The position numbers and the translations under genes are program-made. Positions 1 to 64,000 of a DNA stretch of 64,000 nt are shown here, one piece after another. Below the pieces are notes generated by a model. It saw only the letters and a program-made list of their open reading frames with translations. It did no database searches and was not told the origin of the DNA. Source of the DNA: Aquimarina sp. MAR_2010_214 (GTDB lineage: Bacteria; Bacteroidota; Bacteroidia; Flavobacteriales; Flavobacteriaceae); NCBI RefSeq assembly GCF_002846555.1, contig NZ_PJMS01000001.1, positions 3,348,001 to 3,412,000 of the forward strand, given 5' to 3'. How positions within the stretch are numbered: position 1 is the stretch's first letter; the number at the start of each line of letters is the position of its first letter.

Positions 1-507
1 ATTTCTGAACTAAAATCTAGTTTTTATACGATTTCTGATCAAAAGTATGAAGTTACTCTTTTTAAAGATCATTATGTCAATACAGATATTTTGTCTACTC
101 TAAAATCAACCAATAAACTGGTTAATGTTCTTGGCGGAATTTTTGCCAAAGAAAATGGTTTTGATAATTGTTTGTTAATTAATTCTGATAAAATGATTAT
201 TGAAGCTTTAAATGGAAACTTATTTCTTGTAAAAGGCAATACAATAAAAACACCTCCAATAGCAGATGGATGTCTAAAAGGCATATTAAGAACTCAGTTA
301 TTAAGGATTCTTGAGAAATTACCAGAATATCAAATGGAAGAAGCTTCTATTTCTCCTTTCGAACTACAAAAAGCAGATGAGTTATTTATTACTAATGTAA
401 TTACGGGAATTGTGCCAATTACTAAGTTTAGGAAAAAGGAGTATACCGCTAAAACGAGCAAGAGATTATTAGGAATATTAAATGCCAAGGTAAGATTGGG
501 AGATTAA
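1..507 (+). CDS. Class IV aminotransferase, 3' part (PabC/IlvE-like), cut by window edge
   Basis: The reading frame is open from base 1 and encodes 168 residues up to the stop at 505-507, so the start lies outside the window. The segment GGIFAKENGFDNCLLIN, then EALNGNLFLV and TPPIADGCLKGILR, is the typical second half of a fold-type IV PLP enzyme, where the last motif helps bind the PLP phosphate. The family covers branched-chain aminotransferase, D-amino acid aminotransferase and aminodeoxychorismate lyase. The residues that separate these are mostly in the missing N-terminal half, so the substrate is undecided; a PabC-like folate-pathway enzyme is my preference. It converges with the YqgE gene and overlaps its stop by 4 bp. 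Confidence 0.8.
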   Translation: MSELKSSFYTISDQKYEVTLFKDHYVNTDILSTLKSTNKLVNVLGGIFAKENGFDNCLLINSDKMIIEALNGNLFLVKGNTIKTPPIADGCLKGILRTQLLRILEKLPEYQMEEASISPFELQKADELFITNVITGIVPITKFRKKEYTAKTSKRLLGILNAKVRLGD

Positions 508-1064
508 TTATATGTAGGGTTTTCTGGGGCATTAGACCAAAGAACATATTCTCCTCCTAGTTCTATCATCTTTTCTTTCCAGAAAGTATCGCAGGACTTT
601 CCAAAAATATTCTTTTTGTAACTATTTTCTACAATTACCCATGAGTTGGCTTCAAGTTCCTGATTAAGTTGCTTAGAATCCCACCCAGAATATCCTAAGA
701 AAAACCTAATTTCATTTGGAGTGATTTTATCTTCAACAATAAGTTGGGACACAATAGAGAAATCCCCTCCCCAATAAATCCCACCAGATATTTCTACACT
801 ATTAGGAATTAAGTCGGGTACTTTATGTATGAAGTATAGATTATCTTGTTCGACTGGCCCGCCGTTATAAATCTTAAATTCTAGTTCAATTTCCGGAACC
901 AAATCCGCAAGAAAATATTCAAGAGGTTTATTCATTATAAAACCAATAGAACCTTGATCACTATGATCTGCCAAAAGAACCACCGAACGATTAAAAGACA
1001 CATCTCCTATTATAGATGGCTCAGCGATTAATAAATGCCCTTTTGAAGGTTGTAGTGATATCAT
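504..1064 (-). CDS. YqgE/AlgH family protein (UPF0301)
   Basis: This 186-residue protein has normal family length and begins with the characteristic block KGHLLIAEPSIIGDVSFNRS, followed by VVLLADHSDQGSIGFIMNKP and a later YNGGPVEQDNLYFIH, which are the conserved signatures of the YqgE/AlgH family. It is a cytosolic protein with no signal peptide or membrane segment. Its biochemical role is unsettled; the Pseudomonas member AlgH was linked to alginate regulation, which should not be transferred here. In flavobacteria it usually sits beside a class IV aminotransferase gene and an HU gene, exactly as here. Its 3' end overlaps that of the converging aminotransferase gene. Confidence 0.92.
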   Translation of the reverse strand: MISLQPSKGHLLIAEPSIIGDVSFNRSVVLLADHSDQGSIGFIMNKPLEYFLADLVPEIELEFKIYNGGPVEQDNLYFIHKVPDLIPNSVEISGGIYWGGDFSIVSQLIVEDKITPNEIRFFLGYSGWDSKQLNQELEANSWVIVENSYKKNIFGKSCDTFWKEKMIELGGEYVLWSNAPENPTYN

Positions 1065-1145
1065 ACTATCAATTTAACTTATCTTAAATCTAAATAATTA
1101 TTTCTAATAATCAAAGTAGTTAGATGTTTTTTGCCAAAAAATCAT

Positions 1146-1172
1146 AAAAAAACTCCCATGATTGGGAGCTTT
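1146..1172 (-). terminator. Rho-independent terminator of the HU gene
   Basis: Read on the minus strand, the inverted repeat AGCTCCCAATCATGGGAGT (1152-1170) forms a 7-bp stem and is followed by a run of T (1146-1151 as A on the plus strand). It begins about 27 bp after the HU stop codon. Confidence 0.8.
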
Positions 1173-1196
1173 TAAATAATATCGGAAACGAACTGA

Positions 1197-1469
1197 TTAG
1201 TTTACCGAACTTGATAAATCAGCACCAGCCTTAAACTTAACAACGTTTTTAGCAGCGATTTTGATAGTCTTACCAGTCTGTGGGTTTCTACCTTCTCTTG
1301 CAGCTCTTCTAGAAACTGACCAAGATCCAAATCCAACTAAAGAAACACGTCCTCCTTTTTTAAGAGTACCTTCAACGTTTCCTAAGAAAGATTCTAAGGC
1401 TTTTTTAGCCGCTGCTTTAGTAATTCCAGCGTCAGCTGCCATTGCATCGATTAATTCTGTTTTGTTCAT
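1197..1469 (-). CDS. hup: HU family DNA-binding protein
   Basis: The 90-residue length and the sequence MNKTELIDAMAADAGITKAA at the start are classical for HU. The DNA-binding arm region GRNPQTGKTIKIAAKN is present with the expected proline. HU is a homodimeric nucleoid protein that bends and compacts DNA and also supports recombination and replication. The gene is monocistronic, with a terminator directly downstream and about 190 bp upstream to the end of fmt. The name distinguishes it from IHF, whose subunits are longer and carry different arm residues. The protein ends in SSVN without extra domains. Confidence 0.95.
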   Translation of the reverse strand: MNKTELIDAMAADAGITKAAAKKALESFLGNVEGTLKKGGRVSLVGFGSWSVSRRAAREGRNPQTGKTIKIAAKNVVKFKAGADLSSSVN

Positions 1470-1656
1470 AATTCTGTTTTTAAATTAATTGTTGGTTAAA
1501 CCAATCTATTATGTTAAACGCTTTACAAATTTATACGGATTTATGATTCATGCAAGGATTGGCCCAGTAAATACAGGGATTTGTTGATAACTCAATGCGA
1601 TTGTTAATAACCAATGTTGTTTTAGATAGATTTTTAAACCCTATATTACATAGGGG

Positions 1657-2604
1657 CTAACACATTTTTGCATCTCTATAAAAAACATAACCATTCAATA
1701 ATGCTTTTGACTCCATTGCTTTTTTTCCGGGGAGTTGAAGTTTTTCTAATATAATATATCCGTTTTTTACTGCTACCTTGATTGTAGAATCTTCAATAAT
1801 GATTTTACCTATATCAAATGTATGAGCTTCTTCGATAGGTTTTGCATTGTATATTTTTATCTTTTCAGAGACACCTTTATTATATAGTTCACACCAGGCA
1901 GCAGGATAGGGGCTTAGCCCTCTAATCAAATTATGAATAGTATATATGTCCTCTTTCCAATTAATTCTGGTGTTCTCGCGATTTAGTTTATACGCTGTTT
2001 TAAAAGTACTATCTTTTGGTTGGGGGCTTACCGTTGCCGAATCATTTTCTATTGCTTTTATAGTCTCTAATACCAGATCAGCACCTTTGTTCATTAGTTT
2101 GTCATGAAGGACCCCTGCAGTATCATCATTTTTTATCTCAACTTCTTTTTGAAAAATAAGATGACCGGTATCTATTTTTTCATCAATAAAAAAAGTGGTG
2201 ATTCCTGTCTTCTGCTCTCCATTAATAACAGCCCAGTTAATTGGTGCCGCACCTCTATAATCAGGAAGAAGAGATGCGTGCAAATTAAAAGTACCATATT
2301 CTGGCATATCCCAAACTATTTTTGGAAGCATTCTAAATGCAACAACGATATTAAGATTAGCATTCAATGATTTTAATTCCTCAATAAAATGATCATCTTT
2401 TAGGTTTGTTGGCTGAAGAACTTTTAGGTTTTTGGATAACGCATATTCCTTAACAGAAGATGCTTTAAGTTTTCTACCTCTTCCCGCAGGTTTATCGGGA
2501 GCAGTAATAACACCAACTACATTATATTTATTATCTAGTATTGTTTTTAGGGTTTCAACGGCAAAATCAGGTGTTCCCATAAACAGAATTCGTAAGTCTC
2601 TCAT
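1657..2604 (-). CDS. fmt: Methionyl-tRNA formyltransferase
   Basis: This enzyme formylates the methionine on initiator tRNA using 10-formyltetrahydrofolate. The 315-residue protein starts with the Rossmann segment RILFMGTPDFAVETL and contains NLHASLLPDYRGAAPI, which holds the catalytic Asn107 and His109, followed by TFFIDEKIDTGHLI with the essential Asp. The C-terminal OB-like domain (about 210-315) that grips the tRNA is intact, and the length is normal. It starts 5 bp after the RecQ stop codon, so the two are almost certainly cotranscribed from the recQ side. Confidence 0.95.
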   Translation of the reverse strand: MRDLRILFMGTPDFAVETLKTILDNKYNVVGVITAPDKPAGRGRKLKASSVKEYALSKNLKVLQPTNLKDDHFIEELKSLNANLNIVVAFRMLPKIVWDMPEYGTFNLHASLLPDYRGAAPINWAVINGEQKTGITTFFIDEKIDTGHLIFQKEVEIKNDDTAGVLHDKLMNKGADLVLETIKAIENDSATVSPQPKDSTFKTAYKLNRENTRINWKEDIYTIHNLIRGLSPYPAAWCELYNKGVSEKIKIYNAKPIEEAHTFDIGKIIIEDSTIKVAVKNGYIILEKLQLPGKKAMESKALLNGYVFYRDAKMC

Positions 2605-2609
2605 TATTT

Positions 2610-4511
2610 TTATACTAATTGATAGTGGTTATCATGATTGATTGTTATAATTTGGTGTGCATTCATTTCCCGTAATACTTGTAATGCTACATTTTCAGGA
2701 TATGCTAACTGTGCCAGTAAATCTCTTGAAGATAAGTTATTTCTCTTTAAAAGCCTTATAATATCTTCTTGTATTTTATTGGGGTCTGTTGACGCAGTAT
2801 TATTTTTTTTTGTGATGCAAAAACTACAGATACCACAATCGGTAGTATCTTTTTCTCCAAAATAATGAAGTAACTGTCTACTTTTGCATTCCGTATTATT
2901 TTCTGTAAATTTTAATATTGCTTCTACCTTCTTTATTTTTGAAGTATTTTGTTTTATGAGATGGTGTTTAATGTTGTTGATTGTATGTTCATCTTCACGA
3001 GGTAATAAGAAGATGATTTCTGCATCAGAAATTTTGTATATAAACTCTAGTAATTCGGCTTCATGTAGTTTGTTTAAAACAGTAACTACTTCTGCTTCGG
3101 ATTTTCCTACTTTCGAAGCAATTAAAGGTAGGTTAATTGTCGCTTTTTCGTCAAAAATACCACCATATGTTCTTAAGATTGCCTTAGTAATTAGTTGATA
3201 TTCTTTGTTGTTTTCAAGAAAATCTAAAAGATGATTTCCTGTGGTAAGAATATGAACACTACTTTTTTTGGTAAATCGTTGCATAAACCGAATTACCCCG
3301 CAGCGATCCAAAAATTGTAGCGTATTGTATGTGATGAGCGCGTTTAACTCATAAGTTTTACAAAATGTATTAAATTCAAAATTATGAACAGTTTGCTCAC
3401 CTTCACCATAAGATATTTGAAAATAGTTACACAGCTTTCTATAGACCAGTTTTACTTGATCTATATCGGGTAATACTTTTATAAATTGATTGTGTAACCT
3501 CTGATTATCATTTGTGTTTTTTAAAAGATAGGCAAAAGATTGTTTGCCATCACGACCAGCTCTTCCTGCTTCCTGAAAATAACTTTCTACACTTTCTGGG
3601 ATGGTATAATGAATTACTGTCCGCACATTGGGTTTATCGATTCCCATTCCAAAGGCATTTGTAGCAACCATTACTCTGATTTCTTCTTTTATCCATTGGT
3701 TAAATCGTTTGGTCTTTTCTTGTGCATCTACACCGCCATGATAATATGTTGCCAAATATCCACTGGCATTAAGAAAATCGCTTATTTCAATTGCTGATTT
3801 TCTGTTTCGTACATAAACGATCGAAGTTCCTGGGTATGTATCTAAAATCTGAGTGAGTTTGTAATTTTTATCGACTACGTTTTCTACCCTATATCCCAGA
3901 TTAGGCCTAAAAAACGATTGTCTAAATATTTTAGGTTGAAAAAGATCTAGTTCTATCATAATATCATCCACTACTTCTTTGGTGGCAGAAGCTGTTAAAG
4001 CAATCATTGGTACCGAAGGATGTATTTTTCTTAGAATTTCTATTTTTTTATAGGATGGCCTGAAATCATTTCCCCATTGCGAAATACAATGCGCCTCATC
4101 TATGGCAATAAGATTAATATTCATTTGCTTTAATCGTTCTTGCACAATATCTTGTTGAAGACGTTCTGGAGAAAGATAAAGGAATTTGTAATTACCATAA
4201 ATACAATTATCAAGTAAAGTATCTAATTCTGAATATTTGATTCCACTAGGCAATGCTATTGCTTTTATGTCTTTTTGTTGAAGATGTAGTACTTGATCTT
4301 GCATCAATGCAATTAATGGCGAAATAACAATGCAAATACCTTCCATTATCAAAGCAGGCACTTGAAAACAAATTGATTTCCCTCCACCTGTGGGTAGTAA
4401 TGCAAAAGTATCTTCCCCTTCCAGTACCGAAGCTATAATCTCTTCTTGTAGTGGTTTAAAACTATTGTGTTTCCAATACTGTTGTAATATTTTAAGAGGA
4501 GACTTTAGCAA
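2610..4511 (-). CDS. recQ: ATP-dependent DNA helicase RecQ
   Basis: This is a superfamily 2, 3'-5' DNA helicase for recombination repair. The Walker A motif TGGGKS is at residues 41-46 and the DEAH box, within IDEAHCISQWG, at about 137-147. Helicase motif VI reads QEAGRAGRDG. The RecQ C-terminal zinc-binding cysteines are visible in CKSRQLLHYFGEKDTTDCGI and CSFC. At 633 residues it is of the shorter type: the protein continues past the winged helix into a short tail but I see no clear HRDC domain. It lies between the P-loop ATPase gene (1 bp spacing) and fmt (5 bp), which suggests one transcription unit. Confidence 0.95.
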   Translation of the reverse strand: MLKSPLKILQQYWKHNSFKPLQEEIIASVLEGEDTFALLPTGGGKSICFQVPALIMEGICIVISPLIALMQDQVLHLQQKDIKAIALPSGIKYSELDTLLDNCIYGNYKFLYLSPERLQQDIVQERLKQMNINLIAIDEAHCISQWGNDFRPSYKKIEILRKIHPSVPMIALTASATKEVVDDIMIELDLFQPKIFRQSFFRPNLGYRVENVVDKNYKLTQILDTYPGTSIVYVRNRKSAIEISDFLNASGYLATYYHGGVDAQEKTKRFNQWIKEEIRVMVATNAFGMGIDKPNVRTVIHYTIPESVESYFQEAGRAGRDGKQSFAYLLKNTNDNQRLHNQFIKVLPDIDQVKLVYRKLCNYFQISYGEGEQTVHNFEFNTFCKTYELNALITYNTLQFLDRCGVIRFMQRFTKKSSVHILTTGNHLLDFLENNKEYQLITKAILRTYGGIFDEKATINLPLIASKVGKSEAEVVTVLNKLHEAELLEFIYKISDAEIIFLLPREDEHTINNIKHHLIKQNTSKIKKVEAILKFTENNTECKSRQLLHYFGEKDTTDCGICSFCITKKNNTASTDPNKIQEDIIRLLKRNNLSSRDLLAQLAYPENVALQVLREMNAHQIITINHDNHYQLV

Positions 4512-4512
4512 A

Positions 4513-5070
4513 CTATTTTATTTTTTTGAGAATAAAATCATAGCGTTCTTGTACTGTCCCAAAAGGAACTTCAAAACAATCATAGCCCAATTGACTATAA
4601 ATTTCTAACAGATGAAGATGAATTTCTTTTGCTTGATCAAAACTTTCGTAGCGTTCATTATCGGATATATAAATATCCTCCCAAGGCGGTAGTAGAAAAA
4701 CTTGGTCATACATATGATTTCTACACGCATTTATAAAATCATCATTATATGATTGATCAAAGTAGTTCATATAAGCCAAAACATCTGGTATACCTCTATC
4801 ATAAAATGTGAGGTGTTCTTTTTTGGATATGGCATCTTTAAATTGATCAACTCTACCGTTAAGGATTTGTGTGTTGAATTGGTAGGGATCAGATACAGAA
4901 ATTATAGGATTAGAAACAATAGCCTTAGAGTCATCTCTTTTTAAAGCTTCTTGAGTCATACTTCGTATAATCTCGTGAAAACAGAAAAATTGCGCTTCTT
5001 CAAGTTTATTGATAATTGAGGTCTTGCCAGTTCCGGGTGCTCCGGTAATTACAATTCTTTTCTTTGTCAA
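4513..5070 (-). CDS. P-loop ATP-binding protein (AAA_28/NadR-like)
   Basis: A 185-residue protein with a clear Walker A motif, GAPGTGKTS, at residues 10-18, placed directly after the first beta strand. A later YDRGIPDVLAYM resembles the lid and base-recognition region of small nucleoside-kinase-like P-loop proteins, and the overall pattern fits the AAA_28 family. Its substrate is unknown; phosphorylation of a small molecule is plausible by fold only. It is the first gene of the apparent unit with recQ and fmt, with 1 bp between its stop and the recQ start. No signal peptide or membrane segment is present. Confidence 0.75.
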   Translation of the reverse strand: MTKKRIVITGAPGTGKTSIINKLEEAQFFCFHEIIRSMTQEALKRDDSKAIVSNPIISVSDPYQFNTQILNGRVDQFKDAISKKEHLTFYDRGIPDVLAYMNYFDQSYNDDFINACRNHMYDQVFLLPPWEDIYISDNERYESFDQAKEIHLHLLEIYSQLGYDCFEVPFGTVQERYDFILKKIK

Positions 5071-5535
5071 ATGGATAATTTTGATGCAAATTTCGGAATT
5101 ATAAAAGGATTTTGAAAAAAAGTTGTTTAAAGTTTTCTTTTATGATGAACTGATACAGTTGATATGGGATAAAATTTAGCAGCGTAAAATAGTTTTTCAG
5201 AAACATTATAGTAGAAATAGTCGTAATTCTCTCTCAATAACATCTATATCTCGACGAAATACAAATATTCGTTTTTCAGCATAATATCGAAATAACTATT
5301 CAATTTGGAGAAGTAATTATGTTATTCGGCAAAAAGATTTTATACTTAGTATATAACTACTTTATTTTTATAATATAGTTTGTCATGTATTTACATTGAT
5401 TTTCAAGAATCATAATTATTTGTAAGGATCTGTTAAAGTTGAATCAATAGAGTGAATTTTTAGTAACTTCAATAGCAATTGATATGCATTTGCTTTATTT
5501 AGACTAGTTAAAGATAAATTTAAAAATTAAAATTC
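5071..5535. other. Intergenic region between divergent units
   Basis: This 465-bp AT-rich stretch separates the minus-strand ATPase/recQ/fmt unit from the plus-strand molybdenum hydroxylase operon. I see no convincing ORF or RNA gene. It must hold both promoters; only one weak candidate is visible near its right end. Confidence 0.6.
5489..5522 (+). promoter_or_regulatory. Candidate Bacteroidota-type promoter of the hydroxylase operon
   Basis: A TTTG at 5489-5492 and TAAATTTA at 5515-5522, separated by 22 bp, approximate the Bacteroidota pattern of TTTG followed by TAnnTTTG. It lies 14 bp before the first ATG. The last base of the downstream element does not match, so this is only suggestive. 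Confidence 0.25.
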
Positions 5536-5997
5536 ATGCCTGTTTATAATTTAAAAATTAATGGTCAATCTCATAATGTTGAGGCAGATCAGGACACACC
5601 TCTTTTATGGATATTAAGAGATCACCTTGATATGGTTGGTACCAAATTTGGCTGTGGTATAGGTCAATGTGGTGCATGTACCATACATTTAGACGGTTCT
5701 GCTACCAGAAGTTGCTTGCTTCAGGTTTCTGCGGTAGAAAATATGGAAATTACTACGATTGAAGGCTTATCTGAAGATGCTTCGCATCCCGTTCAACAAG
5801 CCTGGAAAGAAGTAGATGTACCACAATGTGGGTATTGTCAGGCGGGACAAATCATGTCTGCTGCTGCTTTCTTACAGCAAAATGCAAAACCAAATAAATC
5901 AGAAATCAGGGATGCAATGAGTGGTAATATATGTAGATGTGCATCTTACAACAGAATAGAAGAAGCTGTAGAAGTTGCTGCCAGTAAAATGAGTTAA
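5536..5997 (+). CDS. (2Fe-2S)-binding small subunit of a molybdenum hydroxylase (IorA-like)
   Basis: This electron-transfer subunit carries two [2Fe-2S] clusters. The 153-residue protein has the plant-ferredoxin type motif GTKFGCGIGQCGACTIHLDG in the first half and the second cluster motif QCGYCQAGQIMS plus GNICRCASYNRI in the alpha-helical C-terminal half. Both are complete, and the length is normal for the isoquinoline-oxidoreductase/aldehyde-dehydrogenase small subunits. It is the first gene of a four-gene operon and lies 20 bp upstream of the catalytic subunit. No FAD subunit gene is present, so electrons must leave to another carrier. The actual substrate cannot be read from the sequence. 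Confidence 0.9.
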   Translation: MPVYNLKINGQSHNVEADQDTPLLWILRDHLDMVGTKFGCGIGQCGACTIHLDGSATRSCLLQVSAVENMEITTIEGLSEDASHPVQQAWKEVDVPQCGYCQAGQIMSAAAFLQQNAKPNKSEIRDAMSGNICRCASYNRIEEAVEVAASKMS

Positions 5998-6017
5998 CCC
6001 ATTTAAATTTTAAACGT

Positions 6018-8183
6018 ATGAAAAATAATGTATCACCTTCATTAGGTAGAAGGTCATTTATAAAAACATCGGCATTGGCTGGTGGCGGAATGTTAATTGG
6101 GTTTAATTTATTTCAGGCATGTAAACCTGAAGCAAAACCACCCGTTGATATACCTATTGATATTTCTCAATTAAATTTTAATGATTTTAACGCCTTTATC
6201 AAAATAGCTGATAATGGTATGGTGACTATCTTTTCTCCAAATCCAGAAATAGGCCAGGGGGTTAAGACTTCTATGCCTATGCTTATTGCAGAAGAACTTG
6301 ATGTGTCATGGGATAATGTTCATGTAGCTCAAGGAGCATTGGATACCAAAAACTTCACACGGCAAGTAGCCGGAGGAAGTCAATCTCTTAGACAAGGATG
6401 GGAACCACTACGCCAAACGGGGGCTACAGCCAGACAGATGTTAATTAATGCGGCTGCTACCAAATGGGGAGTAGATGCTTCAGAATGTAAAACAGAAGAT
6501 GGAGTGATTATCAATGCCAATGGAGATAAATTGGGATATGGAGAAGTCGTTAAAGAAGCAGCAGCACTTGAAGTGCCAGAAAATATAACATTAAAAGATT
6601 CTAAAGATTTTAAAATCATAGGGAAAAATGTTCCTAACGTAGATGTGGATAAGATCATTACCGGAAAGCCACTTTATGGAATGGATTATAAAGAAGAAGG
6701 AATGGTATATGCATCAGTATTAAGACCTCCTGCTTTTGGTAAAAAACTGAATGATTTTGATGATACTACAGCTAAAGCTATTTCAGGAGTGCATGATGTA
6801 GTTAAATTCGGTGATAAAATTGCAGTTTTAGCAAAAGATACCTGGACAGCAATGAAAGGAAAAAAAGCGTTGAATGCTAGTTGGACTTCGGATTCAAAAT
6901 TAGAAAACACTGAAGATCATGATAAGCTACTTATAGGCCTTCTTGATGGTAAGAATTTTAATACATTACGTGCCGATGGAGATGTTAAAAAAGCATTTGC
7001 AGAAGCAGATCAGGTGATAGAGAGAACTTATGAGTCTCCGTTCTTACCTCATAACTGTATGGAACCTATGAATTTCTTTGCAGATGTTACTCCAGAAAAA
7101 ATTCGTTTGGTAGGACCGATACAAACACCAGCAGGTACAGCTCGTAGAGTAGCGGATTTATTAGAGCGAGACCCTGAAGATGTTTCTGTAGAAATGACCA
7201 GAATGGGAGGGGGGTTTGGAAGACGACTTTATGGTGATTTTGCTTTGGAAGCGGCAGAAATATCAAAAATAGCTCAAAAACCAGTTAAAGTAGTATACTC
7301 ACGAGAAGATGATATGTCTGCAGGGATTTATCGTCCGGCGATAAAATATAGAATTAGTGCATCAGTTAAAGATGGTAAAATTAGTGGGTATCATCTTAAA
7401 GAAGCTTCTGTAAATTCGAATATGTATGGGTTGATCCCTAATTTCTTTCCTGCTGGAGCTGTTGAAAATTATCAAGTAGATGTTGCTAATTACGATAGTA
7501 AAATTACAACAGGAGCCTGGAGAGCTCCATATACTAATTTCTTGTCTTTTGCAGAACAAAGCTTCTTTGATGAGTTGGCTGAACTACTAGAGATTGATCG
7601 TATTCAACTTCGTCTGGATTTACTGCAAAAAGTAAAAGGAACCACAGATGATAGAATTCAGTATTCTCCAGAACGATTAGAGAAAGTGATAAAAGTAGCT
7701 GTGGATAAATCAGGATGGGGAAAAGCAAAAGAAGGAACCTATCAGGGATTTAGTGCGTATTATTGTCATAATACTCATGTGGCAGAAGTTGCAGATGTAG
7801 TATTAGAGAATGATATTCCTGTAGTTAAAAAAGTTACTTGTGTGGTAGATTGCGGAATCGTTGTGAATCCACTAGGAGCTAAAAACCAGATCGAAGGAGG
7901 AGTTATTGACGGTGTAGGCCATGCGATGTATGGTGATTTTTCGTTTAAAGATGGAATACCGAAAGATAAGAATTTTGATACCTATCGTTTAATTCGTATT
8001 AATGAAACCCCAGTGGTTGAAACACATTTTGTAGAAAGTGATATTGCTCCAACAGGACTTGGAGAACCTACATTACCTCCTGCAGGAGCTGCTGTGGCAA
8101 ATGCTATTAAAGCAGCCAAAGGGATACGATTATACAAGCAACCTTTTATTAAAAATATGAACTCCAAAGCGCCATTAGGATAG
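6018..8183 (+). CDS. Molybdopterin-binding catalytic subunit of xanthine dehydrogenase family (IorB-like), Tat-exported
   Basis: The 721-residue catalytic subunit hydroxylates an aldehyde or N-heterocycle with water as the oxygen source. The N-terminus carries a twin-arginine signal, GRRSFIKTSALAGGG (residues 10-24), followed by a Cys in LFQACKP that could be lipidated, so the enzyme probably works outside the cytoplasm. Molybdopterin-cytosine-dinucleotide contact regions include MGGGFGRRLYGDF. The catalytic glutamate lies near the end in GLGEPTLPPAG. Size and domain order match the IorB type, where one polypeptide replaces the xanthine dehydrogenase large chain. It is followed after 7 bp by an XdhC-type factor, as expected for its cofactor maturation. 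Confidence 0.92.
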   Translation: MKNNVSPSLGRRSFIKTSALAGGGMLIGFNLFQACKPEAKPPVDIPIDISQLNFNDFNAFIKIADNGMVTIFSPNPEIGQGVKTSMPMLIAEELDVSWDNVHVAQGALDTKNFTRQVAGGSQSLRQGWEPLRQTGATARQMLINAAATKWGVDASECKTEDGVIINANGDKLGYGEVVKEAAALEVPENITLKDSKDFKIIGKNVPNVDVDKIITGKPLYGMDYKEEGMVYASVLRPPAFGKKLNDFDDTTAKAISGVHDVVKFGDKIAVLAKDTWTAMKGKKALNASWTSDSKLENTEDHDKLLIGLLDGKNFNTLRADGDVKKAFAEADQVIERTYESPFLPHNCMEPMNFFADVTPEKIRLVGPIQTPAGTARRVADLLERDPEDVSVEMTRMGGGFGRRLYGDFALEAAEISKIAQKPVKVVYSREDDMSAGIYRPAIKYRISASVKDGKISGYHLKEASVNSNMYGLIPNFFPAGAVENYQVDVANYDSKITTGAWRAPYTNFLSFAEQSFFDELAELLEIDRIQLRLDLLQKVKGTTDDRIQYSPERLEKVIKVAVDKSGWGKAKEGTYQGFSAYYCHNTHVAEVADVVLENDIPVVKKVTCVVDCGIVVNPLGAKNQIEGGVIDGVGHAMYGDFSFKDGIPKDKNFDTYRLIRINETPVVETHFVESDIAPTGLGEPTLPPAGAAVANAIKAAKGIRLYKQPFIKNMNSKAPLG

Positions 8184-8190
8184 TACGCCT

Positions 8191-9246
8191 ATGACACACG
8201 AATTCAAAGAAATAATAACATCTTATTATAAAGCCAAACAGCAGGGTATACCTGCTGTTATGGCTACTGTAGTAGATGTAGAAGGATCTTCTTATAGAAG
8301 GCCAGGAGTCGGTATGCTGATTCTTCAAAATGGAAAAATGACAGGGGCGGTAAGCGGAGGATGTGTAGAGAAAGAAGTACTTCGACAAGCACAGTCAGTA
8401 TTTGTATCCGGAAAACCAAAAATGATGACCTACGATGGTAAATATAGATTGGGTTGCGAAGGATTACTATATATATTGATTGAAACTTTTGATATTAGCA
8501 ATGTTGAGATTACAACGATACAAAAATATCTGAAATCCAGAGTGCCGTTTGAAATCAAATCATGGTACTCAAAAACAGAACAGAAAAACTCTACTATGGG
8601 TTCTATTGTTCAATTTAAAGGAGATCAGGAATTCTCTTTTTCGCAAGGAACAGAACCTAATGATAGCCTAGAGAATTTTATGAGGGAAATGCAACCTTGC
8701 TTTAAGTTAATAATCATTGGTGCAGAACATGATGCAGTGCAGTTATGTAAATTGGCTTCAGCTACTGGATGGGAAGTAACTGTTGTAGGTTCTCCACAGC
8801 ATCTAAAAAAAACAGAAGATTTTCCTGGAGTCAAAGAAGTGATTCATAGTACTCCAGAAGATTTAAGTATTGATTATATAGATGATCAAACAGCGATTGT
8901 TCTAATGTCTCATAATTTTGCTAAAGACTTATTATATCTTCAGGCATTAAAAGAATCCAGGCCAGTATATATTGGGTTATTAGGACCTGCGCAACGTAGA
9001 GAAAAGCTATTATCTGCTTTTATAGAGTATTTCCCCGAGGTTACAGATAGATTTTTGGATGCTATTCATGGTCCCGCAGGTTTAAATCTGGGAGCTGAAA
9101 CTCCTCAGGAAATCGCTATTTCTATAATTGCTGAAATATTATCTGTAATCAGAGGTCAAAACCCAATACCATTGCAAGAGAAGAAAGGAGCAATTCATGA
9201 TGATCCAAAAAGGAAAAAAATAAATGTCATCTCTACCAAAACCTAA
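8191..9246 (+). CDS. XdhC/CoxI family molybdenum cofactor insertion protein
   Basis: XdhC-type proteins bind the molybdenum cofactor, help sulfurate it and hand it to the hydroxylase. The 351-residue protein has the N-terminal CoxI domain with VDVEGSSYRRPGVGM and VSGGCVEKEV, where the Cys is the conserved one, and a C-terminal Rossmann domain beginning LIIIGAEHDAVQL. The gene lies 7 bp after the catalytic subunit and overlaps the next gene by 23 bp. This supports tight coupling in an operon that provides both the enzyme and its maturation factors. No signal peptide is visible, so maturation would occur in the cytosol before Tat export of the enzyme. Confidence 0.9.
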   Translation: MTHEFKEIITSYYKAKQQGIPAVMATVVDVEGSSYRRPGVGMLILQNGKMTGAVSGGCVEKEVLRQAQSVFVSGKPKMMTYDGKYRLGCEGLLYILIETFDISNVEITTIQKYLKSRVPFEIKSWYSKTEQKNSTMGSIVQFKGDQEFSFSQGTEPNDSLENFMREMQPCFKLIIIGAEHDAVQLCKLASATGWEVTVVGSPQHLKKTEDFPGVKEVIHSTPEDLSIDYIDDQTAIVLMSHNFAKDLLYLQALKESRPVYIGLLGPAQRREKLLSAFIEYFPEVTDRFLDAIHGPAGLNLGAETPQEIAISIIAEILSVIRGQNPIPLQEKKGAIHDDPKRKKINVISTKT

Positions 9247-9841
9247 AATAGCACAACTTATCCTTGCAGCAGGTTCCTCTAGTAGAATGGGTGAGCCAAA
9301 ACAAGTATTACCATGGAGTAATACTACATTGATTGGTCATGCTATAGAAAAGGCATTACTAATAAAAGAAGTACCAATTTATGTGGTTTTGGGCGCACAT
9401 TATGACGTGATATATAAAGAGATTTGTCATTTTCCTGTCACAATACTCAAAAATTCAAAATGGCAATCAGGCATGGGATCTACAATACGTTCTGGGATTA
9501 TGGCTATACAACAGAATAAATTGTCGTATGATGGGGTCTTAGTTTCACTAGTAGATCAACCACTATTGGATACAATACATTTTAATTCATTAATCACTCA
9601 GTTTAACAAACAACCGGGTGCTATTGCCGCCACAGATTTGGGCTTTGGTATAGGAGTACCTGCAATTATTCCATCTAAGTATTTCGATGAATTATTGCAA
9701 TTGAAAGCAGATTTTGGAGCGCGATACATTATTAAAAAACATATGGATAAGATATACACAGTTGATGCTATTGGTAAAGGAGCAGATATTGATACGATTG
9801 CACAATATAATGCTATGATAAAAAATAATTTTTCTTCTTGA
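9224..9841 (+). CDS. MocA-like nucleotidyltransferase (molybdenum cofactor cytidylyltransferase)
   Basis: This 205-residue enzyme likely attaches CMP to molybdopterin to give the dinucleotide cofactor used by xanthine-oxidase-family enzymes. The signature LAAGSSSRMGEPKQVLPW is the nucleotide-binding loop of MobA/MocA proteins, and SLVDQPLLD holds the metal-binding Asp. It overlaps the XdhC gene by 23 bp and closes the operon. MocA (CTP) rather than MobA (GTP) is inferred from the partner enzyme family rather than from a residue diagnosis. The start ATG at 9224 is chosen because the glycine-rich loop begins about 15 residues after it. Confidence 0.85.
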   Translation: MSSLPKPKIAQLILAAGSSSRMGEPKQVLPWSNTTLIGHAIEKALLIKEVPIYVVLGAHYDVIYKEICHFPVTILKNSKWQSGMGSTIRSGIMAIQQNKLSYDGVLVSLVDQPLLDTIHFNSLITQFNKQPGAIAATDLGFGIGVPAIIPSKYFDELLQLKADFGARYIIKKHMDKIYTVDAIGKGADIDTIAQYNAMIKNNFSS

Positions 9842-9927
9842 TAAAGAAAAGGAGTTTGTCGGTAACTTCGTTTTTATAAATCATAAGATGTATCTTTGGC
9901 CTAAATTTTGATTTGTTAGATGATACT

Positions 9928-10212
9928 ATGAAAGATTCTGAAGAATTTTATGAAAAGTTAAAAGTGCAGTTGGCAGATACATCATTGTGGCCAACTTCGT
10001 ATCTATATAAGTTTATTGTGCCTACAAACACTGAAAAAATTGAGCAAATTGAAACAATTTTTGATAATATGGGTTCGGTAATTCAGACAAAACAATCCAA
10101 GAATGGTAAATATACTAGTGTATCTATCAATGTTAGAATGAAAAATCCGGATCAGGTGATTACTAAATATAAAGAAGTTGCAGAGAAAGTAGAGGGGGTA
10201 ATTTCATTATAG
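9928..10212 (+). CDS. DUF493 (YbeD-like) family protein
   Basis: A small 94-residue protein if the ATG at 9928 is used; the frame also allows a TTG at 9913, but ATG is the more likely start. The motif FIVPTNTEKIEQIETIFDN and the beta-strand alternation KYTSVSINVRM match the ACT-like fold of the DUF493/YbeD family. The molecular role is unknown; the E. coli protein is implicated only loosely. It stands alone between the hydroxylase operon and DUF4290 gene. No membrane segment or signal is present. Confidence 0.7.
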   Translation: MKDSEEFYEKLKVQLADTSLWPTSYLYKFIVPTNTEKIEQIETIFDNMGSVIQTKQSKNGKYTSVSINVRMKNPDQVITKYKEVAEKVEGVISL

Positions 10213-10533
10213 TAATCTTTTTCACAAAAATACGAAGAAGCAAAATGATAAATTCACTGGGAAGTATGAAAATGAGATGAGTTCAATACTTGTTTTCTAT
10301 GCTAATACCATTGATCGATAAATAAAATATAGTAATGACAGTAGCTTACTTATTTTATTTTAGTATTTTGCGAGACGAATTATAATAGAATAGTCCAAAA
10401 AGTAATCAATTGTCAAACTGAATCTAAAGAGGTTATGCATAATTACTTATAAATAGTTTTCGAGAACTTATATTCACAACACATTACATATTGATTTTTT
10501 AGACTATCTCTACACAATTTTCACATACATTTT
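10213..10533. other. Intergenic region, nothing recognised
   Basis: This 321-bp stretch lies between the DUF493 and DUF4290 genes. It is AT-rich with no ORF, strong hairpin or RNA gene that I can support. Confidence 0.5.
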
Positions 10534-11190
10534 ATGGATATATATAATATAGAATACAATACCGAGCGTGAAAAGCTCATTATCCCAGAATATGGTCGTC
10601 ATATGCAGAAAATGATAAATCATACTGTTGCTATCGAAGATCGTGAAGAACGTAATAAGGTTGCTAAATCGATTATTGCAGTAATGGGTAATTTGCAACC
10701 ACATTTACGAGATGTGCCAGAGTTTCAGCATAAATTATGGGATCAGTTATTTATAATGAGTGATTTTAAATTAGATGTAGATACTCCTTTTCCTGTGTTG
10801 ACCAAAGAAAAATTACAGGAAAGACCAGAACCTCTTGACTATCCTCAGAATTTTCCGAAATATCGTTTTTACGGAAACAATATTAAACGAATGATCGATG
10901 TTGCAAATAGTTGGGAAGATGGAGATTTAAAAAATGCACTTACTTTAACAATTGCTAATCATATGAAAAAGTGCTATCTGAACTGGAATAAAGATACAGT
11001 AGAGGATAGTGCGATATTTAATCATCTTTTTGAACTAAGTGATGGTAAAATAGATCTTAAAGGAAGTAATGAAAACCTTACTGACTCTTCTAATCTGATG
11101 AGAGGAAAAAAGAAAAAGCATACAACAACCAATAGTAACAATAGTGGTAAAAAGAACTACCGAAGCAATCGCGGTAAAAAACGCTATTAA
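10534..11190 (+). CDS. DUF4290 domain protein
   Basis: This 218-residue protein matches the DUF4290 family of Bacteroidota: MDIYNIEYNTEREKLIIPEY at the start, then GRHMQKMINHTVAIEDREER, and a middle region PLDYPQNFPKYRFYGNNIK. The first 175 residues look like a compact helical domain. The tail from about residue 190 is low-complexity and basic, rich in Lys, Arg, Asn and Gly (GKKNYRSNRGKKRY), which could contact nucleic acid. The function of the family is unknown. It lies 45 bp upstream of murA on the same strand, a common arrangement in the phylum, which suggests cotranscription. Confidence 0.85.
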   Translation: MDIYNIEYNTEREKLIIPEYGRHMQKMINHTVAIEDREERNKVAKSIIAVMGNLQPHLRDVPEFQHKLWDQLFIMSDFKLDVDTPFPVLTKEKLQERPEPLDYPQNFPKYRFYGNNIKRMIDVANSWEDGDLKNALTLTIANHMKKCYLNWNKDTVEDSAIFNHLFELSDGKIDLKGSNENLTDSSNLMRGKKKKHTTTNSNNSGKKNYRSNRGKKRY

Positions 11191-11235
11191 TATTAATCAA
11201 CTACCAATTACTAACCGCTAACGACTAACGATTAC

Positions 11236-12552
11236 ATGGGGACTTTTCAGATAGAAGGAGGGCATCAGCTCAAAGGGGAAATAACACCTCAGGGCGCCAA
11301 AAATGAAGCCTTACAAATTCTTTGCGCAGTATTATTAACACCAGAAGAAGTTATAATTTCAAATATCCCTGATATACGAGATGTAAATAAATTAATCGAG
11401 ATTCTTAGAAATTTGGGAGTAAAGGCCCAAAAATTAGGCAAAGGAAAATATTCTTTTAAGAGTGATGAACTTAATCTGGAATATCTTGAAAGCGAAAAAT
11501 TTAAGAAGGAGGGAAGCGGCCTTAGAGGTTCTATTATGATTGTTGGGCCACTATTGGCAAGGTTTGGTAAAGGATATATCCCTCGTCCGGGAGGTGATAA
11601 AATTGGGAGAAGACGTTTGGATACTCACTTTGAAGGTTTTATTAATCTTGGAGCAGAGTTTAGATATAACAAAGAAGAACGTTTTTATGGTGTCGAGGCA
11701 CCAGAGGGGTTAACAGGCGCTTATATGTTGCTTGATGAAGCTTCGGTTACTGGTACTGCAAATATTGTAATGGCAGCGGTACTTGCAAAAGGTACTACTA
11801 CAATCTATAATGCAGCTTGTGAACCTTATTTACAACAATTATGTAAAATGCTTAACGCTATGGGGGCAAAAATCTCTGGTGTTGGGTCTAATTTGTTGGT
11901 GATTGAAGGGGTTAAAGCTTTAGGGGGATGTGAGCACCGTGTACTACCAGACATGATAGAGATTGGATCTTGGATCGGGTTAGCAGCTATGACAAAAAGT
12001 GAAATCACTATTAAAAATGTGAGTTGGGAAAACCTAGGATTGATTCCGAATACTTTTAGAAAACTTGGTATTACTTTGGAGCGGGTAGGAGATGATATTT
12101 ATATTCCCGCACATACTGATGGGTATCAGATTGAAAGTTATATTGATGGTTCATTTATGACTATTGCCGATGCACCTTGGCCTGGATTTACACCCGATTT
12201 ATTGAGTATTGTTTTGGTTATAGCGACTCAAGCCAGAGGAGAAGTAATGGTTCATCAAAAAATGTTTGAGAGTCGTTTGTTTTTTGTAGATAAACTTATT
12301 GATATGGGCGCTAAGATTATATTATGTGATCCACATAGAGCTACAATTATAGGTCATGATTTTCAATCTACATTAAAAGCAACTACAATGGTATCTCCTG
12401 ATATTAGAGCAGGAATATCATTATTAATAGCTGCATTAAGTGCTAAAGGAACGTCAACTATTCATAATATTGAACAAATTGATCGAGGATATGAAAATAT
12501 CGATGAACGTCTTAGAGCAATTGGCGCTAAAATTGTTAGAGTTGAGGGGTGA
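11236..12552 (+). CDS. murA: UDP-N-acetylglucosamine 1-carboxyvinyltransferase
   Basis: MurA transfers enolpyruvate from PEP to UDP-GlcNAc, the first committed step of peptidoglycan synthesis. The 438-residue protein begins with GGHQLKGEITPQGAKNEALQ, which contains the conserved Lys-Asn pair, and shows the usual two-lobed inside-out repeat. The loop that normally carries the catalytic Cys115 reads RPGGDKIGRRRLDTH, so Asp121 stands in place of Cys. In other bacteria this Cys-to-Asp change keeps activity but prevents alkylation by fosfomycin. The rest of the protein is complete and of normal length, so this is an active but probably fosfomycin-insensitive form. Confidence 0.95.
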   Translation: MGTFQIEGGHQLKGEITPQGAKNEALQILCAVLLTPEEVIISNIPDIRDVNKLIEILRNLGVKAQKLGKGKYSFKSDELNLEYLESEKFKKEGSGLRGSIMIVGPLLARFGKGYIPRPGGDKIGRRRLDTHFEGFINLGAEFRYNKEERFYGVEAPEGLTGAYMLLDEASVTGTANIVMAAVLAKGTTTIYNAACEPYLQQLCKMLNAMGAKISGVGSNLLVIEGVKALGGCEHRVLPDMIEIGSWIGLAAMTKSEITIKNVSWENLGLIPNTFRKLGITLERVGDDIYIPAHTDGYQIESYIDGSFMTIADAPWPGFTPDLLSIVLVIATQARGEVMVHQKMFESRLFFVDKLIDMGAKIILCDPHRATIIGHDFQSTLKATTMVSPDIRAGISLLIAALSAKGTSTIHNIEQIDRGYENIDERLRAIGAKIVRVEG

Positions 12553-12728
12553 TATGTGAATGTTTTTGATATAAGATTGGGTAACTAGTGGTACGCTTTT
12601 TTATCTTTTCATATCTTATCTTTTACGGCTTAAAATGATGATGTAAAAACTAAATAAAAGAGCTTTGGTATTCTTTTTTCTTTAAAATATATGCTTCTCA
12701 GAAACATATTGTTTTTCAATTTTATTGA

Positions 12729-14621
12729 TTAAGCTGTTATTTGAGATGCTTTGATATATGGAATAGTAAAATAGAATGTAGATCCTTGACCTTTTTTGCT
12801 TTCTAACCAAATTTTTCCTGTTAGCATTTCAACATAAGCTTTAGCGATAGATAATCCGATACCAGCACCTTCTAGCGCATAGCGATCTTCAAGGTCTGCC
12901 TGTACAAATCGTTCAAAAATAGCTTTTTGACGATCTTTGGCGATCCCCATTCCGGTGTCTTTTACATAAAATCGAAGGATTTCTTTATCCTTTATATACC
13001 CAAATTCAATTCCTCCTTCATTTGTGTATTTAATAGCATTTTTTATCAAATTAGAAAGGATAGTATTAAACTTTTCTTTATCGGTTTCGATGATTGCATC
13101 TTCTGCTAGTAAATCATTTGATAATGATAGTACAATATTTTTTTTATCCGTTTGTGGTTTAAAGAGGTTAAATAGATATTTGGTTTGTTTGTTGATATCA
13201 ACTTCTTCGATATCGACTTTCACTTGATCTGCTGCTATTCTAGAGATATCGATAATATCTCTGATGATATTAAGCATACGTGCTCCACTTTCTTTTATAA
13301 GATCCAGATAAAGTTGTTGTTCGTCACCTGTAAGTTTTGGCTCGTTTAAGAGTTCTGCTAGACCAAGAATACCATTCATAGGAGTTCTTATTTCGTGGCT
13401 CATATTTGCAAGAAAAGCAGATTTAAGTCGATCGCTTTCTTCAGCTTTTTCTTTTAATCGACTTAATTCAATTTCATATAACTTGATATCTGTAATATCT
13501 GTAAGGGTGCCAACATATCCAATAACTTGATGTTTATCATTATATTCTGGTATAGCACGCCCTAATACCCAGGTTATGGAGCCATCAGCTTTAAGAAACC
13601 TGTATTCTGCATCAGAGGTTTCTCTTTTATCTGCAGCGGAATACCATCCTTGTTTTAGTCTTTTCCTATCCTCTGGGTGCACAGCGTTAAGCCATCCATC
13701 ATTCAAAGCTTCTTCTTGTGATAACCCTGAGATGGAACACCATTTGGGGTTAACAAATATGGTTTTTCCATCACTTTGAGTCATAAATACACCTACCGGT
13801 ATCAGATTCGTTAAAGTTTGGTATCTACCTTTGGTGAATTGAGCAGCTTTTTCAGCTACTTCAAATTTTTGCTTGTATGTTAGAGAATGAAAAATATCTT
13901 TAAATGTAAGGTAATTTGCGCTGTAGACTTCTTTTTCAAAATACTTTAGATAAACAGTAAATATAATACTATAGAAAATGGCCATAAACCCTTTTGATAA
14001 GAGTCCAGAAAGCAAGAACTTTTGTATGTTTTCAAAATACCAGAATGAGCCTAGTGTAAAAAAGATAGCGTCAAAACTGAGTACCAATATCATAGTAAAC
14101 ATTACTCTTAAGAATAGGTTAGAAGTGCGTTTTGATATAAACTCGTATAAAAATATGATCAATATTGAATCTAGATAAAGTATGCCCGTTCCAACAAATA
14201 ATACCAGTACATTAGTATAGAAAAAATCTGTAGAAATATCAAATGGATTATAACTATAGGCTCCTTCCATATTAATTCTAAAAGCAAGTAAAAGGAAGCA
14301 TAATACGATATTGGCTATGACTAATGCGTAGATTAGTTTTCGAGCAGTAATTGCATCTTCTTTAATATATATTAAAAGTATGGCAAAAAGTGCAGCAGAA
14401 AATAAAATTGATGAACCTGGAGAAACTACAATGGTATCAGATATTTTAAAATAAAGCGTACTTGCCATGAAGACCTGTACAAATTGAAACAATCCCAAAG
14501 AAGCGAATAGCACTCCTAAGCCTATTATCGTACGTAAACGAAATAGTAATAATATTAGGAAAGCAACAACAAATCCTTGAAAAAGAAAAATTAAGATTTG
14601 ATAGAAAATTAGTGTGTCCAT
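12729..14621 (-). CDS. Membrane PAS sensor histidine kinase
   Basis: The 630-residue kinase has about seven hydrophobic segments in the first 230 residues, a PAS domain at about 265-385 (TQSDGKTIFVNPKWCSISGL, ending GYVGTLTDITD), a HisKA domain with the phospho-acceptor motif FLANMSHEIRTPMNG, and an HATPase with N-box NLIKNAIKYTNEGG, G1-box KDTGMGIAKD and G2-box GAGIGLSIAKAYVE. No receiver domain follows and no response regulator gene is adjacent, so it is an orphan sensor. The N-terminal helices resemble multi-helix sensing modules of unknown ligand. It converges with murA and is followed upstream by a long noncoding stretch. Confidence 0.9.
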   Translation of the reverse strand: MDTLIFYQILIFLFQGFVVAFLILLLFRLRTIIGLGVLFASLGLFQFVQVFMASTLYFKISDTIVVSPGSSILFSAALFAILLIYIKEDAITARKLIYALVIANIVLCFLLLAFRINMEGAYSYNPFDISTDFFYTNVLVLFVGTGILYLDSILIIFLYEFISKRTSNLFLRVMFTMILVLSFDAIFFTLGSFWYFENIQKFLLSGLLSKGFMAIFYSIIFTVYLKYFEKEVYSANYLTFKDIFHSLTYKQKFEVAEKAAQFTKGRYQTLTNLIPVGVFMTQSDGKTIFVNPKWCSISGLSQEEALNDGWLNAVHPEDRKRLKQGWYSAADKRETSDAEYRFLKADGSITWVLGRAIPEYNDKHQVIGYVGTLTDITDIKLYEIELSRLKEKAEESDRLKSAFLANMSHEIRTPMNGILGLAELLNEPKLTGDEQQLYLDLIKESGARMLNIIRDIIDISRIAADQVKVDIEEVDINKQTKYLFNLFKPQTDKKNIVLSLSNDLLAEDAIIETDKEKFNTILSNLIKNAIKYTNEGGIEFGYIKDKEILRFYVKDTGMGIAKDRQKAIFERFVQADLEDRYALEGAGIGLSIAKAYVEMLTGKIWLESKKGQGSTFYFTIPYIKASQITA

Positions 14622-14921
14622 AAGAGTTAATACTACATTTAATAGGCGTTTTTAGATTCTTTGGTTAACCTATTTAAGTATAGCATATAGTTTTTAAGCC
14701 CCTTAAAGCTACGAACAATTGTTAAAATATCAGATAAATAAACCAGTAAAAACGATTTTTAATTTGGGATTATTATTGATAATTAAATAAAAAAAAGGCA
14801 TTTGGACGTGTATTGTTTTGATTTACAGTTTGTTTTTGCTCTAGTTGATTTTTAAAAAAAATAAAGAGATAAGCTTATAATCAATATAAGTGTTCAAAAT
14901 AGAGTTTAGTTTTTGATGTGT
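14622..14921. other. Intergenic region, nothing recognised
   Basis: About 300 bp lie between the start of the histidine kinase gene and the cold-shock gene terminator. The sequence is AT-rich and presumably holds the kinase promoter. I see no ORF or clear motif. Confidence 0.5.
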
Positions 14922-14951
14922 ACAAAAAAAACCTGTCATTCTTGACAGGTT
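14922..14951 (-). terminator. Terminator of the cold-shock gene
   Basis: A perfect 9-bp stem, AACCTGTCA with TGACAGGTT around a TTCT loop (14930-14951), is followed on the minus strand by a run of T. It starts about 30 bp after the cold-shock stop codon. Confidence 0.85.
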
Positions 14952-14981
14952 ATAGTGCTTTAAAAAATTAAGTAGTATATA

Positions 14982-15173
14982 TTAAATTACTTTTACATTT
15001 ACCGCGTTTAATCCTTTTTTGCCTTCTTGTAAATCAAATTCTACAGCATCACCTTCTCGAATTTCATCGATTAATCCAGAGATGTGTACGAAATGCTCTT
15101 TGTTAGAATCTTCTTCAGTGATGAATCCAAACCCTTTGGCATCGTTGAAAAATTTTACTGTTCCTTTATTCAT
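14982..15173 (-). CDS. Cold-shock domain protein (CspA family)
   Basis: A 63-residue single cold-shock domain. The RNA-binding motifs RNP1 (KGFGFI) and RNP2 (HFVHIS) are intact after the start MNKGTVKFFNDAKGFGFITE. Proteins of this family bind single-stranded nucleic acid and keep mRNA unfolded. The gene is monocistronic, with a strong terminator downstream and about 200 bp of AT-rich leader upstream that could hold the long 5' untranslated region typical of csp mRNAs, although I see no specific cold-box element. Several csp paralogues usually exist per genome, so no numbered symbol is given. Confidence 0.95.
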   Translation of the reverse strand: MNKGTVKFFNDAKGFGFITEEDSNKEHFVHISGLIDEIREGDAVEFDLQEGKKGLNAVNVKVI

Positions 15174-15380
15174 TGTTAAAATTTAAATTAGTTAATAAAA
15201 ATCAAAGATAACGCCAAATATCTAAATGATCATCATCAAGATGTTTTTTACTTTACTTGTTAACACAATTTTTAAGTGTTTATTGCTAATATAGGTATAA
15301 AATAATTAATTTGTTAATTCTAAAGAGTATCGAGATAGGTATATTTGAATAATATAAATGATTGCATATTATATGATTAC

Positions 15381-15857
15381 TTAAAAATGTAGCTTTTGTA
15401 ATTCTAATCTATAATCGTATTGTAAGTCTTCATGTAGTGTGGTAATTTTCTTTTTAATTGCTGATGTTTCGCGATGATATATGTTTTTGATAACAGTATT
15501 GTTTTGTATAGAAGGGGAGAAATTTTTTAACTTTTTGCAAAAATAGAGAAGCAATTCTACTTCGGTTTCTTTGTTTTTTGAGTAGCGTATGTACTTCTTT
15601 GTAGTACGCAAAATTTTTCGAACACTCTTTTTAATATAATAATATGATGTGGTATTGATCATTTCGAATTGTTCGTCAATTTCTTTCTGTATACTTATGA
15701 TATAATGTTCTTCATTGGTTGATTCAAATAATAAATAGGTAAGTAATTCTTTATTTTCTTTTTTAAATCGTGATAGACGAAGACATAATTCTATAAGCTC
15801 CTGATGTGAACGATCTGTTAATTCGGTTTTTAGTTCTTTTACAGTGGCGGTTTTCAT
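15381..15857 (-). CDS. Conserved hypothetical helical protein
   Basis: I do not recognise a named family. The 158-residue protein begins MKTATVKELKTELTDRSHQE and is almost entirely helical and strongly basic, with stretches such as KKSVRKILRTTKKYIRYSKN. No cysteine pair, signal peptide or membrane segment is seen. Its charge and helix content would suit a nucleic-acid or adaptor role, but that is only inference. Similar proteins appear common in flavobacterial genomes in my memory, so it is probably a real gene. It stands alone between the cold-shock gene and a long noncoding region. Confidence 0.6.
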   Translation of the reverse strand: MKTATVKELKTELTDRSHQELIELCLRLSRFKKENKELLTYLLFESTNEEHYIISIQKEIDEQFEMINTTSYYYIKKSVRKILRTTKKYIRYSKNKETEVELLLYFCKKLKNFSPSIQNNTVIKNIYHRETSAIKKKITTLHEDLQYDYRLELQKLHF

Positions 15858-16320
15858 CTATTAGTATTGAGTGTTTTAGGGTGATACATGTGTAAATGTT
15901 GATCCATATAAAATCACAATAGTCATTTAAGTATTGTCAACTAATTACTGTGATTTGTTTAATGCCTGCAATTTAAATAAAACAATAGTTTCGGACAGCT
16001 AACTCACTTTTAACTTATGACAATAGACTGTCAATTTTTTGATCCTTTTATACTAAGAAAGTGTAATGTTTTTGTACTTTTTTAGTTAACTGTTTGATTT
16101 TTAGTTTGTTCTTTGACAGGGGGTAAGAGAGTTATTAACATAGTTATTAACATTAAAAGTAGGTTTATACGTACTAATTACATATAATTTGTTATTAAAA
16201 GTGTATTATATCGTGTTTATTGTTTATTTAAACAAATTATTAACATTAAATAAACAAATAATTTGATTTATTGTTAATAACTTGTTATATTAGAGATAAT
16301 TAACCTTAAATCACACAGTC
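15858..16320. other. Noncoding region with repeated GTTATTAACA motifs
   Basis: No gene is visible in this 463-bp stretch. It holds copies of GTTATTAACA at 16131-16140 and 16143-16152 (12-bp spacing), a related GTTATTAAAA at 16191-16200, TTATTAACA at 16237-16245, and an inverted copy at 16272-16281. The last lies between the two elements of a candidate promoter for the small ORF at 16321. The pattern suggests an operator cluster for an unknown regulator. Confidence 0.45.
16262..16293 (+). promoter_or_regulatory. Candidate promoter of the 32-residue ORF
   Basis: TTTG at 16262-16265 and TATATTAG at 16286-16293 are separated by 20 bp, close to the Bacteroidota promoter layout. The inverted GTTATTAACA motif (16272-16281) sits between the two elements. 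Two of the six fixed bases of the downstream element differ from consensus. Confidence 0.35.
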
Positions 16321-16419
16321 ATGAATCATTTTTATTCCATTTTTGGGTTGAATTTTAAGAGTATTGTAAATTTTTTAAGAGAACTTCCTAAGGCTTCTAG
16401 TTATGCGATTCGTAAGTAA
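16321..16419 (+). CDS. Small ORF, 32 residues, unknown
   Basis: The predicted peptide begins MNHFYSIFGLNFKSIVNFLR and ends ELPKASSYAIRK. It has an amphipathic, aromatic-rich first half and a basic end. It is preceded by a promoter-like arrangement and followed 45 bp later by a clear terminator, so a short transcript of about 200 nt is likely. Whether the peptide or the RNA is the product cannot be told. It converges with the megaenzyme gene that ends at 16803. I do not recognise a family. Confidence 0.4.
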   Translation: MNHFYSIFGLNFKSIVNFLRELPKASSYAIRK

Positions 16420-16462
16420 TAGAGATATAACAAATTTTGGGCATTTGTTTTTTAAATCTATG

Positions 16463-16497
16463 AAAGGGATTATTTTTTGGTAATCCCTTTTTTTTAT
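16463..16497 (+). terminator. Terminator after the small ORF
   Basis: AAGGGATTA and TAATCCCTT form a 9-bp stem around a T-rich loop, followed on the plus strand by eight T residues. It defines the end of the short plus-strand transcript. Confidence 0.8.
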
Positions 16498-16802
16498 GTT
16501 TAAAACGAAAATGTGCTTAATTAAATAAAATAATAGTTCGAGATTGATCCCAAACCATTATTACTTTTAGAACATGTTGTTGTGCGTTTGTTTTTATTAG
16601 TCATTTGCTATCGGATGCATATTGATTCTATAGAGCAATTATTTATTATTTTTCTTAATCCATGTTTAATCCAAAACAGTCCTTGAGATAGAAGCATCGC
16701 CTTTTAGGATCTAAATATGTTTGTATCATATATCACTTTCACAACAGAATTTTAAGGAAGAACGTATCTTGGCCAAATTAACAAATACTTCCTACTGTCT
16801 TG
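16498..16802. other. Noncoding gap downstream of the megaenzyme gene
   Basis: About 305 bp between the terminator and the stop codon of the megaenzyme gene. I see no ORF or clear structure. Confidence 0.5.
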
Positions 16803-19800
16803 TTAAGAATCAGTATAGATCCCTTGTCGTTGATCTACAATTCGCCCAATAAACCATATAAATGGTTCGACTTGTCCTTTTAAAACACAGGTTCCTTTAC
16901 AGATGCTATGAAGTAATCCTTGTATATCAGATGATTGCAAAGCGGAAACCGCAGCCTTTTCAGTAAGAAGCAACGAACAAGAAGGTAGATCACAATTCTT
17001 ATGAGCACTCAATGTCACGTCTCCATCTTTACATAAAATTGTGACTGGCTCAGACTGCTCAGAAACACTAACTGATATGGCGAGGTTTGGGGTTGGAGCA
17101 GCAACTTCAGCTATCGATTTTTTTAGGTAGGAAGAGAATACTTTGGCCCAGACTTCGACATCAGAGTGTGTTATGTTTGAACTCCTTGTTTCATAACGAA
17201 TTATATCGAGTTGCTCATCTACTTCACGTTCTGCTTCGATGAGAGCTTCTAGCGTTTTGTCTACGTCTTCACGTGTATGAGAAGCCGAGCAAATAAGTCT
17301 TAAACGGCCTCGTCCGATTTCCACAATTGGATACGTTACGGCCAATGTTTGAACGCCACGTTGATATAAACTTTGTACTATTGCATAAAGTTTATCTTTG
17401 TCGCCAAAATGTGGAGTGACAATAGGTCCATCTCCAGTTCCTAAATCATACCCAGCCTCTTCGAATCGCTGACGCATATACCGAGTCATATCCCACAATT
17501 GTTCACGCAATGAATCATCAGAGCGTAGACGTCGTAATGAAGTGAGCGCTGCTGCTATATCTGCTGGGCTAATGGAAGCCTGAAAGATGTAGGCTCTGGA
17601 AGATGACTTCAAAAGGCCTATGTGCTCCTGGCTAGCTGCAATAACACCACCAATACTACCTAAGGCTTTACTGAGTGTTGTCATAATAAAATCCACTTCG
17701 TCAGTGACACCTTGAGCAGCACAAATTCCGGCTCCATCTTTACCATAAAAGCCAAAAGAATGCGCCTCGTCGACTAGCACGAGTGCATTATATTTTTTTG
17801 CTGTACGCACGATTTCTGCAACTGGTGCAGTACCTTCGCCCATGCTATATACACTTTCCAAAACTACTAAAACAGTACGATAGGGTGACACTTCTGACTC
17901 AAGGACAGCTGCAAGGTCAGATGCATTATTGTGTTTAAACGTTCTAATAGCCGCACCACTTAGACGAGCGCCATCAACAATAGATGCATGACAGAGCTGA
18001 TCGATAACAACAACATCGTTTTTTCCGAGAAGTCCCGAAATCGCCCCAAGATTGGCAGTGTACCCAGTCGGAAACAGACAAGCGCTAGGCTTTCCTACCA
18101 AATCAGCAAACTCTTTCTCGAACTCCAGATGTTGATTAGTCATACCTGTCGCCGCTGCCGAGATACCCATTCCGGTACCGAAACGTGTTAAAGCAATAGA
18201 AGCTTCCTCAATAACTTTCGGATCCCGATTTAAGCCAAAATATAGATTAGTCGACCATATAATGGCTTCTTGCTTTTCATCATTGTAGGAATCACTTACT
18301 ATACCTCTAGCTGCACTTCCTGTTTGCAATACCTTACCATAAGGATTTCTGCGATTGTCGTTTACCATATGCATGAGCTCTTGAACCAGTTTACTCTTAT
18401 CAGTAGCGTTCCATGATGGAGCATTCGCAGCCTGAAATGTCGGGTGACTAGACTGAATATTGGTTTGGAAACTGGCAAGTGTATCTGTAGTCACACTAGA
18501 TAGCTTATCTGTTGAGCAACTATTGGGGCTACTACCTATCATATTGGTAATATAATTGACCAATGCATTTGGAGTTGAGTATTCAAAGATCACATTGGCT
18601 GACAATTCTTGACCCAATAATTTTGTGAGTCGGCAACTGAACTCTAGTGTAGTTAGCGAATCGAGGCCAAGGCCATCAAATGAATGGTCTGGCAATACCT
18701 GTGCAGGGTTTTTTAAGTTAAGGAGAGAAGCCACCTCGTTTTGAATGATCGACAATATTGTTGCTTGTTGTTCGTCCTTTGAGCCTACCAAACGTTGTAT
18801 GAGAATATTGCTGCTATTGATTGCTTCAGTATTTGTAGATATTGCAATTGCATCTGATTCAAAATTCACCTCTTTTTCCAGATTTATGAGTTTTTTCCGA
18901 TCGAGTTTGTCATTGGGTAAAAGAGGTAGTGCGTTTAAGTGCTTCACAACTTGAGGAACCATATACTTAGGTAATCGTTGTGATAGATAAGACTTGACTT
19001 TTGTCTCTGTCACTGTTTCATCCCGACTTACAACATAGACTACTAGTATTTTTTGGCCAATACCTCCATCTGCTGCTGTAGCCGCCACCGCGTCAACACC
19101 TTGCATCGATTCAAGTGTAGATTCAATTTCTTCAAGTTCAATTCTAAAACCTCTGATTTTTACTTGTTGGTCAACCCGGCCAAGAAATTCGATCTCTGCA
19201 TTGTTTGTCCATCGACACAAGTCACCCGTTTTGTACAACCGATTATCAGGAATCAGATCATTAGGTTCTTTCTCGATAAAACGCTCCTTGGTGAGCGTTT
19301 TATCATACAAGTACCCACGTGCAAGCTTGTTCCCTGCGAGATACAATTCTCCAGCTACCCCATCAGAAACGGGTTGCAATGCATCATCCAAAATATATGT
19401 ACGCGAGTTTGGCACCGACTTACCAATTGTAATAACTTTAGTTCCTCGGGACACTTCGGCAATAGTAGAGTACACTGTATCTTCGGTAGGACCATACGCA
19501 TTTAACACGCGTAGATCTGGTCTTAGTGCGTATACCTGTTCTACTAGTGAGCGTTTGAGTGCTTCGCCTCCAAACACCAGACATCGTATCCCTTCAGGTA
19601 ATCTTTCGGTAGAGAGTAATGCCTGTACAGCCGATGCAACCATTACACATGTTCTCACCTGATCTACTGCAGGAAGTTTGGTTAGCTCAAGGGCATTTTT
19701 TGCTAATATTATGGTACCACCCAATGACAAAGTTCCCATAATTTCCATTACCGAAGTATCGAAACAAACAGAGGCACCAGCAAACATCCCTTTCAACTCT

Positions 19801-20552
19801 TCATCACTAAATTTATCACGCATAGACTGACGCATTGCCACAACACTACGATGTTCGACAGCAACACCTTTTGGTCGTCCTGTTGAACCCGAGGTATAGA
19901 TAACATATGCCAAATCGTTCGCAGATGGTCGTACAACGCTATCAGTATGATCTCCTATTTTATTGATCCATAATAACTCACGTACTCCACTGCATAAATA
20001 GGCAGTACTGTCATTATCCACGAAGGCTGCCACAGCACGAGAATGTTCTAACATATATCGTACTCTATCTTGTGGATATGCAGGATCCAATGGTACATAT
20101 GCACATCCTGCTTGCATCACACCAATTAAAGTAGCTACTAGTTCCCAAGATCTGTTCATACACACCCCGACTAACGATTCTGATTCTACTCCACGACTCT
20201 TAAGCTCTCCGGCAACTTCACTAGCTCGTTTCATGAGACTTTTATAGTCAATTCTGGTTTCGCCATCGATAATTGCAATCCGTTCTGGATATTCTAGCAT
20301 TTGTTTTGCAATCAATCCGCAAATTGTTGTTTCTACATCATTGCTAGTTTTTTGAGCCAGCTGTTTCTCCATTAATTTTTGCAAATCCTGGGGAGTCATT
20401 CTAATTATCTCTTCTGCATGTTTCACTCCAGCTGCATTCAACATGCTTCGTCGATTGCTAGCAATTTCGCTCTCGTTCTCGCCTGAATTAAAATGGTCTA
20501 ATTTATCTGTATTGGTTAACAGCTCTCTAAAGAACTGAGTTAATTTATCCAT
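16803..20552 (-). CDS. Adenylation-carrier-oxoamine synthase megaenzyme with SCP2-like tail
   Basis: The 1249-residue protein has, in order: an N-terminal helical extension (1-70); an NRPS adenylation domain (about 75-560) with [11 protein letters not shown] (219-229), NAYGPTED (351-358), YKTGDL (440-445) and NDKLDRKKL; a carrier domain with GLDSL and Ser632 for phosphopantetheine; a linker; a PLP-dependent alpha-oxoamine synthase (about 745-1140) with VDEAHSFG (927-934) and Lys962 in TLSKALGS; and a C-terminal stretch (about 1155-1249) resembling SCP2-like domains. The inferred chemistry is loading of an amino or other acid on the carrier and decarboxylative condensation with a second amino acid to an aminoketone. 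It has no thioesterase, MbtH or tailoring neighbours. One 60-base line (17461-17520) counts 43% GC against 32% for one at 15421, suggesting transfer. Confidence 0.88.
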
Positions 20553-20957
20553 TATTCCTTCTTTTTATAATTGACTAATTCGCTATTTTGAAAATTAAAA
20601 ATCTGAAATTATCACTTTATATATATGAATATCGCGATGATGCTAATGTGAAAAAAACTAAGAACTATAATGCTGATTTATATTTCAAAAATTTTGTTAT
20701 GTGTACATGTAGGAGAGTAAATTATTACTTTTTCGTAGACATTTTATATGTTAATTTTTATCTTTCTCAGTATAAGACCGTTGCTTCACAGTAAGAATAC
20801 AAAGGGTTTTTGAATTCCCAACAGTATCTACTTATGATGAATAGAGACGATTTTTGGATAAATCTATAAGCTATAAATTTGCTCGACACCTTGGGAGTTT
20901 CAATGTTTATAAATGCAAGTTTGGGTAACTTTTTTCTATACTATGTTTTAATGTAAT
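20553..20957. other. Intergenic region at the left edge of the cassette array
   Basis: This 405-bp AT-rich region lies upstream of the megaenzyme gene and should contain its promoter. A small frame at 20588-20794 has no support. The segment TATACTATGTTTTAATG at 20938-20954 resembles the right-hand end of the array spacers and may be the outermost one. Confidence 0.4.
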
Positions 20958-21821
20958 TCAGCTTTTGTTGTAAATAGTTTTTTCTAATTCATACCACCAA
21001 TATTCTGAGCTCAATTCTTCTCTTTTTGATTCAAATAAAGGAGCATTATGTTTGAAGTCATATTTATCAAGAGAATCTTCTTTCGATAAATATTTAGAAA
21101 TGGGTTTAAATTTGTCTGAAACAATCCCGTGAATGCTGTTGTTTTTTATGATGTTACAAAATACCAAAGAATCAATATCTACTCCTTCGATTTTTTTTAT
21201 CGTTTGTAAATCATAAGCATAAACATTGTAGTTGTCGGCAAAAAAGAAAGGCGTAATTCTCTTAAGACTAGAATGAACTCCTTTAACTAACTTACCCTTC
21301 CAATATACTTTTTCATCAGAGGTCGCTATTTTAGAGTTCCAAAGCGATAGTATTTGTTTTGATTTTTCAGAGGGATGTAGCTTCAACCATTCTTGTCTGT
21401 AGGTATTGTCGAAAAATAGTTCTAAATGATTTTCCTTTATAATTTTTCCGCCTGGACCATAATAGTATCTATGTTTGTCTTTTGCATAATTTTTACCTAG
21501 AGGTTCAAAAGTGTCAAAATCAACTTTACCTTTAATAGGCGTTAAAAACATTTTTGTTGAATTACTTTTTTCTATTAGAGAGAAACCATAGAGAGTTTTT
21601 TCATTTCTAAAGAAGGTTTGACTAAGCCATTCACAATCATTAGGATTTACTTCAATCGGTGTATCTCTTCTATTTGATATTACCCAATTCAGCAATTTTC
21701 CATCCTGCTGAAAGTAGTTATCAATCAGATGGTTTTCTCGAATAGAAATCCTACTAATTATTTGATAGTTCATTCCGTAGCCAATATTTCCTTTTGGAAA
21801 AGCATTTTCTGGTAATGTCAT
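20958..21821 (-). CDS. DKNYY-like repeat protein
   Basis: A 287-residue protein with short aromatic repeats of the type DKHRYYYGPGGKIIKE, KVYWKGKLVKGV and FFADNYNVYAYDLQTIKKIE, which resemble the DKNYY family of beta-rich repeat proteins. No signal peptide is seen at the chosen start, although the first residues MTLPENAFPKG may not be the true start. The function of the family is unknown; members often occur with contact-dependent or accessory loci. It is the last gene of the cassette array in transcription order, on the minus strand, and is separated from the next by a palindromic spacer. Confidence 0.6.
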   Translation of the reverse strand: MTLPENAFPKGNIGYGMNYQIISRISIRENHLIDNYFQQDGKLLNWVISNRRDTPIEVNPNDCEWLSQTFFRNEKTLYGFSLIEKSNSTKMFLTPIKGKVDFDTFEPLGKNYAKDKHRYYYGPGGKIIKENHLELFFDNTYRQEWLKLHPSEKSKQILSLWNSKIATSDEKVYWKGKLVKGVHSSLKRITPFFFADNYNVYAYDLQTIKKIEGVDIDSLVFCNIIKNNSIHGIVSDKFKPISKYLSKEDSLDKYDFKHNAPLFESKREELSSEYWWYELEKTIYNKS

Positions 21822-21840
21822 CTCTAATTGTTTATAAAGT

Positions 21841-21944
21841 CTAGTATAAGAAACGTAGGGCAGGGGATAAGCGATACGTTTTGCTAATAAGCACCCACCT
21901 TTCGGTTAAGGATAAAAACCCTGTGTTTTCTTGTATATTACTAG
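21841..21944. repeat. attC-like spacer 1
   Basis: An imperfect inverted repeat with ends CTAGTA and TACTAG. The segment AGTATAAGAAACGTAGGGCA on the left recurs in the spacers at 25063 and 31677 and, less exactly, at 41639. It overlaps the stop codon of the PfpI-family gene. The AAC/GTT core seen in other spacers is not clear here, so this copy is degenerate. Confidence 0.5.
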
Positions 21945-22732
21945 CGATCCGTACTTTTGGTTTTTCTTCTATACTTCATTCCATTTGGAGCTATTGGCCA
22001 ATCTTCTTTCTCATGGAATTCGTATTGTAAAGCTCTTGAAATCATTTGTTTTATTTTCTCTCCACTATGATTGCCTACAATGTATAATGCAGTATCTATT
22101 CCGGAAGTAATTCCAGATGATGTAATAAACTTTTTTTCATCTACAAAACGGACATTTTTAATCAATTCAATTTGTGAATATTGTTTAGAAAAATCGTCTG
22201 CTACAAAATAATGAGTAGTGGCTTTTTTATTATTTAATGCGTTTGTATTTGCTAATAGATAAGAACCTGTACATATTGATACAGTTTTTGTCTTTTCTTT
22301 ATTACTCCAATCCGTTATAAAATTTGTAAATGTATTATTCTCAATTAAAGTATTAATAACCGGCATACTTGCTCCAGGAATTATTAAGTAATTGGCCTCG
22401 GGCATATTGTTAATAGTATAATCAGCCTTTAATTTAATTATATTGTTTTCGGTTCTAATTATTGATGTATCTAATGCAACTGTAAAAATTTCATATTTTC
22501 CTTTAGTCAATTTTCTTGCTTTAGAAAAAACTTCGATAGGCCCTGCAAAATCTTGTAATACTACATTTTGATATATTAATATTGCTATTTTTTGGGTTTC
22601 TATTTCACCTTTAGTGGACTCAGTAATAGAATCCATCATTTTATTATGATTAATTTCTTGAGCAGAACAATCTAAGATGCCTAAACTAAAAGCAAATATG
22701 GAGGAACAGAATGCAATTATTATGTGTTTCAT
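21941..22732 (-). CDS. Exported DJ-1/PfpI family protein
   Basis: A 263-residue protein with an N-terminal signal sequence (residues 1-24, FCSSIFAFSLGILDCSAQE) and a DJ-1/PfpI-type glutamine amidotransferase-like fold: IAILIYQNVVLQDFAGPIEV at the start of the domain and the nucleophile elbow TVSICTGSYLLANT with the expected Cys. Relatives include isonitrile hydratase-like proteins and the sensor half of GlxA-type regulators, but here no AraC helix-turn-helix domain follows. It is probably periplasmic, possibly lipidated at the Cys after LGIL. The substrate is unknown. It is a single-gene cassette on the minus strand. Confidence 0.8.
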   Translation of the reverse strand: MKHIIIAFCSSIFAFSLGILDCSAQEINHNKMMDSITESTKGEIETQKIAILIYQNVVLQDFAGPIEVFSKARKLTKGKYEIFTVALDTSIIRTENNIIKLKADYTINNMPEANYLIIPGASMPVINTLIENNTFTNFITDWSNKEKTKTVSICTGSYLLANTNALNNKKATTHYFVADDFSKQYSQIELIKNVRFVDEKKFITSSGITSGIDTALYIVGNHSGEKIKQMISRALQYEFHEKEDWPIAPNGMKYRRKTKSTDR

Positions 22733-22739
22733 TTAAAAT

Positions 22740-22840
22740 AGAACTCGTTTAATTTATTAAAATCTAGTGCCAGAGAAAATATTAAATAATTATTTGATCT
22801 GGCACTAAATTGCTTTGATTTTATATATAATGTTACTATA
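22740..22840. repeat. attC-like spacer 2 (degenerate)
   Basis: The arms TAGTGCCAGA (22765-22774) and TCTGGCACTA (22798-22807) form a stem, and the right end TATATAATGTTACTATA matches the right end of the spacer at 39731-39909. The left core is degenerate. Confidence 0.4.
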
Positions 22841-22846
22841 TATGTT

Positions 22847-23323
22847 TTATTTCGTTGTCGATCGATTTTTCATCTTAAAAATTAGAACACTTAATAATGC
22901 TCCAATTAAAAAACCAATAAATAAATATGTGCTGAAATTTAGGTTCTGAAAATCCATTGAATTCTGAATTCCGTTTTCAAGATTATATTCCGACAATTTT
23001 TGTAATTGATTATTCAGTTGAAATATTCTTAGTTGCCAACTTAAAATTCCACATCCGAATATTATTCCAAGAGTTGCTATAGTTTGATTTCTAGATTTTA
23101 ATCCCGAAAATTTATTTGAGATTAAATACAAAACAGGAATAACCCCAATTGACAATGTGAATATTAAGTGAGATTTAAATTGCTCACTCATAGTGTAACT
23201 AACAATTTTGATATTTCTTTTGTTAAGTTGAGAGAATGAAATATCGAGAAAACTCCCTTTGATTAAGAATCCGATAACAACTAATACTACTATCATTCCA
23301 ATAGATATCAATATTTTTTTCAT
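22847..23323 (-). CDS. Small membrane protein, unknown
   Basis: The 158-residue protein has about four hydrophobic segments: residues 7-24 (IGMIVVLVVIGFLIKG), 52-66 (LIFTLSIGVIPVLYLI), 80-95 (IATLGIIFGCGILSW) and 130-148 (TYLFIGFLIGALLSVLIF). It ends with a short basic tail KMKNRSTTK. I do not recognise a family, and no catalytic motif is visible. It is a single-gene cassette between two degenerate spacers, on the same strand as its neighbours. Confidence 0.55.
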   Translation of the reverse strand: MKKILISIGMIVVLVVIGFLIKGSFLDISFSQLNKRNIKIVSYTMSEQFKSHLIFTLSIGVIPVLYLISNKFSGLKSRNQTIATLGIIFGCGILSWQLRIFQLNNQLQKLSEYNLENGIQNSMDFQNLNFSTYLFIGFLIGALLSVLIFKMKNRSTTK

Positions 23324-23329
23324 TAATTT

Positions 23330-23427
23330 TTGCTGCTAAGGTCTTGGCTCTGGTTAATATGAGAATTAAAAGTAGTAAACTTTCGATTAAGTACTTAGCC
23401 AAATTTTTTTATTTTGTTTTATTTTTC
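23330..23427. repeat. attC-like spacer 3, left half only
   Basis: Bases 23352-23427 match the left halves of spacers at 33371 and 45681 (GGTTAATATGAGAATTAAAA, then TCGATTAAGTACTTAGCCAA and ATTTTGTTTTA). The right half is missing and the downstream gene stops inside it, so a deletion probably joined the two cassettes. Confidence 0.45.
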
Positions 23428-23621
23428 CTTTTCGCTATTTTCATGCAACTATAATTACAAGCTCCATTCTCCAAATATTCAATTTTATGTTCGGATAGAA
23501 GTCGAACAATTAGTTCTCTTGTTTCTTTTTCATCAAGTCCGAGTTTTTCTCCAAGGTCTATTTCATTCAACTGACCATTGTCTTCAATTAATGTTTTATA
23601 ATATTTTTCTTTATTTTTCAT
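23409..23621 (-). CDS. Small winged-helix-like protein, unknown
   Basis: A 70-residue protein. The segment LNEIDLGEKLGLDEKETREL followed by IVRLLSEHKIEYLENGACNY is the pattern of a small helix-turn-helix with a wing, and the tail KRKNKTK is basic. I do not know a named family. It overlaps the methyltransferase gene by 11 bp, so translational coupling is likely and the two form one two-gene cassette. A regulatory role is inference from the fold alone. Confidence 0.55.
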   Translation of the reverse strand: MKNKEKYYKTLIEDNGQLNEIDLGEKLGLDEKETRELIVRLLSEHKIEYLENGACNYSCMKIAKRKNKTK

Positions 23622-24450
23622 AAGTTGTTTGTTTTTTTACTGCTATCATCATATGAGGGCTAAAAGGTAAAAGATAGCTGTCATTTTCTGTAATCTGTGT
23701 AAGTTCTAATAATGTTTTTTTCTTTTTGTCATTCAACATATTAGTAAAATAATTTTTGTCTAACCAAGCCATTCCTTCAACGGCATAAGTAGTAAGATAA
23801 GTTAATTCTTGGTTTATAAATTCGTCTTTAAGCTGTTCAGGTTTATGATAATATGCTTCAGCTAAAAGCCAAGGGAAATCATCTGGAGGATTGTGTATTC
23901 CATTTGTCAATTCATCTTTACACATTTCAAAAAATGTTCTTTTATGGATGAGTCCATTTAAAAGACCTACCAGAGTGGATGCGGTATAATTGATAGCAAA
24001 ACCCAAAATGATTCCGTTATTTTTTAAAACACGTTTCGCTTCTCGAATACTTAATTCTCTATCTTCTTTTTTTTGAAGATGATATAGGGGGCCGTGCAAA
24101 ATTATTAGGTCAGCAAAATTATTTGGGAATTTTAAACTTCTAGATTCTCCCAAATGAATAGAAAACTTGTTTTTTAGTTTATTGGCTCTGTTTTGCGCTA
24201 TTTTTATATGTTTTGAAACGGGTTCGACTAAATGAACTTGATGTCCTTTTTTTGCAAGCCATTCTGAATATTTCCCTGTTCCACCACCAATGTCAATTAT
24301 TTTTGAAGATTGAGTTGGAATATATTTTTCTATGAGTGATTTGATTCTCTCAAATTCAAAAATACCCATTCCTTTGTTAAGTCTGGTTTCTTCAGATGCT
24401 GTATTATAAAATAGCTCTATATTTCTACTTATTAACTGTTTTTTATTCAT
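23611..24450 (-). CDS. Class I SAM-dependent methyltransferase
   Basis: The 279-residue protein carries the SAM-binding motif I KIIDIGGGTGKYSEWLAKKG, the acidic end of strand 2 (VHLVEP), and the post-motif segment FADLIILHGPLYHLQ, followed by EAKRVLKNNGIILGF. This is a Methyltransf_11/25-type Rossmann enzyme. The acceptor is unknown; the extended C-terminal part (about 180-279) with several aromatic residues may form the substrate lid. It shares a cassette with the small helix-turn-helix protein, overlapping it by 11 bp. Confidence 0.85.
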   Translation of the reverse strand: MNKKQLISRNIELFYNTASEETRLNKGMGIFEFERIKSLIEKYIPTQSSKIIDIGGGTGKYSEWLAKKGHQVHLVEPVSKHIKIAQNRANKLKNKFSIHLGESRSLKFPNNFADLIILHGPLYHLQKKEDRELSIREAKRVLKNNGIILGFAINYTASTLVGLLNGLIHKRTFFEMCKDELTNGIHNPPDDFPWLLAEAYYHKPEQLKDEFINQELTYLTTYAVEGMAWLDKNYFTNMLNDKKKKTLLELTQITENDSYLLPFSPHMMIAVKKQTTYEK

Positions 24451-24696
24451 TTTTCATTCATTATAACATGACCACATTTCGAAATGCAGAATGCATTACA
24501 AAGTGATAAGGCAATCGATTTAAAATCAATTGTTCTGTTTAAGGTTTTGATAAAAAAATTAGATATGATTACCTGTACATTATAAAATCCAAGGATCTTT
24601 ATGTATTAATTTCTCGTTTTATAGAGAACGTCTTTTTAGTAAGACTCAAGTAATATGTTGAATTAGTATAACAGACTACAAAGATATTAATTCTGA

Positions 24697-24945
24697 ATTA
24701 ATTTTTTCTTAGTAGTTGGTTTTGTTTTTTATGGTGTTTTGCAAGACCAATTTGATTTAAAATTCCTTATTTTTTTCTCGGGCATCCCTTTCTTATTGTT
24801 TGTGACAGGAAGTTTCGGTTTGTTGTGGCCGAAAAATAAACCGACTGGAGATGAGGTCTACATTAGTCATGCTTTATTAATAGGAGTTCTTTTTATTATT
24901 CTATTTTTATTCATGTTTGGATTATTTTACCTCGTATTTGTCTAA
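24697..24945 (+). pseudogene. Small membrane protein or 5'-truncated fragment
   Basis: The frame is open from 24697 (after a TGA at 24694) to 24945, but the only starts are ATT-like codons or the TTG at 24739. It encodes two strong hydrophobic segments around SFGLLWPKNKPTGDEVYISH, then VLFIILFLFMFGLFYLVFV. The hydrophobic sequence already begins before the TTG (FFLVVGFVFYGVL), which suggests that the 5' end of a longer membrane protein has been lost. It is one of the few plus-strand frames in the array and runs into a long perfect hairpin. Confidence 0.4.
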
Positions 24946-24994
24946 ACTTCGGAGCATGTTTAGGTGTTTGATTTTTATCAAATTATGTAGATTA

Positions 24995-25050
24995 AAAATG
25001 ATGACTTGATAGAGATAATTTAGCTATTATCTCTATCAAGTCATCATTTT
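24995..25050. terminator. Long perfect hairpin, probable bidirectional terminator
   Basis: A perfect 24-bp stem (24995-25018 with 25027-25050) around the 8-nt loop TTTAGCTA. It ends in TTTT on one side and begins AAAA on the other, so it can act in both directions between the plus-strand membrane frame and the minus-strand esterase gene. The stem is unusually long and perfect for a terminator, and resembles the perfect hairpin in the spacer at 40431. Confidence 0.6.
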
Positions 25051-25062
25051 ATGCTTGCAGGC

Positions 25063-25147
25063 AACATCTTGTATAAGAAATGTAGGGCAGGTGATAAGCG
25101 ATACATTTCGGATGAGTACTAAGCAAAATCTAAATATTTTGCTTTTA
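25063..25147. repeat. attC-like spacer 4, left half
   Basis: AACATCTTGTATAAGAAATG and the following 55 bases are nearly identical to the left half of the spacer at 31677 (the main differences are a T for C at the end of GTATAAGAAAYG and a few changes after AGTACTAAGC). The right half is missing; the esterase gene ends here. Confidence 0.5.
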
Positions 25148-28100
25148 CTGTTTTATTATTCTTTGAACCTTCAAGAAATTGTTCATCTCATCTATTAATT
25201 TTATAAGATACAGCCCTTTTGGTAATGTCGAAAGGTTTATTTTTTCTGTTGCTTTGGTTGGGTTGATTGTTCGATGAATTTGTCCTAAGAGATCAAATAT
25301 TTTAATCTGATATAGATTTGAATTGCTTTTAATCGTTAACTCATTTAGAACAGGATTTGGAAAAATTTGAATCCTGTTTTCATGTACATCTTTAATAACT
25401 AATGTTGCATTAGGATCAAAGAAACCAAAATCAATAGTATTATTTCCACTAGAATCAAAATCAAAGAAACAATTAAACGGGTCACCATCGTTTAAAGGTT
25501 CTCCATCTATCGTTAAGGTGACGATACCCGACATAATATCCGTAAATGGTTTTCCAGAACCATTATTATCTAAATCTGTATCGTTATTAGCATTGGCTAC
25601 AAACCCATTTGAAGACACAAATCCGTTTAGTGGTTCTCCTACACCCCAATTATTTAAACTCCAAACGAACGCTACATAATTCCCTGGTTGCAAATCAGAA
25701 AAGCGGTAATATCCATCAGCATCTGTTATTTTAACACCTTCGAAACCTTGCCAGTCAGGAATATTATCACCATCAGAATCGCTCCATAATAGAACAGATA
25801 CACCTGGAATCCCTGGCTCATTTGGATCATTGATTCCGTCTCTGTTAAGATCATTCCATACTCTATTTCCTATTGAAACTACTTTTGGTAAAATTTGTTG
25901 GCCTTCACCACAATCATCATTACAAAAGGCCATTTCATTGATTGCCAAAATCATTTCCTTTCCAATTGAGTTTCCGATATTTAAAAAAGTAAGTGCATTA
26001 TTATTAAAATGAAAAACTCCGTTATATGGTGATATTGATGCATTAAGATAAAATTGCTTGGTATCCACAAAACCAATGTGACCACCATACGTTACGTCAT
26101 CACAAGCCACCTTTTCCTGTGCAACCGATATTATATTTTGTATACCTTGGACCCAATGGTCATAACTTAGAAAATATCCACCATGCCCAGAACTAGCGAC
26201 AACTATTGGGAGATCTGGAATTGCTAAATCAGTTCTTACATCATTTATTAGATGGTTGAGATTACTTTCATATTCATTCAGAAAATCATTATTCTTGCCG
26301 TCATTCCACCCTTGAAACCAAGCAAATCCTGAAATTTCAAAATCATTTGTTCCAATATTTGGAAACTCTGTCGATAGATTTTGAGTAACATGCTGTATGA
26401 TTTGAATCATTTTGTTATAGAATGGCCCAGTTTTACCAACAGCGGAAGGTGGACGGAAGTCCTCTGCTAAACTTTTTCCACCCCAGGCCGTTTTGATAAT
26501 CAGTATGGGATCATCATAATACTCATCTAATTGGTGCGCAAACATTAATTCTGGACCAATTGAATTAGAGTTAGCACCTTGACCAACGGTAACTTTTTCT
26601 CTAATTGTTCCTTGATGACCTTCATAATACAGATGAACATTATTCAGCGTAGTCCAATTATTGTCTTGTCCAATTACTGACCAATCGCCACTCGTGTCGT
26701 TTTGGATAACATCTATCAAATCGCCTGGATCATTTTCGGGATCAACAACAGTACCTTGTCCTTGCATATTTGACTGCCCAGCTAAAATAAAAACTCTTAC
26801 TTTACTTGGCGTTTTTTGCTGTCTGGTAACGATAGGCACATAACCGATTTCGAAACCAGCAGGTGGCTGAATAATTACATTTGGGTCAATTGTAGCTAAA
26901 TTCCCTGCTGATGGAGGAGCTAAATATTCATCCGTATGATTCCAATTAGAATGAATAAGTTCAACTCTAGCTTGCATTGCCGTACGCATGCTAGTTGGTA
27001 GATTTGCGTTTATAATCGCAGGTTGGTCAATAAAGCGATACCAGTAATATGTAACGGTTGTTCCATCACCTAAATCCGCAGTAAAAGGGCCGGCTGAAGG
27101 GCCAGGGTTATTCCAAGGGCCATTTGGGTCTTGCCAGTGGCAATCTGATTCCAATGGAGTCAAATAAGTAATTTCACTTCTTGGACTTGCAGGAATGTCT
27201 GTAGCTATCAAATTAGTAGAAGCAGGAACATTTGTAGCATCAATTGGGCGCCATTTATTATCTGGATCAAGCCTAAAATACTCGGGTAAAATAAAATTAC
27301 CATTATTTTTATCAACAGTATTTAGATCATATTCAAAACCCATTGTATTGGTGGTTTGTTGAACATTATTTATATAAGTCAAGTCAATTGGATGGTCTAA
27401 ACCATTTTGCCGACTTTCAGAAATTTCACCGCTCATTGAACCACCATTATTCGAAAAGGAGACATCAATAACCCCTGTCTGGTTCATTCCTGGTTGAACT
27501 ATTGCACCGCCATTGAACCAAGTTTCCATATCATTCCAAAGTGCATTTTGAGAATAAGCAGTAACTTGATTCATTATAATTGAGTTATTTTCATCACTAA
27601 TTGGAAATTGTATTCTTTCTATTTTTGCATAACGAGTTCCACTATTATCTGAAGAAATTATTGCTGGAAAAAGTGCTTGCTCCACACCAAGACCAACATT
27701 AGGATTCGATGGTCTTGTGTCAAAAAATAAGCCTTCTAAAGCCGGATTAGCCAATACAGGTTTCGTCCAGAAAGTTGGTAAGAAGAAAGCTGCAGGTCCT
27801 TTGAAGTTCGTAGAATTCATAAATAATGTCCAACACTGATTTCCTGTTTCAATATTTACACCAGCTGTTTGCGCCATCGGATCGGTTAAAGGTAAAGGTG
27901 TGTAACCATAGCCTAACAATTCGCCATTTAAACTTTGCGCCATGTTTAGCCCATCAGGTGCCCAAAGCAACCTATTTGATAATTGAGCAATACCATATTT
28001 ACCTCCTGGCGTACTCCAATCTCTTTGTCCGTTTCGTAACATTGAACTTTTTCCAGCACCAGGGCCATTTGCCCAAGCGAAAAAATTATGTGAAACGCCA

Positions 28101-28516
28101 CCCATTATAAATTTTGGATGTTTAGTTCCAAAACGTGTATCCATCCACCAGCCTAAACCACCTTCAATAGTTGTATAAAATTTAGCAGGTTCATTACCTG
28201 TTCGTTGTGTGGTTAACCAAGAACTCCCAAGTCCTGTCTGGAAATTTGATGCTCCTGGATAATCTTTAAAGATTGGCCATGCAGCACTGTACATCGTATA
28301 TCCTGCTCCAAAACTAACGTCTTTCACTTTTTTAGTTGTTATCCACGTAAATCCTGTTCTTCGTGCATTAACTACTTGAGCATTGGCTTCATAAAATATA
28401 GTTGAAAAAATGATAATAAACAGACTGACCAATAGCGGTAAATTCAAAATGCGGTCTCTAATAGTATCATTGTAAAAACGTATTTTAGATAAATTCATTT
28501 GATTTTTATAAGTCAT
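25145..28516 (-). CDS. Giant secreted protein: novel N-domain, SASA esterase, SdrD-B-like repeat, T9SS sorting domain
   Basis: This 1123-residue protein has a signal/anchor near residues 22-46, a large domain of unknown type (about 50-570), a SASA/sialate O-acetylesterase domain starting VRVFILAGQSNMQGQGTV with the nucleophile Ser in GQSN, an SdrD-B-like beta repeat (SIGNRVWNDLNRDGINDPNE onward), and a C-terminal type A sorting domain (IQIFPNPVLNELTIKS to GLYLIKLI). It is therefore likely exported by the type IX secretion system and anchored or released at the cell surface to deacetylate a carbohydrate. An inner start at MNLSK (residue 7) would fit the signal better. It is an exceptionally large cargo for a cassette, bounded by a half spacer and the spacer at 28533. 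Confidence 0.85.
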   Translation of the reverse strand: MTYKNQMNLSKIRFYNDTIRDRILNLPLLVSLFIIIFSTIFYEANAQVVNARRTGFTWITTKKVKDVSFGAGYTMYSAAWPIFKDYPGASNFQTGLGSSWLTTQRTGNEPAKFYTTIEGGLGWWMDTRFGTKHPKFIMGGVSHNFFAWANGPGAGKSSMLRNGQRDWSTPGGKYGIAQLSNRLLWAPDGLNMAQSLNGELLGYGYTPLPLTDPMAQTAGVNIETGNQCWTLFMNSTNFKGPAAFFLPTFWTKPVLANPALEGLFFDTRPSNPNVGLGVEQALFPAIISSDNSGTRYAKIERIQFPISDENNSIIMNQVTAYSQNALWNDMETWFNGGAIVQPGMNQTGVIDVSFSNNGGSMSGEISESRQNGLDHPIDLTYINNVQQTTNTMGFEYDLNTVDKNNGNFILPEYFRLDPDNKWRPIDATNVPASTNLIATDIPASPRSEITYLTPLESDCHWQDPNGPWNNPGPSAGPFTADLGDGTTVTYYWYRFIDQPAIINANLPTSMRTAMQARVELIHSNWNHTDEYLAPPSAGNLATIDPNVIIQPPAGFEIGYVPIVTRQQKTPSKVRVFILAGQSNMQGQGTVVDPENDPGDLIDVIQNDTSGDWSVIGQDNNWTTLNNVHLYYEGHQGTIREKVTVGQGANSNSIGPELMFAHQLDEYYDDPILIIKTAWGGKSLAEDFRPPSAVGKTGPFYNKMIQIIQHVTQNLSTEFPNIGTNDFEISGFAWFQGWNDGKNNDFLNEYESNLNHLINDVRTDLAIPDLPIVVASSGHGGYFLSYDHWVQGIQNIISVAQEKVACDDVTYGGHIGFVDTKQFYLNASISPYNGVFHFNNNALTFLNIGNSIGKEMILAINEMAFCNDDCGEGQQILPKVVSIGNRVWNDLNRDGINDPNEPGIPGVSVLLWSDSDGDNIPDWQGFEGVKITDADGYYRFSDLQPGNYVAFVWSLNNWGVGEPLNGFVSSNGFVANANNDTDLDNNGSGKPFTDIMSGIVTLTIDGEPLNDGDPFNCFFDFDSSGNNTIDFGFFDPNATLVIKDVHENRIQIFPNPVLNELTIKSNSNLYQIKIFDLLGQIHRTINPTKATEKINLSTLPKGLYLIKLIDEMNNFLKVQRIIKQ

Positions 28517-28532
28517 AATAATTGTGTTAATA

Positions 28533-28726
28533 GGCTACAACATTCAGTATATGAAACATAGCATACTAGGCTGAGCCAAATTTTTATATTTTGTTTTTAA
28601 CGTATCAATCTTAAAAGCCATACTTCGACAAGCTCAGCAAAGGCTTTACATATTTGACGACTTTACAAATAGGTAATGATCTTTGGATTAAATACTTAAG
28701 TCCCTATTTGTTATGTATAGTGTTCG
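28533..28726. repeat. attC-like spacer 5 (degenerate)
   Basis: The left end GGCTACAACATTCAGTATAT follows the AAC-spacer-TAT pattern of the other sites, the middle GAGCCAAATTTTTATATTTT matches the shared middle of spacers at 33371, 35082 and 43335, and the right end is GTATAGTGTTCG. Confidence 0.4.
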
Positions 28727-28881
28727 CGAATTTTATTTATGAATCAATTCATCTTATAGTTATCCAAAGCAACTAAATTTTAGTTTTTATCATGTTCAAT
28801 ACTATCCAAATAATGTTTGGTTTTATCCAAAATGCTTTTTTAGCCTATAATGAGGAGTTACCTGATAGAAGTGACTGGACA

Positions 28882-29069
28882 AGCTTTACGTTTTAACCTT
28901 GTATTGTTGGTCTCATCAAGGAAAAGATGTTAAGAGGGTTTTAGTAAAGGTGGACAGAAGATTACTGAGTCATATTCATGCTATTATTAGAACAGAAACG
29001 AGAGGTAAGTTAAAATATAAGCCTACAAACTCAACAATGTTTTTGGTACAAAAGTGGACAGCTAAATAA
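28882..29069 (+). pseudogene. Unassigned ORF remnant
   Basis: A frame without a plausible start codon reads LYCWSHQGKDVKRVLVKVDR onward to a stop at 29067-29069. It looks like the tail of a longer coding sequence, and its basic composition would suit a transposase end, but I cannot assign a family. It is the only plus-strand coding-like signal in this gap. Confidence 0.2.
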
Positions 29070-29386
29070 TTTGGGTGAAACCTTATAAAAGTTATCACAT
29101 TGCTATAGTAAGTTGCCTTGTTTGCAATATTTCAACAATATAAAATTATTAGTATGAGATAATTAGAATATCGTATTTTTAACCTATGACTTAGGAAAGG
29201 GCTGTACATAGGACTTGGTATTAGTAAATGTTTTTTCAGATTCCACACAAAAATTCCCTTCATTATTAAATTCAAGATAATAGCTGTTGTAAGGTGCTTT
29301 TTGATAGATTAACTTATAATAACAAATTTGTGTCAAGATAGACTTAAAAAGACTTGTTTGTTGACTCAGTTTTTTATCAGAAGCAG

Positions 29387-30589
29387 TTAATTCCTTTTTT
29401 TGGGAACAAGCGTATTTTTCATAGGTTCTTGAGGTTTAATGGTTTTTTTTATAAAATCATCTAGTGTGTCAACGCCATGTTTACTTAAAAAATCAGATAA
29501 TTGATTTCCGTGTAGTAGTGATAATCTTCTTTTCAACTCTTGAATAAATGAATTTGTATAGATAAAATCAACTTTTCCTGAGAAATGTAATTCTTCTAAA
29601 GGAGCTAAGAAAATGAGACCATCATAAGCATCATACATGGTTTGATCATGCGCCACATTTAACATATGATTACCTGTATAAGGTGTTTTTCCAAAAACAT
29701 TTTTTTCTAATGGAATTGCTATAGGGACATTGCCATTTTCTTTAAATGCGTTATCCCATCGTCCATTGTCTATTCTTACCCATTTATAAGAAACTCTGTC
29801 TAATCCTTCGGTTGATTTGAATGTAGAATTGTCTAATTTCGATTGGATTGAAAGGTTTACATTGTGTAAACGGATGGAGTATGTTTTTTTTGGATGCCAT
29901 TGATTTAAGAACGTTCCTGTATTCCAGTAAAATTTTCCACTAGATTTTTTTACCCCTTTATATGCATGTCTTGTATTGGTCAGAAATATACCTTTCGCTC
30001 CAATTTTGAAATCCTCTAATGTTTGTAAGATAATTTTATACATAAAATAATCTCTACCTACCAATGATTCCTGAAAGAATTCATAATCTTTTCGGGTTTG
30101 GATTGCACTCCAATAAATGGGCTGATTTACACATATCACTTGAATTTTATCAGATTCTGAAAGTTGAGAGTTTTCTTCCCAAATAGTTTCTAGTAAATCA
30201 AGATACGTTTTATAACGCCAACCATAACCGCTATAATCATTTTGAAAAACAGATAACAATATCATATTATCCTTTATCGAATTACTAAAATACTCATCGA
30301 TATAGGGTTGAGAAGTGGTTGAAAACACTTCAATGAAGATATACTTGACTTTACTCTTAAATTGATCGTTCCTTATTAATTCCTGATAAAAATCAAAAGG
30401 CTCTTTAGCTAAATGCAATGCATCATCAAAAATAAGTAGATCAACACTCTCCAACAGATCGTTTACGAATTTGACCGGCTCCTGACCTTTTTCTTCAAGA
30501 ACTTCCAAGTAACCCTTGTTTAATTTATTTTCTTGCGAGTAAGATAGTAGAGAGAAAATAATAAACATTGAAAGAATAGCCTTTTTCAT
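29387..30589 (-). CDS. Exported protein of EreA/ChaN-like fold, unknown
   Basis: The 400-residue protein has a clear signal peptide (MKKAILSMFIIFSLLSYSQ). The body shows spaced segments DLLIFDDALHLAKEPFDFYQ, KYIFIEVFSTTSQPYID and GIFLTNTRHAYKG, in which conserved acidic residues and a His resemble the EreA/ChaN (TIKI-like) fold used by erythromycin esterases and haem-uptake proteins. The match is weak, and the typical EreA motif residues are not all in place. It is probably periplasmic or outer-surface. It stands as a single-gene cassette ahead of the DinB-like gene. Function is unknown. Confidence 0.55.
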   Translation of the reverse strand: MKKAILSMFIIFSLLSYSQENKLNKGYLEVLEEKGQEPVKFVNDLLESVDLLIFDDALHLAKEPFDFYQELIRNDQFKSKVKYIFIEVFSTTSQPYIDEYFSNSIKDNMILLSVFQNDYSGYGWRYKTYLDLLETIWEENSQLSESDKIQVICVNQPIYWSAIQTRKDYEFFQESLVGRDYFMYKIILQTLEDFKIGAKGIFLTNTRHAYKGVKKSSGKFYWNTGTFLNQWHPKKTYSIRLHNVNLSIQSKLDNSTFKSTEGLDRVSYKWVRIDNGRWDNAFKENGNVPIAIPLEKNVFGKTPYTGNHMLNVAHDQTMYDAYDGLIFLAPLEELHFSGKVDFIYTNSFIQELKRRLSLLHGNQLSDFLSKHGVDTLDDFIKKTIKPQEPMKNTLVPKKRN

Positions 30590-30668
30590 AATTGATGTGT
30601 CTTTACATTTTATTTAAGACCTCTTTTTTTGTAAAAGGTTACAAAAGTGCTTTTTATTGTTTCTAATG

Positions 30669-30832
30669 TTATGAGTATGTGTCGTAGCAGGACAAAAAGT
30701 TACCTAGCTATGGGCAAGTTCGCGTATATTTTATACTTTATTCAGCTTTAAAATTACTGCGCTATCATAACTATACAAGAACCATTCGATAAATTACTAA
30801 TCTGCTATGAACACATACACTGTTGGCATTAG
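30669..30832. repeat. attC-like spacer 6
   Basis: Resembles the spacer at 38078-38244: GTAGCAGGACAAAAAGTTAC with CTAGCTATG on the left, TGCGCTATCATAACTATACA AGAACCATTCGAT in the middle, and the right end TACACTGTTGGCATTAG. The last 11 bases also end the spacer at 32652-32727. Confidence 0.45.
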
Positions 30833-30836
30833 TTTC

Positions 30837-31658
30837 TTAAACCATAAATGAAACCAAACTAATTGCTTCATTCCCAATTTTTTGATTTCCTATTATTTTA
30901 ATCTTGTCAGTCAAATCACTTGGCCGTAAACTCTTTGAAAATAATTTCCACGAAGAGTCTTGGTCGATTGAAATTTCTGTAATTGGCAAATTCTCCGATA
31001 ATGAATCAATAATTTTCCAGCTTTTTCCATTATATTGTACATACCATATTCCACCAGCTTTTCCTGTTATTTCCATTTTGATTGTGTCATCAATTTCCGC
31101 TTTAGTATCTCTAAGCGTATAAGGTAGGGCAAACATACAAACTTCTAAAAAAGGATAAAAATAACGTTTAGTCATTAATCCTTGTTTTCCTACAGCATCT
31201 CTTATTTGTTGTTGATGTAAGAATTTTTCAGTGTATTCTCGTGCAATATGCATCCAATTTTTGCTTTCATTTTCTCCAGCCCAGGCTACAGAATACTCAG
31301 CTTTTTCTAAAAGGTCTAGCGAACCATAATATTTGCAAAATTTGGGTCCTGTATGTTCAAGTAAATCAATTAACATTTTGGGACTTACTCTTTTCATTGA
31401 TGTCACCCATTCTGCATTCATAGCATTTAGAAAATCTAATAAATCTTGATAAGAGTTTATAACTGGTGGTTCTCCTTTGTAATTATCTCGCAACCCAGAC
31501 AAGGTTCTAATATTTCCATCTAAGAGATGTGCAACAACATCCTTAACCTTCCATAGTTTTGCTATGGTCTGTTTATTCCATTCTTCATTATTGAGGCTTC
31601 TTAGCAATGCAAACAATTTTGTGTCTAAATCTTGAAATTTATCTGTTAAATCAATCAT
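30837..31658 (-). CDS. DinB/maleylpyruvate isomerase-like helical-bundle protein
   Basis: The 273-residue protein begins MIDLTDKFQDLDTKLFALLR, followed by LWKVKDVVAHLLDGNIRTLS, the usual pattern of the first helices of the DinB/MDMPI superfamily with a metal-ligand-type His in VAHLLDG. Another candidate ligand region is MHIAREYTEKFLHQQQIRDA. Members use thiols or metal for varied reactions, and the substrate is unknown. The C-terminal third (KIEMTGKAGGIWYVQYNGKS, with WKLFSKSLRPSD) matches the MDMPI C-terminal sterol-carrier-like module. It is a single-gene cassette. Confidence 0.75.
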   Translation of the reverse strand: MIDLTDKFQDLDTKLFALLRSLNNEEWNKQTIAKLWKVKDVVAHLLDGNIRTLSGLRDNYKGEPPVINSYQDLLDFLNAMNAEWVTSMKRVSPKMLIDLLEHTGPKFCKYYGSLDLLEKAEYSVAWAGENESKNWMHIAREYTEKFLHQQQIRDAVGKQGLMTKRYFYPFLEVCMFALPYTLRDTKAEIDDTIKMEITGKAGGIWYVQYNGKSWKIIDSLSENLPITEISIDQDSSWKLFSKSLRPSDLTDKIKIIGNQKIGNEAISLVSFMV

Positions 31659-31676
31659 TGTTTTCTAATTAATGAG

Positions 31677-31867
31677 AACATCTTGTATAAGAAACGTAGG
31701 GCAGGTGATAAGCGATACATTTCGGATGAGTACTAAGCCAAGTATAAATATTTTGCTTTATCATTTTTTGTAAACACCAAATTTTATAATTGGCAACTTT
31801 GCAAATAAGCATAAATATTTTGATTAAATCTAAAAGCCCTATGTTTTTTGTACATTGTTATAGTGCG
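31677..31867. repeat. attC-like spacer 7
   Basis: A complete 191-bp spacer. The left arm TTGTATAAGAAACGTAGGGC pairs imperfectly with the right arm GCCCTATGTTTTTTGTACA (31837-31855). The right end is CATTGTTATAGTGCG; its GTTATAG (31857-31863) matches CTATAAC at 32652-32658 beyond the next gene. Confidence 0.7.
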
Positions 31868-32636
31868 TTTTTATTCGGTTTTCTATTTCAATCCAATGAT
31901 CTTTTCTCATAGAATACAAAAATCGATTGTATAACTTTGTTTTCCATCTAAAAAAACTACTATTTCTTTTTAAATAAGCTTTTGTACAAGCCTCATGTAG
32001 CCATTTTTCGTCAAACCCGTTCCATTCTCCAGCTAGACTAATTTGATTTCTTTTTAAAACCGGAAAAACTTCGTACAAGTCAATTTCTTTTAATTCCGAT
32101 ATATGTAAGTCAGAGTTTAAAAAAGTATTAGTAATCGATTCATAATTTTCACTTTGTAATTCCGTATCTAAATAAAATTCGGAAATTGAATTCCATATTG
32201 GAATTCTTTTCTCAAGTTCTTCGATTGAGTCATCTTTTTCCCAAGGATTAATGAATTTCTCAAATTCAATCCACTCTTTTTTTATTTGGTTTATCAATTC
32301 ATCCCCAGCAAAAGCAATGGTTCGTTCGTGAGTGAGATAAATCATATAGTTAACATTTTTATCAACGTAAAAAGTGTCATTTCCAGAAAACTCAACTATG
32401 TTCAGTTTGTCAATAATTTTAGTCTCTTTTGGGTAGGTGAATTCATAAATCCCTCCAGTTTTCAGGCTGTTATAAATTCTATTTAATTTGTCAAAACCGA
32501 ATTTTTTATTGAACTCAACGCTATTAAAATAACATGTATTCTTTTCACTAAAATCTGAAAGAGGAATCCAAAGATTGAATGGGTTTATTTGCCATTTAGC
32601 TTTTAGTTCTTTTAGAATTTCTTTCTCGGTTTTCAT
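31839..32636 (-). CDS. Hypothetical cassette protein
   Basis: I do not recognise this 265-residue protein. It starts MKTEKEILKELKAKWQINPF, is rich in aromatic and acidic residues, and has no signal peptide, membrane helix or cysteine motif. Its last residues (IKTHYNNVQKT) are encoded by the right end of the spacer, so the stop codon lies inside the repeat, a feature common in cassette-borne genes. It is a single-gene cassette flanked by GTTATAG and CTATAAC. Confidence 0.6.
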   Translation of the reverse strand: MKTEKEILKELKAKWQINPFNLWIPLSDFSEKNTCYFNSVEFNKKFGFDKLNRIYNSLKTGGIYEFTYPKETKIIDKLNIVEFSGNDTFYVDKNVNYMIYLTHERTIAFAGDELINQIKKEWIEFEKFINPWEKDDSIEELEKRIPIWNSISEFYLDTELQSENYESITNTFLNSDLHISELKEIDLYEVFPVLKRNQISLAGEWNGFDEKWLHEACTKAYLKRNSSFFRWKTKLYNRFLYSMRKDHWIEIENRIKTHYNNVQKT

Positions 32637-32651
32637 TTTACTTAAAATATT

Positions 32652-32727
32652 CTATAACGATCCGTGTATGGTGTCGTAGCTATCACACAGGGTAGCTATC
32701 CACTATATACATCTTTGTTGGCATTAG
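32652..32727. repeat. attC-like spacer 8 (short form)
   Basis: A compact 76-bp spacer: left end CTATAACGATCCGTGTATGG, a loop flanked by GTAGCTATC and GTAGCTATCC, and right end CACTATATACATCTTTGTTGGCATTAG (last 27 bases). The arms CCRTGTATGGTG and CACTATATACAT pair imperfectly. Confidence 0.65.
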
Positions 32728-32730
32728 TGT

Positions 32731-33354
32731 TTATTTTTTAAATATAAATGATATCAATCTTGGTATTCCATTTTCTGAGTTTTCATCAAACCACTCTTTT
32801 AATTCGATTAACTGAAAACCATTATTTTTTGCATCATCAATGTATTCTGAAATATGGTGAACATAAACTTCTAATTCTTCAGTTCCGTTTTCCGTTTCGT
32901 ATTTAGCTTTACTTCCAGAATATTGCTTAAAGGAATGTAATTCACTAATAAAAAACAGTCCATTATTCTTCAGTATTCGGTTTGCTTGAGAAAAAATGTG
33001 GTCCAAATTTTCAATATGTTCAAGTGTTAAACTCGAAGTTATTAAATCCGCAAAGTTGTCCTCTATTTCCCAACCTTTAGTTAAATCAACTTTTTTGAAT
33101 ACTACTCTTTTATCAGATATTTTCTCTTCTGCTTTATTGAGCATTTCTTGAGAAAAGTCCAAACCAATTATTCTGTTTGCCTTATTAAGTAACCATTCTG
33201 TATTCTTTCCTGTTCCGCAACCTAATTCTAATACATTTTTAAAGTCAAAATTATTCAATGTTTCAATAGTACACTTTTTATCTAAATCCCTTGTTCGATT
33301 CTCATTTGTGTCATATTGACTTGCCCAAGCATTATATGCTTTTTCTATACTCAT
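32731..33354 (-). CDS. Class I SAM-dependent methyltransferase
   Basis: The 207-residue enzyme has motif I VLELGCGTGKNTEWLLNKAN, the acidic strand-2 end IIGLDFSQEML, and motif II-like DLITSSLTLEHIENLDHIF followed by NRILKNNGLFFISELHSFKQ. This is a Methyltransf_11-type protein of normal length for a free-standing small-molecule or protein methyltransferase. The acceptor is unknown. It is unrelated in detail to the methyltransferase at 23611, so the two are independent cargo. It is a single-gene cassette. Confidence 0.88.
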   Translation of the reverse strand: MSIEKAYNAWASQYDTNENRTRDLDKKCTIETLNNFDFKNVLELGCGTGKNTEWLLNKANRIIGLDFSQEMLNKAEEKISDKRVVFKKVDLTKGWEIEDNFADLITSSLTLEHIENLDHIFSQANRILKNNGLFFISELHSFKQYSGSKAKYETENGTEELEVYVHHISEYIDDAKNNGFQLIELKEWFDENSENGIPRLISFIFKK

Positions 33355-33370
33355 TCAGCTTGTTTTAATG

Positions 33371-33567
33371 TGTGGTAACGTCTCGCTATGGTTAGTACGG
33401 GTATTAAAAGTAGTGAATTTTCGATTGAGCACTTAGCTAAAACTTTTTATTTTGTTTTACTTTTTTGTTCTAAAGCCAAATCAAAAAGACTTGGTGGTGC
33501 CTATAAATAGTACTGAACTTTCGTAAATCACCGAATGCTCTATTTGCTATATACCATGTTGTAGGGC
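33371..33567. repeat. attC-like spacer 9
   Basis: Left end TGGTAACGTCTCGCTATGG, middle with AGCACTTAGCTAAAACTTTT and TATTTTGTTTTAC, right end CTATATACCATGTTGTAGGGC. Its GTTGTAGGGC (33558-33567) matches GCCCTATAAC at 35082-35091 at 9 of 10 positions, across the serine hydrolase gene. Confidence 0.72.
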
Positions 33568-33571
33568 GTTT

Positions 33572-35059
33572 TTATTCGTTCTTTATTTCTTTAATCCTAT
33601 TCATTATTATTGTGTCATTTGGATTAAGTTTAAGGGCTTTATTGAAATAAATCAACGATTCTTCAATTTTGCCTATTTTATATTTAATATCACCAATATG
33701 GAAAAAAGGCTTGTAATTATCAGGATTAATTTCTGAAATTTTTTCAGATGCAATGATTGCTAAATCATACTGATTATTGGTAATCAATTCTTCTATTAGC
33801 TCTTCAAATTCATAGTCTCTTATTTTATACACGGCACTATCAAAATCATTTATGTCTTTCTTATTAATTCTATCTTCCAAAACTTCTTGAAGTTGATAGC
33901 TCAACATTTTTATATATGATTTTTTTGGATACTCAATATTCTGGTTAGTTAAACAGTTGGTAATAATTTTCCTTAAACTCCAAACTGGCGCAGAAGTATT
34001 ATTTAGAATAATTATAACAGTTTCTTTTTTCTTGTAATATTCAAGAAAAGAGCGATGTCCTGCAAAACCACCTGCATAAAATAGTGATTCCCCCATTATT
34101 GAATCGGTATCGGAAAACCAACCTAATGTATAATCCTTGCTCAATGGAGTTTTAATGCCTTGAGGTGATGTATATAACTTAAATAATGAGTCTGATAAAA
34201 TGTCTTGATATGAAAATATTTTGGTGAATTTATAGAGGTCATTTGCTCCTGTACAAATACCTTGAGCTCCATACATATCTCCTGTAAAGGTTGCATTATC
34301 AAAGTATGGATATATACTTGGGTCAATATATTTTGCATTTCCAAAACTGAATATATAGTCATTTACGTAATACTTATTTTCTTTTGTTTTTTCATAGTTT
34401 GGAATTATTGTTCGATTCATCGCTAAAGGCTTAAATATGTAATCTTTACAGTATTGAGGATATGTTTTATCTTGCACTCTTTCTACAATAATGGCTAAAA
34501 GCGTATATCCAATATTACTATATTTCCATTCGATACCTGGATTTGATAATAGTTCAGGTGGTTTTTCAATTAATATATTAAGCAAATCTTGATTGTTGGC
34601 GATTTTTGTAGCATCCCAGTTTGGGTACAAAACTGCATTGTAGTCAGGTAATCCAGATGTATGTGAAACTAAGTGCTTAATTTTGATATTACCGTAAGGA
34701 AGTTCAGGTAAGAATTTTGTAATAAAATCATCATAACTTAATATATTTTCTGATACTAATTTTGCTATTGCTAATGCAGCAAAAGGTTTACTTACAGACG
34801 CAATTTCAAACACAGATTCACTTGTGAAATCCTCATTGGAGATTAAATTAGCTTTACCATAATACTTATGAATAATTATTTTATTTTCTTGCGCTACAAG
34901 AATTTCACCATTAAATATTTCATCTGTTACCAATTGATTGAAAACTGAATCTATTGATTTTTGTATCCGAGTATGAGATGTATCAATTTGGGTTGACTTG
35001 TTATTACAACTTAAGATAGTTATTAGATAAACAAGACTGAAAAATAACTTTAATTTCAT
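33572..35059 (-). CDS. Serine hydrolase (class C beta-lactamase fold) with C-terminal TPRs
   Basis: The 495-residue protein has a lipoprotein signal (LVYLITILSC, Cys18), then the penicillin-binding fold with SxxK as SVSKPFAALAIAKL and the YxN motif YSNIGYTLLA. A late HxG-type segment reads AGGFAGHRSF. The last 90 residues form TPR-like helices (DLAIIASEKISEINPDNYKP, IEESLIYFNKALKLNPND). The family includes esterases and D-peptidases more often than true beta-lactamases. It is likely anchored in the periplasm. The C-terminal TPR extension is uncommon in this fold but recurrent in Bacteroidota. It is a single-gene cassette bounded by GTTGTAGGGC and GCCCTATAAC. Confidence 0.85.
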   Translation of the reverse strand: MKLKLFFSLVYLITILSCNNKSTQIDTSHTRIQKSIDSVFNQLVTDEIFNGEILVAQENKIIIHKYYGKANLISNEDFTSESVFEIASVSKPFAALAIAKLVSENILSYDDFITKFLPELPYGNIKIKHLVSHTSGLPDYNAVLYPNWDATKIANNQDLLNILIEKPPELLSNPGIEWKYSNIGYTLLAIIVERVQDKTYPQYCKDYIFKPLAMNRTIIPNYEKTKENKYYVNDYIFSFGNAKYIDPSIYPYFDNATFTGDMYGAQGICTGANDLYKFTKIFSYQDILSDSLFKLYTSPQGIKTPLSKDYTLGWFSDTDSIMGESLFYAGGFAGHRSFLEYYKKKETVIIILNNTSAPVWSLRKIITNCLTNQNIEYPKKSYIKMLSYQLQEVLEDRINKKDINDFDSAVYKIRDYEFEELIEELITNNQYDLAIIASEKISEINPDNYKPFFHIGDIKYKIGKIEESLIYFNKALKLNPNDTIIMNRIKEIKNE

Positions 35060-35081
35060 TTGTACATTTCTTTTTGTTAAT

Positions 35082-35277
35082 GCCCTATAACGTTTAACTA
35101 TGCGTAGTGCGGAGGCAGAAAATCACTAGTTTTCGAGCTAGCACTTAGCCAAAGTTTATGTTTTGTTTTTATATTTTCTAAAATACTAAATTTAAATCTT
35201 TGGCGACAAACGAAATGAGCGATTACTTTTCGATTAAACCAAAACTCCGCATTATCGCATAAATGTTGTTACCCAAC
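35082..35277. repeat. attC-like spacer 10
   Basis: A complete 196-bp spacer. The left end GCCCTATAACGTTTAACTAT GCGTAGTGCGGAG pairs with the right end CTCCGCATTATCGCATAAAT, with the outer cores TATAACG and GTTACCCAAC. GTTACCCAAC (35268-35277) matches GTTGGGTAAC at 36177-36186 at 10 of 10 positions, across the next two genes. Confidence 0.78.
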
Positions 35278-35616
35278 GTTTTTTATTTCAATTTTGTTTT
35301 CAATCCAATCGTGGAAATATATTACTAATCCAATTAATAGATGAAAACCAATTAATATTTGTCCAAGTAATTCTACGGAACCTTTTGAATACATTCCAAA
35401 TAATCCTGTGACAATATGATAAGCTGTCAATAAGAAAAGTCCAACATTGGATTTACTACTCAAAACCCAAAATATAAGTATTAATTGAATTGTTAATCGC
35501 CCGATTTGAGTCGGAAGTCTTTCTGAACCGATTTTATTGTAAACTAAAATCATCAAAATGATTTCAATTATGATTGTTAAAATTATGGCTGAAATTAAAA
35601 CAGGTCTATCTTTCAT
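35269..35616 (-). CDS. Small membrane protein, unknown
   Basis: A 115-residue protein with four hydrophobic segments: near residues 7-25 (ISAIILTIIIEIILMILVY), 40-53 (LTIQLILIFWVL), 58-72 (VGLFLLTAYHIVTGLFG) and 84-100 (LLGQILIGFHLLIGLVIYF). It ends with a short charged tail DWIENKIEIKNVG whose codons run into the right end of the spacer. I do not know a family. It overlaps the next upstream gene by 4 bp, so the two form a coupled pair within one cassette. Confidence 0.6.
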   Translation of the reverse strand: MKDRPVLISAIILTIIIEIILMILVYNKIGSERLPTQIGRLTIQLILIFWVLSSKSNVGLFLLTAYHIVTGLFGMYSKGSVELLGQILIGFHLLIGLVIYFHDWIENKIEIKNVG

Positions 35617-36173
35617 TTACCTTCTCTATATAATTTCTGTTTATGTTCGTGTTCATATTTCCATATTCTATATCGTATTTTACCTAAAAACTTGTTGAAT
35701 TCGTGTCTAATTCCACCAAGTTCCCAGTTTACGTCAAATTTTTTCTCAAGTTTTGTTGAATTTGGGGATTTAGCAATATATGATGGTCGAGCAACTTTAC
35801 AATGTAGCATTGGCTCATTATTTATGATTGTTGGATAAAATTCTGCTGTATGAGAAGTTTTTAAAAAGTATCTTATTTCTATTATAGTTTTATCCGACAA
35901 CGATTTATATATGTAAAGGTTTATGTCGTAAAGATTTTCATAAATCGCAGTCAATTCAGCCACAATTCCGTTCAACGATTTGGGCGGTTTTTTGTTATTA
36001 ACTTTTTTTCGAATTTTAGCACGTTCAAAATAATTACCCCAAATATTTTCATCAATTTCCGACATTATATATTCACAATTTCTCGATATTTTATTCCAAC
36101 AAATATCAGTCGCTATATCAATCAAACTTGATGTAGCATCTAAAATTTTACTTTCGAGTTCTGCTTTTTTCAT
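35613..36173 (-). CDS. Hypothetical cassette protein
   Basis: This 186-residue soluble protein begins MKKAELESKILDATSSLIDI and is rich in charged and aromatic residues. A segment KKPPKSLNGIVAELTAIYEN and a basic end RIWKYEHEHKQKLYREGK are visible, but I recognise no family or catalytic motif. It overlaps the membrane protein gene by 4 bp, which implies coupled translation and possibly a joint role. The pair is flanked by a perfect 10-bp inverted match, GTTACCCAAC and GTTGGGTAAC. Confidence 0.6.
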   Translation of the reverse strand: MKKAELESKILDATSSLIDIATDICWNKISRNCEYIMSEIDENIWGNYFERAKIRKKVNNKKPPKSLNGIVAELTAIYENLYDINLYIYKSLSDKTIIEIRYFLKTSHTAEFYPTIINNEPMLHCKVARPSYIAKSPNSTKLEKKFDVNWELGGIRHEFNKFLGKIRYRIWKYEHEHKQKLYREGK

Positions 36174-36176
36174 AAT

Positions 36177-36311
36177 GTTGGGTAACGTTTCGTATAACCG
36201 TCAGTTAGGGGTTTATATGCGTTAATTTTAGATTAAGTACAGGCTTTAGCAAATACACGTGGATTCAGACGTAGTCTAATCCGCCATAATTGCGTTTATA
36301 CATTGTTACCC
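36177..36311. repeat. attC-like spacer 11
   Basis: A clean 135-bp example: left end GGGTAACGTTTCGTATAACCG and right end CGTTTATACATTGTTACCC. The outer 7 bp GGGTAAC/GTTACCC pair perfectly, followed by a mismatched block (GTTTC against AAT), then a second arm GTATAA against TTATAC. This is the box-spacer-box layout of attC sites, with unequal strands. Confidence 0.82.
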
Positions 36312-37117
36312 ACTGACTTTTTTATTTCAAATTCAGTTGGGTCGTGATAACCAAAATATTCCATTTGATTACCACACCGTTCAATAATTTCTCTCACTTT
36401 ATCTAAAGATTCCAATCTCAAATTATTATCTACAGCTCTAATTGTTGCTAATTGGTCAACAGGATGATTTTTATCTTCCAATTCAGCTCTTAAATAATAA
36501 GCATCTCCAACATAAAAGGTCCATTGGTCATTGGTTTTTATGGCAATCCCACAATGTCCGAGTGTATGTCCGAACAATGGGATTAAGAGTACTTCTGTCT
36601 GTATGTTCAAATCAACTTTTCTTGCAGGAAGTCCAAACCATTCAGTATCGTTAGTTTCATAAAGTTTCAAATCTGGATTATGGGATAGTTGTTGCTGTAA
36701 ATATCTTTCGTTTCCACTTTTAAAACTTTCATATTCTTCTTTTGAAACGTGAACTTTAGCTTTAGGGAAGTCTGCCAACCCTCCGATATGGTCAGGGTCA
36801 AGATGCGAACAGATTATATTCTCAACATTTTTAGGTTTAAGTCCAAGTTTTTCAACCTGTCTAATAGCCGTTAAACTTTCTTCAAATTCAAATCCAGTAA
36901 CCTCTATCAATTCTTTTCCTAATCTCTTTTCGGGCTCTTTGGATTCCAAAATACCGATTCCTGCATCAATGAGTATAAGTTTTTCATTTTCTTGAATGAG
37001 TAAGCAATGTCCGATAGCAGAACCCATTGGTGATTCAATTTTCACACAATTTAAATGATGAATTTTTGTCATAGTTATTTCCGTAGTTTTTTTGTTCAGC
37101 TGTTCATTAAGGGACAT
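36296..37117 (-). CDS. MBL-fold metallo-hydrolase (lactonase-like)
   Basis: The 273-residue protein has metal-binding motif IICSHLDPDHIGGLADFP, a second His in PLFGHTLGHCGIA and the Asp in YVGDAYYLRAE, all placed as in metallo-beta-lactamase-fold hydrolases of the AHL-lactonase group. The HxDxDH form is a variant of the usual HxHxDH, in which the second His is Asp. The substrate is uncertain; lactone or thioester hydrolysis is plausible. The first ATG (37117) lies at the edge of a repeat; an inner ATG at 37072 (MTKIHHLNCVKIESPMG) is an equally good start. It is a single-gene cassette. Confidence 0.82.
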   Translation of the reverse strand: MSLNEQLNKKTTEITMTKIHHLNCVKIESPMGSAIGHCLLIQENEKLILIDAGIGILESKEPEKRLGKELIEVTGFEFEESLTAIRQVEKLGLKPKNVENIICSHLDPDHIGGLADFPKAKVHVSKEEYESFKSGNERYLQQQLSHNPDLKLYETNDTEWFGLPARKVDLNIQTEVLLIPLFGHTLGHCGIAIKTNDQWTFYVGDAYYLRAELEDKNHPVDQLATIRAVDNNLRLESLDKVREIIERCGNQMEYFGYHDPTEFEIKKSVGNNV

Positions 37118-37170
37118 GGTTTACACAAGTTAAAGATTAGGGTTTACACTAAATTAGTTTCTAACCTTGT
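37114..37170. repeat. Second spacer type, copy A
   Basis: A 57-bp sequence with GTTTACACAAGTTAAAGATT AGGGTTTACACTAA and ending CTAACCTTGT is nearly the same as the copy at 44407-44464. In both cases it touches the 5' end of a minus-strand gene. The part AAGATTAG and CTAAYCTT can pair. It lacks the AACG/GTT ends of the other spacers. Confidence 0.55.
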
Positions 37171-37180
37171 AGATTGTTGT

Positions 37181-38044
37181 TTATTCCCTCCAGTACGGTT
37201 TAATAATTTTCCCTTCTTTATGACTTAATACTAAAAGAATAATTGTTGCAATAAGACAAAAAAATGTTGCTTGTATTGAACCTTCTGGTCCAAATTGTCC
37301 GCCCGTAAACCATTCTGCACCTTCTATTTTAGAGGTTATTAATGTTTTGGAAATTGTATTTCCTGATACATTAGCTCCGAAAATAGCAGATTGCGTGAAA
37401 TTCCAAGCAAAGTGAATCGCAATTGGGAACCATAAATTTCTTGTGTATATATAGGCAGCTCCAAGTAGTAAACCTGCCTGAATTGCAAGCCCAATTCCAG
37501 CACTTAATGAACTGTTTGGATTGCTTATGTGCAATGCTCCAAATATAAAAGCCGAAATTAAAAGAGATATGTAACTTCCTAATTTTTCTTCTGGAATTCT
37601 AAATATTATGCCTCTAAATAAAGTTTCTTCAATAATGGCAGCAGTAATACCACTTGTTAAAGGTGGAATGATAAATAAAATAGGATTAATAGATATAACA
37701 GAATATCCGCCTTTTAGGTAAATTACTAAAATTGTTAACGATTGCAGGATTACTCCTAAAACAAGTCCAATCAATAAGTTTTTAATAATGCCTTTTTTCG
37801 AGAATTCTGTAATTTCTCTTTTTTCATAAAATTTAAATAAATAAGTATAAGAAATTATAGCAAGTACTGCGACAAATATTCCTCCAATTAGAGTTTTCAA
37901 ATCCTTATCAATATTCGTGAAATTTAACCCTTTTTGAATTAGAGTCTGTCCAAGTCCAATAATTAATCCACAGACAATAAGTCCGATTATTACTTTAGTC
38001 AAAGGAAAGTGAAGAATTTTTTGTTTAATGTTTTTTTTATCCAT
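37181..38044 (-). CDS. CPBP family intramembrane glutamic endopeptidase
   Basis: A 287-residue membrane protein with about eight hydrophobic segments. The catalytic motifs of the CPBP/Abi family are complete: EETLFRGIIF (EExxxR, near residues 140-150), FGALHISN (FxxxH) and IAIHFAWNFTQSAIFG (HxxxN). Members include the Rce1-type CAAX proteases and bacteriocin-immunity proteins of Gram-positive bacteria. The natural substrate here is unknown. It stands as a single-gene cassette downstream of the lactonase-like gene, separated by copy A of the second spacer type. Confidence 0.9.
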   Translation of the reverse strand: MDKKNIKQKILHFPLTKVIIGLIVCGLIIGLGQTLIQKGLNFTNIDKDLKTLIGGIFVAVLAIISYTYLFKFYEKREITEFSKKGIIKNLLIGLVLGVILQSLTILVIYLKGGYSVISINPILFIIPPLTSGITAAIIEETLFRGIIFRIPEEKLGSYISLLISAFIFGALHISNPNSSLSAGIGLAIQAGLLLGAAYIYTRNLWFPIAIHFAWNFTQSAIFGANVSGNTISKTLITSKIEGAEWFTGGQFGPEGSIQATFFCLIATIILLVLSHKEGKIIKPYWRE

Positions 38045-38077
38045 TATCTTTTTAATTTGTATTGATACTTTTAATGT

Positions 38078-38244
38078 CTTGTCCTAAAATATGGCTACAG
38101 GACAAAATGTTGTCTAACTATCAACTTTATCTGCGCATTGATTGCTATTTTTTTCATTTTGCGAGCATTGCGCTAACATAAATATACAAGAACCAATCGA
38201 TTAATTCCTAATCAGCTATGATCGCATATATAGTGTTGTACACC
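38078..38244. repeat. attC-like spacer 12
   Basis: Contains CAGGACAAAATGTTGTCTAA CTATC, then GCGCTAACATAAATATACAA GAACCAATCGAT, and ends GCATATATAGTGTTGTACACC. It is the partner of the spacer at 30669. Its GTTGTACACC (38235-38244) matches GGTGTACAAC at 39731-39740 at 10 of 10 positions, across four genes. Confidence 0.6.
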
Positions 38245-38251
38245 GTTTTTA

Positions 38252-38758
38252 TTAATTCATTAATTCTTTCATTCTGTTATTAAATACAGTATAAATCTCT
38301 TCAGCTTTTAATTCCGTTTTATTCTTGCTACAGTCTCCTCCTAGCATCACAACTACTATTTCTTTATTTTTAATAGTTTTTGTATTAACTCCGAAAATGG
38401 GAGCATATCCACCAGAAAATTCGAAAAGTGTATAGTATTTTAATTCAGAAAATTTGTCCGCTATTTTCACAATACGTTTTTTCAATTCTTTCTTTTCTTC
38501 ATCCGTCAATTTTAAACTTTCACTTAATTTATAGGGAGTAACACAGGAAATTACTGAATTCAAGTCAGAATTTAGTTTCTCTTTAAGTTCGACTATTATT
38601 TTATCTTCTTGTAGTTCCGTAACTATTAGATTTAGTACATGGTTTACTTGTTTATCAGAACCTTCTAGTTCAGATATTTGTTTAAGTAAAGGATTTTCTT
38701 GTGCTTTTAATGATAAAGAAAGGAAAATCAATAATAATGAGTAGAAGACTTTTTTCAT
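38252..38758 (-). CDS. Exported hypothetical protein
   Basis: The 168-residue protein has a signal peptide (MKKVFYSLLLIFLSLSLKAQ) with a likely cleavage after KAQ. The mature part begins ENPLLKQISELEGSDKQVNH, is mostly helical, and contains VVVMLGGDCSKN near its end with a Cys. I do not recognise a family. It is probably periplasmic. Between its start and the next gene there is a 10-bp GTTGTACACC (38761-38770), identical to the boundary at 38235, so it looks like a separate cassette that lost its own left spacer. Confidence 0.6.
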   Translation of the reverse strand: MKKVFYSLLLIFLSLSLKAQENPLLKQISELEGSDKQVNHVLNLIVTELQEDKIIVELKEKLNSDLNSVISCVTPYKLSESLKLTDEEKKELKKRIVKIADKFSELKYYTLFEFSGGYAPIFGVNTKTIKNKEIVVVMLGGDCSKNKTELKAEEIYTVFNNRMKELMN

Positions 38759-38760
38759 AT

Positions 38761-38770
38761 GTTGTACACC
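38761..38770. repeat. Remnant cassette boundary
   Basis: GTTGTACACC here repeats the right end of the spacer at 38235-38244 exactly, including the following CGTTTT. It lies in the 16-bp gap between two genes, so this is a trimmed spacer of which only the right core remains. Confidence 0.45.
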
Positions 38771-38774
38771 GTTT

Positions 38775-39050
38775 TCATTCAGCCTTTCTTAGTTCTATCT
38801 CTTTAATTTCTCCATTTACAAACCTTTCAATATCAGCTAAGGGAAATTGGAACCAATACTCAATCTCATTTTTTTCATAATAGCTGAAACAAAACTCTTC
38901 TTCAGTCGCATCAAAGCCTCCACAAAAATTATTAGCCTGAAATTGGTCACTACTTTCAATTAAACACCAAACTTCTAAATCAAGGTTTTCTTTTTGAATC
39001 TGATTGCAAATTGAAATAAAGTCAGAATTGATTTTTAATCTACTCGCCAT
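38775..39050 (-). CDS. Hypothetical cassette protein (91 residues)
   Basis: This acidic protein starts MASRLKINSDFISICNQIQK and contains FCGGFDATEEEFCFSYYEKN and EYWFQFPLADIERFVNGEIK, a pattern of short strands with many aromatic residues. No known family is recognised. It overlaps the 5' end of its downstream partner frame (39040) by 11 bp, so it is translated together with the next gene upstream. The arrangement of three small overlapping genes resembles toxin-immunity cargo, but nothing in the sequence proves it. Confidence 0.55.
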   Translation of the reverse strand: MASRLKINSDFISICNQIQKENLDLEVWCLIESSDQFQANNFCGGFDATEEEFCFSYYEKNEIEYWFQFPLADIERFVNGEIKEIELRKAE

Positions 39051-39423
39051 TTTTTAAAATTTGATTTAGATAGTTTTGATGGTTTTTAAATCCGTTATTT
39101 TGTGGATTATTCAAGTCAATCATTACATCTAATTCTGTGTCATATATTTGCCAATCATACTTTTTTGCTAATTCTATTAATTCAAACAATCCATTCTCCC
39201 CATAAAGACTTATCATTTTATTACTTACTGGTTCATCATCTGTATAAAAGTCAATTGAGAAGTCTTTACCTTTAATCTCTCTATGGTTCTTGTTCATAAC
39301 AATCTCCCCGAATGAATCCTCTAGAATCTTTACAAATTCAATAGGTTCTAATTGATTTTCGTCTACATTCTCAATTGAGTCGATTTTCTGTTTTGAATTA
39401 AAAAGTACAATATCCCAACTCAT
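39040..39423 (-). CDS. Hypothetical cassette protein (MSWDIVLFNS type)
   Basis: The 127-residue protein starts MSWDIVLFNSKQKIDSIENV, a beginning that I recall from a family of small proteins of unknown function often found in accessory islands of Bacteroidota. It continues with KGKDFSIDFYTDDEPVSNKM and ELIELAKKYDWQIYDTELD. It is acidic, with no signal or membrane segment. It overlaps the 91-residue gene by 11 bp and starts 11 bp after its upstream neighbour, so the three are a tight operon within one cassette. Confidence 0.65.
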   Translation of the reverse strand: MSWDIVLFNSKQKIDSIENVDENQLEPIEFVKILEDSFGEIVMNKNHREIKGKDFSIDFYTDDEPVSNKMISLYGENGLFELIELAKKYDWQIYDTELDVMIDLNNPQNNGFKNHQNYLNQILKNGE

Positions 39424-39434
39424 ATATAACTGCT

Positions 39435-39716
39435 TTATGAATTCAATTTTTTATCTATTTGTTTAATTTTAACAACCTGCTCAGCTGTCAGTTTTGTTTC
39501 TGTTTCCGACACCACATAGTTTAAGTGGTCAAATGCGCAACCAGATTCATTTTTTTCTAAAAATTCGAAAACAATTTCTTGACCATCCAAAATTCCAGTA
39601 CTTTCTATTTCTACAGATGAAACTCGACTTTTCCATTGGTCATTTAAAATGCTTTTAGCCAGCTCCCTAATCTCATTTTTTATAGAATTCCCAAAAAATG
39701 CTTTAAGTTTCATCAT
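39435..39716 (-). CDS. Hypothetical cassette protein (94 residues)
   Basis: The ATG at 39716 gives a 93-94-residue protein; a TTG four codons upstream is less likely. The sequence MKLKAFFGNSIKNEIRELAK is followed by VEIESTGILDGQEIVFEFLE and GCAFDHLNYVVSETETKLTA. The pattern suggests a small alpha/beta protein of unknown function. No motif indicates an enzyme. It is the first gene of the three-gene group, and the spacer at 39731 begins 14 bp upstream of its start. Confidence 0.55.
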   Translation of the reverse strand: MMKLKAFFGNSIKNEIRELAKSILNDQWKSRVSSVEIESTGILDGQEIVFEFLEKNESGCAFDHLNYVVSETETKLTAEQVVKIKQIDKKLNS

Positions 39717-39730
39717 GTTCTTTGTCAAAT

Positions 39731-39909
39731 GGTGTACAACGCCAAATATATGAATCGGTGCAAGGCAAATACACCTATACCAATCGATTTATCCGCGTAT
39801 TTTTATTTCTTGTTTAATTTATAAAAATATAGCGCCTTTGCAAAAGAAAATAACCTTTCGGTCTAGCACTAAAACTTGCTCTGATTTCATATATAATGTT
39901 ACCTATAGT
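39731..39909. repeat. attC-like spacer 13
   Basis: Left end GGTGTACAACGCCAAATATA TGAATCGGTG, middle CCTTTCGGTCTAGCACTAAA, right end TTCATATATAATGTTACCTATAG. The left core is the perfect inverted match of the boundaries at 38235 and 38761. Confidence 0.65.
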
Positions 39910-40424
39910 ATTTTTAGTTTTTCAGCCAATTCGTTTTTCCATTTCTCAAGGTCGTTATATTTTTCGTTGTACTCGTCTACTGGAATATTTAATAACTTAT
40001 ATAAAGTTTCGGATTTGTTAAAACCTAATTTCTCTCCAATTTCTTTAAATTTTGTTATGTCAAGTTCGTCCTCAATATCATCATTAAAATACTCAAACAT
40101 AATATCTAAAAAAAGTAAGTTCCAGTTAGTTCCATAATTGTCATATACTTCATCGTTTTCTAATTCAAAATGAAAGATTTTTTGAATAGAATCATTGTAT
40201 CCAAATACTCGGAAAGATTCCCCTTCGTCATAAATTGGAATAATATTTAGTCCATTCAATATTTTGTAATTAGAAATTGTTGGGAAATAGAAATAAGCTC
40301 CGTCCACGTTCTCAACACGATATTTTAGTTCGTCTATTCTTCCAATATTCTCAACGAAATCTTTATTAGCTCCAAATCTTATTAATTCAGATTCTCTTTC
40401 TTCTATTGGAATTAGTTTTTTCAT
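39903..40424 (-). CDS. SMI1/KNR4-like cassette protein (tentative)
   Basis: The frame is open further upstream, but those codons come from a hairpin repeat. The ATG at 40424 gives 173 residues starting MKKLIPIEERESELIRFGAN. The middle, YKILNGLNIIPIYDEGESFR and NWNLLFLDIMFEYF, resembles SMI1/KNR4-type immunity proteins in order of elements, though the key residues are not conclusive. These proteins often protect against cognate toxins, and no toxin gene is beside it. It is a single-gene cassette between spacers 13 and 14. Confidence 0.6.
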   Translation of the reverse strand: MKKLIPIEERESELIRFGANKDFVENIGRIDELKYRVENVDGAYFYFPTISNYKILNGLNIIPIYDEGESFRVFGYNDSIQKIFHFELENDEVYDNYGTNWNLLFLDIMFEYFNDDIEDELDITKFKEIGEKLGFNKSETLYKLLNIPVDEYNEKYNDLEKWKNELAEKLKIL

Positions 40425-40430
40425 ATTGCT

Positions 40431-40499
40431 GGGAACGTCTCTTGTATATTGCATATGCTTCCTTCGGGAAGCATATGCAATATACAAATTGTTATGTGC
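40431..40499. repeat. attC-like spacer 14: minimal site with perfect 21-bp hairpin
   Basis: The shortest complete site, 69 bp. Left end GGGAACGTCTC, then a perfect 21-bp stem (40442-40462 with 40467-40487) closed by a TTCG tetraloop, then right end AATTGTTATGTGC. The outer ends AACG and TTGTT and the arms TTGTATA/TATACAA match the pattern of the longer spacers, so the hairpin replaces their long variable middle. Confidence 0.8.
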
Positions 40500-40502
40500 T
40501 TT

Positions 40503-41597
40503 TTAATTGGTTATGAATCTATTAAATGATTGCCAATATTTGTCTTTATAAACATCAAAGTCTATCTCAATTCTATTTTTATATTCGTTTTTGATCTTGT
40601 GAAGTACTTTAGATGGTTTTCTAAAGTCAATACAAGCAAAATAAACTTCTCTCATAGAATCCGCTGTTTGTCTCCCAATATTTAGATATCCATCAGAATC
40701 TTTTAATTCAAGCATTATCTTTTCCTCTATTTCGTTTAAAAGTTGATAATCGGAATCATTTGGCATTCCATTATTATTTTCTCCGTCATATTTAATTTCC
40801 ATTATTGAGATCCAAGGATGGGAAGCTTTGCTATCCCAGTTCAATAAATCCGAATTTACTATGGCAAGTAATGGCAGTCCATTTTCTAATGTAGCTTCTA
40901 AACTTGAATAGTTATCATCGTCTGTATTATGTCTTAATCCTTTATATTTTTCCACGAACTCTTTTTCTCTCCAAGTCAAAAAGTCCTTTAGTTTTTCTAA
41001 TGGAATTAAGTCAGATGTTGCATCATTTGTGTTAATAATATTAACATTATCAATCGTGGTAACTGAATTTAATTCGCCAAGAGAATTGTCTAAAGCGAGA
41101 TAAACTCCATTTGTCATTACAGCTCTAGTTTCTTCGCTAAAACCTTTATGAGTGATTGTAATATCAATCTCATCAGGCATGTGTTTATGGTCAGTTGCAT
41201 AGAAATTCATTTTACTTTCGTCAAATTTATAACCGTCCATTTGAATTCCGTATTGATTTAAATCAGAAGGTTGTTTGAGTGCTGTAATTTTCCAGTTATC
41301 CATCTTCGGTGCAGACTTTGTCAATTCCTCAACAAATACTATGTTTTTGATTACTCCATCCGCAGTTAAAATCAATTCTGCTGTATTATCATCGTACATA
41401 CCTGCAAGAAACCAAAAACCATCTTTCAATTCGTTAAGTTTAGGGGCAAGTTTGTCAAAAAACACTTTGTTAATGTTTCCTTGGTCTTTGAGAACTTTAT
41501 GGAATTTCTTTTGGTTTTGTACAAACCAATTCCAAAAATCAGAGTACGAGTTTATTGGCTGTTCTTTTATGTTAAATAGTGATTTTAAAAAACTCAT
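40503..41597 (-). CDS. DUF695-like cassette protein
   Basis: The ATG at 41597 (MSFLKSLFNIKEQPINSYSD) gives 364 residues; the frame is open 12 codons further into the spacer. The first half contains FWNWFVQNQKKFHKVLKDQG, and the last part FDVYKDKYWQSFNRF fits the DUF695 type. No signal peptide is present. DUF695 proteins have no established role and are often cargo of accessory regions. It is flanked by GTTATGTGC (40491-40499) and GCACACAAC (41630-41638), which match at 8 of 9 positions. It is a single-gene cassette. Confidence 0.65.
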   Translation of the reverse strand: MSFLKSLFNIKEQPINSYSDFWNWFVQNQKKFHKVLKDQGNINKVFFDKLAPKLNELKDGFWFLAGMYDDNTAELILTADGVIKNIVFVEELTKSAPKMDNWKITALKQPSDLNQYGIQMDGYKFDESKMNFYATDHKHMPDEIDITITHKGFSEETRAVMTNGVYLALDNSLGELNSVTTIDNVNIINTNDATSDLIPLEKLKDFLTWREKEFVEKYKGLRHNTDDDNYSSLEATLENGLPLLAIVNSDLLNWDSKASHPWISIMEIKYDGENNNGMPNDSDYQLLNEIEEKIMLELKDSDGYLNIGRQTADSMREVYFACIDFRKPSKVLHKIKNEYKNRIEIDFDVYKDKYWQSFNRFITN

Positions 41598-41629
41598 ATT
41601 CTCTATTAATTCTGATTTTTTTTGAGCGT

Positions 41630-41759
41630 GCACACAACGTTTAGTATAAGAATAGTAAGGGATTGAAAGGCACTTACTTTTCGGTTTGGCGGACTTTGTT
41701 AATCTGCACTAACTTTCGGTTTTGCACAAAACCCTTATCATTTTCACATTGTTGTGTGG
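41630..41759. repeat. attC-like spacer 15
   Basis: A clean 130-bp example. Left end GCACACAACGTTTAGTATAA GAATAGTAAGGG and right end CCCTTATCATTTTCACATTG TTGTGTGG. The outer 8 bp CACACAAC/GTTGTGTG pair perfectly, then a mismatched block, then AGTAAGGG with CCCTTAT. Confidence 0.83.
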
Positions 41760-41765
41760 CGTATT

Positions 41766-42647
41766 TTAATTCATTACAATTATTTCTTTCTCTTTCAATT
41801 TTTTAATTTGATTATCAGGTATTTTATTACCGATAATGTTAACATATTCGAGGTTTTCAAGTTCAAATAAAGGTGAGATATCATCAATTTGATTATTAGA
41901 TAAATCAATTATTTTTAGTTCAAATAAGTTGCTCAAAGCATCAATATATCCAATCTGATTGTTTCCTAAATATAATTCTTCTAATCTATTTAATGTGCTA
42001 AGTTCTGAAATATCAGTTATACTATTGTTCGATAAGTCAAATATAACTGCGTGTTGACAATACTCTATTCCATCTAATAATTCTATACCACTTTGAGCAA
42101 GTTCAAATTCTTCAATATCTTCAAGGTAATGAGGAGGGAAGTCTATTGATAAATCTCCATACTGTCTAAATTTTATTTCATTGTAAAATGATTTATCATA
42201 TGTTTTTGAGTCAGATTCATTTTCTGTATTTACTTCATCTTTTTCATAAAAATAATACCCTTCTTTTTCGTTGCTTTCCCAAGCATATTCAGGATGATAA
42301 TCTACACTTTCGTCAATAGTATTTATAACAGTATTCTCAATTTCATTGAGTTGAAGTATGTGAGAATATTTAGTAAGGGAATCTAAATTATTTTCATTGT
42401 AAAGTTTATTTATGCTTTTTCTGTGTAATTCACCTTTATCTGGATGGTAAAGAACAATGAGTTTGGAGAAACATTTAGCATCTTTTTCTTCATCAATTGT
42501 TACATATTTTGAAATTTTATTTGCTATTTCCCTAATCTTTCCAAAGTTCTTGCTTTTATATAACGCTATCAGTTTTCCTGTGATAGTATTTAAATTATTG
42601 TCAGAATATGCATCACTTAGTTCGTTATATAATTCTTTAATATTCAT
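41766..42647 (-). CDS. Leucine-rich repeat protein
   Basis: The 293-residue protein has a helical N-terminal half (MNIKELYNELSDAYSDNNLN) and, from about residue 200, four leucine-rich repeats of the 22-residue bacterial type: FDLSNNSITDISELSTLNRL, EELYLGNNQIGYIDALSNLF, IDLSNNQIDDISPLFELENL, and EYVNIIGNKIPDNQIKKLKE. These form a short solenoid for protein binding. No signal peptide is seen, so it would act in the cytosol. The partner is unknown. It is a single-gene cassette. Confidence 0.85.
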   Translation of the reverse strand: MNIKELYNELSDAYSDNNLNTITGKLIALYKSKNFGKIREIANKISKYVTIDEEKDAKCFSKLIVLYHPDKGELHRKSINKLYNENNLDSLTKYSHILQLNEIENTVINTIDESVDYHPEYAWESNEKEGYYFYEKDEVNTENESDSKTYDKSFYNEIKFRQYGDLSIDFPPHYLEDIEEFELAQSGIELLDGIEYCQHAVIFDLSNNSITDISELSTLNRLEELYLGNNQIGYIDALSNLFELKIIDLSNNQIDDISPLFELENLEYVNIIGNKIPDNQIKKLKEKEIIVMN

Positions 42648-42658
42648 TAATTACTAAT

Positions 42659-42776
42659 ATTTTGTTTTATTTTTTCATTTTAAAGCCAAATCAAAAGATT
42701 TGGTGGACTTGGTTTAAAGTGCTAAACTTTGGGTTAAGCAACAAAACCCGTATTAATTATAGCCATTGTTGTGTGT
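42659..42776. repeat. attC-like spacer 16, right half
   Basis: About 110 bases here are nearly identical to 45763-45876 (AAAGCCAAATCAAAAGATTT, GGTGGACTTGGTTTAAAGTG, TTGGGTTAAGCAACAAAACC). It ends CATTGTTGTGTGT. The left half with the AACG end is missing. GTTGTGTGT (42768-42776) matches ACACACAAC at 43335-43343 at 9 of 9 positions. Confidence 0.68.
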
Positions 42777-42786
42777 TCGTACTTTT

Positions 42787-43311
42787 TCATCTTATCGTAT
42801 TCCTTATTCCTGGGTATCTTTTTCCATTAATAAGGGTACTTTCTTCTTCAGGATGAAAATAATAAATCTGCTTTTTATTTAAATCCTTGTATGCATAACA
42901 ATTATCAAACAGGATAATTCCGTTATTTTTTATTTTCCAATAGTCAACTTTTGGAAACCATTCTGGTATAATATTTTCAACTAATTCAATCTGTGATTGG
43001 AATATTTCATTGTGTGTTTTGTCAATATGTTTTTCCTTATTGAAGATTGAGTCATAAAGTTCCTCATTTTCGTAATCAAATACTCCAAAGATGCATTTTG
43101 TATTTAAATAGGATATGTTTTTTATATTCTGCGCGTCAGATTTTATTAATTCGACAGGAAACCAACCAGTTAACCTTGGGTTTTCAATTTTGTTGAATTC
43201 ATTGTAATTCTCAAATTCTTGTAAATAATCTCCGTTATTACAAGATATAAAAAACATCAGAATTAATATTCCGCAAAAAGATAAATTCAGATTAATGTTC
43301 TTCAATTTCAT
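42787..43311 (-). CDS. Lipoprotein, unknown
   Basis: The 174-residue protein has a lipoprotein signal, LSFCGILILMFFISCNNG, with the lipidated Cys near residue 24. The mature part contains NPRLTGWFPVELIKSDAQNI, NEELYDSIFNKEKHIDKTHN and IIPEWFPKVDYWKIKNNGII, a pattern of unknown family seen in other Bacteroidota lipoproteins. It is probably anchored in the outer membrane facing the periplasm. It forms a single-gene cassette flanked by a perfect 9-bp match, GTTGTGTGT and ACACACAAC. Confidence 0.7.
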   Translation of the reverse strand: MKLKNINLNLSFCGILILMFFISCNNGDYLQEFENYNEFNKIENPRLTGWFPVELIKSDAQNIKNISYLNTKCIFGVFDYENEELYDSIFNKEKHIDKTHNEIFQSQIELVENIIPEWFPKVDYWKIKNNGIILFDNCYAYKDLNKKQIYYFHPEEESTLINGKRYPGIRNTIR

Positions 43312-43334
43312 TCAGTTCCAGTTTTTTTGGTATG

Positions 43335-43532
43335 ACACACAACGACCCGGCTATGCGTAGTGTGGGATTTGAAAAGCGGAGTTTTCAAATCTGCACGTAG
43401 CCAAGAGTTTATATTTTGTTTTTAATTTATTCACTTTAAACACCAAATTAAAGTATTGGCGGACTTCATTAATCGCGCTGACCTTTCGTTTAGTAGATAA
43501 CCCGCATTACGTATAGGCATTGTTGTAAAACG
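43335..43532. repeat. attC-like spacer 17
   Basis: A complete 198-bp spacer: left end ACACACAACGACCCGGCTAT GCGTAGTGTGGGA, middle CACGTAGCCAAGAGTTTATA TTTTG, right end CCCGCATTACGTATAGGCAT TGTTGTAAAAC. The arms TGCGTAGTGTGGG and CCCGCATTACGTA pair imperfectly. Confidence 0.78.
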
Positions 43533-43535
43533 TTT

Positions 43536-44393
43536 TTATTTAAATTGCCACCATTTTTTTCGTTTAATCAATTTTTCAATCGAAAAGGACTTTGTTATTT
43601 CGTTTGTTTTTTCGTGTTCTAATTGTTGGTTTATTGGTTCGATTATATTTTGCCAACCTGTGGAAAAACTTGCTCTAATTTCACTTCCATTTGGTGTGTA
43701 ATTCAATTCAATAGGAATTTCGCCAATATTCTCGAACAGTTCTGAAAATTCTTTCTTAAATCTCTTTGGTAAATACCAAGTAACTTTTGGCTCGTTTTTC
43801 CAATGTCCGAAACTTGCAACTAAAACATTACATTTTTTAAAGTCAGAAACTGTTGGGGAACTGGCTTGATTTATTCTTGTTGAAACAATTAGGTTATATC
43901 CGAAACCTGTTTCAAAGTCAGATTCTAAAACGATTCCACCACCATAATTTCCATTATCTAATTTGAATATTAAACAACTTCCTTTTTTAAATATTGGTTC
44001 TTTTTTTGAAATCCGTTTTCTTGCCTTTGGTTTTGCTTTTTCAGATTCTAATTTGGTCAGAAACTTTTCAAGAACAATTTTTCTTTTCTTTATGTCTGAT
44101 TCACTTGCGTCAAGCTCTTTCCAAACTTTTAAGTCAGATTCACTTTTGATTATTTCACGAACTTTTTCCAAAATGTCATTTGACAAACTTTTAGTTTCCC
44201 AAAGAGCCAAAGCCAAAGTAAACCAAAAGTCATTCGTTCCGTTTGGATTGTCGGAAATCAGCTTTTTTTTGATTTCATTCGGTTCTTTTCCGTCATTATA
44301 CAAATCAAAAAAGTCAGCATAAATATCTGCTGAAGTATCATTACTTTTTATGGCTGTTCCCCAAGTTCCCAATTCAGTTTGTGGTTTTGTCAA
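43536..44393 (-). CDS. DUF4259-like / Imm26-like cassette protein
   Basis: The 285-residue protein begins with a DUF4259-like segment, ELGTWGTAIKSNDTSADIYA DFFDLYN, and carries from about residue 130 the pattern EPIFKKGSCLIFKLDNGNYG GGIVL, which resembles the Imm26 immunity family. The central linker (KAKPKARKRISKKEP) is basic. A role as an immunity or stress protein is inferred from these resemblances and is not proven. It is cytosolic, without membrane segments. It is a single-gene cassette between spacers 17 and the second-type repeat at 44407. Confidence 0.7.
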   Translation of the reverse strand: MTKPQTELGTWGTAIKSNDTSADIYADFFDLYNDGKEPNEIKKKLISDNPNGTNDFWFTLALALWETKSLSNDILEKVREIIKSESDLKVWKELDASESDIKKRKIVLEKFLTKLESEKAKPKARKRISKKEPIFKKGSCLIFKLDNGNYGGGIVLESDFETGFGYNLIVSTRINQASSPTVSDFKKCNVLVASFGHWKNEPKVTWYLPKRFKKEFSELFENIGEIPIELNYTPNGSEIRASFSTGWQNIIEPINQQLEHEKTNEITKSFSIEKLIKRKKWWQFK

Positions 44394-44406
44394 TGTTCGT
44401 TAAGAT

Positions 44407-44591
44407 ACATAGTTTACACAAGTTAAAGATTAGGTGTTTACACTAAGTTAGTTTCTAATCTTGTTGCTTCTTTCTTAGGTTTCTTTGATCAAAGAAACCT
44501 AAAAATACATTTCTATAATAGACTTTCCAAATAACCACATATCTTTCGATTAAGTCCTAAAGCCCTATGTTTTTTATACATTGTTACCAAA
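44407..44591. repeat. Spacer 18: second-type repeat plus attC-like right end
   Basis: Bases 44407-44464 are copy B of the repeat at 37114. A 26-bp loopless palindrome follows at 44476-44501 (TAGGTTTCTTTGA and its complement). The right end CCCTATGTTTTTTATACATT GTTACCAAA matches the end of the spacer at 31677. GTTACCAAA (44583-44591) matches TTTGGTAAC at 45681-45689 at 9 of 9 positions. Confidence 0.6.
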
Positions 44592-44621
44592 TGTATATAT
44601 AATTATTATTCGATTTATTAG

Positions 44622-44777
44622 TTAGAGATTTCGAAGCGAACTTATCAAATCACTCGGTGATTGTATGACTGACTGAGAAAATTCTCCATGATGCTTTGGG
44701 TTTTCCTCTTCAAGTTGAGTCAAACTACGTTCAAAGCTTTCAAAATAGGCCTTTTGTCTGCTTGATGTCCTTGTCAT
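44622..44777 (-). CDS. Small ORF, 51 residues
   Basis: The peptide starts MTRTSSRQKAYFESFERSLT and continues QLEEENPKHHGEFSQSVIQS to LISSLRNL. It begins 8 bp after the stop codon of the PD40 protein gene on the same strand, and no better frame exists in this gap. Its composition (charged, Ser-rich, few hydrophobics) is coding-like. No family is recognised. It would be part of the same cassette as the PD40 gene. Confidence 0.4.
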   Translation of the reverse strand: MTRTSSRQKAYFESFERSLTQLEEENPKHHGEFSQSVIQSPSDLISSLRNL

Positions 44778-44785
44778 ATGGTCTA

Positions 44786-45658
44786 TTATTTGGGCCTGAG
44801 CGTCTCAATAATCTGCGCATCCACCCAAAATATATCCCCATTACCTGAGCTTACCTCTCTATTAAAGAAAATATATTTTCCGTCTGGCGTTACGTATGCT
44901 GAAGCCTCCCTAACGCTTGTGTTTATTTTATTCCCTAAATTAATGGCAGCACCCCATGAACCGTCTTGCTGTCGAAAACTGATATACAGGTCAATATCAC
45001 CATACCCGCTATCTCTTTCACCATCCCAAATAATATAGGATTCATCTGGCGCTATGAATGGGTGGGCATTGTATTTTCCGGTGTTAATCTCTTTGCCGAG
45101 CAGTCTTGGTTCTTCGCGTTTGCCGTCTTTGAGTGTTGATATGCGGATTACATCGTTGCTCTTATAATCGTCAAAAACATAGGTGCCCTTGACGGATGCC
45201 GACAGGCGCATAATACCCCAGTCTTCCCGGTCAAACATGGGCCCAAGGCTTTTTACTTCTGACCATCCAATCTCGGTGCGTTCTATATATTTACTGCCCA
45301 AATGCATACACTTACCATCAGGAGCTAAGAGGGGGCGACCCACCCTGGGTCCCACCACAGACTCGCGCCATTGGTTATTTTCGGATTTAAAAAGAACTAA
45401 CGACCATTTTCCATTTTTGACGTCTTTCCTAGTAAAATAAAACTCTTTCATGTCGGGTGTGAAGAAAGCGTTATGGTCACGATGCTCTGTCGAAACAAAA
45501 CCAGGGGCGAAAACTTCAGGGGTTATACCTGGCGGCTTTTGCCCGAGATAGGGACCTTCTAAGCGTGGAAAACTAGAAGCGTTTTCAACGTTTTCTTGAG
45601 CAAAGACAGTATTTAGCGATATAACGATTGTCAGTATTAATAATTTAGTAGCTTTCAT
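44786..45658 (-). CDS. Exported PD40/WD40-like beta-propeller protein
   Basis: The 290-residue protein has a signal peptide (ATKLLILTIVISLNTVFAQE) and repeated PD40-type blades: FFTPDMKEFYFTRKDVKNGK, PLLAPDGKCMHLGSKYIERT, PFIAPDESYIIWDGERDSGY and AYVTPDGKYIFFNREVSSGN, each with the xDGxx(I/F)(Y/F)(F/W) pattern. It is a periplasmic propeller of TolB-like type with unknown ligand. Its base composition is unlike its neighbours: the line 45181-45240 counts 35 of 60 G or C, against about a third elsewhere. The cassette is bounded by GTTACCAAA and TTTGGTAAC. Confidence 0.85.
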   Translation of the reverse strand: MKATKLLILTIVISLNTVFAQENVENASSFPRLEGPYLGQKPPGITPEVFAPGFVSTEHRDHNAFFTPDMKEFYFTRKDVKNGKWSLVLFKSENNQWRESVVGPRVGRPLLAPDGKCMHLGSKYIERTEIGWSEVKSLGPMFDREDWGIMRLSASVKGTYVFDDYKSNDVIRISTLKDGKREEPRLLGKEINTGKYNAHPFIAPDESYIIWDGERDSGYGDIDLYISFRQQDGSWGAAINLGNKINTSVREASAYVTPDGKYIFFNREVSSGNGDIFWVDAQIIETLRPK

Positions 45659-45680
45659 ATTCTCTTCTTTTGTTAATATG

Positions 45681-45880
45681 TTTGGTAACGGCTCCGGCTA
45701 TGGTTAGTATGGGATTAAAAAGCAATTAATTTCCGATTAAGCACTTAGCCAAAACTTTTTATTTTGTTTTATTTTTTCATTTTAAAGCCAAATCAAAAGA
45801 TTTGGTGGACTTGGTTTAAAGTGCTAAACTTTGGGTTAAGCAACAAAACCCGTATTAACTATAACCATTGTGGCTATTGC
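45681..45880. repeat. attC-like spacer 19
   Basis: Left end TTTGGTAACGGCTCCGGCTA TGG, middle as in the spacers at 33371 and 42659, right end AACTATAACCATTGTGGCTA, in which the usual GTT has become GTG. The right half is nearly identical to 42659-42768. Confidence 0.7.
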
Positions 45881-46064
45881 ACAACTTACTAAAAAAGATT
45901 ATCAAGAAAAACTCTTTACTACTTTTTGTTTAAGTGATAGAGTAAGTAAGAATGACTTTTTATGAACTCTTTAGATTCGATATAAAGGTCTCTTGAAATA
46001 GTAAATCAAATATGATATAGTAAAGAGGCTTAAAAATGATCGTTTTGTAATAAATTATGGGCTT
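45881..46064. other. Gene-free cassette-like stretch
   Basis: About 180 bp between two boundaries contains no ORF of note. It might be the remnant of a lost cassette. Confidence 0.35.
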
Positions 46065-46091
46065 GTGTAACGATTGCCGGTGTTAGCAAAT
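46065..46091. repeat. attC-like boundary 20 (very short)
   Basis: GTGTAACGATTGCCGGTGTT AGCAAAT carries the AACG and GTT cores 11 bp apart, with no long middle. GTTAGCAAAT (46082-46091) matches ATTTGCTAAC at 48751-48760 at 10 of 10 positions, across three genes. Confidence 0.5.
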
Positions 46092-46190
46092 GTAATTATT
46101 CAGTCAATTATTCGGTCATTTCAGAGTTTAAAATGGTTGTTTCAGCTAGTTTCATTTTTTAGAACTTCATTGTACAACTAGGTTTGTAAT

Positions 46191-47168
46191 ATGAAAAAAA
46201 TAAAATTCTTGATACTTGGACTGCTGGTTAGCTTTATATTGATTCAATTTATAAAACCAGATAAATTTGAAACTTATACTGCTATCAACGAAAATAGTGA
46301 ATACAATAAATTATTAACTTCAGTACCTGATAGCATTGAACTTATAATTAAAAATTCATGTTATGATTGTCATTCAAATCAAACTAACCTTCAATGGTTT
46401 GATAAAATCATACCTATTAACTTTGTTGTAGATTCACATATAAAAGAAGGACGTAAAGCGTTAAATTTTTCAAACTTTGACAGCTTGAACTCCAAACAAG
46501 TAAGCGCAAAACTCTTTTACTCACTTAACAAAGCTTTAAGTGGCGAAATGCCTCTTCCGTCATATACATTAGCTCACTCAAAATCCAAGATTACCAATAA
46601 AGAATTACAACAAATTAAATCATATTTATTGTCGATTTCTGAGCGGAAACTTACTGATAGTATACAGATTGTTAAAAACTCAATAGAATATTATCAACTT
46701 TTAGACAAAAAGATAAAACAACAAGTAAAACCAACTCTTAACGGTATTGAGTATATTCCAGACTATCAGGAATGGAAAGCAGTAAGTACTACAGACCGCT
46801 TTGACAATCGTTCTATGAGAGTTATTTATGCAAATGATGTAGCTGTAAAAGCTATTGAGACAGGTAAAATTAATCCTTGGCCAAATGGGACTGTTTTTGC
46901 AAAAGCAGCTTGGGCTCAACAAATAGATAATAATGAAATAATTCGTTTGGGAAATTTTATACAGGTTGAATATATGATTAAAGATACTGAAAAATATGCT
47001 AGTACTGACAGTTGGGGTTGGGCAAGATGGCGTGGCGATGAGCTAAAGCCTTATGGTAGTGATGCTCTTTTTGTAAATGAATGCATTACCTGTCATAAAC
47101 CAGTAGAAAAGTATGACTATGTATTTACTGCTCCACTTAATCTTAATGTTTTAAATTCTTCAAAATGA
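46191..47168 (+). CDS. Haem-binding protein with cytochrome P460 domain
   Basis: The 325-residue protein has an N-terminal membrane anchor or signal (FLILGLLVSFILIQFI). The first domain contains NSCYDCHSNQTNLQWFDKII with a CxxCH haem site typical of the haem-binding DUF found with cytochromes. The second domain (about 195-320) matches the cytochrome P460 fold, with IPDYQEWKAVSTTDRFDNRS and ending in ECITCHKPVEKYDYVFT, a second CxxCH. It is probably periplasmic. It is on the plus strand, opposite to most array genes, and overlaps the next gene by 4 bp. Confidence 0.85.
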   Translation: MKKIKFLILGLLVSFILIQFIKPDKFETYTAINENSEYNKLLTSVPDSIELIIKNSCYDCHSNQTNLQWFDKIIPINFVVDSHIKEGRKALNFSNFDSLNSKQVSAKLFYSLNKALSGEMPLPSYTLAHSKSKITNKELQQIKSYLLSISERKLTDSIQIVKNSIEYYQLLDKKIKQQVKPTLNGIEYIPDYQEWKAVSTTDRFDNRSMRVIYANDVAVKAIETGKINPWPNGTVFAKAAWAQQIDNNEIIRLGNFIQVEYMIKDTEKYASTDSWGWARWRGDELKPYGSDALFVNECITCHKPVEKYDYVFTAPLNLNVLNSSK

Positions 47169-47656
47169 AAAATATTCTAAATGAGAATGTATTAATAATT
47201 AGTTTCGGACTCTTGTTTTTACTTTTGGGTTGCAATCAATCTTCTGAAAATAACTTTAATGAGTCTGCCTCAATAGGTAAAACTGATAGTTTACTTGTTA
47301 ACCCTTTGCTAGAGAAAGTAATTACCGTTACAATCAATCCTAAGAGAAACACTATGAGTACTTTGTATGGAAATGATATTGCTTGGAATTACATTTCATC
47401 ACATAGCGATTCAAACTATCCTAAAGGTTCAAAACTATATGAGGTAACTTGGTTTCAACAATCTGATAATGTTTGGTTTGGTGCAAATATTCCTGAAAAA
47501 ATTCTTAAGGTGGAATGTGTTATTTATACAGGTTTAGAAACATCGTCGTATGAGCTTTATAAAGGATATCCTTTAAAAAGAGTAGTAAATATTGATAAAA
47601 AATATCAGGAAAGAATTAAGGAAATAGCTTCGCAACGATTTGCAGTAGTACCTTAA
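47165..47656 (+). CDS. Lipoprotein, unknown
   Basis: The 163-residue protein has a lipoprotein signal LLFLLLGCNQSSENN. Its mature domain contains TINPKRNTMSTLYGNDIAWN and LYEVTWFQQSDNVWFGANIP, a pattern reminiscent of the P460 fold of its neighbour (YEVTWxQxxDxxWFG), although haem cysteines are missing. It overlaps the haem protein gene by 4 bp and is certainly cotranscribed with it. A shared role in periplasmic electron transfer or redox sensing is inference. Its end lies 5 bp from that of the converging LytTR gene. Confidence 0.75.
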   Translation: MKNILNENVLIISFGLLFLLLGCNQSSENNFNESASIGKTDSLLVNPLLEKVITVTINPKRNTMSTLYGNDIAWNYISSHSDSNYPKGSKLYEVTWFQQSDNVWFGANIPEKILKVECVIYTGLETSSYELYKGYPLKRVVNIDKKYQERIKEIASQRFAVVP

Positions 47657-47661
47657 TAATA

Positions 47662-48726
47662 TTAATTTTTGCCTGCCCATTTTTTAAACTCTGTGATTTT
47701 AGCTTTACTAATGATAATTGTTATTGGTGAAATAGGCTTGGTTTCTACTTTTAGTTGAGCATTTCCATATTTTTCTATTTTATTTATGGCTTTTGCCGAT
47801 ATAATAACCTGTCTTGAGGCTCTATAAAATGTTTTTGGATTCAAAGATTTAAATAGTTCATCTAATGTTAAATTAATGGAAGATTTTTCATTGTTATGCT
47901 CGACAATGTTAGTGATTTTATTTTCTGTATAGATAATGGCAATATTATCAATATAAACAGGTGTGAGTTTGATTCCTTTATCCGCTAAGAATCTGTCATT
48001 AATTGATTTGTCACTATTCGTAGTTTTTGAAATGTTTTTATTTAATTTTTTTAACTCATTAAAGTATTTTGCACTCGTCTCTCTGTTTAGTTCGGTGATT
48101 TTCTCTAAACTTTTAGAGTTTATAAATTGAAGAAAAAAATATATCAACAGAGAACTACCTAGCCATACCAGAATAAATATAAATGACAGTTTCTCTTTTA
48201 GATTGTCTAATACGTCTTTAAACTTCAAAATATTAGAATGGGAAGCTACAATCCAATCCGTATTTTTAACGGGACTTAGATATACTATCTCGGTATAATT
48301 TTCAGTTTCTCTTAAACCTCCAATAGATACTTTCTGTATGATAGATTCTTTGAAATTTTTTTCAATTTTTTGATTGGGTATTGATGTTAATATCGAGTTG
48401 TTTTTAGTCAGTGTTTTTCCAATTCTTTCTCTGTCAGGGTGGCATATTTCTTTTCCTGTATCATCAAACATACAAATGAAGCTATTTTCTATTGGACTAT
48501 TTTCAATACTTCTTTGAAGTTCATTTTTTACTTCTTCTTTTGAATAACCTGATATTAATTTTTCACTTAATAAACTTGAAATTATGTCCGCCTGAATTTT
48601 TGAATTTTCTATTTGTTTATTTATTAAGTCTGCTGTAGCTGTATTGTAAATATAATTAAAACTCAAGTAGTAAATTAAACCTAAAATAAGTAGGGTAGAA
48701 AGTAATATTATCTTGTTAAACTTCAT
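47662..48726 (-). CDS. Membrane sensor with LytTR DNA-binding domain
   Basis: The 354-residue protein has a transmembrane helix at about 9-27 (ILGLIYYLSFNYIYN region), an extracytoplasmic cache-like domain (about 30-180), a second transmembrane helix (FILVWLGSSLLIYFFL), a coiled segment, and a C-terminal LytTR domain (INLTLDELFKSLNPKTFYRA SRQVIIS and GNAQLKVETKPISPITIIIS). It is therefore a one-component membrane-bound regulator without receiver domain. It lies convergent to the haem-protein pair inside the same cassette, so it may sense the conditions for that pair; regulation of them is only inference. The cassette ends at TTTGCTAAC (48752-48760). Confidence 0.85.
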   Translation of the reverse strand: MKFNKIILLSTLLILGLIYYLSFNYIYNTATADLINKQIENSKIQADIISSLLSEKLISGYSKEEVKNELQRSIENSPIENSFICMFDDTGKEICHPDRERIGKTLTKNNSILTSIPNQKIEKNFKESIIQKVSIGGLRETENYTEIVYLSPVKNTDWIVASHSNILKFKDVLDNLKEKLSFIFILVWLGSSLLIYFFLQFINSKSLEKITELNRETSAKYFNELKKLNKNISKTTNSDKSINDRFLADKGIKLTPVYIDNIAIIYTENKITNIVEHNNEKSSINLTLDELFKSLNPKTFYRASRQVIISAKAINKIEKYGNAQLKVETKPISPITIIISKAKITEFKKWAGKN

Positions 48727-48750
48727 TAATGGATTAGTGTTGGTTTTTAT

Positions 48751-48835
48751 ATTTGCTAACGTTAAATGTAAACGTCTGTGCGATGAAGAAAGTCAGCGGC
48801 TTTCGGAATTAGCACAAGGTATAGGTGTTGGCAAC
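48751..48835. repeat. attC-like spacer 21
   Basis: A compact 85-bp site. Left end ATTTGCTAACGTTAAATGTA AACGTCTGTGCG, right end TAGCACAAGGTATAGGTGTT GGCAAC. The arms GTCTGTGC and GCACAAGGT pair imperfectly. GTTGGCAAC (48827-48835) matches GTTGCCAAC at 50377-50385 at 9 of 9 positions, across the split lipoprotein gene. Confidence 0.75.
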
Positions 48836-49055
48836 TGGCTTTTACTGATTTGAACTCTGCTCAACTATTTTCCATGTTTCCAAAATTTGACTCAATCTTG
48901 ATTTAAATTCTGTGGAATCTTTACTTTTTTCTATGATAGAAAAAATATCATGCAATTCTCCACGTAGCATAGGATATTTATCTGATACTTTTCTAAAATC
49001 CAGCCAGGCCTTAATATGTTTATAAAATGCTGATTTAAATTCTTCTGGGCAATTA

Positions 49056-49063
49056 GAATAATC
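49056..49063. repeat. Target site duplication, left copy
   Basis: GAATAATC directly left of the IS end; the identical copy lies at 50117-50124. The 8-bp size is that of IS1595-family elements. Confidence 0.9.
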
Positions 49064-50116
49064 GGCTAAGTTCTAAAAAGCATATTATTTACTACTATGT
49101 TTTTAAATTCCATCCAGGCAGTATTGGAAGCAAAGGCTATAGCTGCTACGGTTGCCATTTTACTGGTTGAATTTTTTATTTTTTCTAAGACTAAAAACCA
49201 ATTCAGATAATTCTGAAGGTATTTTGTTGCCACTCCATTGAAGGGCTCCATAAATTTCCTTAGACGCATATCCATATTATTCACATTTTGTACGTGATAT
49301 ATTTTGTCAACAGCTCTTTGACCCTTCGAAGCATTAAATTTTTTGTGTGCTACCTTCTTGTCTTTTGCAAATGCAGTATAGCTTCTGTGACTGTCGCTAC
49401 AAAGGGTTTCTACTTTAGCCAACTTCCCTTGTAATATAGTCTCCAAGTCACTTTTACTAATGCGACCTCTGGTAGCTACTTTGAAATCTTTGTTCCCTGA
49501 TCGGTCACAACTGGCTATCACAGCTACTTTTTCATTACTGAGACCAGCTTTACTTGCCTTTGCGCCACGTTTTCTAGCAGGACGATCCAAATTTCGATTC
49601 CCTTTTTCAGAGTAAGCAAAGAAAAGATCATCACTCTCTAGGATTCCTTGGAATTCATCCACACTTACGCTCCCAAAGGAGACAAGTAATTTGTGCCTCC
49701 AATCAAAAGAAGTCTGAATAGAAATCCCTGTTTCTTTGGCACTCTTGCGAATACTATATCCAGAGAGTAAACAGAATAAATAACGATTAACTTTGTCTTT
49801 CTTCTTGAGGTTGTACCAGAACTTACCGGTAGTTTCACTAAAGTTTTTATGACAAGTATTACAAACATAGCGCTGTACTCCTTTGAGCTTACCATTAGCC
49901 TTAATTTTATTGCACTTACAATGAGGACAGCTTATGGCTTTACTCTGATTGCTATCAATCAGGGCTGAACCCTCAGTAGAGATCTCCAATAATGTGGAAA
50001 CAATTTCTGATTGAACCAAAGCCGATGAACTAATGAAAAAATCTCTAAAATCTTCTGGTATCATTTCTCCGTTTTTATAAAGTAAAGATAAAACATATTC
50101 TAATTAGAACTTAGCC
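49064..50116 (-). mobile_element. IS1595-family insertion sequence, 1053 bp
   Basis: The element starts and ends with a 13-bp perfect terminal inverted repeat, GGCTAAGTTCTAA (49064-49076) and TTAGAACTTAGCC (50104-50116), with further partial matches inside. It is flanked by the 8-bp duplication GAATAATC, carries one transposase gene, and begins GGC as other members of the family do. It interrupts a lipoprotein gene. The perfect duplication and intact transposase indicate a recent insertion. Confidence 0.9.
49066..50064 (-). CDS. IS1595-family transposase (ISXO2-like)
   Basis: The 332-residue DDE-type transposase has an N-terminal zinc ribbon with two CxxC pairs (SCPHCKCNKIKANGK and VCNTCHKNFS), a helix-turn-helix-like SIRKSAKETGISIQTSFDWR, and a catalytic core with ILESDDLFFAYSEKG, CSDSHRSYTAF and HVQNVNNMDMRLRKFMEPFN followed by YLQNYLNWFLVL. 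The residue order fits the ISXO2-like domain. The gene is intact, and its stop codon TAG lies inside the left terminal repeat. It transposes the element by cut-and-paste and generates 8-bp target duplications. Confidence 0.92.
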   Translation of the reverse strand: MIPEDFRDFFISSSALVQSEIVSTLLEISTEGSALIDSNQSKAISCPHCKCNKIKANGKLKGVQRYVCNTCHKNFSETTGKFWYNLKKKDKVNRYLFCLLSGYSIRKSAKETGISIQTSFDWRHKLLVSFGSVSVDEFQGILESDDLFFAYSEKGNRNLDRPARKRGAKASKAGLSNEKVAVIASCDRSGNKDFKVATRGRISKSDLETILQGKLAKVETLCSDSHRSYTAFAKDKKVAHKKFNASKGQRAVDKIYHVQNVNNMDMRLRKFMEPFNGVATKYLQNYLNWFLVLEKIKNSTSKMATVAAIAFASNTAWMEFKNIVVNNMLFRT

Positions 50117-50124
50117 GAATAATC
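50117..50124. repeat. Target site duplication, right copy
   Basis: GAATAATC directly right of the IS end, identical to 49056-49063. Confidence 0.9.
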
Positions 50125-50376
50125 TAATGACTTCAAGTTCTTGGAGTAATTATTAATTGCTTCACTTACTGAAGTCTTTTCAGAAGCGTGATTTCTGATG
50201 TCACCAAAGATGCTATCTTTTTCAAATATATACTTTACACAACTGACACTTTTTCTTTCCATATTTGAAGAGGAACTATTTTCTTTTTTATTCGACCCAT
50301 TACATGCCAAAAGTAAAAGTGATAAAAATAGGATTATAGGTTTTACCATGATTTTATTAAATTGATAATCTAGCTT

Positions 50377-50385
50377 GTTGCCAAC
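50377..50385. repeat. Outer cassette boundary (right edge of array)
   Basis: GTTGCCAAC, 28 bp upstream of the split lipoprotein start, is the perfect inverted match of GTTGGCAAC at 48827. It marks the last recognisable cassette end before the hut operon; no further spacer follows. Confidence 0.5.
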
Positions 50386-50743
50386 AATTAAATATACCCA
50401 ATTGGATATATTTCCTATATGTCTTCAACAAATCTAACTTATTTTTAATAAATATGACATCATCAAACCATATAGGTATAATCTCGACTGTGTTCGGGGT
50501 AATGTGGAGACATAACGTATTTCGATAAGTCTAACAAGGCCTTGAGCCCTTCGATACAATCAGAATGACAAGGGTTTCCGGTTAAAAAAGCTATTCTAGA
50601 TAATTATATCAATAAGGACCAAAATTATACTTATAAGAATTAATCATACCTATTGCGGAAACCCGTAATAATCGTATTACATAGTACAGTATCTTTATAC
50701 TAAGTTGAGTTTATATGATTGTTATTTAAGTGGTTAAATGTGT

Positions 50744-50778
50744 AAAACCCTCTAGTTTTTTTACTAGAGGGTTTTTTA
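50744..50778. terminator. Strong bidirectional terminator
   Basis: AAACCCTCTAG and CTAGAGGGTTT form an 11-bp perfect stem (50745-50755 with 50764-50774) around a T-rich loop, followed by TTTTTT on the plus strand and AAA on the other side. It can end transcripts from the array side and probably those of the hut operon. Confidence 0.85.
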
Positions 50779-50811
50779 TATGAAGTATATAAGTTAAACC
50801 GTTGTGCATTT

Positions 50812-50897
50812 AGATTTTTTCAACCATAATCCTATTCTCGATACACCACACTCAAAAGCGTGGCACTCGAATTGACGCATTATGGTTGAAAAAATCT
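50812..50897. repeat. 19-bp perfect inverted repeat with 48-nt loop
   Basis: Arm 50812-50830 (AGATTTTTTCAACCATAAT) pairs perfectly with 50879-50897. The loop contains CACTCAAAAGCGTGGCACTC. It lies 41 bp after the hutF stop. Either a structured 3' end of the hut mRNA or a small non-autonomous repeat element. Confidence 0.65.
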
Positions 50898-50937
50898 ATT
50901 CTCAATAACCCACAACAGGTTACACTAGTCAGAAATA

Positions 50938-52320
50938 TCACCTGTTCTTTAATGCATCGATGGTTTTTACAAACTTTTCTTTTATCTCCTGATACTTTGT
51001 ATGATTTCGGTTTTTAACAATCATTTCTCCGTTAGCAATAGTTCCTAACTGCATGTTTGAATCTGTAGCATATACAATAGTCGATGTAAGATTTTTTGTA
51101 GAGGCGGTAGCTAATAATGGTGATGAAGCATCAATAATACAAGCATTTAGAGGTTCTCCAACCTTAAAGAAATCCTTGTTAAAATTATTCATCGCTTTTC
51201 TTCCTGTTTCAGTAACCATTTCTAATGCATACATTCCAGAATTTCCTTGTTGATTAGAGGAGTAGGTGTTTCTTTTATGAGAAATTAAGCGTTGTCCATA
51301 ATCCAAAATACGTAGTTCTTCTAACGGATTAAGACCTATGTGACTATCGGTGCCAATACTCCATTTCCCTCCATTTTCCTGGTATTTTCTTAACGGAAAT
51401 AATCCATCCCCCAAATTACCTTCTGTACTAGGGCAGAGCACTACATTAGCTTTGCTTTTTGCAATTCCCTCGATTTCATTATCTGTTAGGTGTGTTGCGT
51501 GTACCAAATGAAACCTGTCATTCATATCTACATGATCTAATAACCATTCTACAGGACGTTTTCCCAGATATTTGACAGAATCTTCTATCTCTTTTAGTTG
51601 TTCTGAAACATGAATATGAAAGGGAATATTCTGAGGTCCAGATTTTGCGATCTCGGCAATATCAGACGGTTCAACTCCTCTCATAGAGTGTATGCCAATA
51701 GCAATATTAGCATGTTGGTAGTGTGTACAAGCTTCTTTGCTTGATTCTAATAATGTTAGATATTCATCAATAGTAGGAGAGATAAACCTTCGCTGCCTGT
51801 CATTTGGTTCTTGCCCAAAACCTCCTTTTTGATAAAAAATAGGAACCAGCGTAATCCCAATACCTACATTTTTTGCTGCGGAAATAAGACTATTTCCCAT
51901 TTCGGAAAGATTAGCGTAGGGGACTCCATTTTTATCGTGATGTACATAATGAAATTCGGCTACATTGGTATATCCATGACGAGCCATTTCTGCATAGAGC
52001 ATTGTTGCTATGGCTTCCATTTGCTCTGGATTCATTGTTAATGCTAATTGGTACATGGCTTCTCTCCATCCCCAAAAGTCATCTGGGGTAGAAGTAGTGC
52101 TTTCATGCCTTTCTGCCAAACCTGCCATAGCATATTGAAACGCATGAGAGTGTGCATTCTGAAACCCGGGAATAGCAAAACCATCAATAATTTCATTGGA
52201 TGTATTTTGTGGGTCAAAAGAAGAGATATCTGTAATGATACCTTCATTATTTACAGTGAAACTGGTGTTTTCTTTCCAGCCAGTATTTTGTAGTATTCCC
52301 TTAAAATAATAGGTTTTCAT
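50938..52320 (-). CDS. hutF: Formimidoylglutamate deiminase
   Basis: HutF hydrolyses N-formimidoyl-L-glutamate to N-formylglutamate and ammonia, step four of the five-step histidine degradation route. The 460-residue amidohydrolase has the metal motif GFQNAHSHAFQYAMAGLAER, a second set HIHVSEQLKEIEDSVKYLGK, HATHLTDNEIEGIA and the Asp in WSIGTDSHIGLNPLEELR. The length is normal. It is the last gene of the operon, following hutG by about 110 bp, and together with HutG defines the formylglutamate branch instead of the single-step HutG-type arginase reaction. Confidence 0.93.
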   Translation of the reverse strand: MKTYYFKGILQNTGWKENTSFTVNNEGIITDISSFDPQNTSNEIIDGFAIPGFQNAHSHAFQYAMAGLAERHESTTSTPDDFWGWREAMYQLALTMNPEQMEAIATMLYAEMARHGYTNVAEFHYVHHDKNGVPYANLSEMGNSLISAAKNVGIGITLVPIFYQKGGFGQEPNDRQRRFISPTIDEYLTLLESSKEACTHYQHANIAIGIHSMRGVEPSDIAEIAKSGPQNIPFHIHVSEQLKEIEDSVKYLGKRPVEWLLDHVDMNDRFHLVHATHLTDNEIEGIAKSKANVVLCPSTEGNLGDGLFPLRKYQENGGKWSIGTDSHIGLNPLEELRILDYGQRLISHKRNTYSSNQQGNSGMYALEMVTETGRKAMNNFNKDFFKVGEPLNACIIDASSPLLATASTKNLTSTIVYATDSNMQLGTIANGEMIVKNRNHTKYQEIKEKFVKTIDALKNR

Positions 52321-52429
52321 CTGTTCTTTTTTATTGTTTTTTTAATTGTCAGATGGAATTCGCCATTGAACATCTCGGTTGGTATCAACTTTAATTGTTA
52401 CGGCTCATTTCATAATTTGTTTCAGAATT

Positions 52430-53233
52430 TTATTTTTGTAGCGTTTCAATTAAACGCTCCATGGTATGTTGTAATATGTGCTGCACTTTTTTTGCTCTTT
52501 CCTCATTATAAGTAACTTCATTGTCATCCATATATAAAATTTTATTCATTTCCAGCTGAAGCGTATGAATATTATTCTCTGGATTTCCGAAGTAACGGGT
52601 AATATGTCCTCCCTTAAAAGGGGAGTTATGATTAATTTCAAATGTTCCTGATTTTAACCCATGCAAAGCAGATGTAATGAGTTCTGGAGATGCCGTTTTC
52701 TCATCGTTATTTCCTAAAATCATATCTGGAAAAGGATCTTTTTGAATCGTACTTACTTTATGGCGGATAGAATGCGCATCCCAAAGTAAAACTTTACCAA
52801 ACTGGTTTTTTCTATCTTCTATCAGCGTTTTAAGTTGCTTGTAGTAGGGCCAGTAATAGGTATCTAATCTTCTCTTAATTTCGTTTTGATCAGGTTCGAA
52901 TTCTTGAGACTTATAAATTTTATTTCCGTAAAAATCTGTTATTGGTGTATTGCTTGTAATAAGTCTGTTATCATTATACAAGGGTACACTTTTTGGATCT
53001 CTATTAAGGTCGATTACCCATCGACTTAGATTTGCCTTAACTACAGTGATTCCCAAAGATGGTGCGAATTCGTACAGTCGATGTACAAACCAATCAGTAT
53101 CATCAAGATGGGTACGCATCCTTTTTTTATACTGTTTTTTTATGGCTGAAGGAAATTTTGTTCCCGAATGCGGGACACTTATAATTATAGGAACTATAGG
53201 TGCTTTGGCTTCTGTAATCTTAAATAGATTCAC
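52430..53233 (-). CDS. hutG: N-formylglutamate amidohydrolase
   Basis: This 267-residue enzyme (FGase family) cleaves N-formylglutamate into glutamate and formate, the last step of the pathway. The conserved motif IISVPHSGTKFPSAIKKQYK carries the His-Ser-Gly, THLDDTDWFVHRLYEFA and SRWVIDLNRDPKSVPLYNDN follow, and LLWDAHSIRHKVS holds another conserved pair. Size and motifs match FGase, while the arginase-like type of HutG is excluded. It lies between hutD and hutF on the same strand, 14 bp after hutD. Confidence 0.92.
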   Translation of the reverse strand: MNLFKITEAKAPIVPIIISVPHSGTKFPSAIKKQYKKRMRTHLDDTDWFVHRLYEFAPSLGITVVKANLSRWVIDLNRDPKSVPLYNDNRLITSNTPITDFYGNKIYKSQEFEPDQNEIKRRLDTYYWPYYKQLKTLIEDRKNQFGKVLLWDAHSIRHKVSTIQKDPFPDMILGNNDEKTASPELITSALHGLKSGTFEINHNSPFKGGHITRYFGNPENNIHTLQLEMNKILYMDDNEVTYNEERAKKVQHILQHTMERLIETLQK

Positions 53234-53247
53234 ACGTTTAAATTTTA

Positions 53248-53844
53248 TTAATTAGTTACTATTTCAGAGAAAACTAAGGTACTATCTTTAATTGCATTAA
53301 TATGCATATTAGTTGCAATTGGTTGTCGTATAACTAATACATCAGATTGGTGTATCGTATACTCTTGATGATTGATGTCAATAGTAACTTCTCCAGAATA
53401 GTTATATATAAATACCCAATCCCACTTATTTTTAATAGGGCATAGGATGTTTTCGTTTTGCTTAGGAGTAAATACGCCTAGTTTACCCACCGTGTTACCT
53501 GTGGTCATCAGGTTAAAATCTGTACACATTCCTATAGAAGATGTTTTCCAACCTCCTTCAAATGTATCACTATCTAATTTTGAAAGCTGTTTTGTGTATC
53601 TGTCTTCGTGTTGTAATGTTATTTCTCCATCCAAAACCAGAAGTGTTCTCGACACACCTGGAAGTGAAGTGAAAACAGATTTTTCTATTGCAACAGTCGC
53701 CATACTTAACCTGAAATCAAAATTTAATTCCTTGTAATTTGCCGTTGGGGGATACATAAAAAATTGTGTAGTTGTTCCCCCAGACCAGGTATTGGTTTTA
53801 AATGTATCTGATGTAATGATGGTAACCTCCATAATACGGTGCAT
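53248..53844 (-). CDS. hutD: HutD family cupin protein
   Basis: A 198-residue bicupin-like protein. The segment TNTWSGGTTTQFFMYPPTAN and the later FDFRLSMATVAIEKSVFTSL PGVSRTLLVLDGEITL are characteristic of HutD. It has been suggested that HutD adjusts histidine use by limiting intermediates, probably binding formylglutamate or urocanate; the exact role is not settled. Its first ATG is adjacent to the stop of hutU (0 bp apart), and a second ATG 5 codons later (MEVTIITSD) is an alternative start. It lies within the hut operon as usual. Confidence 0.88.
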   Translation of the reverse strand: MHRIMEVTIITSDTFKTNTWSGGTTTQFFMYPPTANYKELNFDFRLSMATVAIEKSVFTSLPGVSRTLLVLDGEITLQHEDRYTKQLSKLDSDTFEGGWKTSSIGMCTDFNLMTTGNTVGKLGVFTPKQNENILCPIKNKWDWVFIYNYSGEVTIDINHQEYTIHQSDVLVIRQPIATNMHINAIKDSTLVFSEIVTN

Positions 53845-55851
53845 TTATATAAAACCTTTTAATAGTTCATCATCTACCAAATTTGGTAATGTTACTTTAA
53901 GTTGCGGAGTTCTTTCCATTTCTCTTTTTATAGCGAACAGTGCTTCTTCATTACGAGCCCAACTTCTTCTAGAGATTCCATTATTTACATCATAAAATAA
54001 CATACGTTCTAGTTTTTCTGAAGCTTCTGCAGAGCCATCGAGTAGCATCCCGAATCCACCGTTGATTACTTCTCCCCAGCCAACACCACCACCATTGTGG
54101 ATAGATACCCAGGTAGCTCCTCTAAAACTATCTCCGATCACATTATGAATAGCCATATCTGCAGTAAATTTACTGCCATCATAAATATTACTGGTTTCCC
54201 GATAAGGGGAATCGGTACCGCTTACATCATGATGATCTCTCCCCAGAACAACCGGAGCCGAAATTTTTCCACTCTCAATTGCCTTGTTAAACGCTTCAGC
54301 GATTTTGATTCTACCCTCGGCATCGGCGTATAAAATACGAGCTTGAGAACCAACCACAAGTTTGTTTTGTTTGGCTTCTCTAATCCAGGTAATATTATCC
54401 TGCATCTGCTGTTGAATTTCTTTTGGAGAAACTTTTTTGATAGCTTCCATTACTTCTAAGGCAATCTGATCTGTGGTGTCCAGGTCTTCTGGTTTCCCAG
54501 AGGTACATACCCATCTAAAAGGCCCGAAACCATAATCAAAACACATAGGGCCCAGAATGTCCTGTACATAGGATGGGTACTTAAAATCAATACCGTTTTC
54601 TGCCATGATATCTGCTCCTGCACGAGAAGCTTCTAGTAAGAACGCGTTTCCGTAATCAAAGAAATAGGTGCCTCTTGCAGTATGTTTATTAATTGCTTCT
54701 GCATGTCTGCGAAGCGATTCCTGAACTTTGTTTTTAAACGCTTCTGGATCATTACTGATCAAGGTATTGGCTTCTTCATAGCTTAGCCCTACAGGATAAT
54801 ATCCTCCAGACCACGGGTTGTGCAATGATGTTTGATCAGATCCTAATTGAATATAGATGTTTTCTTCATAGAATCGCTCCCAGATATCAACAACATTACC
54901 TTGATATGCAATAGAAACGATTTCTTTTTGATCCATTGCTTTTTGAACTCTGGTTACCAAATCATTTAAATTATCATGAATTTCATCTACCCAACCTTGC
55001 TCATGACGTTTTTGGGCTGCTTTTGAATTTACTTCGGCACAAATAGTAATACATCCTGCAATGTTTCCAGCTTTTGGTTGAGCACCACTCATTCCTCCTA
55101 ATCCAGAAGTTAAAAAGATTTTACCAGCAGGACTTTCTTCGGATTTCAATGTTTTTCTAAAAGCGTTCATTACGGTAATAGTTGTACCATGTACAATACC
55201 TTGAGGACCAATGTACATATAGCTTCCTGCGGTCATTTGCCCATATTGCGTTACACCCAGAGCATTGTATTTTTCCCAATCATCAGGTTTTGAATAGTTG
55301 GGAATCATCATTCCGTTGGTTACCACAACTCTTGGAGCATCTTTTGAAGAAGGGAATAATCCCATAGGATGTCCAGAGTACATATGTAAAGTTTGCGCTT
55401 CGGTCATCGTGGCCAAATATTGCATCGTTAATACATATTGTGCCCAATTTTGAAATACAGCTCCGTTACCACCATACGTTATTAACTCGTATGGATGCTG
55501 TGCGACTGCATGATCCAGGTTATTCTGAATCATAAGCATAATTCCTGCTGCTTGTTTTGTCTCTGCAGGATATTCATCAATAGGACGAGCATACATAACG
55601 TATTCTGGCATAAAGCGATACATATAAATACGTCCGAATGTATTTAATTCATCTAAAAACTCACTGGCAAGTTCTTTATGCCAGTCTTTTGGGAAATATC
55701 GTAATGCATTTTTAAGTGCTAATTTTTTTTCTTCGTTAGAAAGAATTTGTTTTCGTTTGGGAGCACGACTAATTTTAGAATCCAAAGATTTCTTTGGAGG
55801 CATTGTTTTAGGAATCCCTTGAAGTATTTGTTCTTTGAAACTCATATTCAT
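53845..55851 (-). CDS. hutU: Urocanate hydratase
   Basis: Urocanase uses tightly bound NAD to hydrate urocanate to imidazolonepropionate, step two of histidine degradation. The 668-residue length is longer than many (about 560), which is common in Bacteroidota. Motifs include ELITYGGNGAVFQNWAQYVL near the start, the NAD-binding region VFLTSGLGGMSGAQPKAGNI, and the active-site Cys region GFGPFRWVCTSGKPEDLDTT. The C-terminal domain has FRGATWVSIHNGGGVGWGEV. It is the third gene of the operon, 68 bp after hutI. Confidence 0.95.
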   Translation of the reverse strand: MNMSFKEQILQGIPKTMPPKKSLDSKISRAPKRKQILSNEEKKLALKNALRYFPKDWHKELASEFLDELNTFGRIYMYRFMPEYVMYARPIDEYPAETKQAAGIMLMIQNNLDHAVAQHPYELITYGGNGAVFQNWAQYVLTMQYLATMTEAQTLHMYSGHPMGLFPSSKDAPRVVVTNGMMIPNYSKPDDWEKYNALGVTQYGQMTAGSYMYIGPQGIVHGTTITVMNAFRKTLKSEESPAGKIFLTSGLGGMSGAQPKAGNIAGCITICAEVNSKAAQKRHEQGWVDEIHDNLNDLVTRVQKAMDQKEIVSIAYQGNVVDIWERFYEENIYIQLGSDQTSLHNPWSGGYYPVGLSYEEANTLISNDPEAFKNKVQESLRRHAEAINKHTARGTYFFDYGNAFLLEASRAGADIMAENGIDFKYPSYVQDILGPMCFDYGFGPFRWVCTSGKPEDLDTTDQIALEVMEAIKKVSPKEIQQQMQDNITWIREAKQNKLVVGSQARILYADAEGRIKIAEAFNKAIESGKISAPVVLGRDHHDVSGTDSPYRETSNIYDGSKFTADMAIHNVIGDSFRGATWVSIHNGGGVGWGEVINGGFGMLLDGSAEASEKLERMLFYDVNNGISRRSWARNEEALFAIKREMERTPQLKVTLPNLVDDELLKGFI

Positions 55852-55919
55852 ATTTTTTTTACCTCATGACTGTGCTGTATCGAATTGAGTGCAGGCCTGT
55901 GAAGTTTGTTTTATTGTCG

Positions 55920-57158
55920 TTATATTAACTTTCCTTTTTTGCATACCTGAGAAGGAATGAGTTTTCCCTGATGGTAAAAGATTTCATTGATATGTTCTGT
56001 TTCAAACAGGTTAAAATCTGCTATCATCCCAGGAACTAATCTTCCTCTGTCGTCTAGATTAAGTGCAGCAGCTGCTCTACAGGTAATTCCGGCAAGAATT
56101 TCTGCATTACTTAATTTTTGAAATGTGCCCAGAATACAAGCTTGTGTTAGCAAATCCCCCATTGGTGCCGAACCAGGATTCCAGTCACTGGCGATAGCAA
56201 GAGCTCCTCCTGCGTCTAAAATTTTTCGGGCAGGAGTGAAGTCACATCCTAATCCAATGGAAGCACCAGGTAAAGCAACCGAAATCACATTACTTTGGGC
56301 TAACATTTGTATTTCATTCTCGGTACTGGCTTCCAAATGATCTGCACTAATTGCTCCTACTTTTACAGCTACTTCGCTACCTCCTGTATTAAATTGATCT
56401 GCATGGACGGTAATATCAAATCCCATTTGTTTTGCTTTTTCAAAATAGGGATAGATATCAGAAGGAAGAAATGCTCCTTGCTCAACAAAAGCGTCTATTC
56501 GATTTGTAAGTTGCTCTTCTTTTAATAAAGGAAATAGAGTAGTACTAATTTCTTCGAGGTATGCTTTATGATCTCCATCAAAATCCCGGGGAAGTATATG
56601 CCCGGCAAGACAGGTGGAGACTAAATCTGCTGTTGTACTACTATTTGCAGTTTTTATAGCACGTAGCATTTTAAGTTCTTCTGTAACCGAAAGACCATAT
56701 CCACTTTTTACTTCGATTGTGGTAATTCCTCTTTTTAGTAATGTATTTGCTCTTTCTATAACACCAGAAACAAGCACCTGCTGTTCTGCTTTTCTGGTTT
56801 GAGTAACGGTATCCCAGATACCACCACCAGCTTCAGCAATTTCTAGATAGGATCTTCCTGCATTTCGCATAGCATAATCATTAGCTCTGGATCCAGAAAA
56901 ACAAATATGAGTATGAGGATCTATAAAGCCAGGAGTACATACATGATCGGTATGTAATTCTATAATTTCTGCTTGTAGCGCATTGGCTTTTTCTTTTAAA
57001 TCTGAAAAAGCACCAATGGTGTGGATTTTTTCACCTTCAATAAGAATACCTGCATTCTCAATGATTTCGAGGTCTTGATCTTTTATAGCACCTTTACTAC
57101 CTGTTTTTTGTAGCGGTATAAGTTGCGTGATCGGGCCTATTAATGTATATGTTGTCAT
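55920..57158 (-). CDS. hutI: Imidazolonepropionase
   Basis: HutI hydrolyses imidazolone-5-propionate to formimidoylglutamate, step three. The 412-residue amidohydrolase has VCTPGFIDPHTHICFSGSRA with the HxH metal site, TTIEVKSGYGLSVTEELKML, ITVHADQFNTGGSEVAVKVG with the third His, and LAIASDWNPGSAPMGDLLTQ with the metal Asp. All ligands expected for a zinc or iron site are present, and length is normal. It is between hutH (52 bp upstream) and hutU on the same strand, in pathway order. Confidence 0.95.
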   Translation of the reverse strand: MTTYTLIGPITQLIPLQKTGSKGAIKDQDLEIIENAGILIEGEKIHTIGAFSDLKEKANALQAEIIELHTDHVCTPGFIDPHTHICFSGSRANDYAMRNAGRSYLEIAEAGGGIWDTVTQTRKAEQQVLVSGVIERANTLLKRGITTIEVKSGYGLSVTEELKMLRAIKTANSSTTADLVSTCLAGHILPRDFDGDHKAYLEEISTTLFPLLKEEQLTNRIDAFVEQGAFLPSDIYPYFEKAKQMGFDITVHADQFNTGGSEVAVKVGAISADHLEASTENEIQMLAQSNVISVALPGASIGLGCDFTPARKILDAGGALAIASDWNPGSAPMGDLLTQACILGTFQKLSNAEILAGITCRAAAALNLDDRGRLVPGMIADFNLFETEHINEIFYHQGKLIPSQVCKKGKLI

Positions 57159-57210
57159 ATTAATTTTTTTTCATTTACATCGAGTCTAAGGGAACTACTT
57201 AATTTTTGGA

Positions 57211-58791
57211 CTAATATTTTTCAAATTCACTAGAAAACTGCGTTTCTAATGATAATTGCTCTTTTGCTGATACTTGATTTGCCGTGGTAATTATAGTTTT
57301 CTCTTTAATTATTTTGATTCCTTTTTCTATATCATCTGCAAATACTCTGTCTTTATCAGCAAAAGATACAGCTTCTCGTACTTTTTTATGAATTTCATCT
57401 AGAATGATTCCTGATTTTAAAGGTTTTCTAAATTCAAATGCCTGAGCTGCAGTTAATAATTCTATAGCTAGTATTTTTTCCAGATTTTCAATTACTCTCA
57501 GTGCTTTTCTACCACCGATTGATCCCATACTTACATGATCTTCCTGCCCCAGAGAAGTAGGAATACTATCGGCACTTGACGGAAAACATAATCCTTTGTT
57601 TTCACTTGCCAATGCAGCAGTGGTATATTGTAGTATCATATAACCAGAATTGATACCTGTATCTTCCATCAATAATTTAGGAACACCAGGAGAATTACCT
57701 TCTAATGAAAGGTAAATTCTTCTATCAGAGATATTACCGAGTTCTGAAGCTGCTAAACATGCATAATCAATAGCCATTGCTAAGGGTTGCCCATGAAAAC
57801 TACCTCCGCTAATGGTTAGCTCTTCATTTATAATTATAGGATTATCGGTTACCGAGTTTAACTCTACTTCAAGAAGTTCTTTTAAATGTAACCAAGCATT
57901 TCTTGATGCACCATGTACTTGTGGCATACAACGTAAAGAATAGGGGTCCTGAACACGGTCGCAATCGATATGATCTTCCATGATTTCAGAACCTTTTAAT
58001 AAAGATTTTATTCTGGAAGCGACATGTATATTTCCTTTATAAGGTCGTAATTGGTGTAGTTCTTTAAAAAATGGTTTTATAGAGCCTTGCAATCCTTCGA
58101 TCATCATTGCTCCAATAATATCAGCTTGCGTAAGGCAGCTATGTAGTTTTGCTACTACCTGTACCGCATGGGCTGCAATAAATTGAGTTCCGTTGATTAA
58201 AGCTAATCCTTCTTTTGGTCCTAAATCAAGAGGTTTTAATCCTGTGATGTCGAATAACTCTTGTGTCGTAATTACTTTATTTTGATATTCTACTTTCCCT
58301 AACCCCAGTAAAGGTAAAAATAGGTGAGAGAGCGGAGCTAAGTCTCCAGATGCTCCAACAGATCCCTGACAGGGAACAATCGGGATAGCATCGTTATTAA
58401 TATGCCATAGAATTCTATCTAATGTTTTTTCTGCAATACCAGAATACCCTTTAGCCAGAGATTGTATTTTAAGAATAAGCATAAGCTTAGCAATCTCGGT
58501 ATCTATGGGGTCTCCCACACCTACACTATGACTTTGCAAGATGTTACTTTGAAGAATATTAGTTTCTTCTTTAGATATTTTTGTAGTACAAAGTGGTCCA
58601 AAACCCGTATTAATACCATATACAGGGTCTCCTTTATCTACAATGTTTTCTACTACTTGCTGGCTTTTTTTTACTTTATTGCGAGAGGTTTCAGAGATAA
58701 TTCCGATGGTTTCCCCACGAGCAATTTGTATTGCCATACCTGCGGTTAGGTAATCTTCTCCAAATGAAAATTGGTGTGTTGTCGTTGACAT
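57211..58791 (-). CDS. hutH: Histidine ammonia-lyase
   Basis: HutH removes ammonia from histidine to give urocanate, the first step. The 526-residue protein contains the ASG tripeptide at residues 147-149 (within CQGSVGASGDLAPLSH), which cyclises to the MIO electrophile, and PVYGINTGFGPLCTTKISKE near the start with the catalytic Tyr. The length is typical. It is the first gene of the hutHIUDGF operon; its start lies 80 bp from that of a divergent LysR regulator, so the shared intergenic region is the natural control point. Confidence 0.96.
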   Translation of the reverse strand: MSTTTHQFSFGEDYLTAGMAIQIARGETIGIISETSRNKVKKSQQVVENIVDKGDPVYGINTGFGPLCTTKISKEETNILQSNILQSHSVGVGDPIDTEIAKLMLILKIQSLAKGYSGIAEKTLDRILWHINNDAIPIVPCQGSVGASGDLAPLSHLFLPLLGLGKVEYQNKVITTQELFDITGLKPLDLGPKEGLALINGTQFIAAHAVQVVAKLHSCLTQADIIGAMMIEGLQGSIKPFFKELHQLRPYKGNIHVASRIKSLLKGSEIMEDHIDCDRVQDPYSLRCMPQVHGASRNAWLHLKELLEVELNSVTDNPIIINEELTISGGSFHGQPLAMAIDYACLAASELGNISDRRIYLSLEGNSPGVPKLLMEDTGINSGYMILQYTTAALASENKGLCFPSSADSIPTSLGQEDHVSMGSIGGRKALRVIENLEKILAIELLTAAQAFEFRKPLKSGIILDEIHKKVREAVSFADKDRVFADDIEKGIKIIKEKTIITTANQVSAKEQLSLETQFSSEFEKY

Positions 58792-58836
58792 ATACGTATT
58801 TCTATTTTTTTACTAAAATAATACCTATTTTTGATA

Positions 58837-58851
58837 ATTAGAAATACTAAT
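58837..58851. promoter_or_regulatory. LysR-type operator candidate between hutH and the regulator
   Basis: ATTAGAAATACTAAT is a perfect dyad (ATTAG, 5-bp centre, CTAAT) containing the T-N11-A pattern typical of LysR-type binding sites. It lies 20 bp before the regulator start and 45 bp before hutH, in the only gap between the divergent genes. Confidence 0.6.
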
Positions 58852-58871
58852 TTGATCATTAATTAATAACC

Positions 58872-59750
58872 ATGAGTTATCAAATAGAACTTCGACATTT
58901 TACTTATTTTATGGCAGTAGCCGAAGAGTTACATTTCAGAAAAGCTGCGGATCGATTGTTTATTTCTCAACCAGGATTAAGCAGACAGATCAAACAGATG
59001 GAAGAAATAATTGGTGTTGCTCTTTTTGTACGTAGCAAAAGAAAAGTGACACTAACTGCTGCTGGAGTGTATCTAAAAAAAGAGTTGGATTATATTTTTA
59101 ATCATATAGATTTTACGATACGACAAACTCGTTTGATTGATAAAGGAAGTGATGGAGAAATTAGAATAGGTTTTTTGGGTTCGGCAATACAGACTATTAT
59201 TCCAGCATTGTTGGTTAAGGCAAATGAAGAATATCCTAACATACAATTTAGTTTAGAAGAGATGTCTAATTATCTTCAGGTAGAAGGGATTGTCAAGGAT
59301 CAATTGGATCTTGGTTTTGTAAGACTAGCCAGAGTACCAGATGGAATAGAAATAAAAACGGTACATACCGATACATTTTCTTTGGTCTTACCGATGAACC
59401 ATCATTTAAATGAGAAGACGTTTAAGAGTGTAAAACAGGTTGCTGATGAACATTTTATTTTGTTTTCATCTGATTATAGTTCGGTATATTACGATAAGAT
59501 AATGAGTATTTGTGAGGACAAAGGATTTTCTCCTATCGTTTCTCATAAATCGGTGCATGCTCAAACTATTTTTAAACTGGTAGAGAGTGGGTTAGGAGTT
59601 GCGATTGTTCCTACATCATTGCAACAAGGTTTTGATCTGGGTGTTAAGTTTTTAGAGATTCCGAAAATATCTCAAAAAGCAATACTTTCTGTTATTTGGA
59701 AAAAAGACAATCGAAACCCAGCGCTACAACAAATTTTGAAATTCTTGTAG
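58872..59750 (+). CDS. LysR family transcriptional regulator of the hut operon
   Basis: The 292-residue regulator has the N-terminal winged helix LRHFTYFMAVAEELHFRKAADRLFISQPGL (in two parts: helix one and the recognition helix SQPGLSRQIKQMEEIIG) and a C-terminal periplasmic-binding-protein-like effector domain starting GEIRIGFLGSAIQTIIPALL. LysR proteins respond to a pathway intermediate; urocanate or histidine is the natural candidate here, by position only. It is divergent from hutH with a dyad between them. Most known hut repressors are of the GntR type, so LysR control is a lineage-specific solution. Confidence 0.9.
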   Translation: MSYQIELRHFTYFMAVAEELHFRKAADRLFISQPGLSRQIKQMEEIIGVALFVRSKRKVTLTAAGVYLKKELDYIFNHIDFTIRQTRLIDKGSDGEIRIGFLGSAIQTIIPALLVKANEEYPNIQFSLEEMSNYLQVEGIVKDQLDLGFVRLARVPDGIEIKTVHTDTFSLVLPMNHHLNEKTFKSVKQVADEHFILFSSDYSSVYYDKIMSICEDKGFSPIVSHKSVHAQTIFKLVESGLGVAIVPTSLQQGFDLGVKFLEIPKISQKAILSVIWKKDNRNPALQQILKFL

Positions 59751-59818
59751 AAAAGATAACTATCAATCATCAGAATATCATGCTTGAAAAAAATAATTGA
59801 TTTGACTTGGTATTAGAT

Positions 59819-60541
59819 TTAGATAATAGTTTGTGCAAGATACGTATAGGTGATACCTATCAACATGGCTAATCCAAAACTTAATAAAGTACCGATTAGG
59901 ATATATTCTGTGAGTTTTCTATCTCCTGCTTTAGAAAGATCTCCATATCTAAATACAGATTTGGCTGCTAATAGAAAACCAATGCCTTCCCACCGCCCTG
60001 TAACGATAAATATAAATATAAAAAGACGTTCTAGCATACCTATATACGTTCCGGCTTTGTGTAAAGAATTTTCAGGAGTACTATATTCACTTACATTCCA
60101 TTGAGAGATGAATAGTTTCATGATTATAGAAGATACAAGTGTGGTAAGTATTAAAAATACTAAAAATAGTAGTGTTTTTGAATTATATACGATGCCAAAA
60201 TCAATATTGTATCGATGATAGTAATACACAACGAGTGCTATTATACATAAATGAAGGATTTGGTCTAAAACAAATAGAAATCTATAGTTTATTTTTGATT
60301 TTAGATAGACTTTAAGAAGATCTATTCCAAAATGAGAGATTGAAATGATAAGTATACCTAACCAATATTTCATTTTAAATTGAAGTATGACAAATAAGAG
60401 TATTGCATGAATTATAATATGCAGGTATAGATATACTGATTTATATTTTTTGATTTCTTTATCCTGTACCCATGAATTAGGTTGAAATAAAAAATCCCCA
60501 AGAAGGTGAGAGAATACTAATTTTATGGCTAATGCGATCAT
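59819..60541 (-). CDS. DUF3307 membrane protein
   Basis: A 240-residue protein with about seven hydrophobic segments. The start, LAIKLVFSHLLGDFLFQPNS WVQDKEIKK, is the hallmark of DUF3307, and LGILIISISHFGIDLLKVYL carries conserved His and Asp residues inside the membrane. Function is unknown. DUF3307 genes typically sit beside a SatD-family gene, and here the two overlap by 4 bp, so they form a two-gene unit. The end converges with the LysR gene. Confidence 0.85.
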   Translation of the reverse strand: MIALAIKLVFSHLLGDFLFQPNSWVQDKEIKKYKSVYLYLHIIIHAILLFVILQFKMKYWLGILIISISHFGIDLLKVYLKSKINYRFLFVLDQILHLCIIALVVYYYHRYNIDFGIVYNSKTLLFLVFLILTTLVSSIIMKLFISQWNVSEYSTPENSLHKAGTYIGMLERLFIFIFIVTGRWEGIGFLLAAKSVFRYGDLSKAGDRKLTEYILIGTLLSFGLAMLIGITYTYLAQTII

Positions 60542-61137
60542 TTGGTTTTTATATAATTGATATAATAAGATATTAATTGACTCATTTCTTCATACCCTGA
60601 CCTTTTTAGTCCTTCGCTTACAGTACTTTGGGTTTTCCCTAGTAACTCGGCTAATTGTTTTTGTGTTTTTTTAGGGTTTTCGAGTGCAGTCTTTACAATA
60701 GATGAATACGCAGGTTTCCAGTCATTCATAGTTAGTAACGCTAGTCGAAGCATTAGATTTATGGTGCTGTCGAACTCTTCCCAGGGAGATTTTATAGCTA
60801 TATTTTGTTTTTTTAGATTTTCAAAACATTCCCCTGAGCGCTCAAAAGCATCACCATTTGATTCCGTAATTTTTTTAGAAGTATACGTTTTTTCGCCAAT
60901 TCCTATAGCTATTCGTACATCTAGAGGCTTACATTGTTTAATTGTCGCTTTTATCAGAAAAACAACTTCTAATGCTTGCTCTATGGGAATTTCAATTTGA
61001 AAACTGTCTCCTCTATAAATTTCCCACTGATTAGGTTCAGAACCATATTTTTCGAATACTTTTTTCAATAAAGGTATCCATTGCTGGGGAGCACGTTCTC
61101 TAGAATTAATAATATCACCTGTTAAAATACTGATCAT
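60538..61137 (-). CDS. SatD family protein
   Basis: The 199-residue protein begins MISILTGDIINSRERAPQQW IPLLKK and has WEIYRGDSFQIEIPIEQALE, the block conserved in SatD proteins, and then RIAIGIGEKTYTSKKITESN GDAF. The last 55 residues form a helix-turn-helix (NPKKTQKQLAELLGKTQSTV SEGLKRSG). The Streptococcus SatD is linked to acid stress; the biochemical role is unknown. The DNA-binding tail together with a 28-bp tandem repeat just upstream suggests autoregulation. It overlaps the DUF3307 gene by 4 bp. Confidence 0.85.
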   Translation of the reverse strand: MISILTGDIINSRERAPQQWIPLLKKVFEKYGSEPNQWEIYRGDSFQIEIPIEQALEVVFLIKATIKQCKPLDVRIAIGIGEKTYTSKKITESNGDAFERSGECFENLKKQNIAIKSPWEEFDSTINLMLRLALLTMNDWKPAYSSIVKTALENPKKTQKQLAELLGKTQSTVSEGLKRSGYEEMSQLISYYINYIKTK

Positions 61138-61164
61138 GTATTATAATTATCTGTTAGTGTAATT

Positions 61165-61226
61165 ATCGGCTAAAAACCCAATAATTACAAATATCGACTA
61201 AAAACCCGATAATTGCAAATATCGAT
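61165..61226. promoter_or_regulatory. 28-bp tandem repeat upstream of satD, operator candidate
   Basis: Units at 61165-61192 and 61193-61220 begin ATCGGCTAAAAACCCAATAA and ATCGACTAAAAACCCGATAA, differ at a few positions, and are followed by a partial third (ATCGAT at 61221). Each contains TATCG facing CGATA/CAATA about 10 bp apart. The repeat lies 28 bp upstream of the satD start. Two sites phased at 28 bp suit binding by the SatD helix-turn-helix. Confidence 0.55.
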
Positions 61227-61326
61227 CATATTTATCATTAAATGAAACTTCCATATATTTTAAAATAAAGATCTTTTTATACAAAGAAACGCAAGTATGT
61301 GTATAGAGATTGCCTTTACAGGTACA

Positions 61327-61360
61327 TAAAAAAGTCAAACCCTTCAAGGTTTGACTTTTG
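61327..61360 (-). terminator. Terminator of the SnoaL-like gene
   Basis: AAGTCAAACC and GGTTTGACTT flank a short loop (61332-61356), with A on the left side giving a T run on the minus strand and TTTT on the right. It lies about 35 bp after the stop of the gene at 61392. Confidence 0.8.
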
Positions 61361-61391
61361 AGTATATTTTAAACTACTTCAGTATGTAGTC

Positions 61392-61757
61392 TTAGTTTGG
61401 CATAGAATAGAAAAACTGCTCTTCTGTAATTTTACCATTATTTACTTGATACACACAAACTTCTTCTATTTGCATACGTCCTTGCTCTTTAAAGGTGCAA
61501 TCCATTTTCATGGCACAGCTGAAGTGATTTTCTGCAACCACAGGCTCGGATATTTCTCCACCGTGATACTCTTCGACAGAAGCATACCATTCTTCACTTT
61601 TCTTAAGCACAGCATTAATACCCGAAGTCACTTCGTTCGGCATTCCTGGCATTTCTTTACTTACTATGTTTTGATCATACAACTCCTTAAGAGCTTGCAT
61701 ATTCTCTCCTTGACGACAGAGTTCTACTAAACGTGTGGCCACTTCTTGTGTGTTCAT
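61392..61757 (-). CDS. SnoaL/NTF2-like protein
   Basis: The 121-residue protein fits the single-domain NTF2-like fold used by SnoaL-type proteins: helices in TQEVATRLVELCRQGENMQA LKELYDQN, then strands around GGEISEPVVAENHFSCAMKM DCTFKEQGRMQIEEVCVYQV NNGKITEEQFFY. No catalytic residues can be assigned. The gene is monocistronic with a terminator immediately downstream. Its function is unknown; homologues are widespread in Bacteroidota and are usually cytosolic. No signal peptide is seen. Confidence 0.82.
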   Translation of the reverse strand: MNTQEVATRLVELCRQGENMQALKELYDQNIVSKEMPGMPNEVTSGINAVLKKSEEWYASVEEYHGGEISEPVVAENHFSCAMKMDCTFKEQGRMQIEEVCVYQVNNGKITEEQFFYSMPN

Positions 61758-61851
61758 GGTATTAAAATTATTGGTTTATAAATGACTTGCGATATGTGTA
61801 AAGTACAAAAAAACCGGATCATAATTTTAAAAAAATGTTATAATTTTTTGC

Positions 61852-63159
61852 TTAACCAACAGCTTCCTTATATATTTTGAGACAACGCTCACGGGCCATT
61901 TTATGTTCTATAATTGGTTGGGGGTAGGTGAGTTCATTGATATCATTTACCCAAGTATTAATATAGGTCAATTGTTTATCAAATTTATGAATTTGTGTAG
62001 TTGGATTAAATATTCTAAAATATGGAGCTGCATCCACACCAGAACCTGCTGCCCATTGCCAGTTACCAATATTAGCAGACATATCATAGTCTAATAGTTT
62101 TTCTGCAAAATAGGCCTCGCCCCATCGCCAGTCGATTAATAAATGTTTACACAGAAAACTGGCAACGACCATTCGTACACGATTATGCATATATCCTGTT
62201 TGATTGAGCTGTCTCATTCCAGCATCTACCAGTGGATATCCTGTTTGTCCAGTCATCCATTTTTTAAATTCCTGCTCATTATTTCTCCATTCTATTCTAT
62301 CATATTTGGGTTTAAAAGAAGAGTTTTTAGTATGTGGATAATGCCATAAGATTTGCATAAAAAACTCTCTCCAGATTAGTTCTGACCAAAATACCTGATT
62401 TTCTTCTGCGATCGCTTTTTTGACGATCGATCGTATCCCGACAGTCCCAAAGCGTAGATGAGGTCCTATTTTTGAAGTTCCGTTTTCTTTTGAAGGAAAA
62501 TTTCGGGTGGCCTCATAATTTTGAATAAGATTAGGTGAGATATTATAATCTGGAACTTTGATGGATGATGAAACAAACCCCATTTCCTGTAATGTTACAT
62601 TAGGAAGATCAGTATTCTTAACCAAATTATCAAGATATGATTCTGTGGCATGGATTTTTAATTGGATGGAGTCAAATATTTCTTTCCACTTATTTTTATA
62701 AGGCGTGTATACTACATATGGAGTACCATCTTTTTTTACAATTTCATCTTTCTCAAATATAACCTGATCTTTACATGTATGTAATTGAATATTATGTTTT
62801 TGTAAAAGATTTTTGATTAGTGTATCTCTTTCTTTTGCATAAGGTTCATAATCGTGATTGGTGTATACTTGTTGTATGTCGTATTGAGAAATTAGAGTTT
62901 CAAAAACTTTTTTAGGAGTGCTATAATGTAATGATAAAGAACTTCTGTGTTTGTTTTGAAGCTCCAACCTTAATTTTTGCAGTGTTTCAAAAATAAAGGT
63001 TATCCGAGCATCATTTTTTGGCAGATGTTCCAAAATATGCTTATCAAAAATAAAAACAGGTAAGACCGGATATCTACTTTTTAGTGCTTCAAGAAGCCCT
63101 GTGTTATCATCTAACCTTAGGTCTCTTCTAAACCAAAATACAGTGACTTTCTTTCTCAT
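61852..63159 (-). CDS. phr: Deoxyribodipyrimidine photolyase
   Basis: The 435-residue class I photolyase repairs cyclobutane pyrimidine dimers by light-driven electron transfer from FADH. The N-terminal antenna domain starts TVFWFRRDLRLDDNTGLLEA and the FAD-binding domain contains ELIWREFFMQILWHYPHTKN, WMTGQTGYPLVDAGMRQLNQ TGYMHNRVRMVVASFL and YDMSANIGNWQWAAGSGVDA APYFRIFNP, all complete. A DASH cryptochrome is less likely because of length and the absence of that family's insert. It overlaps no gene, starting 3 bp after the SDR gene, with which it is probably cotranscribed. Confidence 0.93.
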   Translation of the reverse strand: MRKKVTVFWFRRDLRLDDNTGLLEALKSRYPVLPVFIFDKHILEHLPKNDARITFIFETLQKLRLELQNKHRSSLSLHYSTPKKVFETLISQYDIQQVYTNHDYEPYAKERDTLIKNLLQKHNIQLHTCKDQVIFEKDEIVKKDGTPYVVYTPYKNKWKEIFDSIQLKIHATESYLDNLVKNTDLPNVTLQEMGFVSSSIKVPDYNISPNLIQNYEATRNFPSKENGTSKIGPHLRFGTVGIRSIVKKAIAEENQVFWSELIWREFFMQILWHYPHTKNSSFKPKYDRIEWRNNEQEFKKWMTGQTGYPLVDAGMRQLNQTGYMHNRVRMVVASFLCKHLLIDWRWGEAYFAEKLLDYDMSANIGNWQWAAGSGVDAAPYFRIFNPTTQIHKFDKQLTYINTWVNDINELTYPQPIIEHKMARERCLKIYKEAVG

Positions 63160-63162
63160 AAA

Positions 63163-63861
63163 TTAATTTACATTTAGAGTAGACATACCACCATCTACCC
63201 CAATAACCTGACCTGTAATCCAACTACTATCATCACTTAACAAAAAGCGGGCAATATTTGCTACATCTTCTGCTTGTCCTACGCGTTTCATTGGATGACG
63301 ATTATCCATGAGTTCTTTCTTTTTTTCGTTATTTAATAATCCTTTTGCAAGGGGAGTATTTGTTAAAGATGGGGCGATAACATTAACTCTAAAATTTGGA
63401 GCATATTCTGCGGCTAAGGCTTTTGCAAAACCTTCTATAGCGCCTTTTGCCGCTACAATACTGGTATGAAAAGGCATTCCGACCTTTACAGCTACAGTAC
63501 TAAAAAACACTAAACTTGCTTGTTCCGAATTTTTCAATTTAGGAAGTAAGGTGTGTATAATTTTGACCAAAAACATAAAATTGATCTGCATATCTTCTTC
63601 AAATACTTTTGGAGTTAACATTTTGAAGGATTTGAGATTGATACTTCCCGGGCAATACACAAAACCATCAATTCTTTCAGGAAGCACAGAGGTGTCGATT
63701 TCATCCTTTGACGCATCATAAGGAATATGAGTAACTTCTAAATTACCTAGGTTTTCAGAAGTTCTTGAGGCAATAAAAACGTTATGCTCATTATATAGTT
63801 TTAAAGCGATTTCAAAACCAATTCCATGACTTCCTCCTATGAGTAGGATGTTTTTTCTCAT
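63163..63861 (-). CDS. SDR family protein lacking the catalytic tyrosine
   Basis: The 232-residue Rossmann protein has the NAD(P) motif NILLIGGSHGIGFEIALKLY and the typical C-terminal SSWITGQVIGVDGGMSTL. The active-site YxxxK reads IVAAK in HTSIVAAKGAIEGFAKALAA, so Ile replaces the catalytic Tyr while the Lys is kept. The Ser is present in SLVFFSTVAVK. Without the Tyr it may not be a normal oxidoreductase. It starts the pair with the photolyase (gap 3 bp), and its upstream neighbour is the truncated gene at the edge. Similar Tyr-less members adjacent to photolyase genes are, to my memory, recurrent in flavobacteria. Confidence 0.85.
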   Translation of the reverse strand: MRKNILLIGGSHGIGFEIALKLYNEHNVFIASRTSENLGNLEVTHIPYDASKDEIDTSVLPERIDGFVYCPGSINLKSFKMLTPKVFEEDMQINFMFLVKIIHTLLPKLKNSEQASLVFFSTVAVKVGMPFHTSIVAAKGAIEGFAKALAAEYAPNFRVNVIAPSLTNTPLAKGLLNNEKKKELMDNRHPMKRVGQAEDVANIARFLLSDDSSWITGQVIGVDGGMSTLNVN

Positions 63862-63871
63862 TATTTAAGTT

Positions 63872-64000
63872 TTAAACAAATATAATTTCATTATTTGCTT
63901 TGGTTTCAGATGTTCCGAATAATTCGATTAACTTTTTTTTGCGATATTCAAACACTTCTTTTAATCTTGGTTTTACAATAATAGGGTGAATCAATTGACC
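63872..64000 (-). CDS. 3' end of an unidentified gene, cut by window edge
   Basis: The frame is open from the edge (64000) to the TAA at 63872-63874 and gives 42 residues, beginning GQLIHPIIVKPRLKEVFEYR and ending IELFGTSETKANNEIIFV. The composition is coding-like and basic in the middle. It lies 10 bp upstream of the SDR start, so it is part of the same transcription unit. I cannot assign a family from this tail. Confidence 0.55.
   Translation of the reverse strand, partial: GQLIHPIIVKPRLKEVFEYRKKKLIELFGTSETKANNEIIFV

Follow-up and report, generated by a model that had tools for sequence, protein, structure and literature searches.

An array of mostly unrelated genes in Aquimarina sp. MAR_2010_214, set apart by palindromic spacers, raises the question of which recombination system assembled it and where the recombinase of that system resides. 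The array is found on the minus strand at 20938..50385 of the window, the whole stretch of 64,000 nucleotides that was analysed. According to the original prediction, it is a divergent integron-type array, or belongs to a different system of the same logic, and its recombinase lies elsewhere. The present analysis supports this: the window very probably holds a sedentary array of cassettes that belongs to an integron-type system, with a recombinase other than IntI as its enzyme. The predicted cassette array with palindromic spacers is borne out by spacer extraction, covariation and end-blind tests, and a tblastn search, as expected, found no integrase in the window.

Accessory genes fill the region 20958-50349. 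Among them are genes for methyltransferases, proteins with a beta-lactamase fold or a metallo-hydrolase fold, and CAAX-protease-like, LRR, DUF695 and DUF7079 proteins; many belong to no family. Nearly all are on the minus strand, as had been claimed, the exception being two plus-strand genes at 46191-47656. The array begins at an attI-like site (50383..50409, minus strand) that adjoins hutI and consists of an imperfect palindrome, ATATCCAATTGGGTATAT, followed by TTAATTGTT. Cassettes start at the GTT at 50385-50383, and the predicted array end, 50385, is the G of this GTT. Homology with a related species (G002) extends from HutI to 50382 and ends there.

The first cassette carries an inserted ISXO2/IS1595-type transposase (49066..50064, minus strand), an element with a second genomic copy of 99.9% identity over 1058 bp (L074). 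This cassette ends with an attC-like site at 48758..48829 (minus strand; start GTTGGCAACA, end AGTTGCCAAC, one mismatch in seven, read from sequence). The site that closes the second cassette is decayed apart from its left end, an AAC at 46082..46084 (minus strand; start GTTAGCAAAT, end ATTTGCTAAC, no mismatches in seven).

The other sites are likewise on the minus strand. Site s1 (45687..45872) has CAC instead of AAC as its left core, and its right end pairs, with one mismatch in seven, with s2, which is present as a left end only (44583..44585). In the same way s4, a left end at 42768..42770, pairs with one mismatch with the right end of s3 (43341..43524), and s8, a left end at 38761..38763, is a perfect 7-base match with the right end of s7 (39738..39900). 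The left end of s12 (35089..35270) also perfectly matches the seven bases of the right end of s11 (36184..36307). The latter is the best window match of covariance model R2 (49 bits); s5 (41636..41753) scores 33 bits. Sites s6 (40434..40493) and s14 (32656..32719) are short, s13 (33377..33560) and s15 (31677..31859) are longer, the right end is decayed in s9 (38064..38237) and s16 (30659..30824), and s18 (28526..28724), s22 (22730..22848) and s23 (21824..21945) are decayed sites. About 20 imperfect palindromes had been predicted. Palindromic spacers are present, 15 having been extracted with two ends and several more with one end only, and several spacers are truncated or decayed. Decay is greater in the window array than in arrays that adjoin an integrase.

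Rfam gave no match at gathering scores, and six low-scoring ones are taken for chance. An early covariance model, R1, had its structure out of register and was not used. Model R2 recovered only sites of up to ∼145 nt because the middles of the sites were left out of it, and a hairpin scanner was written for this reason. The scanner is noisy at a loose threshold. With strict settings it recovered six of the window sites listed here, and gave three further window matches: one within a gene (39084-38963), one beyond the array at 16286, and a plus-strand one. A walk along cassette chains started at the window attI-like site found nothing. On ten true IntI loci the scanner showed no clear classical array, so that it cannot serve as a positive control for attC of the classical type.

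The sites are conserved in structure and not in sequence. In an alignment of ten well-kept sites, six from the window and four from the other arrays of the genome, pairing extends to 81.8% of cells. Covariation scores 0.457, vs 0.125 in shuffles (0/500 reach 0.457) and no more than 0.167 when partners are slid. As these sites were picked by eye for complementary arms, end-blind tests were added, in which sites are detected without the use of cassette ends. In 22 loci of the genus, 141 such sites lie along the direction of the integrase and none against it. Hairpin mismatches in 90 sites are A.C in 182 cases and G.T in 9, so that, as with attC, it is the complementary or 'bottom' strand that folds better; of 15 window sites, 11 have fold energies in favour of this strand. 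As for extrahelical bases in the folded bottom strand, the best-fit hairpin has one bulge, the most that the scoring allowed, in 52 of the 90 sites (35 left, 17 right). Integron attC sites have the core consensus RYYYAAC / GTTRRRY. The claim that RYYYAAC does not apply here holds, with only 12 of 93 cassette ends fitting it, and GTTRRRY is found in 14/93.

The start of a cassette is the reverse complement of the end of the same cassette, with at most one mismatch in seven in 95 of 119 pairs; this level is reached by 1.8% of 14042 pairs of foreign cassette ends and, for the two ends of one same site, in 4/141. For ten window cassettes whose sites were listed by eye, mean mismatches are 1.9 vs 4.75 (permutation p 2e-5). 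A null for the chain walk that used foreign cassette words inside arrays 'found' 119/366 and is uninformative because many end words within arrays are similar; the end-blind test was used instead. The longest open reading frame of 215 cassettes is in the cassette sense in 165 and antisense in 9, and 41 have none of 50 amino acids. As in integrons, the cassettes are mostly single-gene units in one orientation.

A candidate recombinase was indeed found elsewhere. Two integrase modules, each with a recombinase, an attI-like site and sites of the window type, are present in the same genome at 4.10 and 4.91 Mb. The order is a divergent gene for a 122-amino-acid Cys-rich protein, a 375-amino-acid tyrosine recombinase, an attI-like palindrome and cassettes. 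The block formed by the 122-amino-acid gene, integrase and attI is 93.4% identical over 1648 bp between the two modules, which differ beyond it. The recombinase matches PF00589 (138.5 bits), and residues R234, R326, H349 and Y358, which we take to be the catalytic ones, are conserved. It has a XerA/IntI-like core plus ∼100 extra N-terminal residues. Only parts of its predicted model were used, as pTM is 0.51; a HARP or XPB damage-recognition fold for the N-terminal domain is a lead from this model. The system is also larger than first described, with an attI-like site of its own and these two modules.

As with the attI of integrons, the putative attI lies beside the integrase gene: a palindrome and then TTGTT or similar are found 3′ of the integrase stop codon, and the first cassette starts from this GTT. 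A palindrome score of at least 8 occurs behind the integrase in 26/48 loci vs 2/480 random windows, and in 28/159 stretches after other open frames. The palindrome of the window attI differs from those of both integrases of the genome. Remnants of the integrase lie just upstream of 5 of 12 dispersed attI-like sites.

Content of the window locus varies. Rather than the same genes in the same order, which would speak against cassettes, a comparison of eight genomes of the genus shows one empty locus (G019) and four arrays with mostly other cassettes; at this locus no strict sites were found in G029 (L210) and G031 (L222). One cassette (39728..40436, minus strand) is shared with species G026, with 90.8% identity over 710 columns. 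The homology starts at GTT and stops 10 bases beyond the next GTT, and the boundaries of this cassette, compared between the two species, thus agree with GTT. At the DNA level only 4 cassette pairs among 215 cassettes are shared between loci, so that the case for mobility rests on the locus comparison.

Cassette chains that start from the integrase are found in 16/22 loci of the genus, 9/33 named loci examined and 15/20 loci of other genera, and random GTTs in control stretches yield a false site in 8/600. Some chains are doubtful: the starting GTT is wrong in L096 and probably in L113, and L130 and the second cassette of L134 may be due to chance. At three loci of the genus (L090, L097, L098) no cassettes were found beside the integrase although over 6 kb was available, and attI is absent at L089. 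The recombinase family has matches in 37 of 52 sampled genomes of the genus; among 246 genomes sampled across the order, 55 have one at E 1e-80, 13 of these being of the full-length close type. TIGR02249 at E 1e-60 gave no match in the 246 genomes, but as the controls likewise had none, true IntIs may be present there all the same.

Sequence comparison shows the module, a type of site common to the arrays, ends that are complementary within each cassette, strand asymmetry, a single orientation and variable content, all of which point to an integron-like process. The 375-amino-acid protein is probably its enzyme. Recombination at the GTT of two attC-like sites would release cassettes as circles, with the crossover base probably in GTT. 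The bottom strand of an attC-like site would fold into a hairpin, which the recombinase would join, in a single-strand pathway, to double-stranded attI or to another attC, and new cassettes would enter beside attI. Recombination presumably takes place in this manner, and the enzyme may act in trans on the window array.

That the spacers are REP-like or terminator-like repeats, or the units small transposons with inverted ends, with no cassette system at all, is very improbable. Inverted ends are indeed a feature of the units, and the palindromic spacers have middle stretches in common, but the end words vary from one unit to the next, the match being between the two ends of a cassette rather than those of a site, and no transposase is common to the units. 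Spread of the spacers between core genes genome-wide, which was looked for together with one gene order in all relatives, was not seen either: strict matches number 27 in 199 kb round arrays vs 2 in 239 kb of arbitrary stretches, and arrays begin at attI beside the recombinase. It is somewhat less improbable, yet still very unlikely, that XerC/XerD or another tyrosine recombinase serves the cassettes and that the 375-amino-acid protein is a passenger. The genome has 34 Phage_integrase matches and the window array lacks an adjoining integrase; against this, in many genomes the attI-like site and first cassette are directly 3′ of the 375-amino-acid gene, remnants of which accompany several dispersed attI-like sites.

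A far more serious possibility, if not quite an even one, is that the system is simply an integron, strictly defined, and the 375-amino-acid protein a deep or reduced IntI branch in which the IntI-specific insertion (I2, or patch) was lost or never acquired. The system resembles integrons in its attI, attC-like hairpins, bias to the bottom strand and logic of cassettes, and the protein just passes NF040815 (XerA_Arch; 220.1 vs a cutoff of 220), a model named 'tyrosine recombinase/integron integrase'. It fails TIGR02249, however, with 187.1 vs a cutoff of 265, against 431-495 in ten true IntIs, and at the position of the insertion has 11 residues where IntI4 has 56. The extra N-terminal domain and the rarity of GTTRRRY also argue against an ordinary integron. 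In a 56-row tree, which left out two long rows, the ten IntIs group together with 100/100 support, separate from the patchless rows, though deep nodes are weak (88/48, 87/37); in a quick tree the patchless rows are not one group. AU tests reject neither a single clade of IntI and patchless rows (p 0.218) nor a single patchless clade (p 0.211), and the data are compatible both with convergence and with a deep integron branch. Tentatively, and just short of an even chance, the system may instead be a second, independently evolved kind of integron, in which a Xer-type recombinase of Bacteroidota acts on folded single-stranded cassette sites without I2. Its N-terminal domain would be a different one, perhaps a junction binder of HARP/XPB type, and the bottom strand would be marked in another manner, by G.T wobbles along a long stem. 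The attI would be palindromic, and a small protein encoded divergently would act as a partner.

To our knowledge, XerA has a role in dimer resolution and no cassettes. Archaeal XerA and related simple Xer proteins are the closest solved structures by sequence (4a8e, 5hxy), and the same group is best in Foldseek; unlike the present recombinase, solved XerA lacks the N-terminal part. XerA is placed in the Xer subgroup (PMC8138268). Integrons, including arrays devoid of an integrase (CALIN; this term and In0 are from PMC9024848), share with this system a tyrosine recombinase, an adjoining attI, codirectional cassettes mostly of unknown function, hairpin sites with an AAC/GTT core, bottom-strand bias and cassette-specific complementary ends. 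In contrast, the present system has long stems with A.C/G.T wobbles, a palindromic attI directly 3′ of the integrase, integrase and cassettes in the same direction and, in 34 of 50 loci, the divergent 122-amino-acid partner gene next to the integrase. Chromosomal integrons of Spirochaetota (Treponema type) are described with the integrase in 'reverse orientation' (PMC9668308), which we take as the codirectional arrangement seen here; these are IntIs by the published definition, and the comparison is by description.

Bacteroidota are among the phyla listed with integrons (PMC8618304, PMC9668308), but in the largest survey found, only one complete integron is reported for Bacteroidetes proper, that of Salinibacter ruber (PMC9024848). 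Integron surveys, as described in PMC9668308, require the IntI-specific domain and would presumably overlook systems that lack it. The I2 insertion is reported as not identified elsewhere (PMC4792948). No published description of such a system was found in the open-licence literature, preprints being outside the scope. If the system works as proposed, it gives access to a large pool of mobile cassettes that has yet to be screened. The need for the I2 insertion of IntI would then become testable as well, as cassettes here seem to recombine strand-selectively in its absence.

In both modules of the genome, an IS110-family element, putatively of the IS1111 subgroup, lies inside the left arm of an attC-like site. 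It resembles the IS1111-attC insertion sequences, of which ISKpn4 and ISPst6 are described as targeting one end of attC sites (PMC11187229), and would parasitise the system rather than constitute it.

The array lies at 20938-50385 of the window (G000:C1:3348001-3412000, within a 5.98-Mb single-contig genome), between an AMP-binding and aminotransferase domain gene (16803-20552) and, on the other side, an amidohydrolase gene (50938-52320) taken as HutI, with which the histidine-utilisation genes start. As originally predicted, the array is made up of some 25 accessory genes, nearly all on the minus strand, with imperfect palindromes between them that carry AAC/GTT cores; 15 of these attC-like sites are two-ended. 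The array genes are largely unrelated to one another and many have no Pfam match. The window was found to contain no integrase gene, no tRNA and no Rfam family at gathering score. A second repeat type (TTAGAAACTAA.TTAGTGTAAAC..CTAATCTTTAACTTGTGTAAAC) occurs in two minus-strand copies (~44460-44400 and 37165-37110), and both stand where the right halves of attC-like sites are missing. A 32-amino-acid reading frame (MNHFYSIFGLNFKSIVNFLRELPKASSYAIRK), preceded by a palindrome, lies at 16321-16419 of the window (L223 17960-18058) and is kept in genus genome G019 with 83% DNA identity over 286 bp.

The original prediction placed the recombinase of this proposed divergent integron-type array elsewhere, and a 375-amino-acid tyrosine recombinase is indeed present twice in the same genome, with an attI-like site and sites of the same type. 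Of 34 Phage_integrase matches in the genome, it has the best integron-integrase family scores (G000:C1:4096550-4097674, minus strand, and 4913394-4914518, plus strand); its nearest named matches are in Aquimarina, on which the genus assignment rests. Directly past its stop codon is AATAGCAATTGCTATTACAACATTGTT, and a cassette row with window-type sites starts at the GTT of this sequence. The two modules share a 1648 bp block (93.4% identity) consisting of the gene for a 122-amino-acid Cys-rich protein, the integrase and attI, which ends at most ∼20 bases past the attI GTT. The first genes are a C5-methylase and an MvaI/BcnI-type restriction gene in one array and a MORN-repeat gene in the other. 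At 34 of 50 loci (L009 1216-2804 and relatives), the gene for the Cys-rich protein, which has no family, is next to the integrase gene and divergent from it. The upstream region common to many integrase loci displays repeated half-sites like ATTCGAAT or TTATACG, perhaps an operator. Other tyrosine recombinases of ∼300-330 amino acids occur in many tandem pairs (e.g., G000:C1 5142864/5143718 and 3134495/3135400), some repeated 6.6-6.7 kb apart; this pattern resembles a two-recombinase mobile element present in multiple copies.

In integrons, the bases past GTT at the cassette start pair with those before AAC at the cassette end, because both derive from one site in the circle. Sites were located by a hairpin scanner that made no use of cassette ends; in 22 genus loci (261 kb) it detected 141, all in the integrase direction. 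Among 119 own-cassette consecutive pairs, the 7-base ends match perfectly in 58, with one mismatch in 37 and with two or more in 24. At most one mismatch was found in 1.8% of 14042 non-own end pairs and between the two ends of one same site in 4 of 141. In the window, where sites were listed by eye, both ends could be read for 10 cassettes; their mean is 1.9 mismatches in 7, versus 4.75 in 155 other pairings (permutation p 2e-5), and three of the ten match more poorly (3, 4 and 5 mismatches). Two further cassettes at the array head, read directly from the sequence, have 1 and 0. Of 215 cassettes, 165 have their longest open reading frame in the sense direction and 9 in the antisense direction; in the other 41 it is shorter than 50 amino acids.

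Ten sequence-aligned attC-like sites, six of them from the window, display covariation far above shuffled and slid controls. In 90 chain sites, 1402 cells are Watson-Crick, 182 A.C, 9 G.T and 47 others; the hairpin scanner scores A.C higher than G.T, but this count weighted both alike. A.C peaks at the 12th pair (63/90), then at the 7th (36/90). An A.C mismatch in the gene strand corresponds to a G.T pair in its complement, so the complementary (bottom) strand folds better; it is the more stable in 11 of the 15 two-ended window sites, sometimes by a very small margin. In classical attC sites the strand is marked by extrahelical bases, according to PMC4792948. Here a single bulge betters the hairpin fit in 52 of 90 chain sites, and the wobbles thus seem to mark the strand either in addition or in a different way. 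The 375-amino-acid recombinase as putative agent, the presumed crossover base and a presumed single-strand pathway are all inferred from sequence.

As a parasite, an IS110-family element interrupts one attC-like site in each of the two modules, within the left arm (L017 4164-5642 and L018 18030-19508; copies 99.5% identical), and a relic, 73-81% identical, is at 28847-29214 of the window. This resembles classical integrons, where ISKpn4 and ISPst6 do likewise (PMC11187229).

When the sites and a shared tyrosine recombinase were sought in relatives, as proposed with the prediction, 37 of the 52 genus genomes gave integrase matches, a number of which are partial or broken. Of the 22 genus loci, 16 have a cassette chain that starts at the integrase; together these chains comprise 93 cassettes, one of which (the first of L096) was counted from the wrong GTT; of the other six loci, two have <80 bp of room, one lacks attI and three have >6 kb. 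Chains are present in 9 of 33 named loci examined (out of 80), including Winogradskyella ursingii (4 cassettes), Flavobacteriaceae S0862 (6), Aequorivita sinensis (5), Flavobacterium aciduliphilum (3) and Aquiflexum (2); the one at L130 is probably due to chance, and one chain member each in L113 and L134 is doubtful. In other genera of the order, 15 of 20 loci have chains, with 117 strict sites along the integrase and 1 against. At the attI position, other species have palindromes of different sequence beside the integrase (GTTACCATGGTAAC, GTGTACCAGTACAC, ACACACATTAATGTGTGT; GGATATAAACTCCCTATGGGAGTTTATCCAATTGTT in A. sinensis), and in most cases a variant of ATTGTT comes next. The window's own genome has more attC-like sites away from both integrase copies (L068, L069, L071-L075), e.g., six in L071 at 2.68 Mb, and thus holds several arrays.

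Gene content at the window locus, also suggested for comparison, differs between relatives, taken as one genome per species, many of them drafts broken at arrays. G019 has no array: flank genes 1657-15857 adjoin HutI, and ∼60 bp replaces 34.4 kb. G026, G002, G001 and G004 have mostly other cassettes, with no integrase within the stretches compared; G029 and G031 have other DNA, in which no strict site was found. In G002, homology extends from HutI up to 50382 and ends there, and a different first cassette is next. One cassette (G026) and one gene region (G001) are common to the window and relatives' arrays. The shared cassette (40436-39728, 90.8% identical), with homology from GTT to ten bases past the next GTT, is the first behind an attI-like site in G026.

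The window is best read, from such sequence comparisons, as an integron-type array that would have lost its integrase but retained attI and the cassettes. Its attI-like site (50383-50409) has no detectable integrase remnant. With up to 2 mismatches allowed, 7 of 46 genus genomes contain a total of 12 sites of this type (reversed control pattern, 0); C-terminal integrase remnants are just upstream in 5 of the 12 loci, and a cassette with matching ends lies within 1.5 kb behind in 6. At 5866730-5866756 of the same genome (L235), an attI-like site is immediately preceded by remnants of the integrase gene, and the ends of the cassette that follows it almost match.
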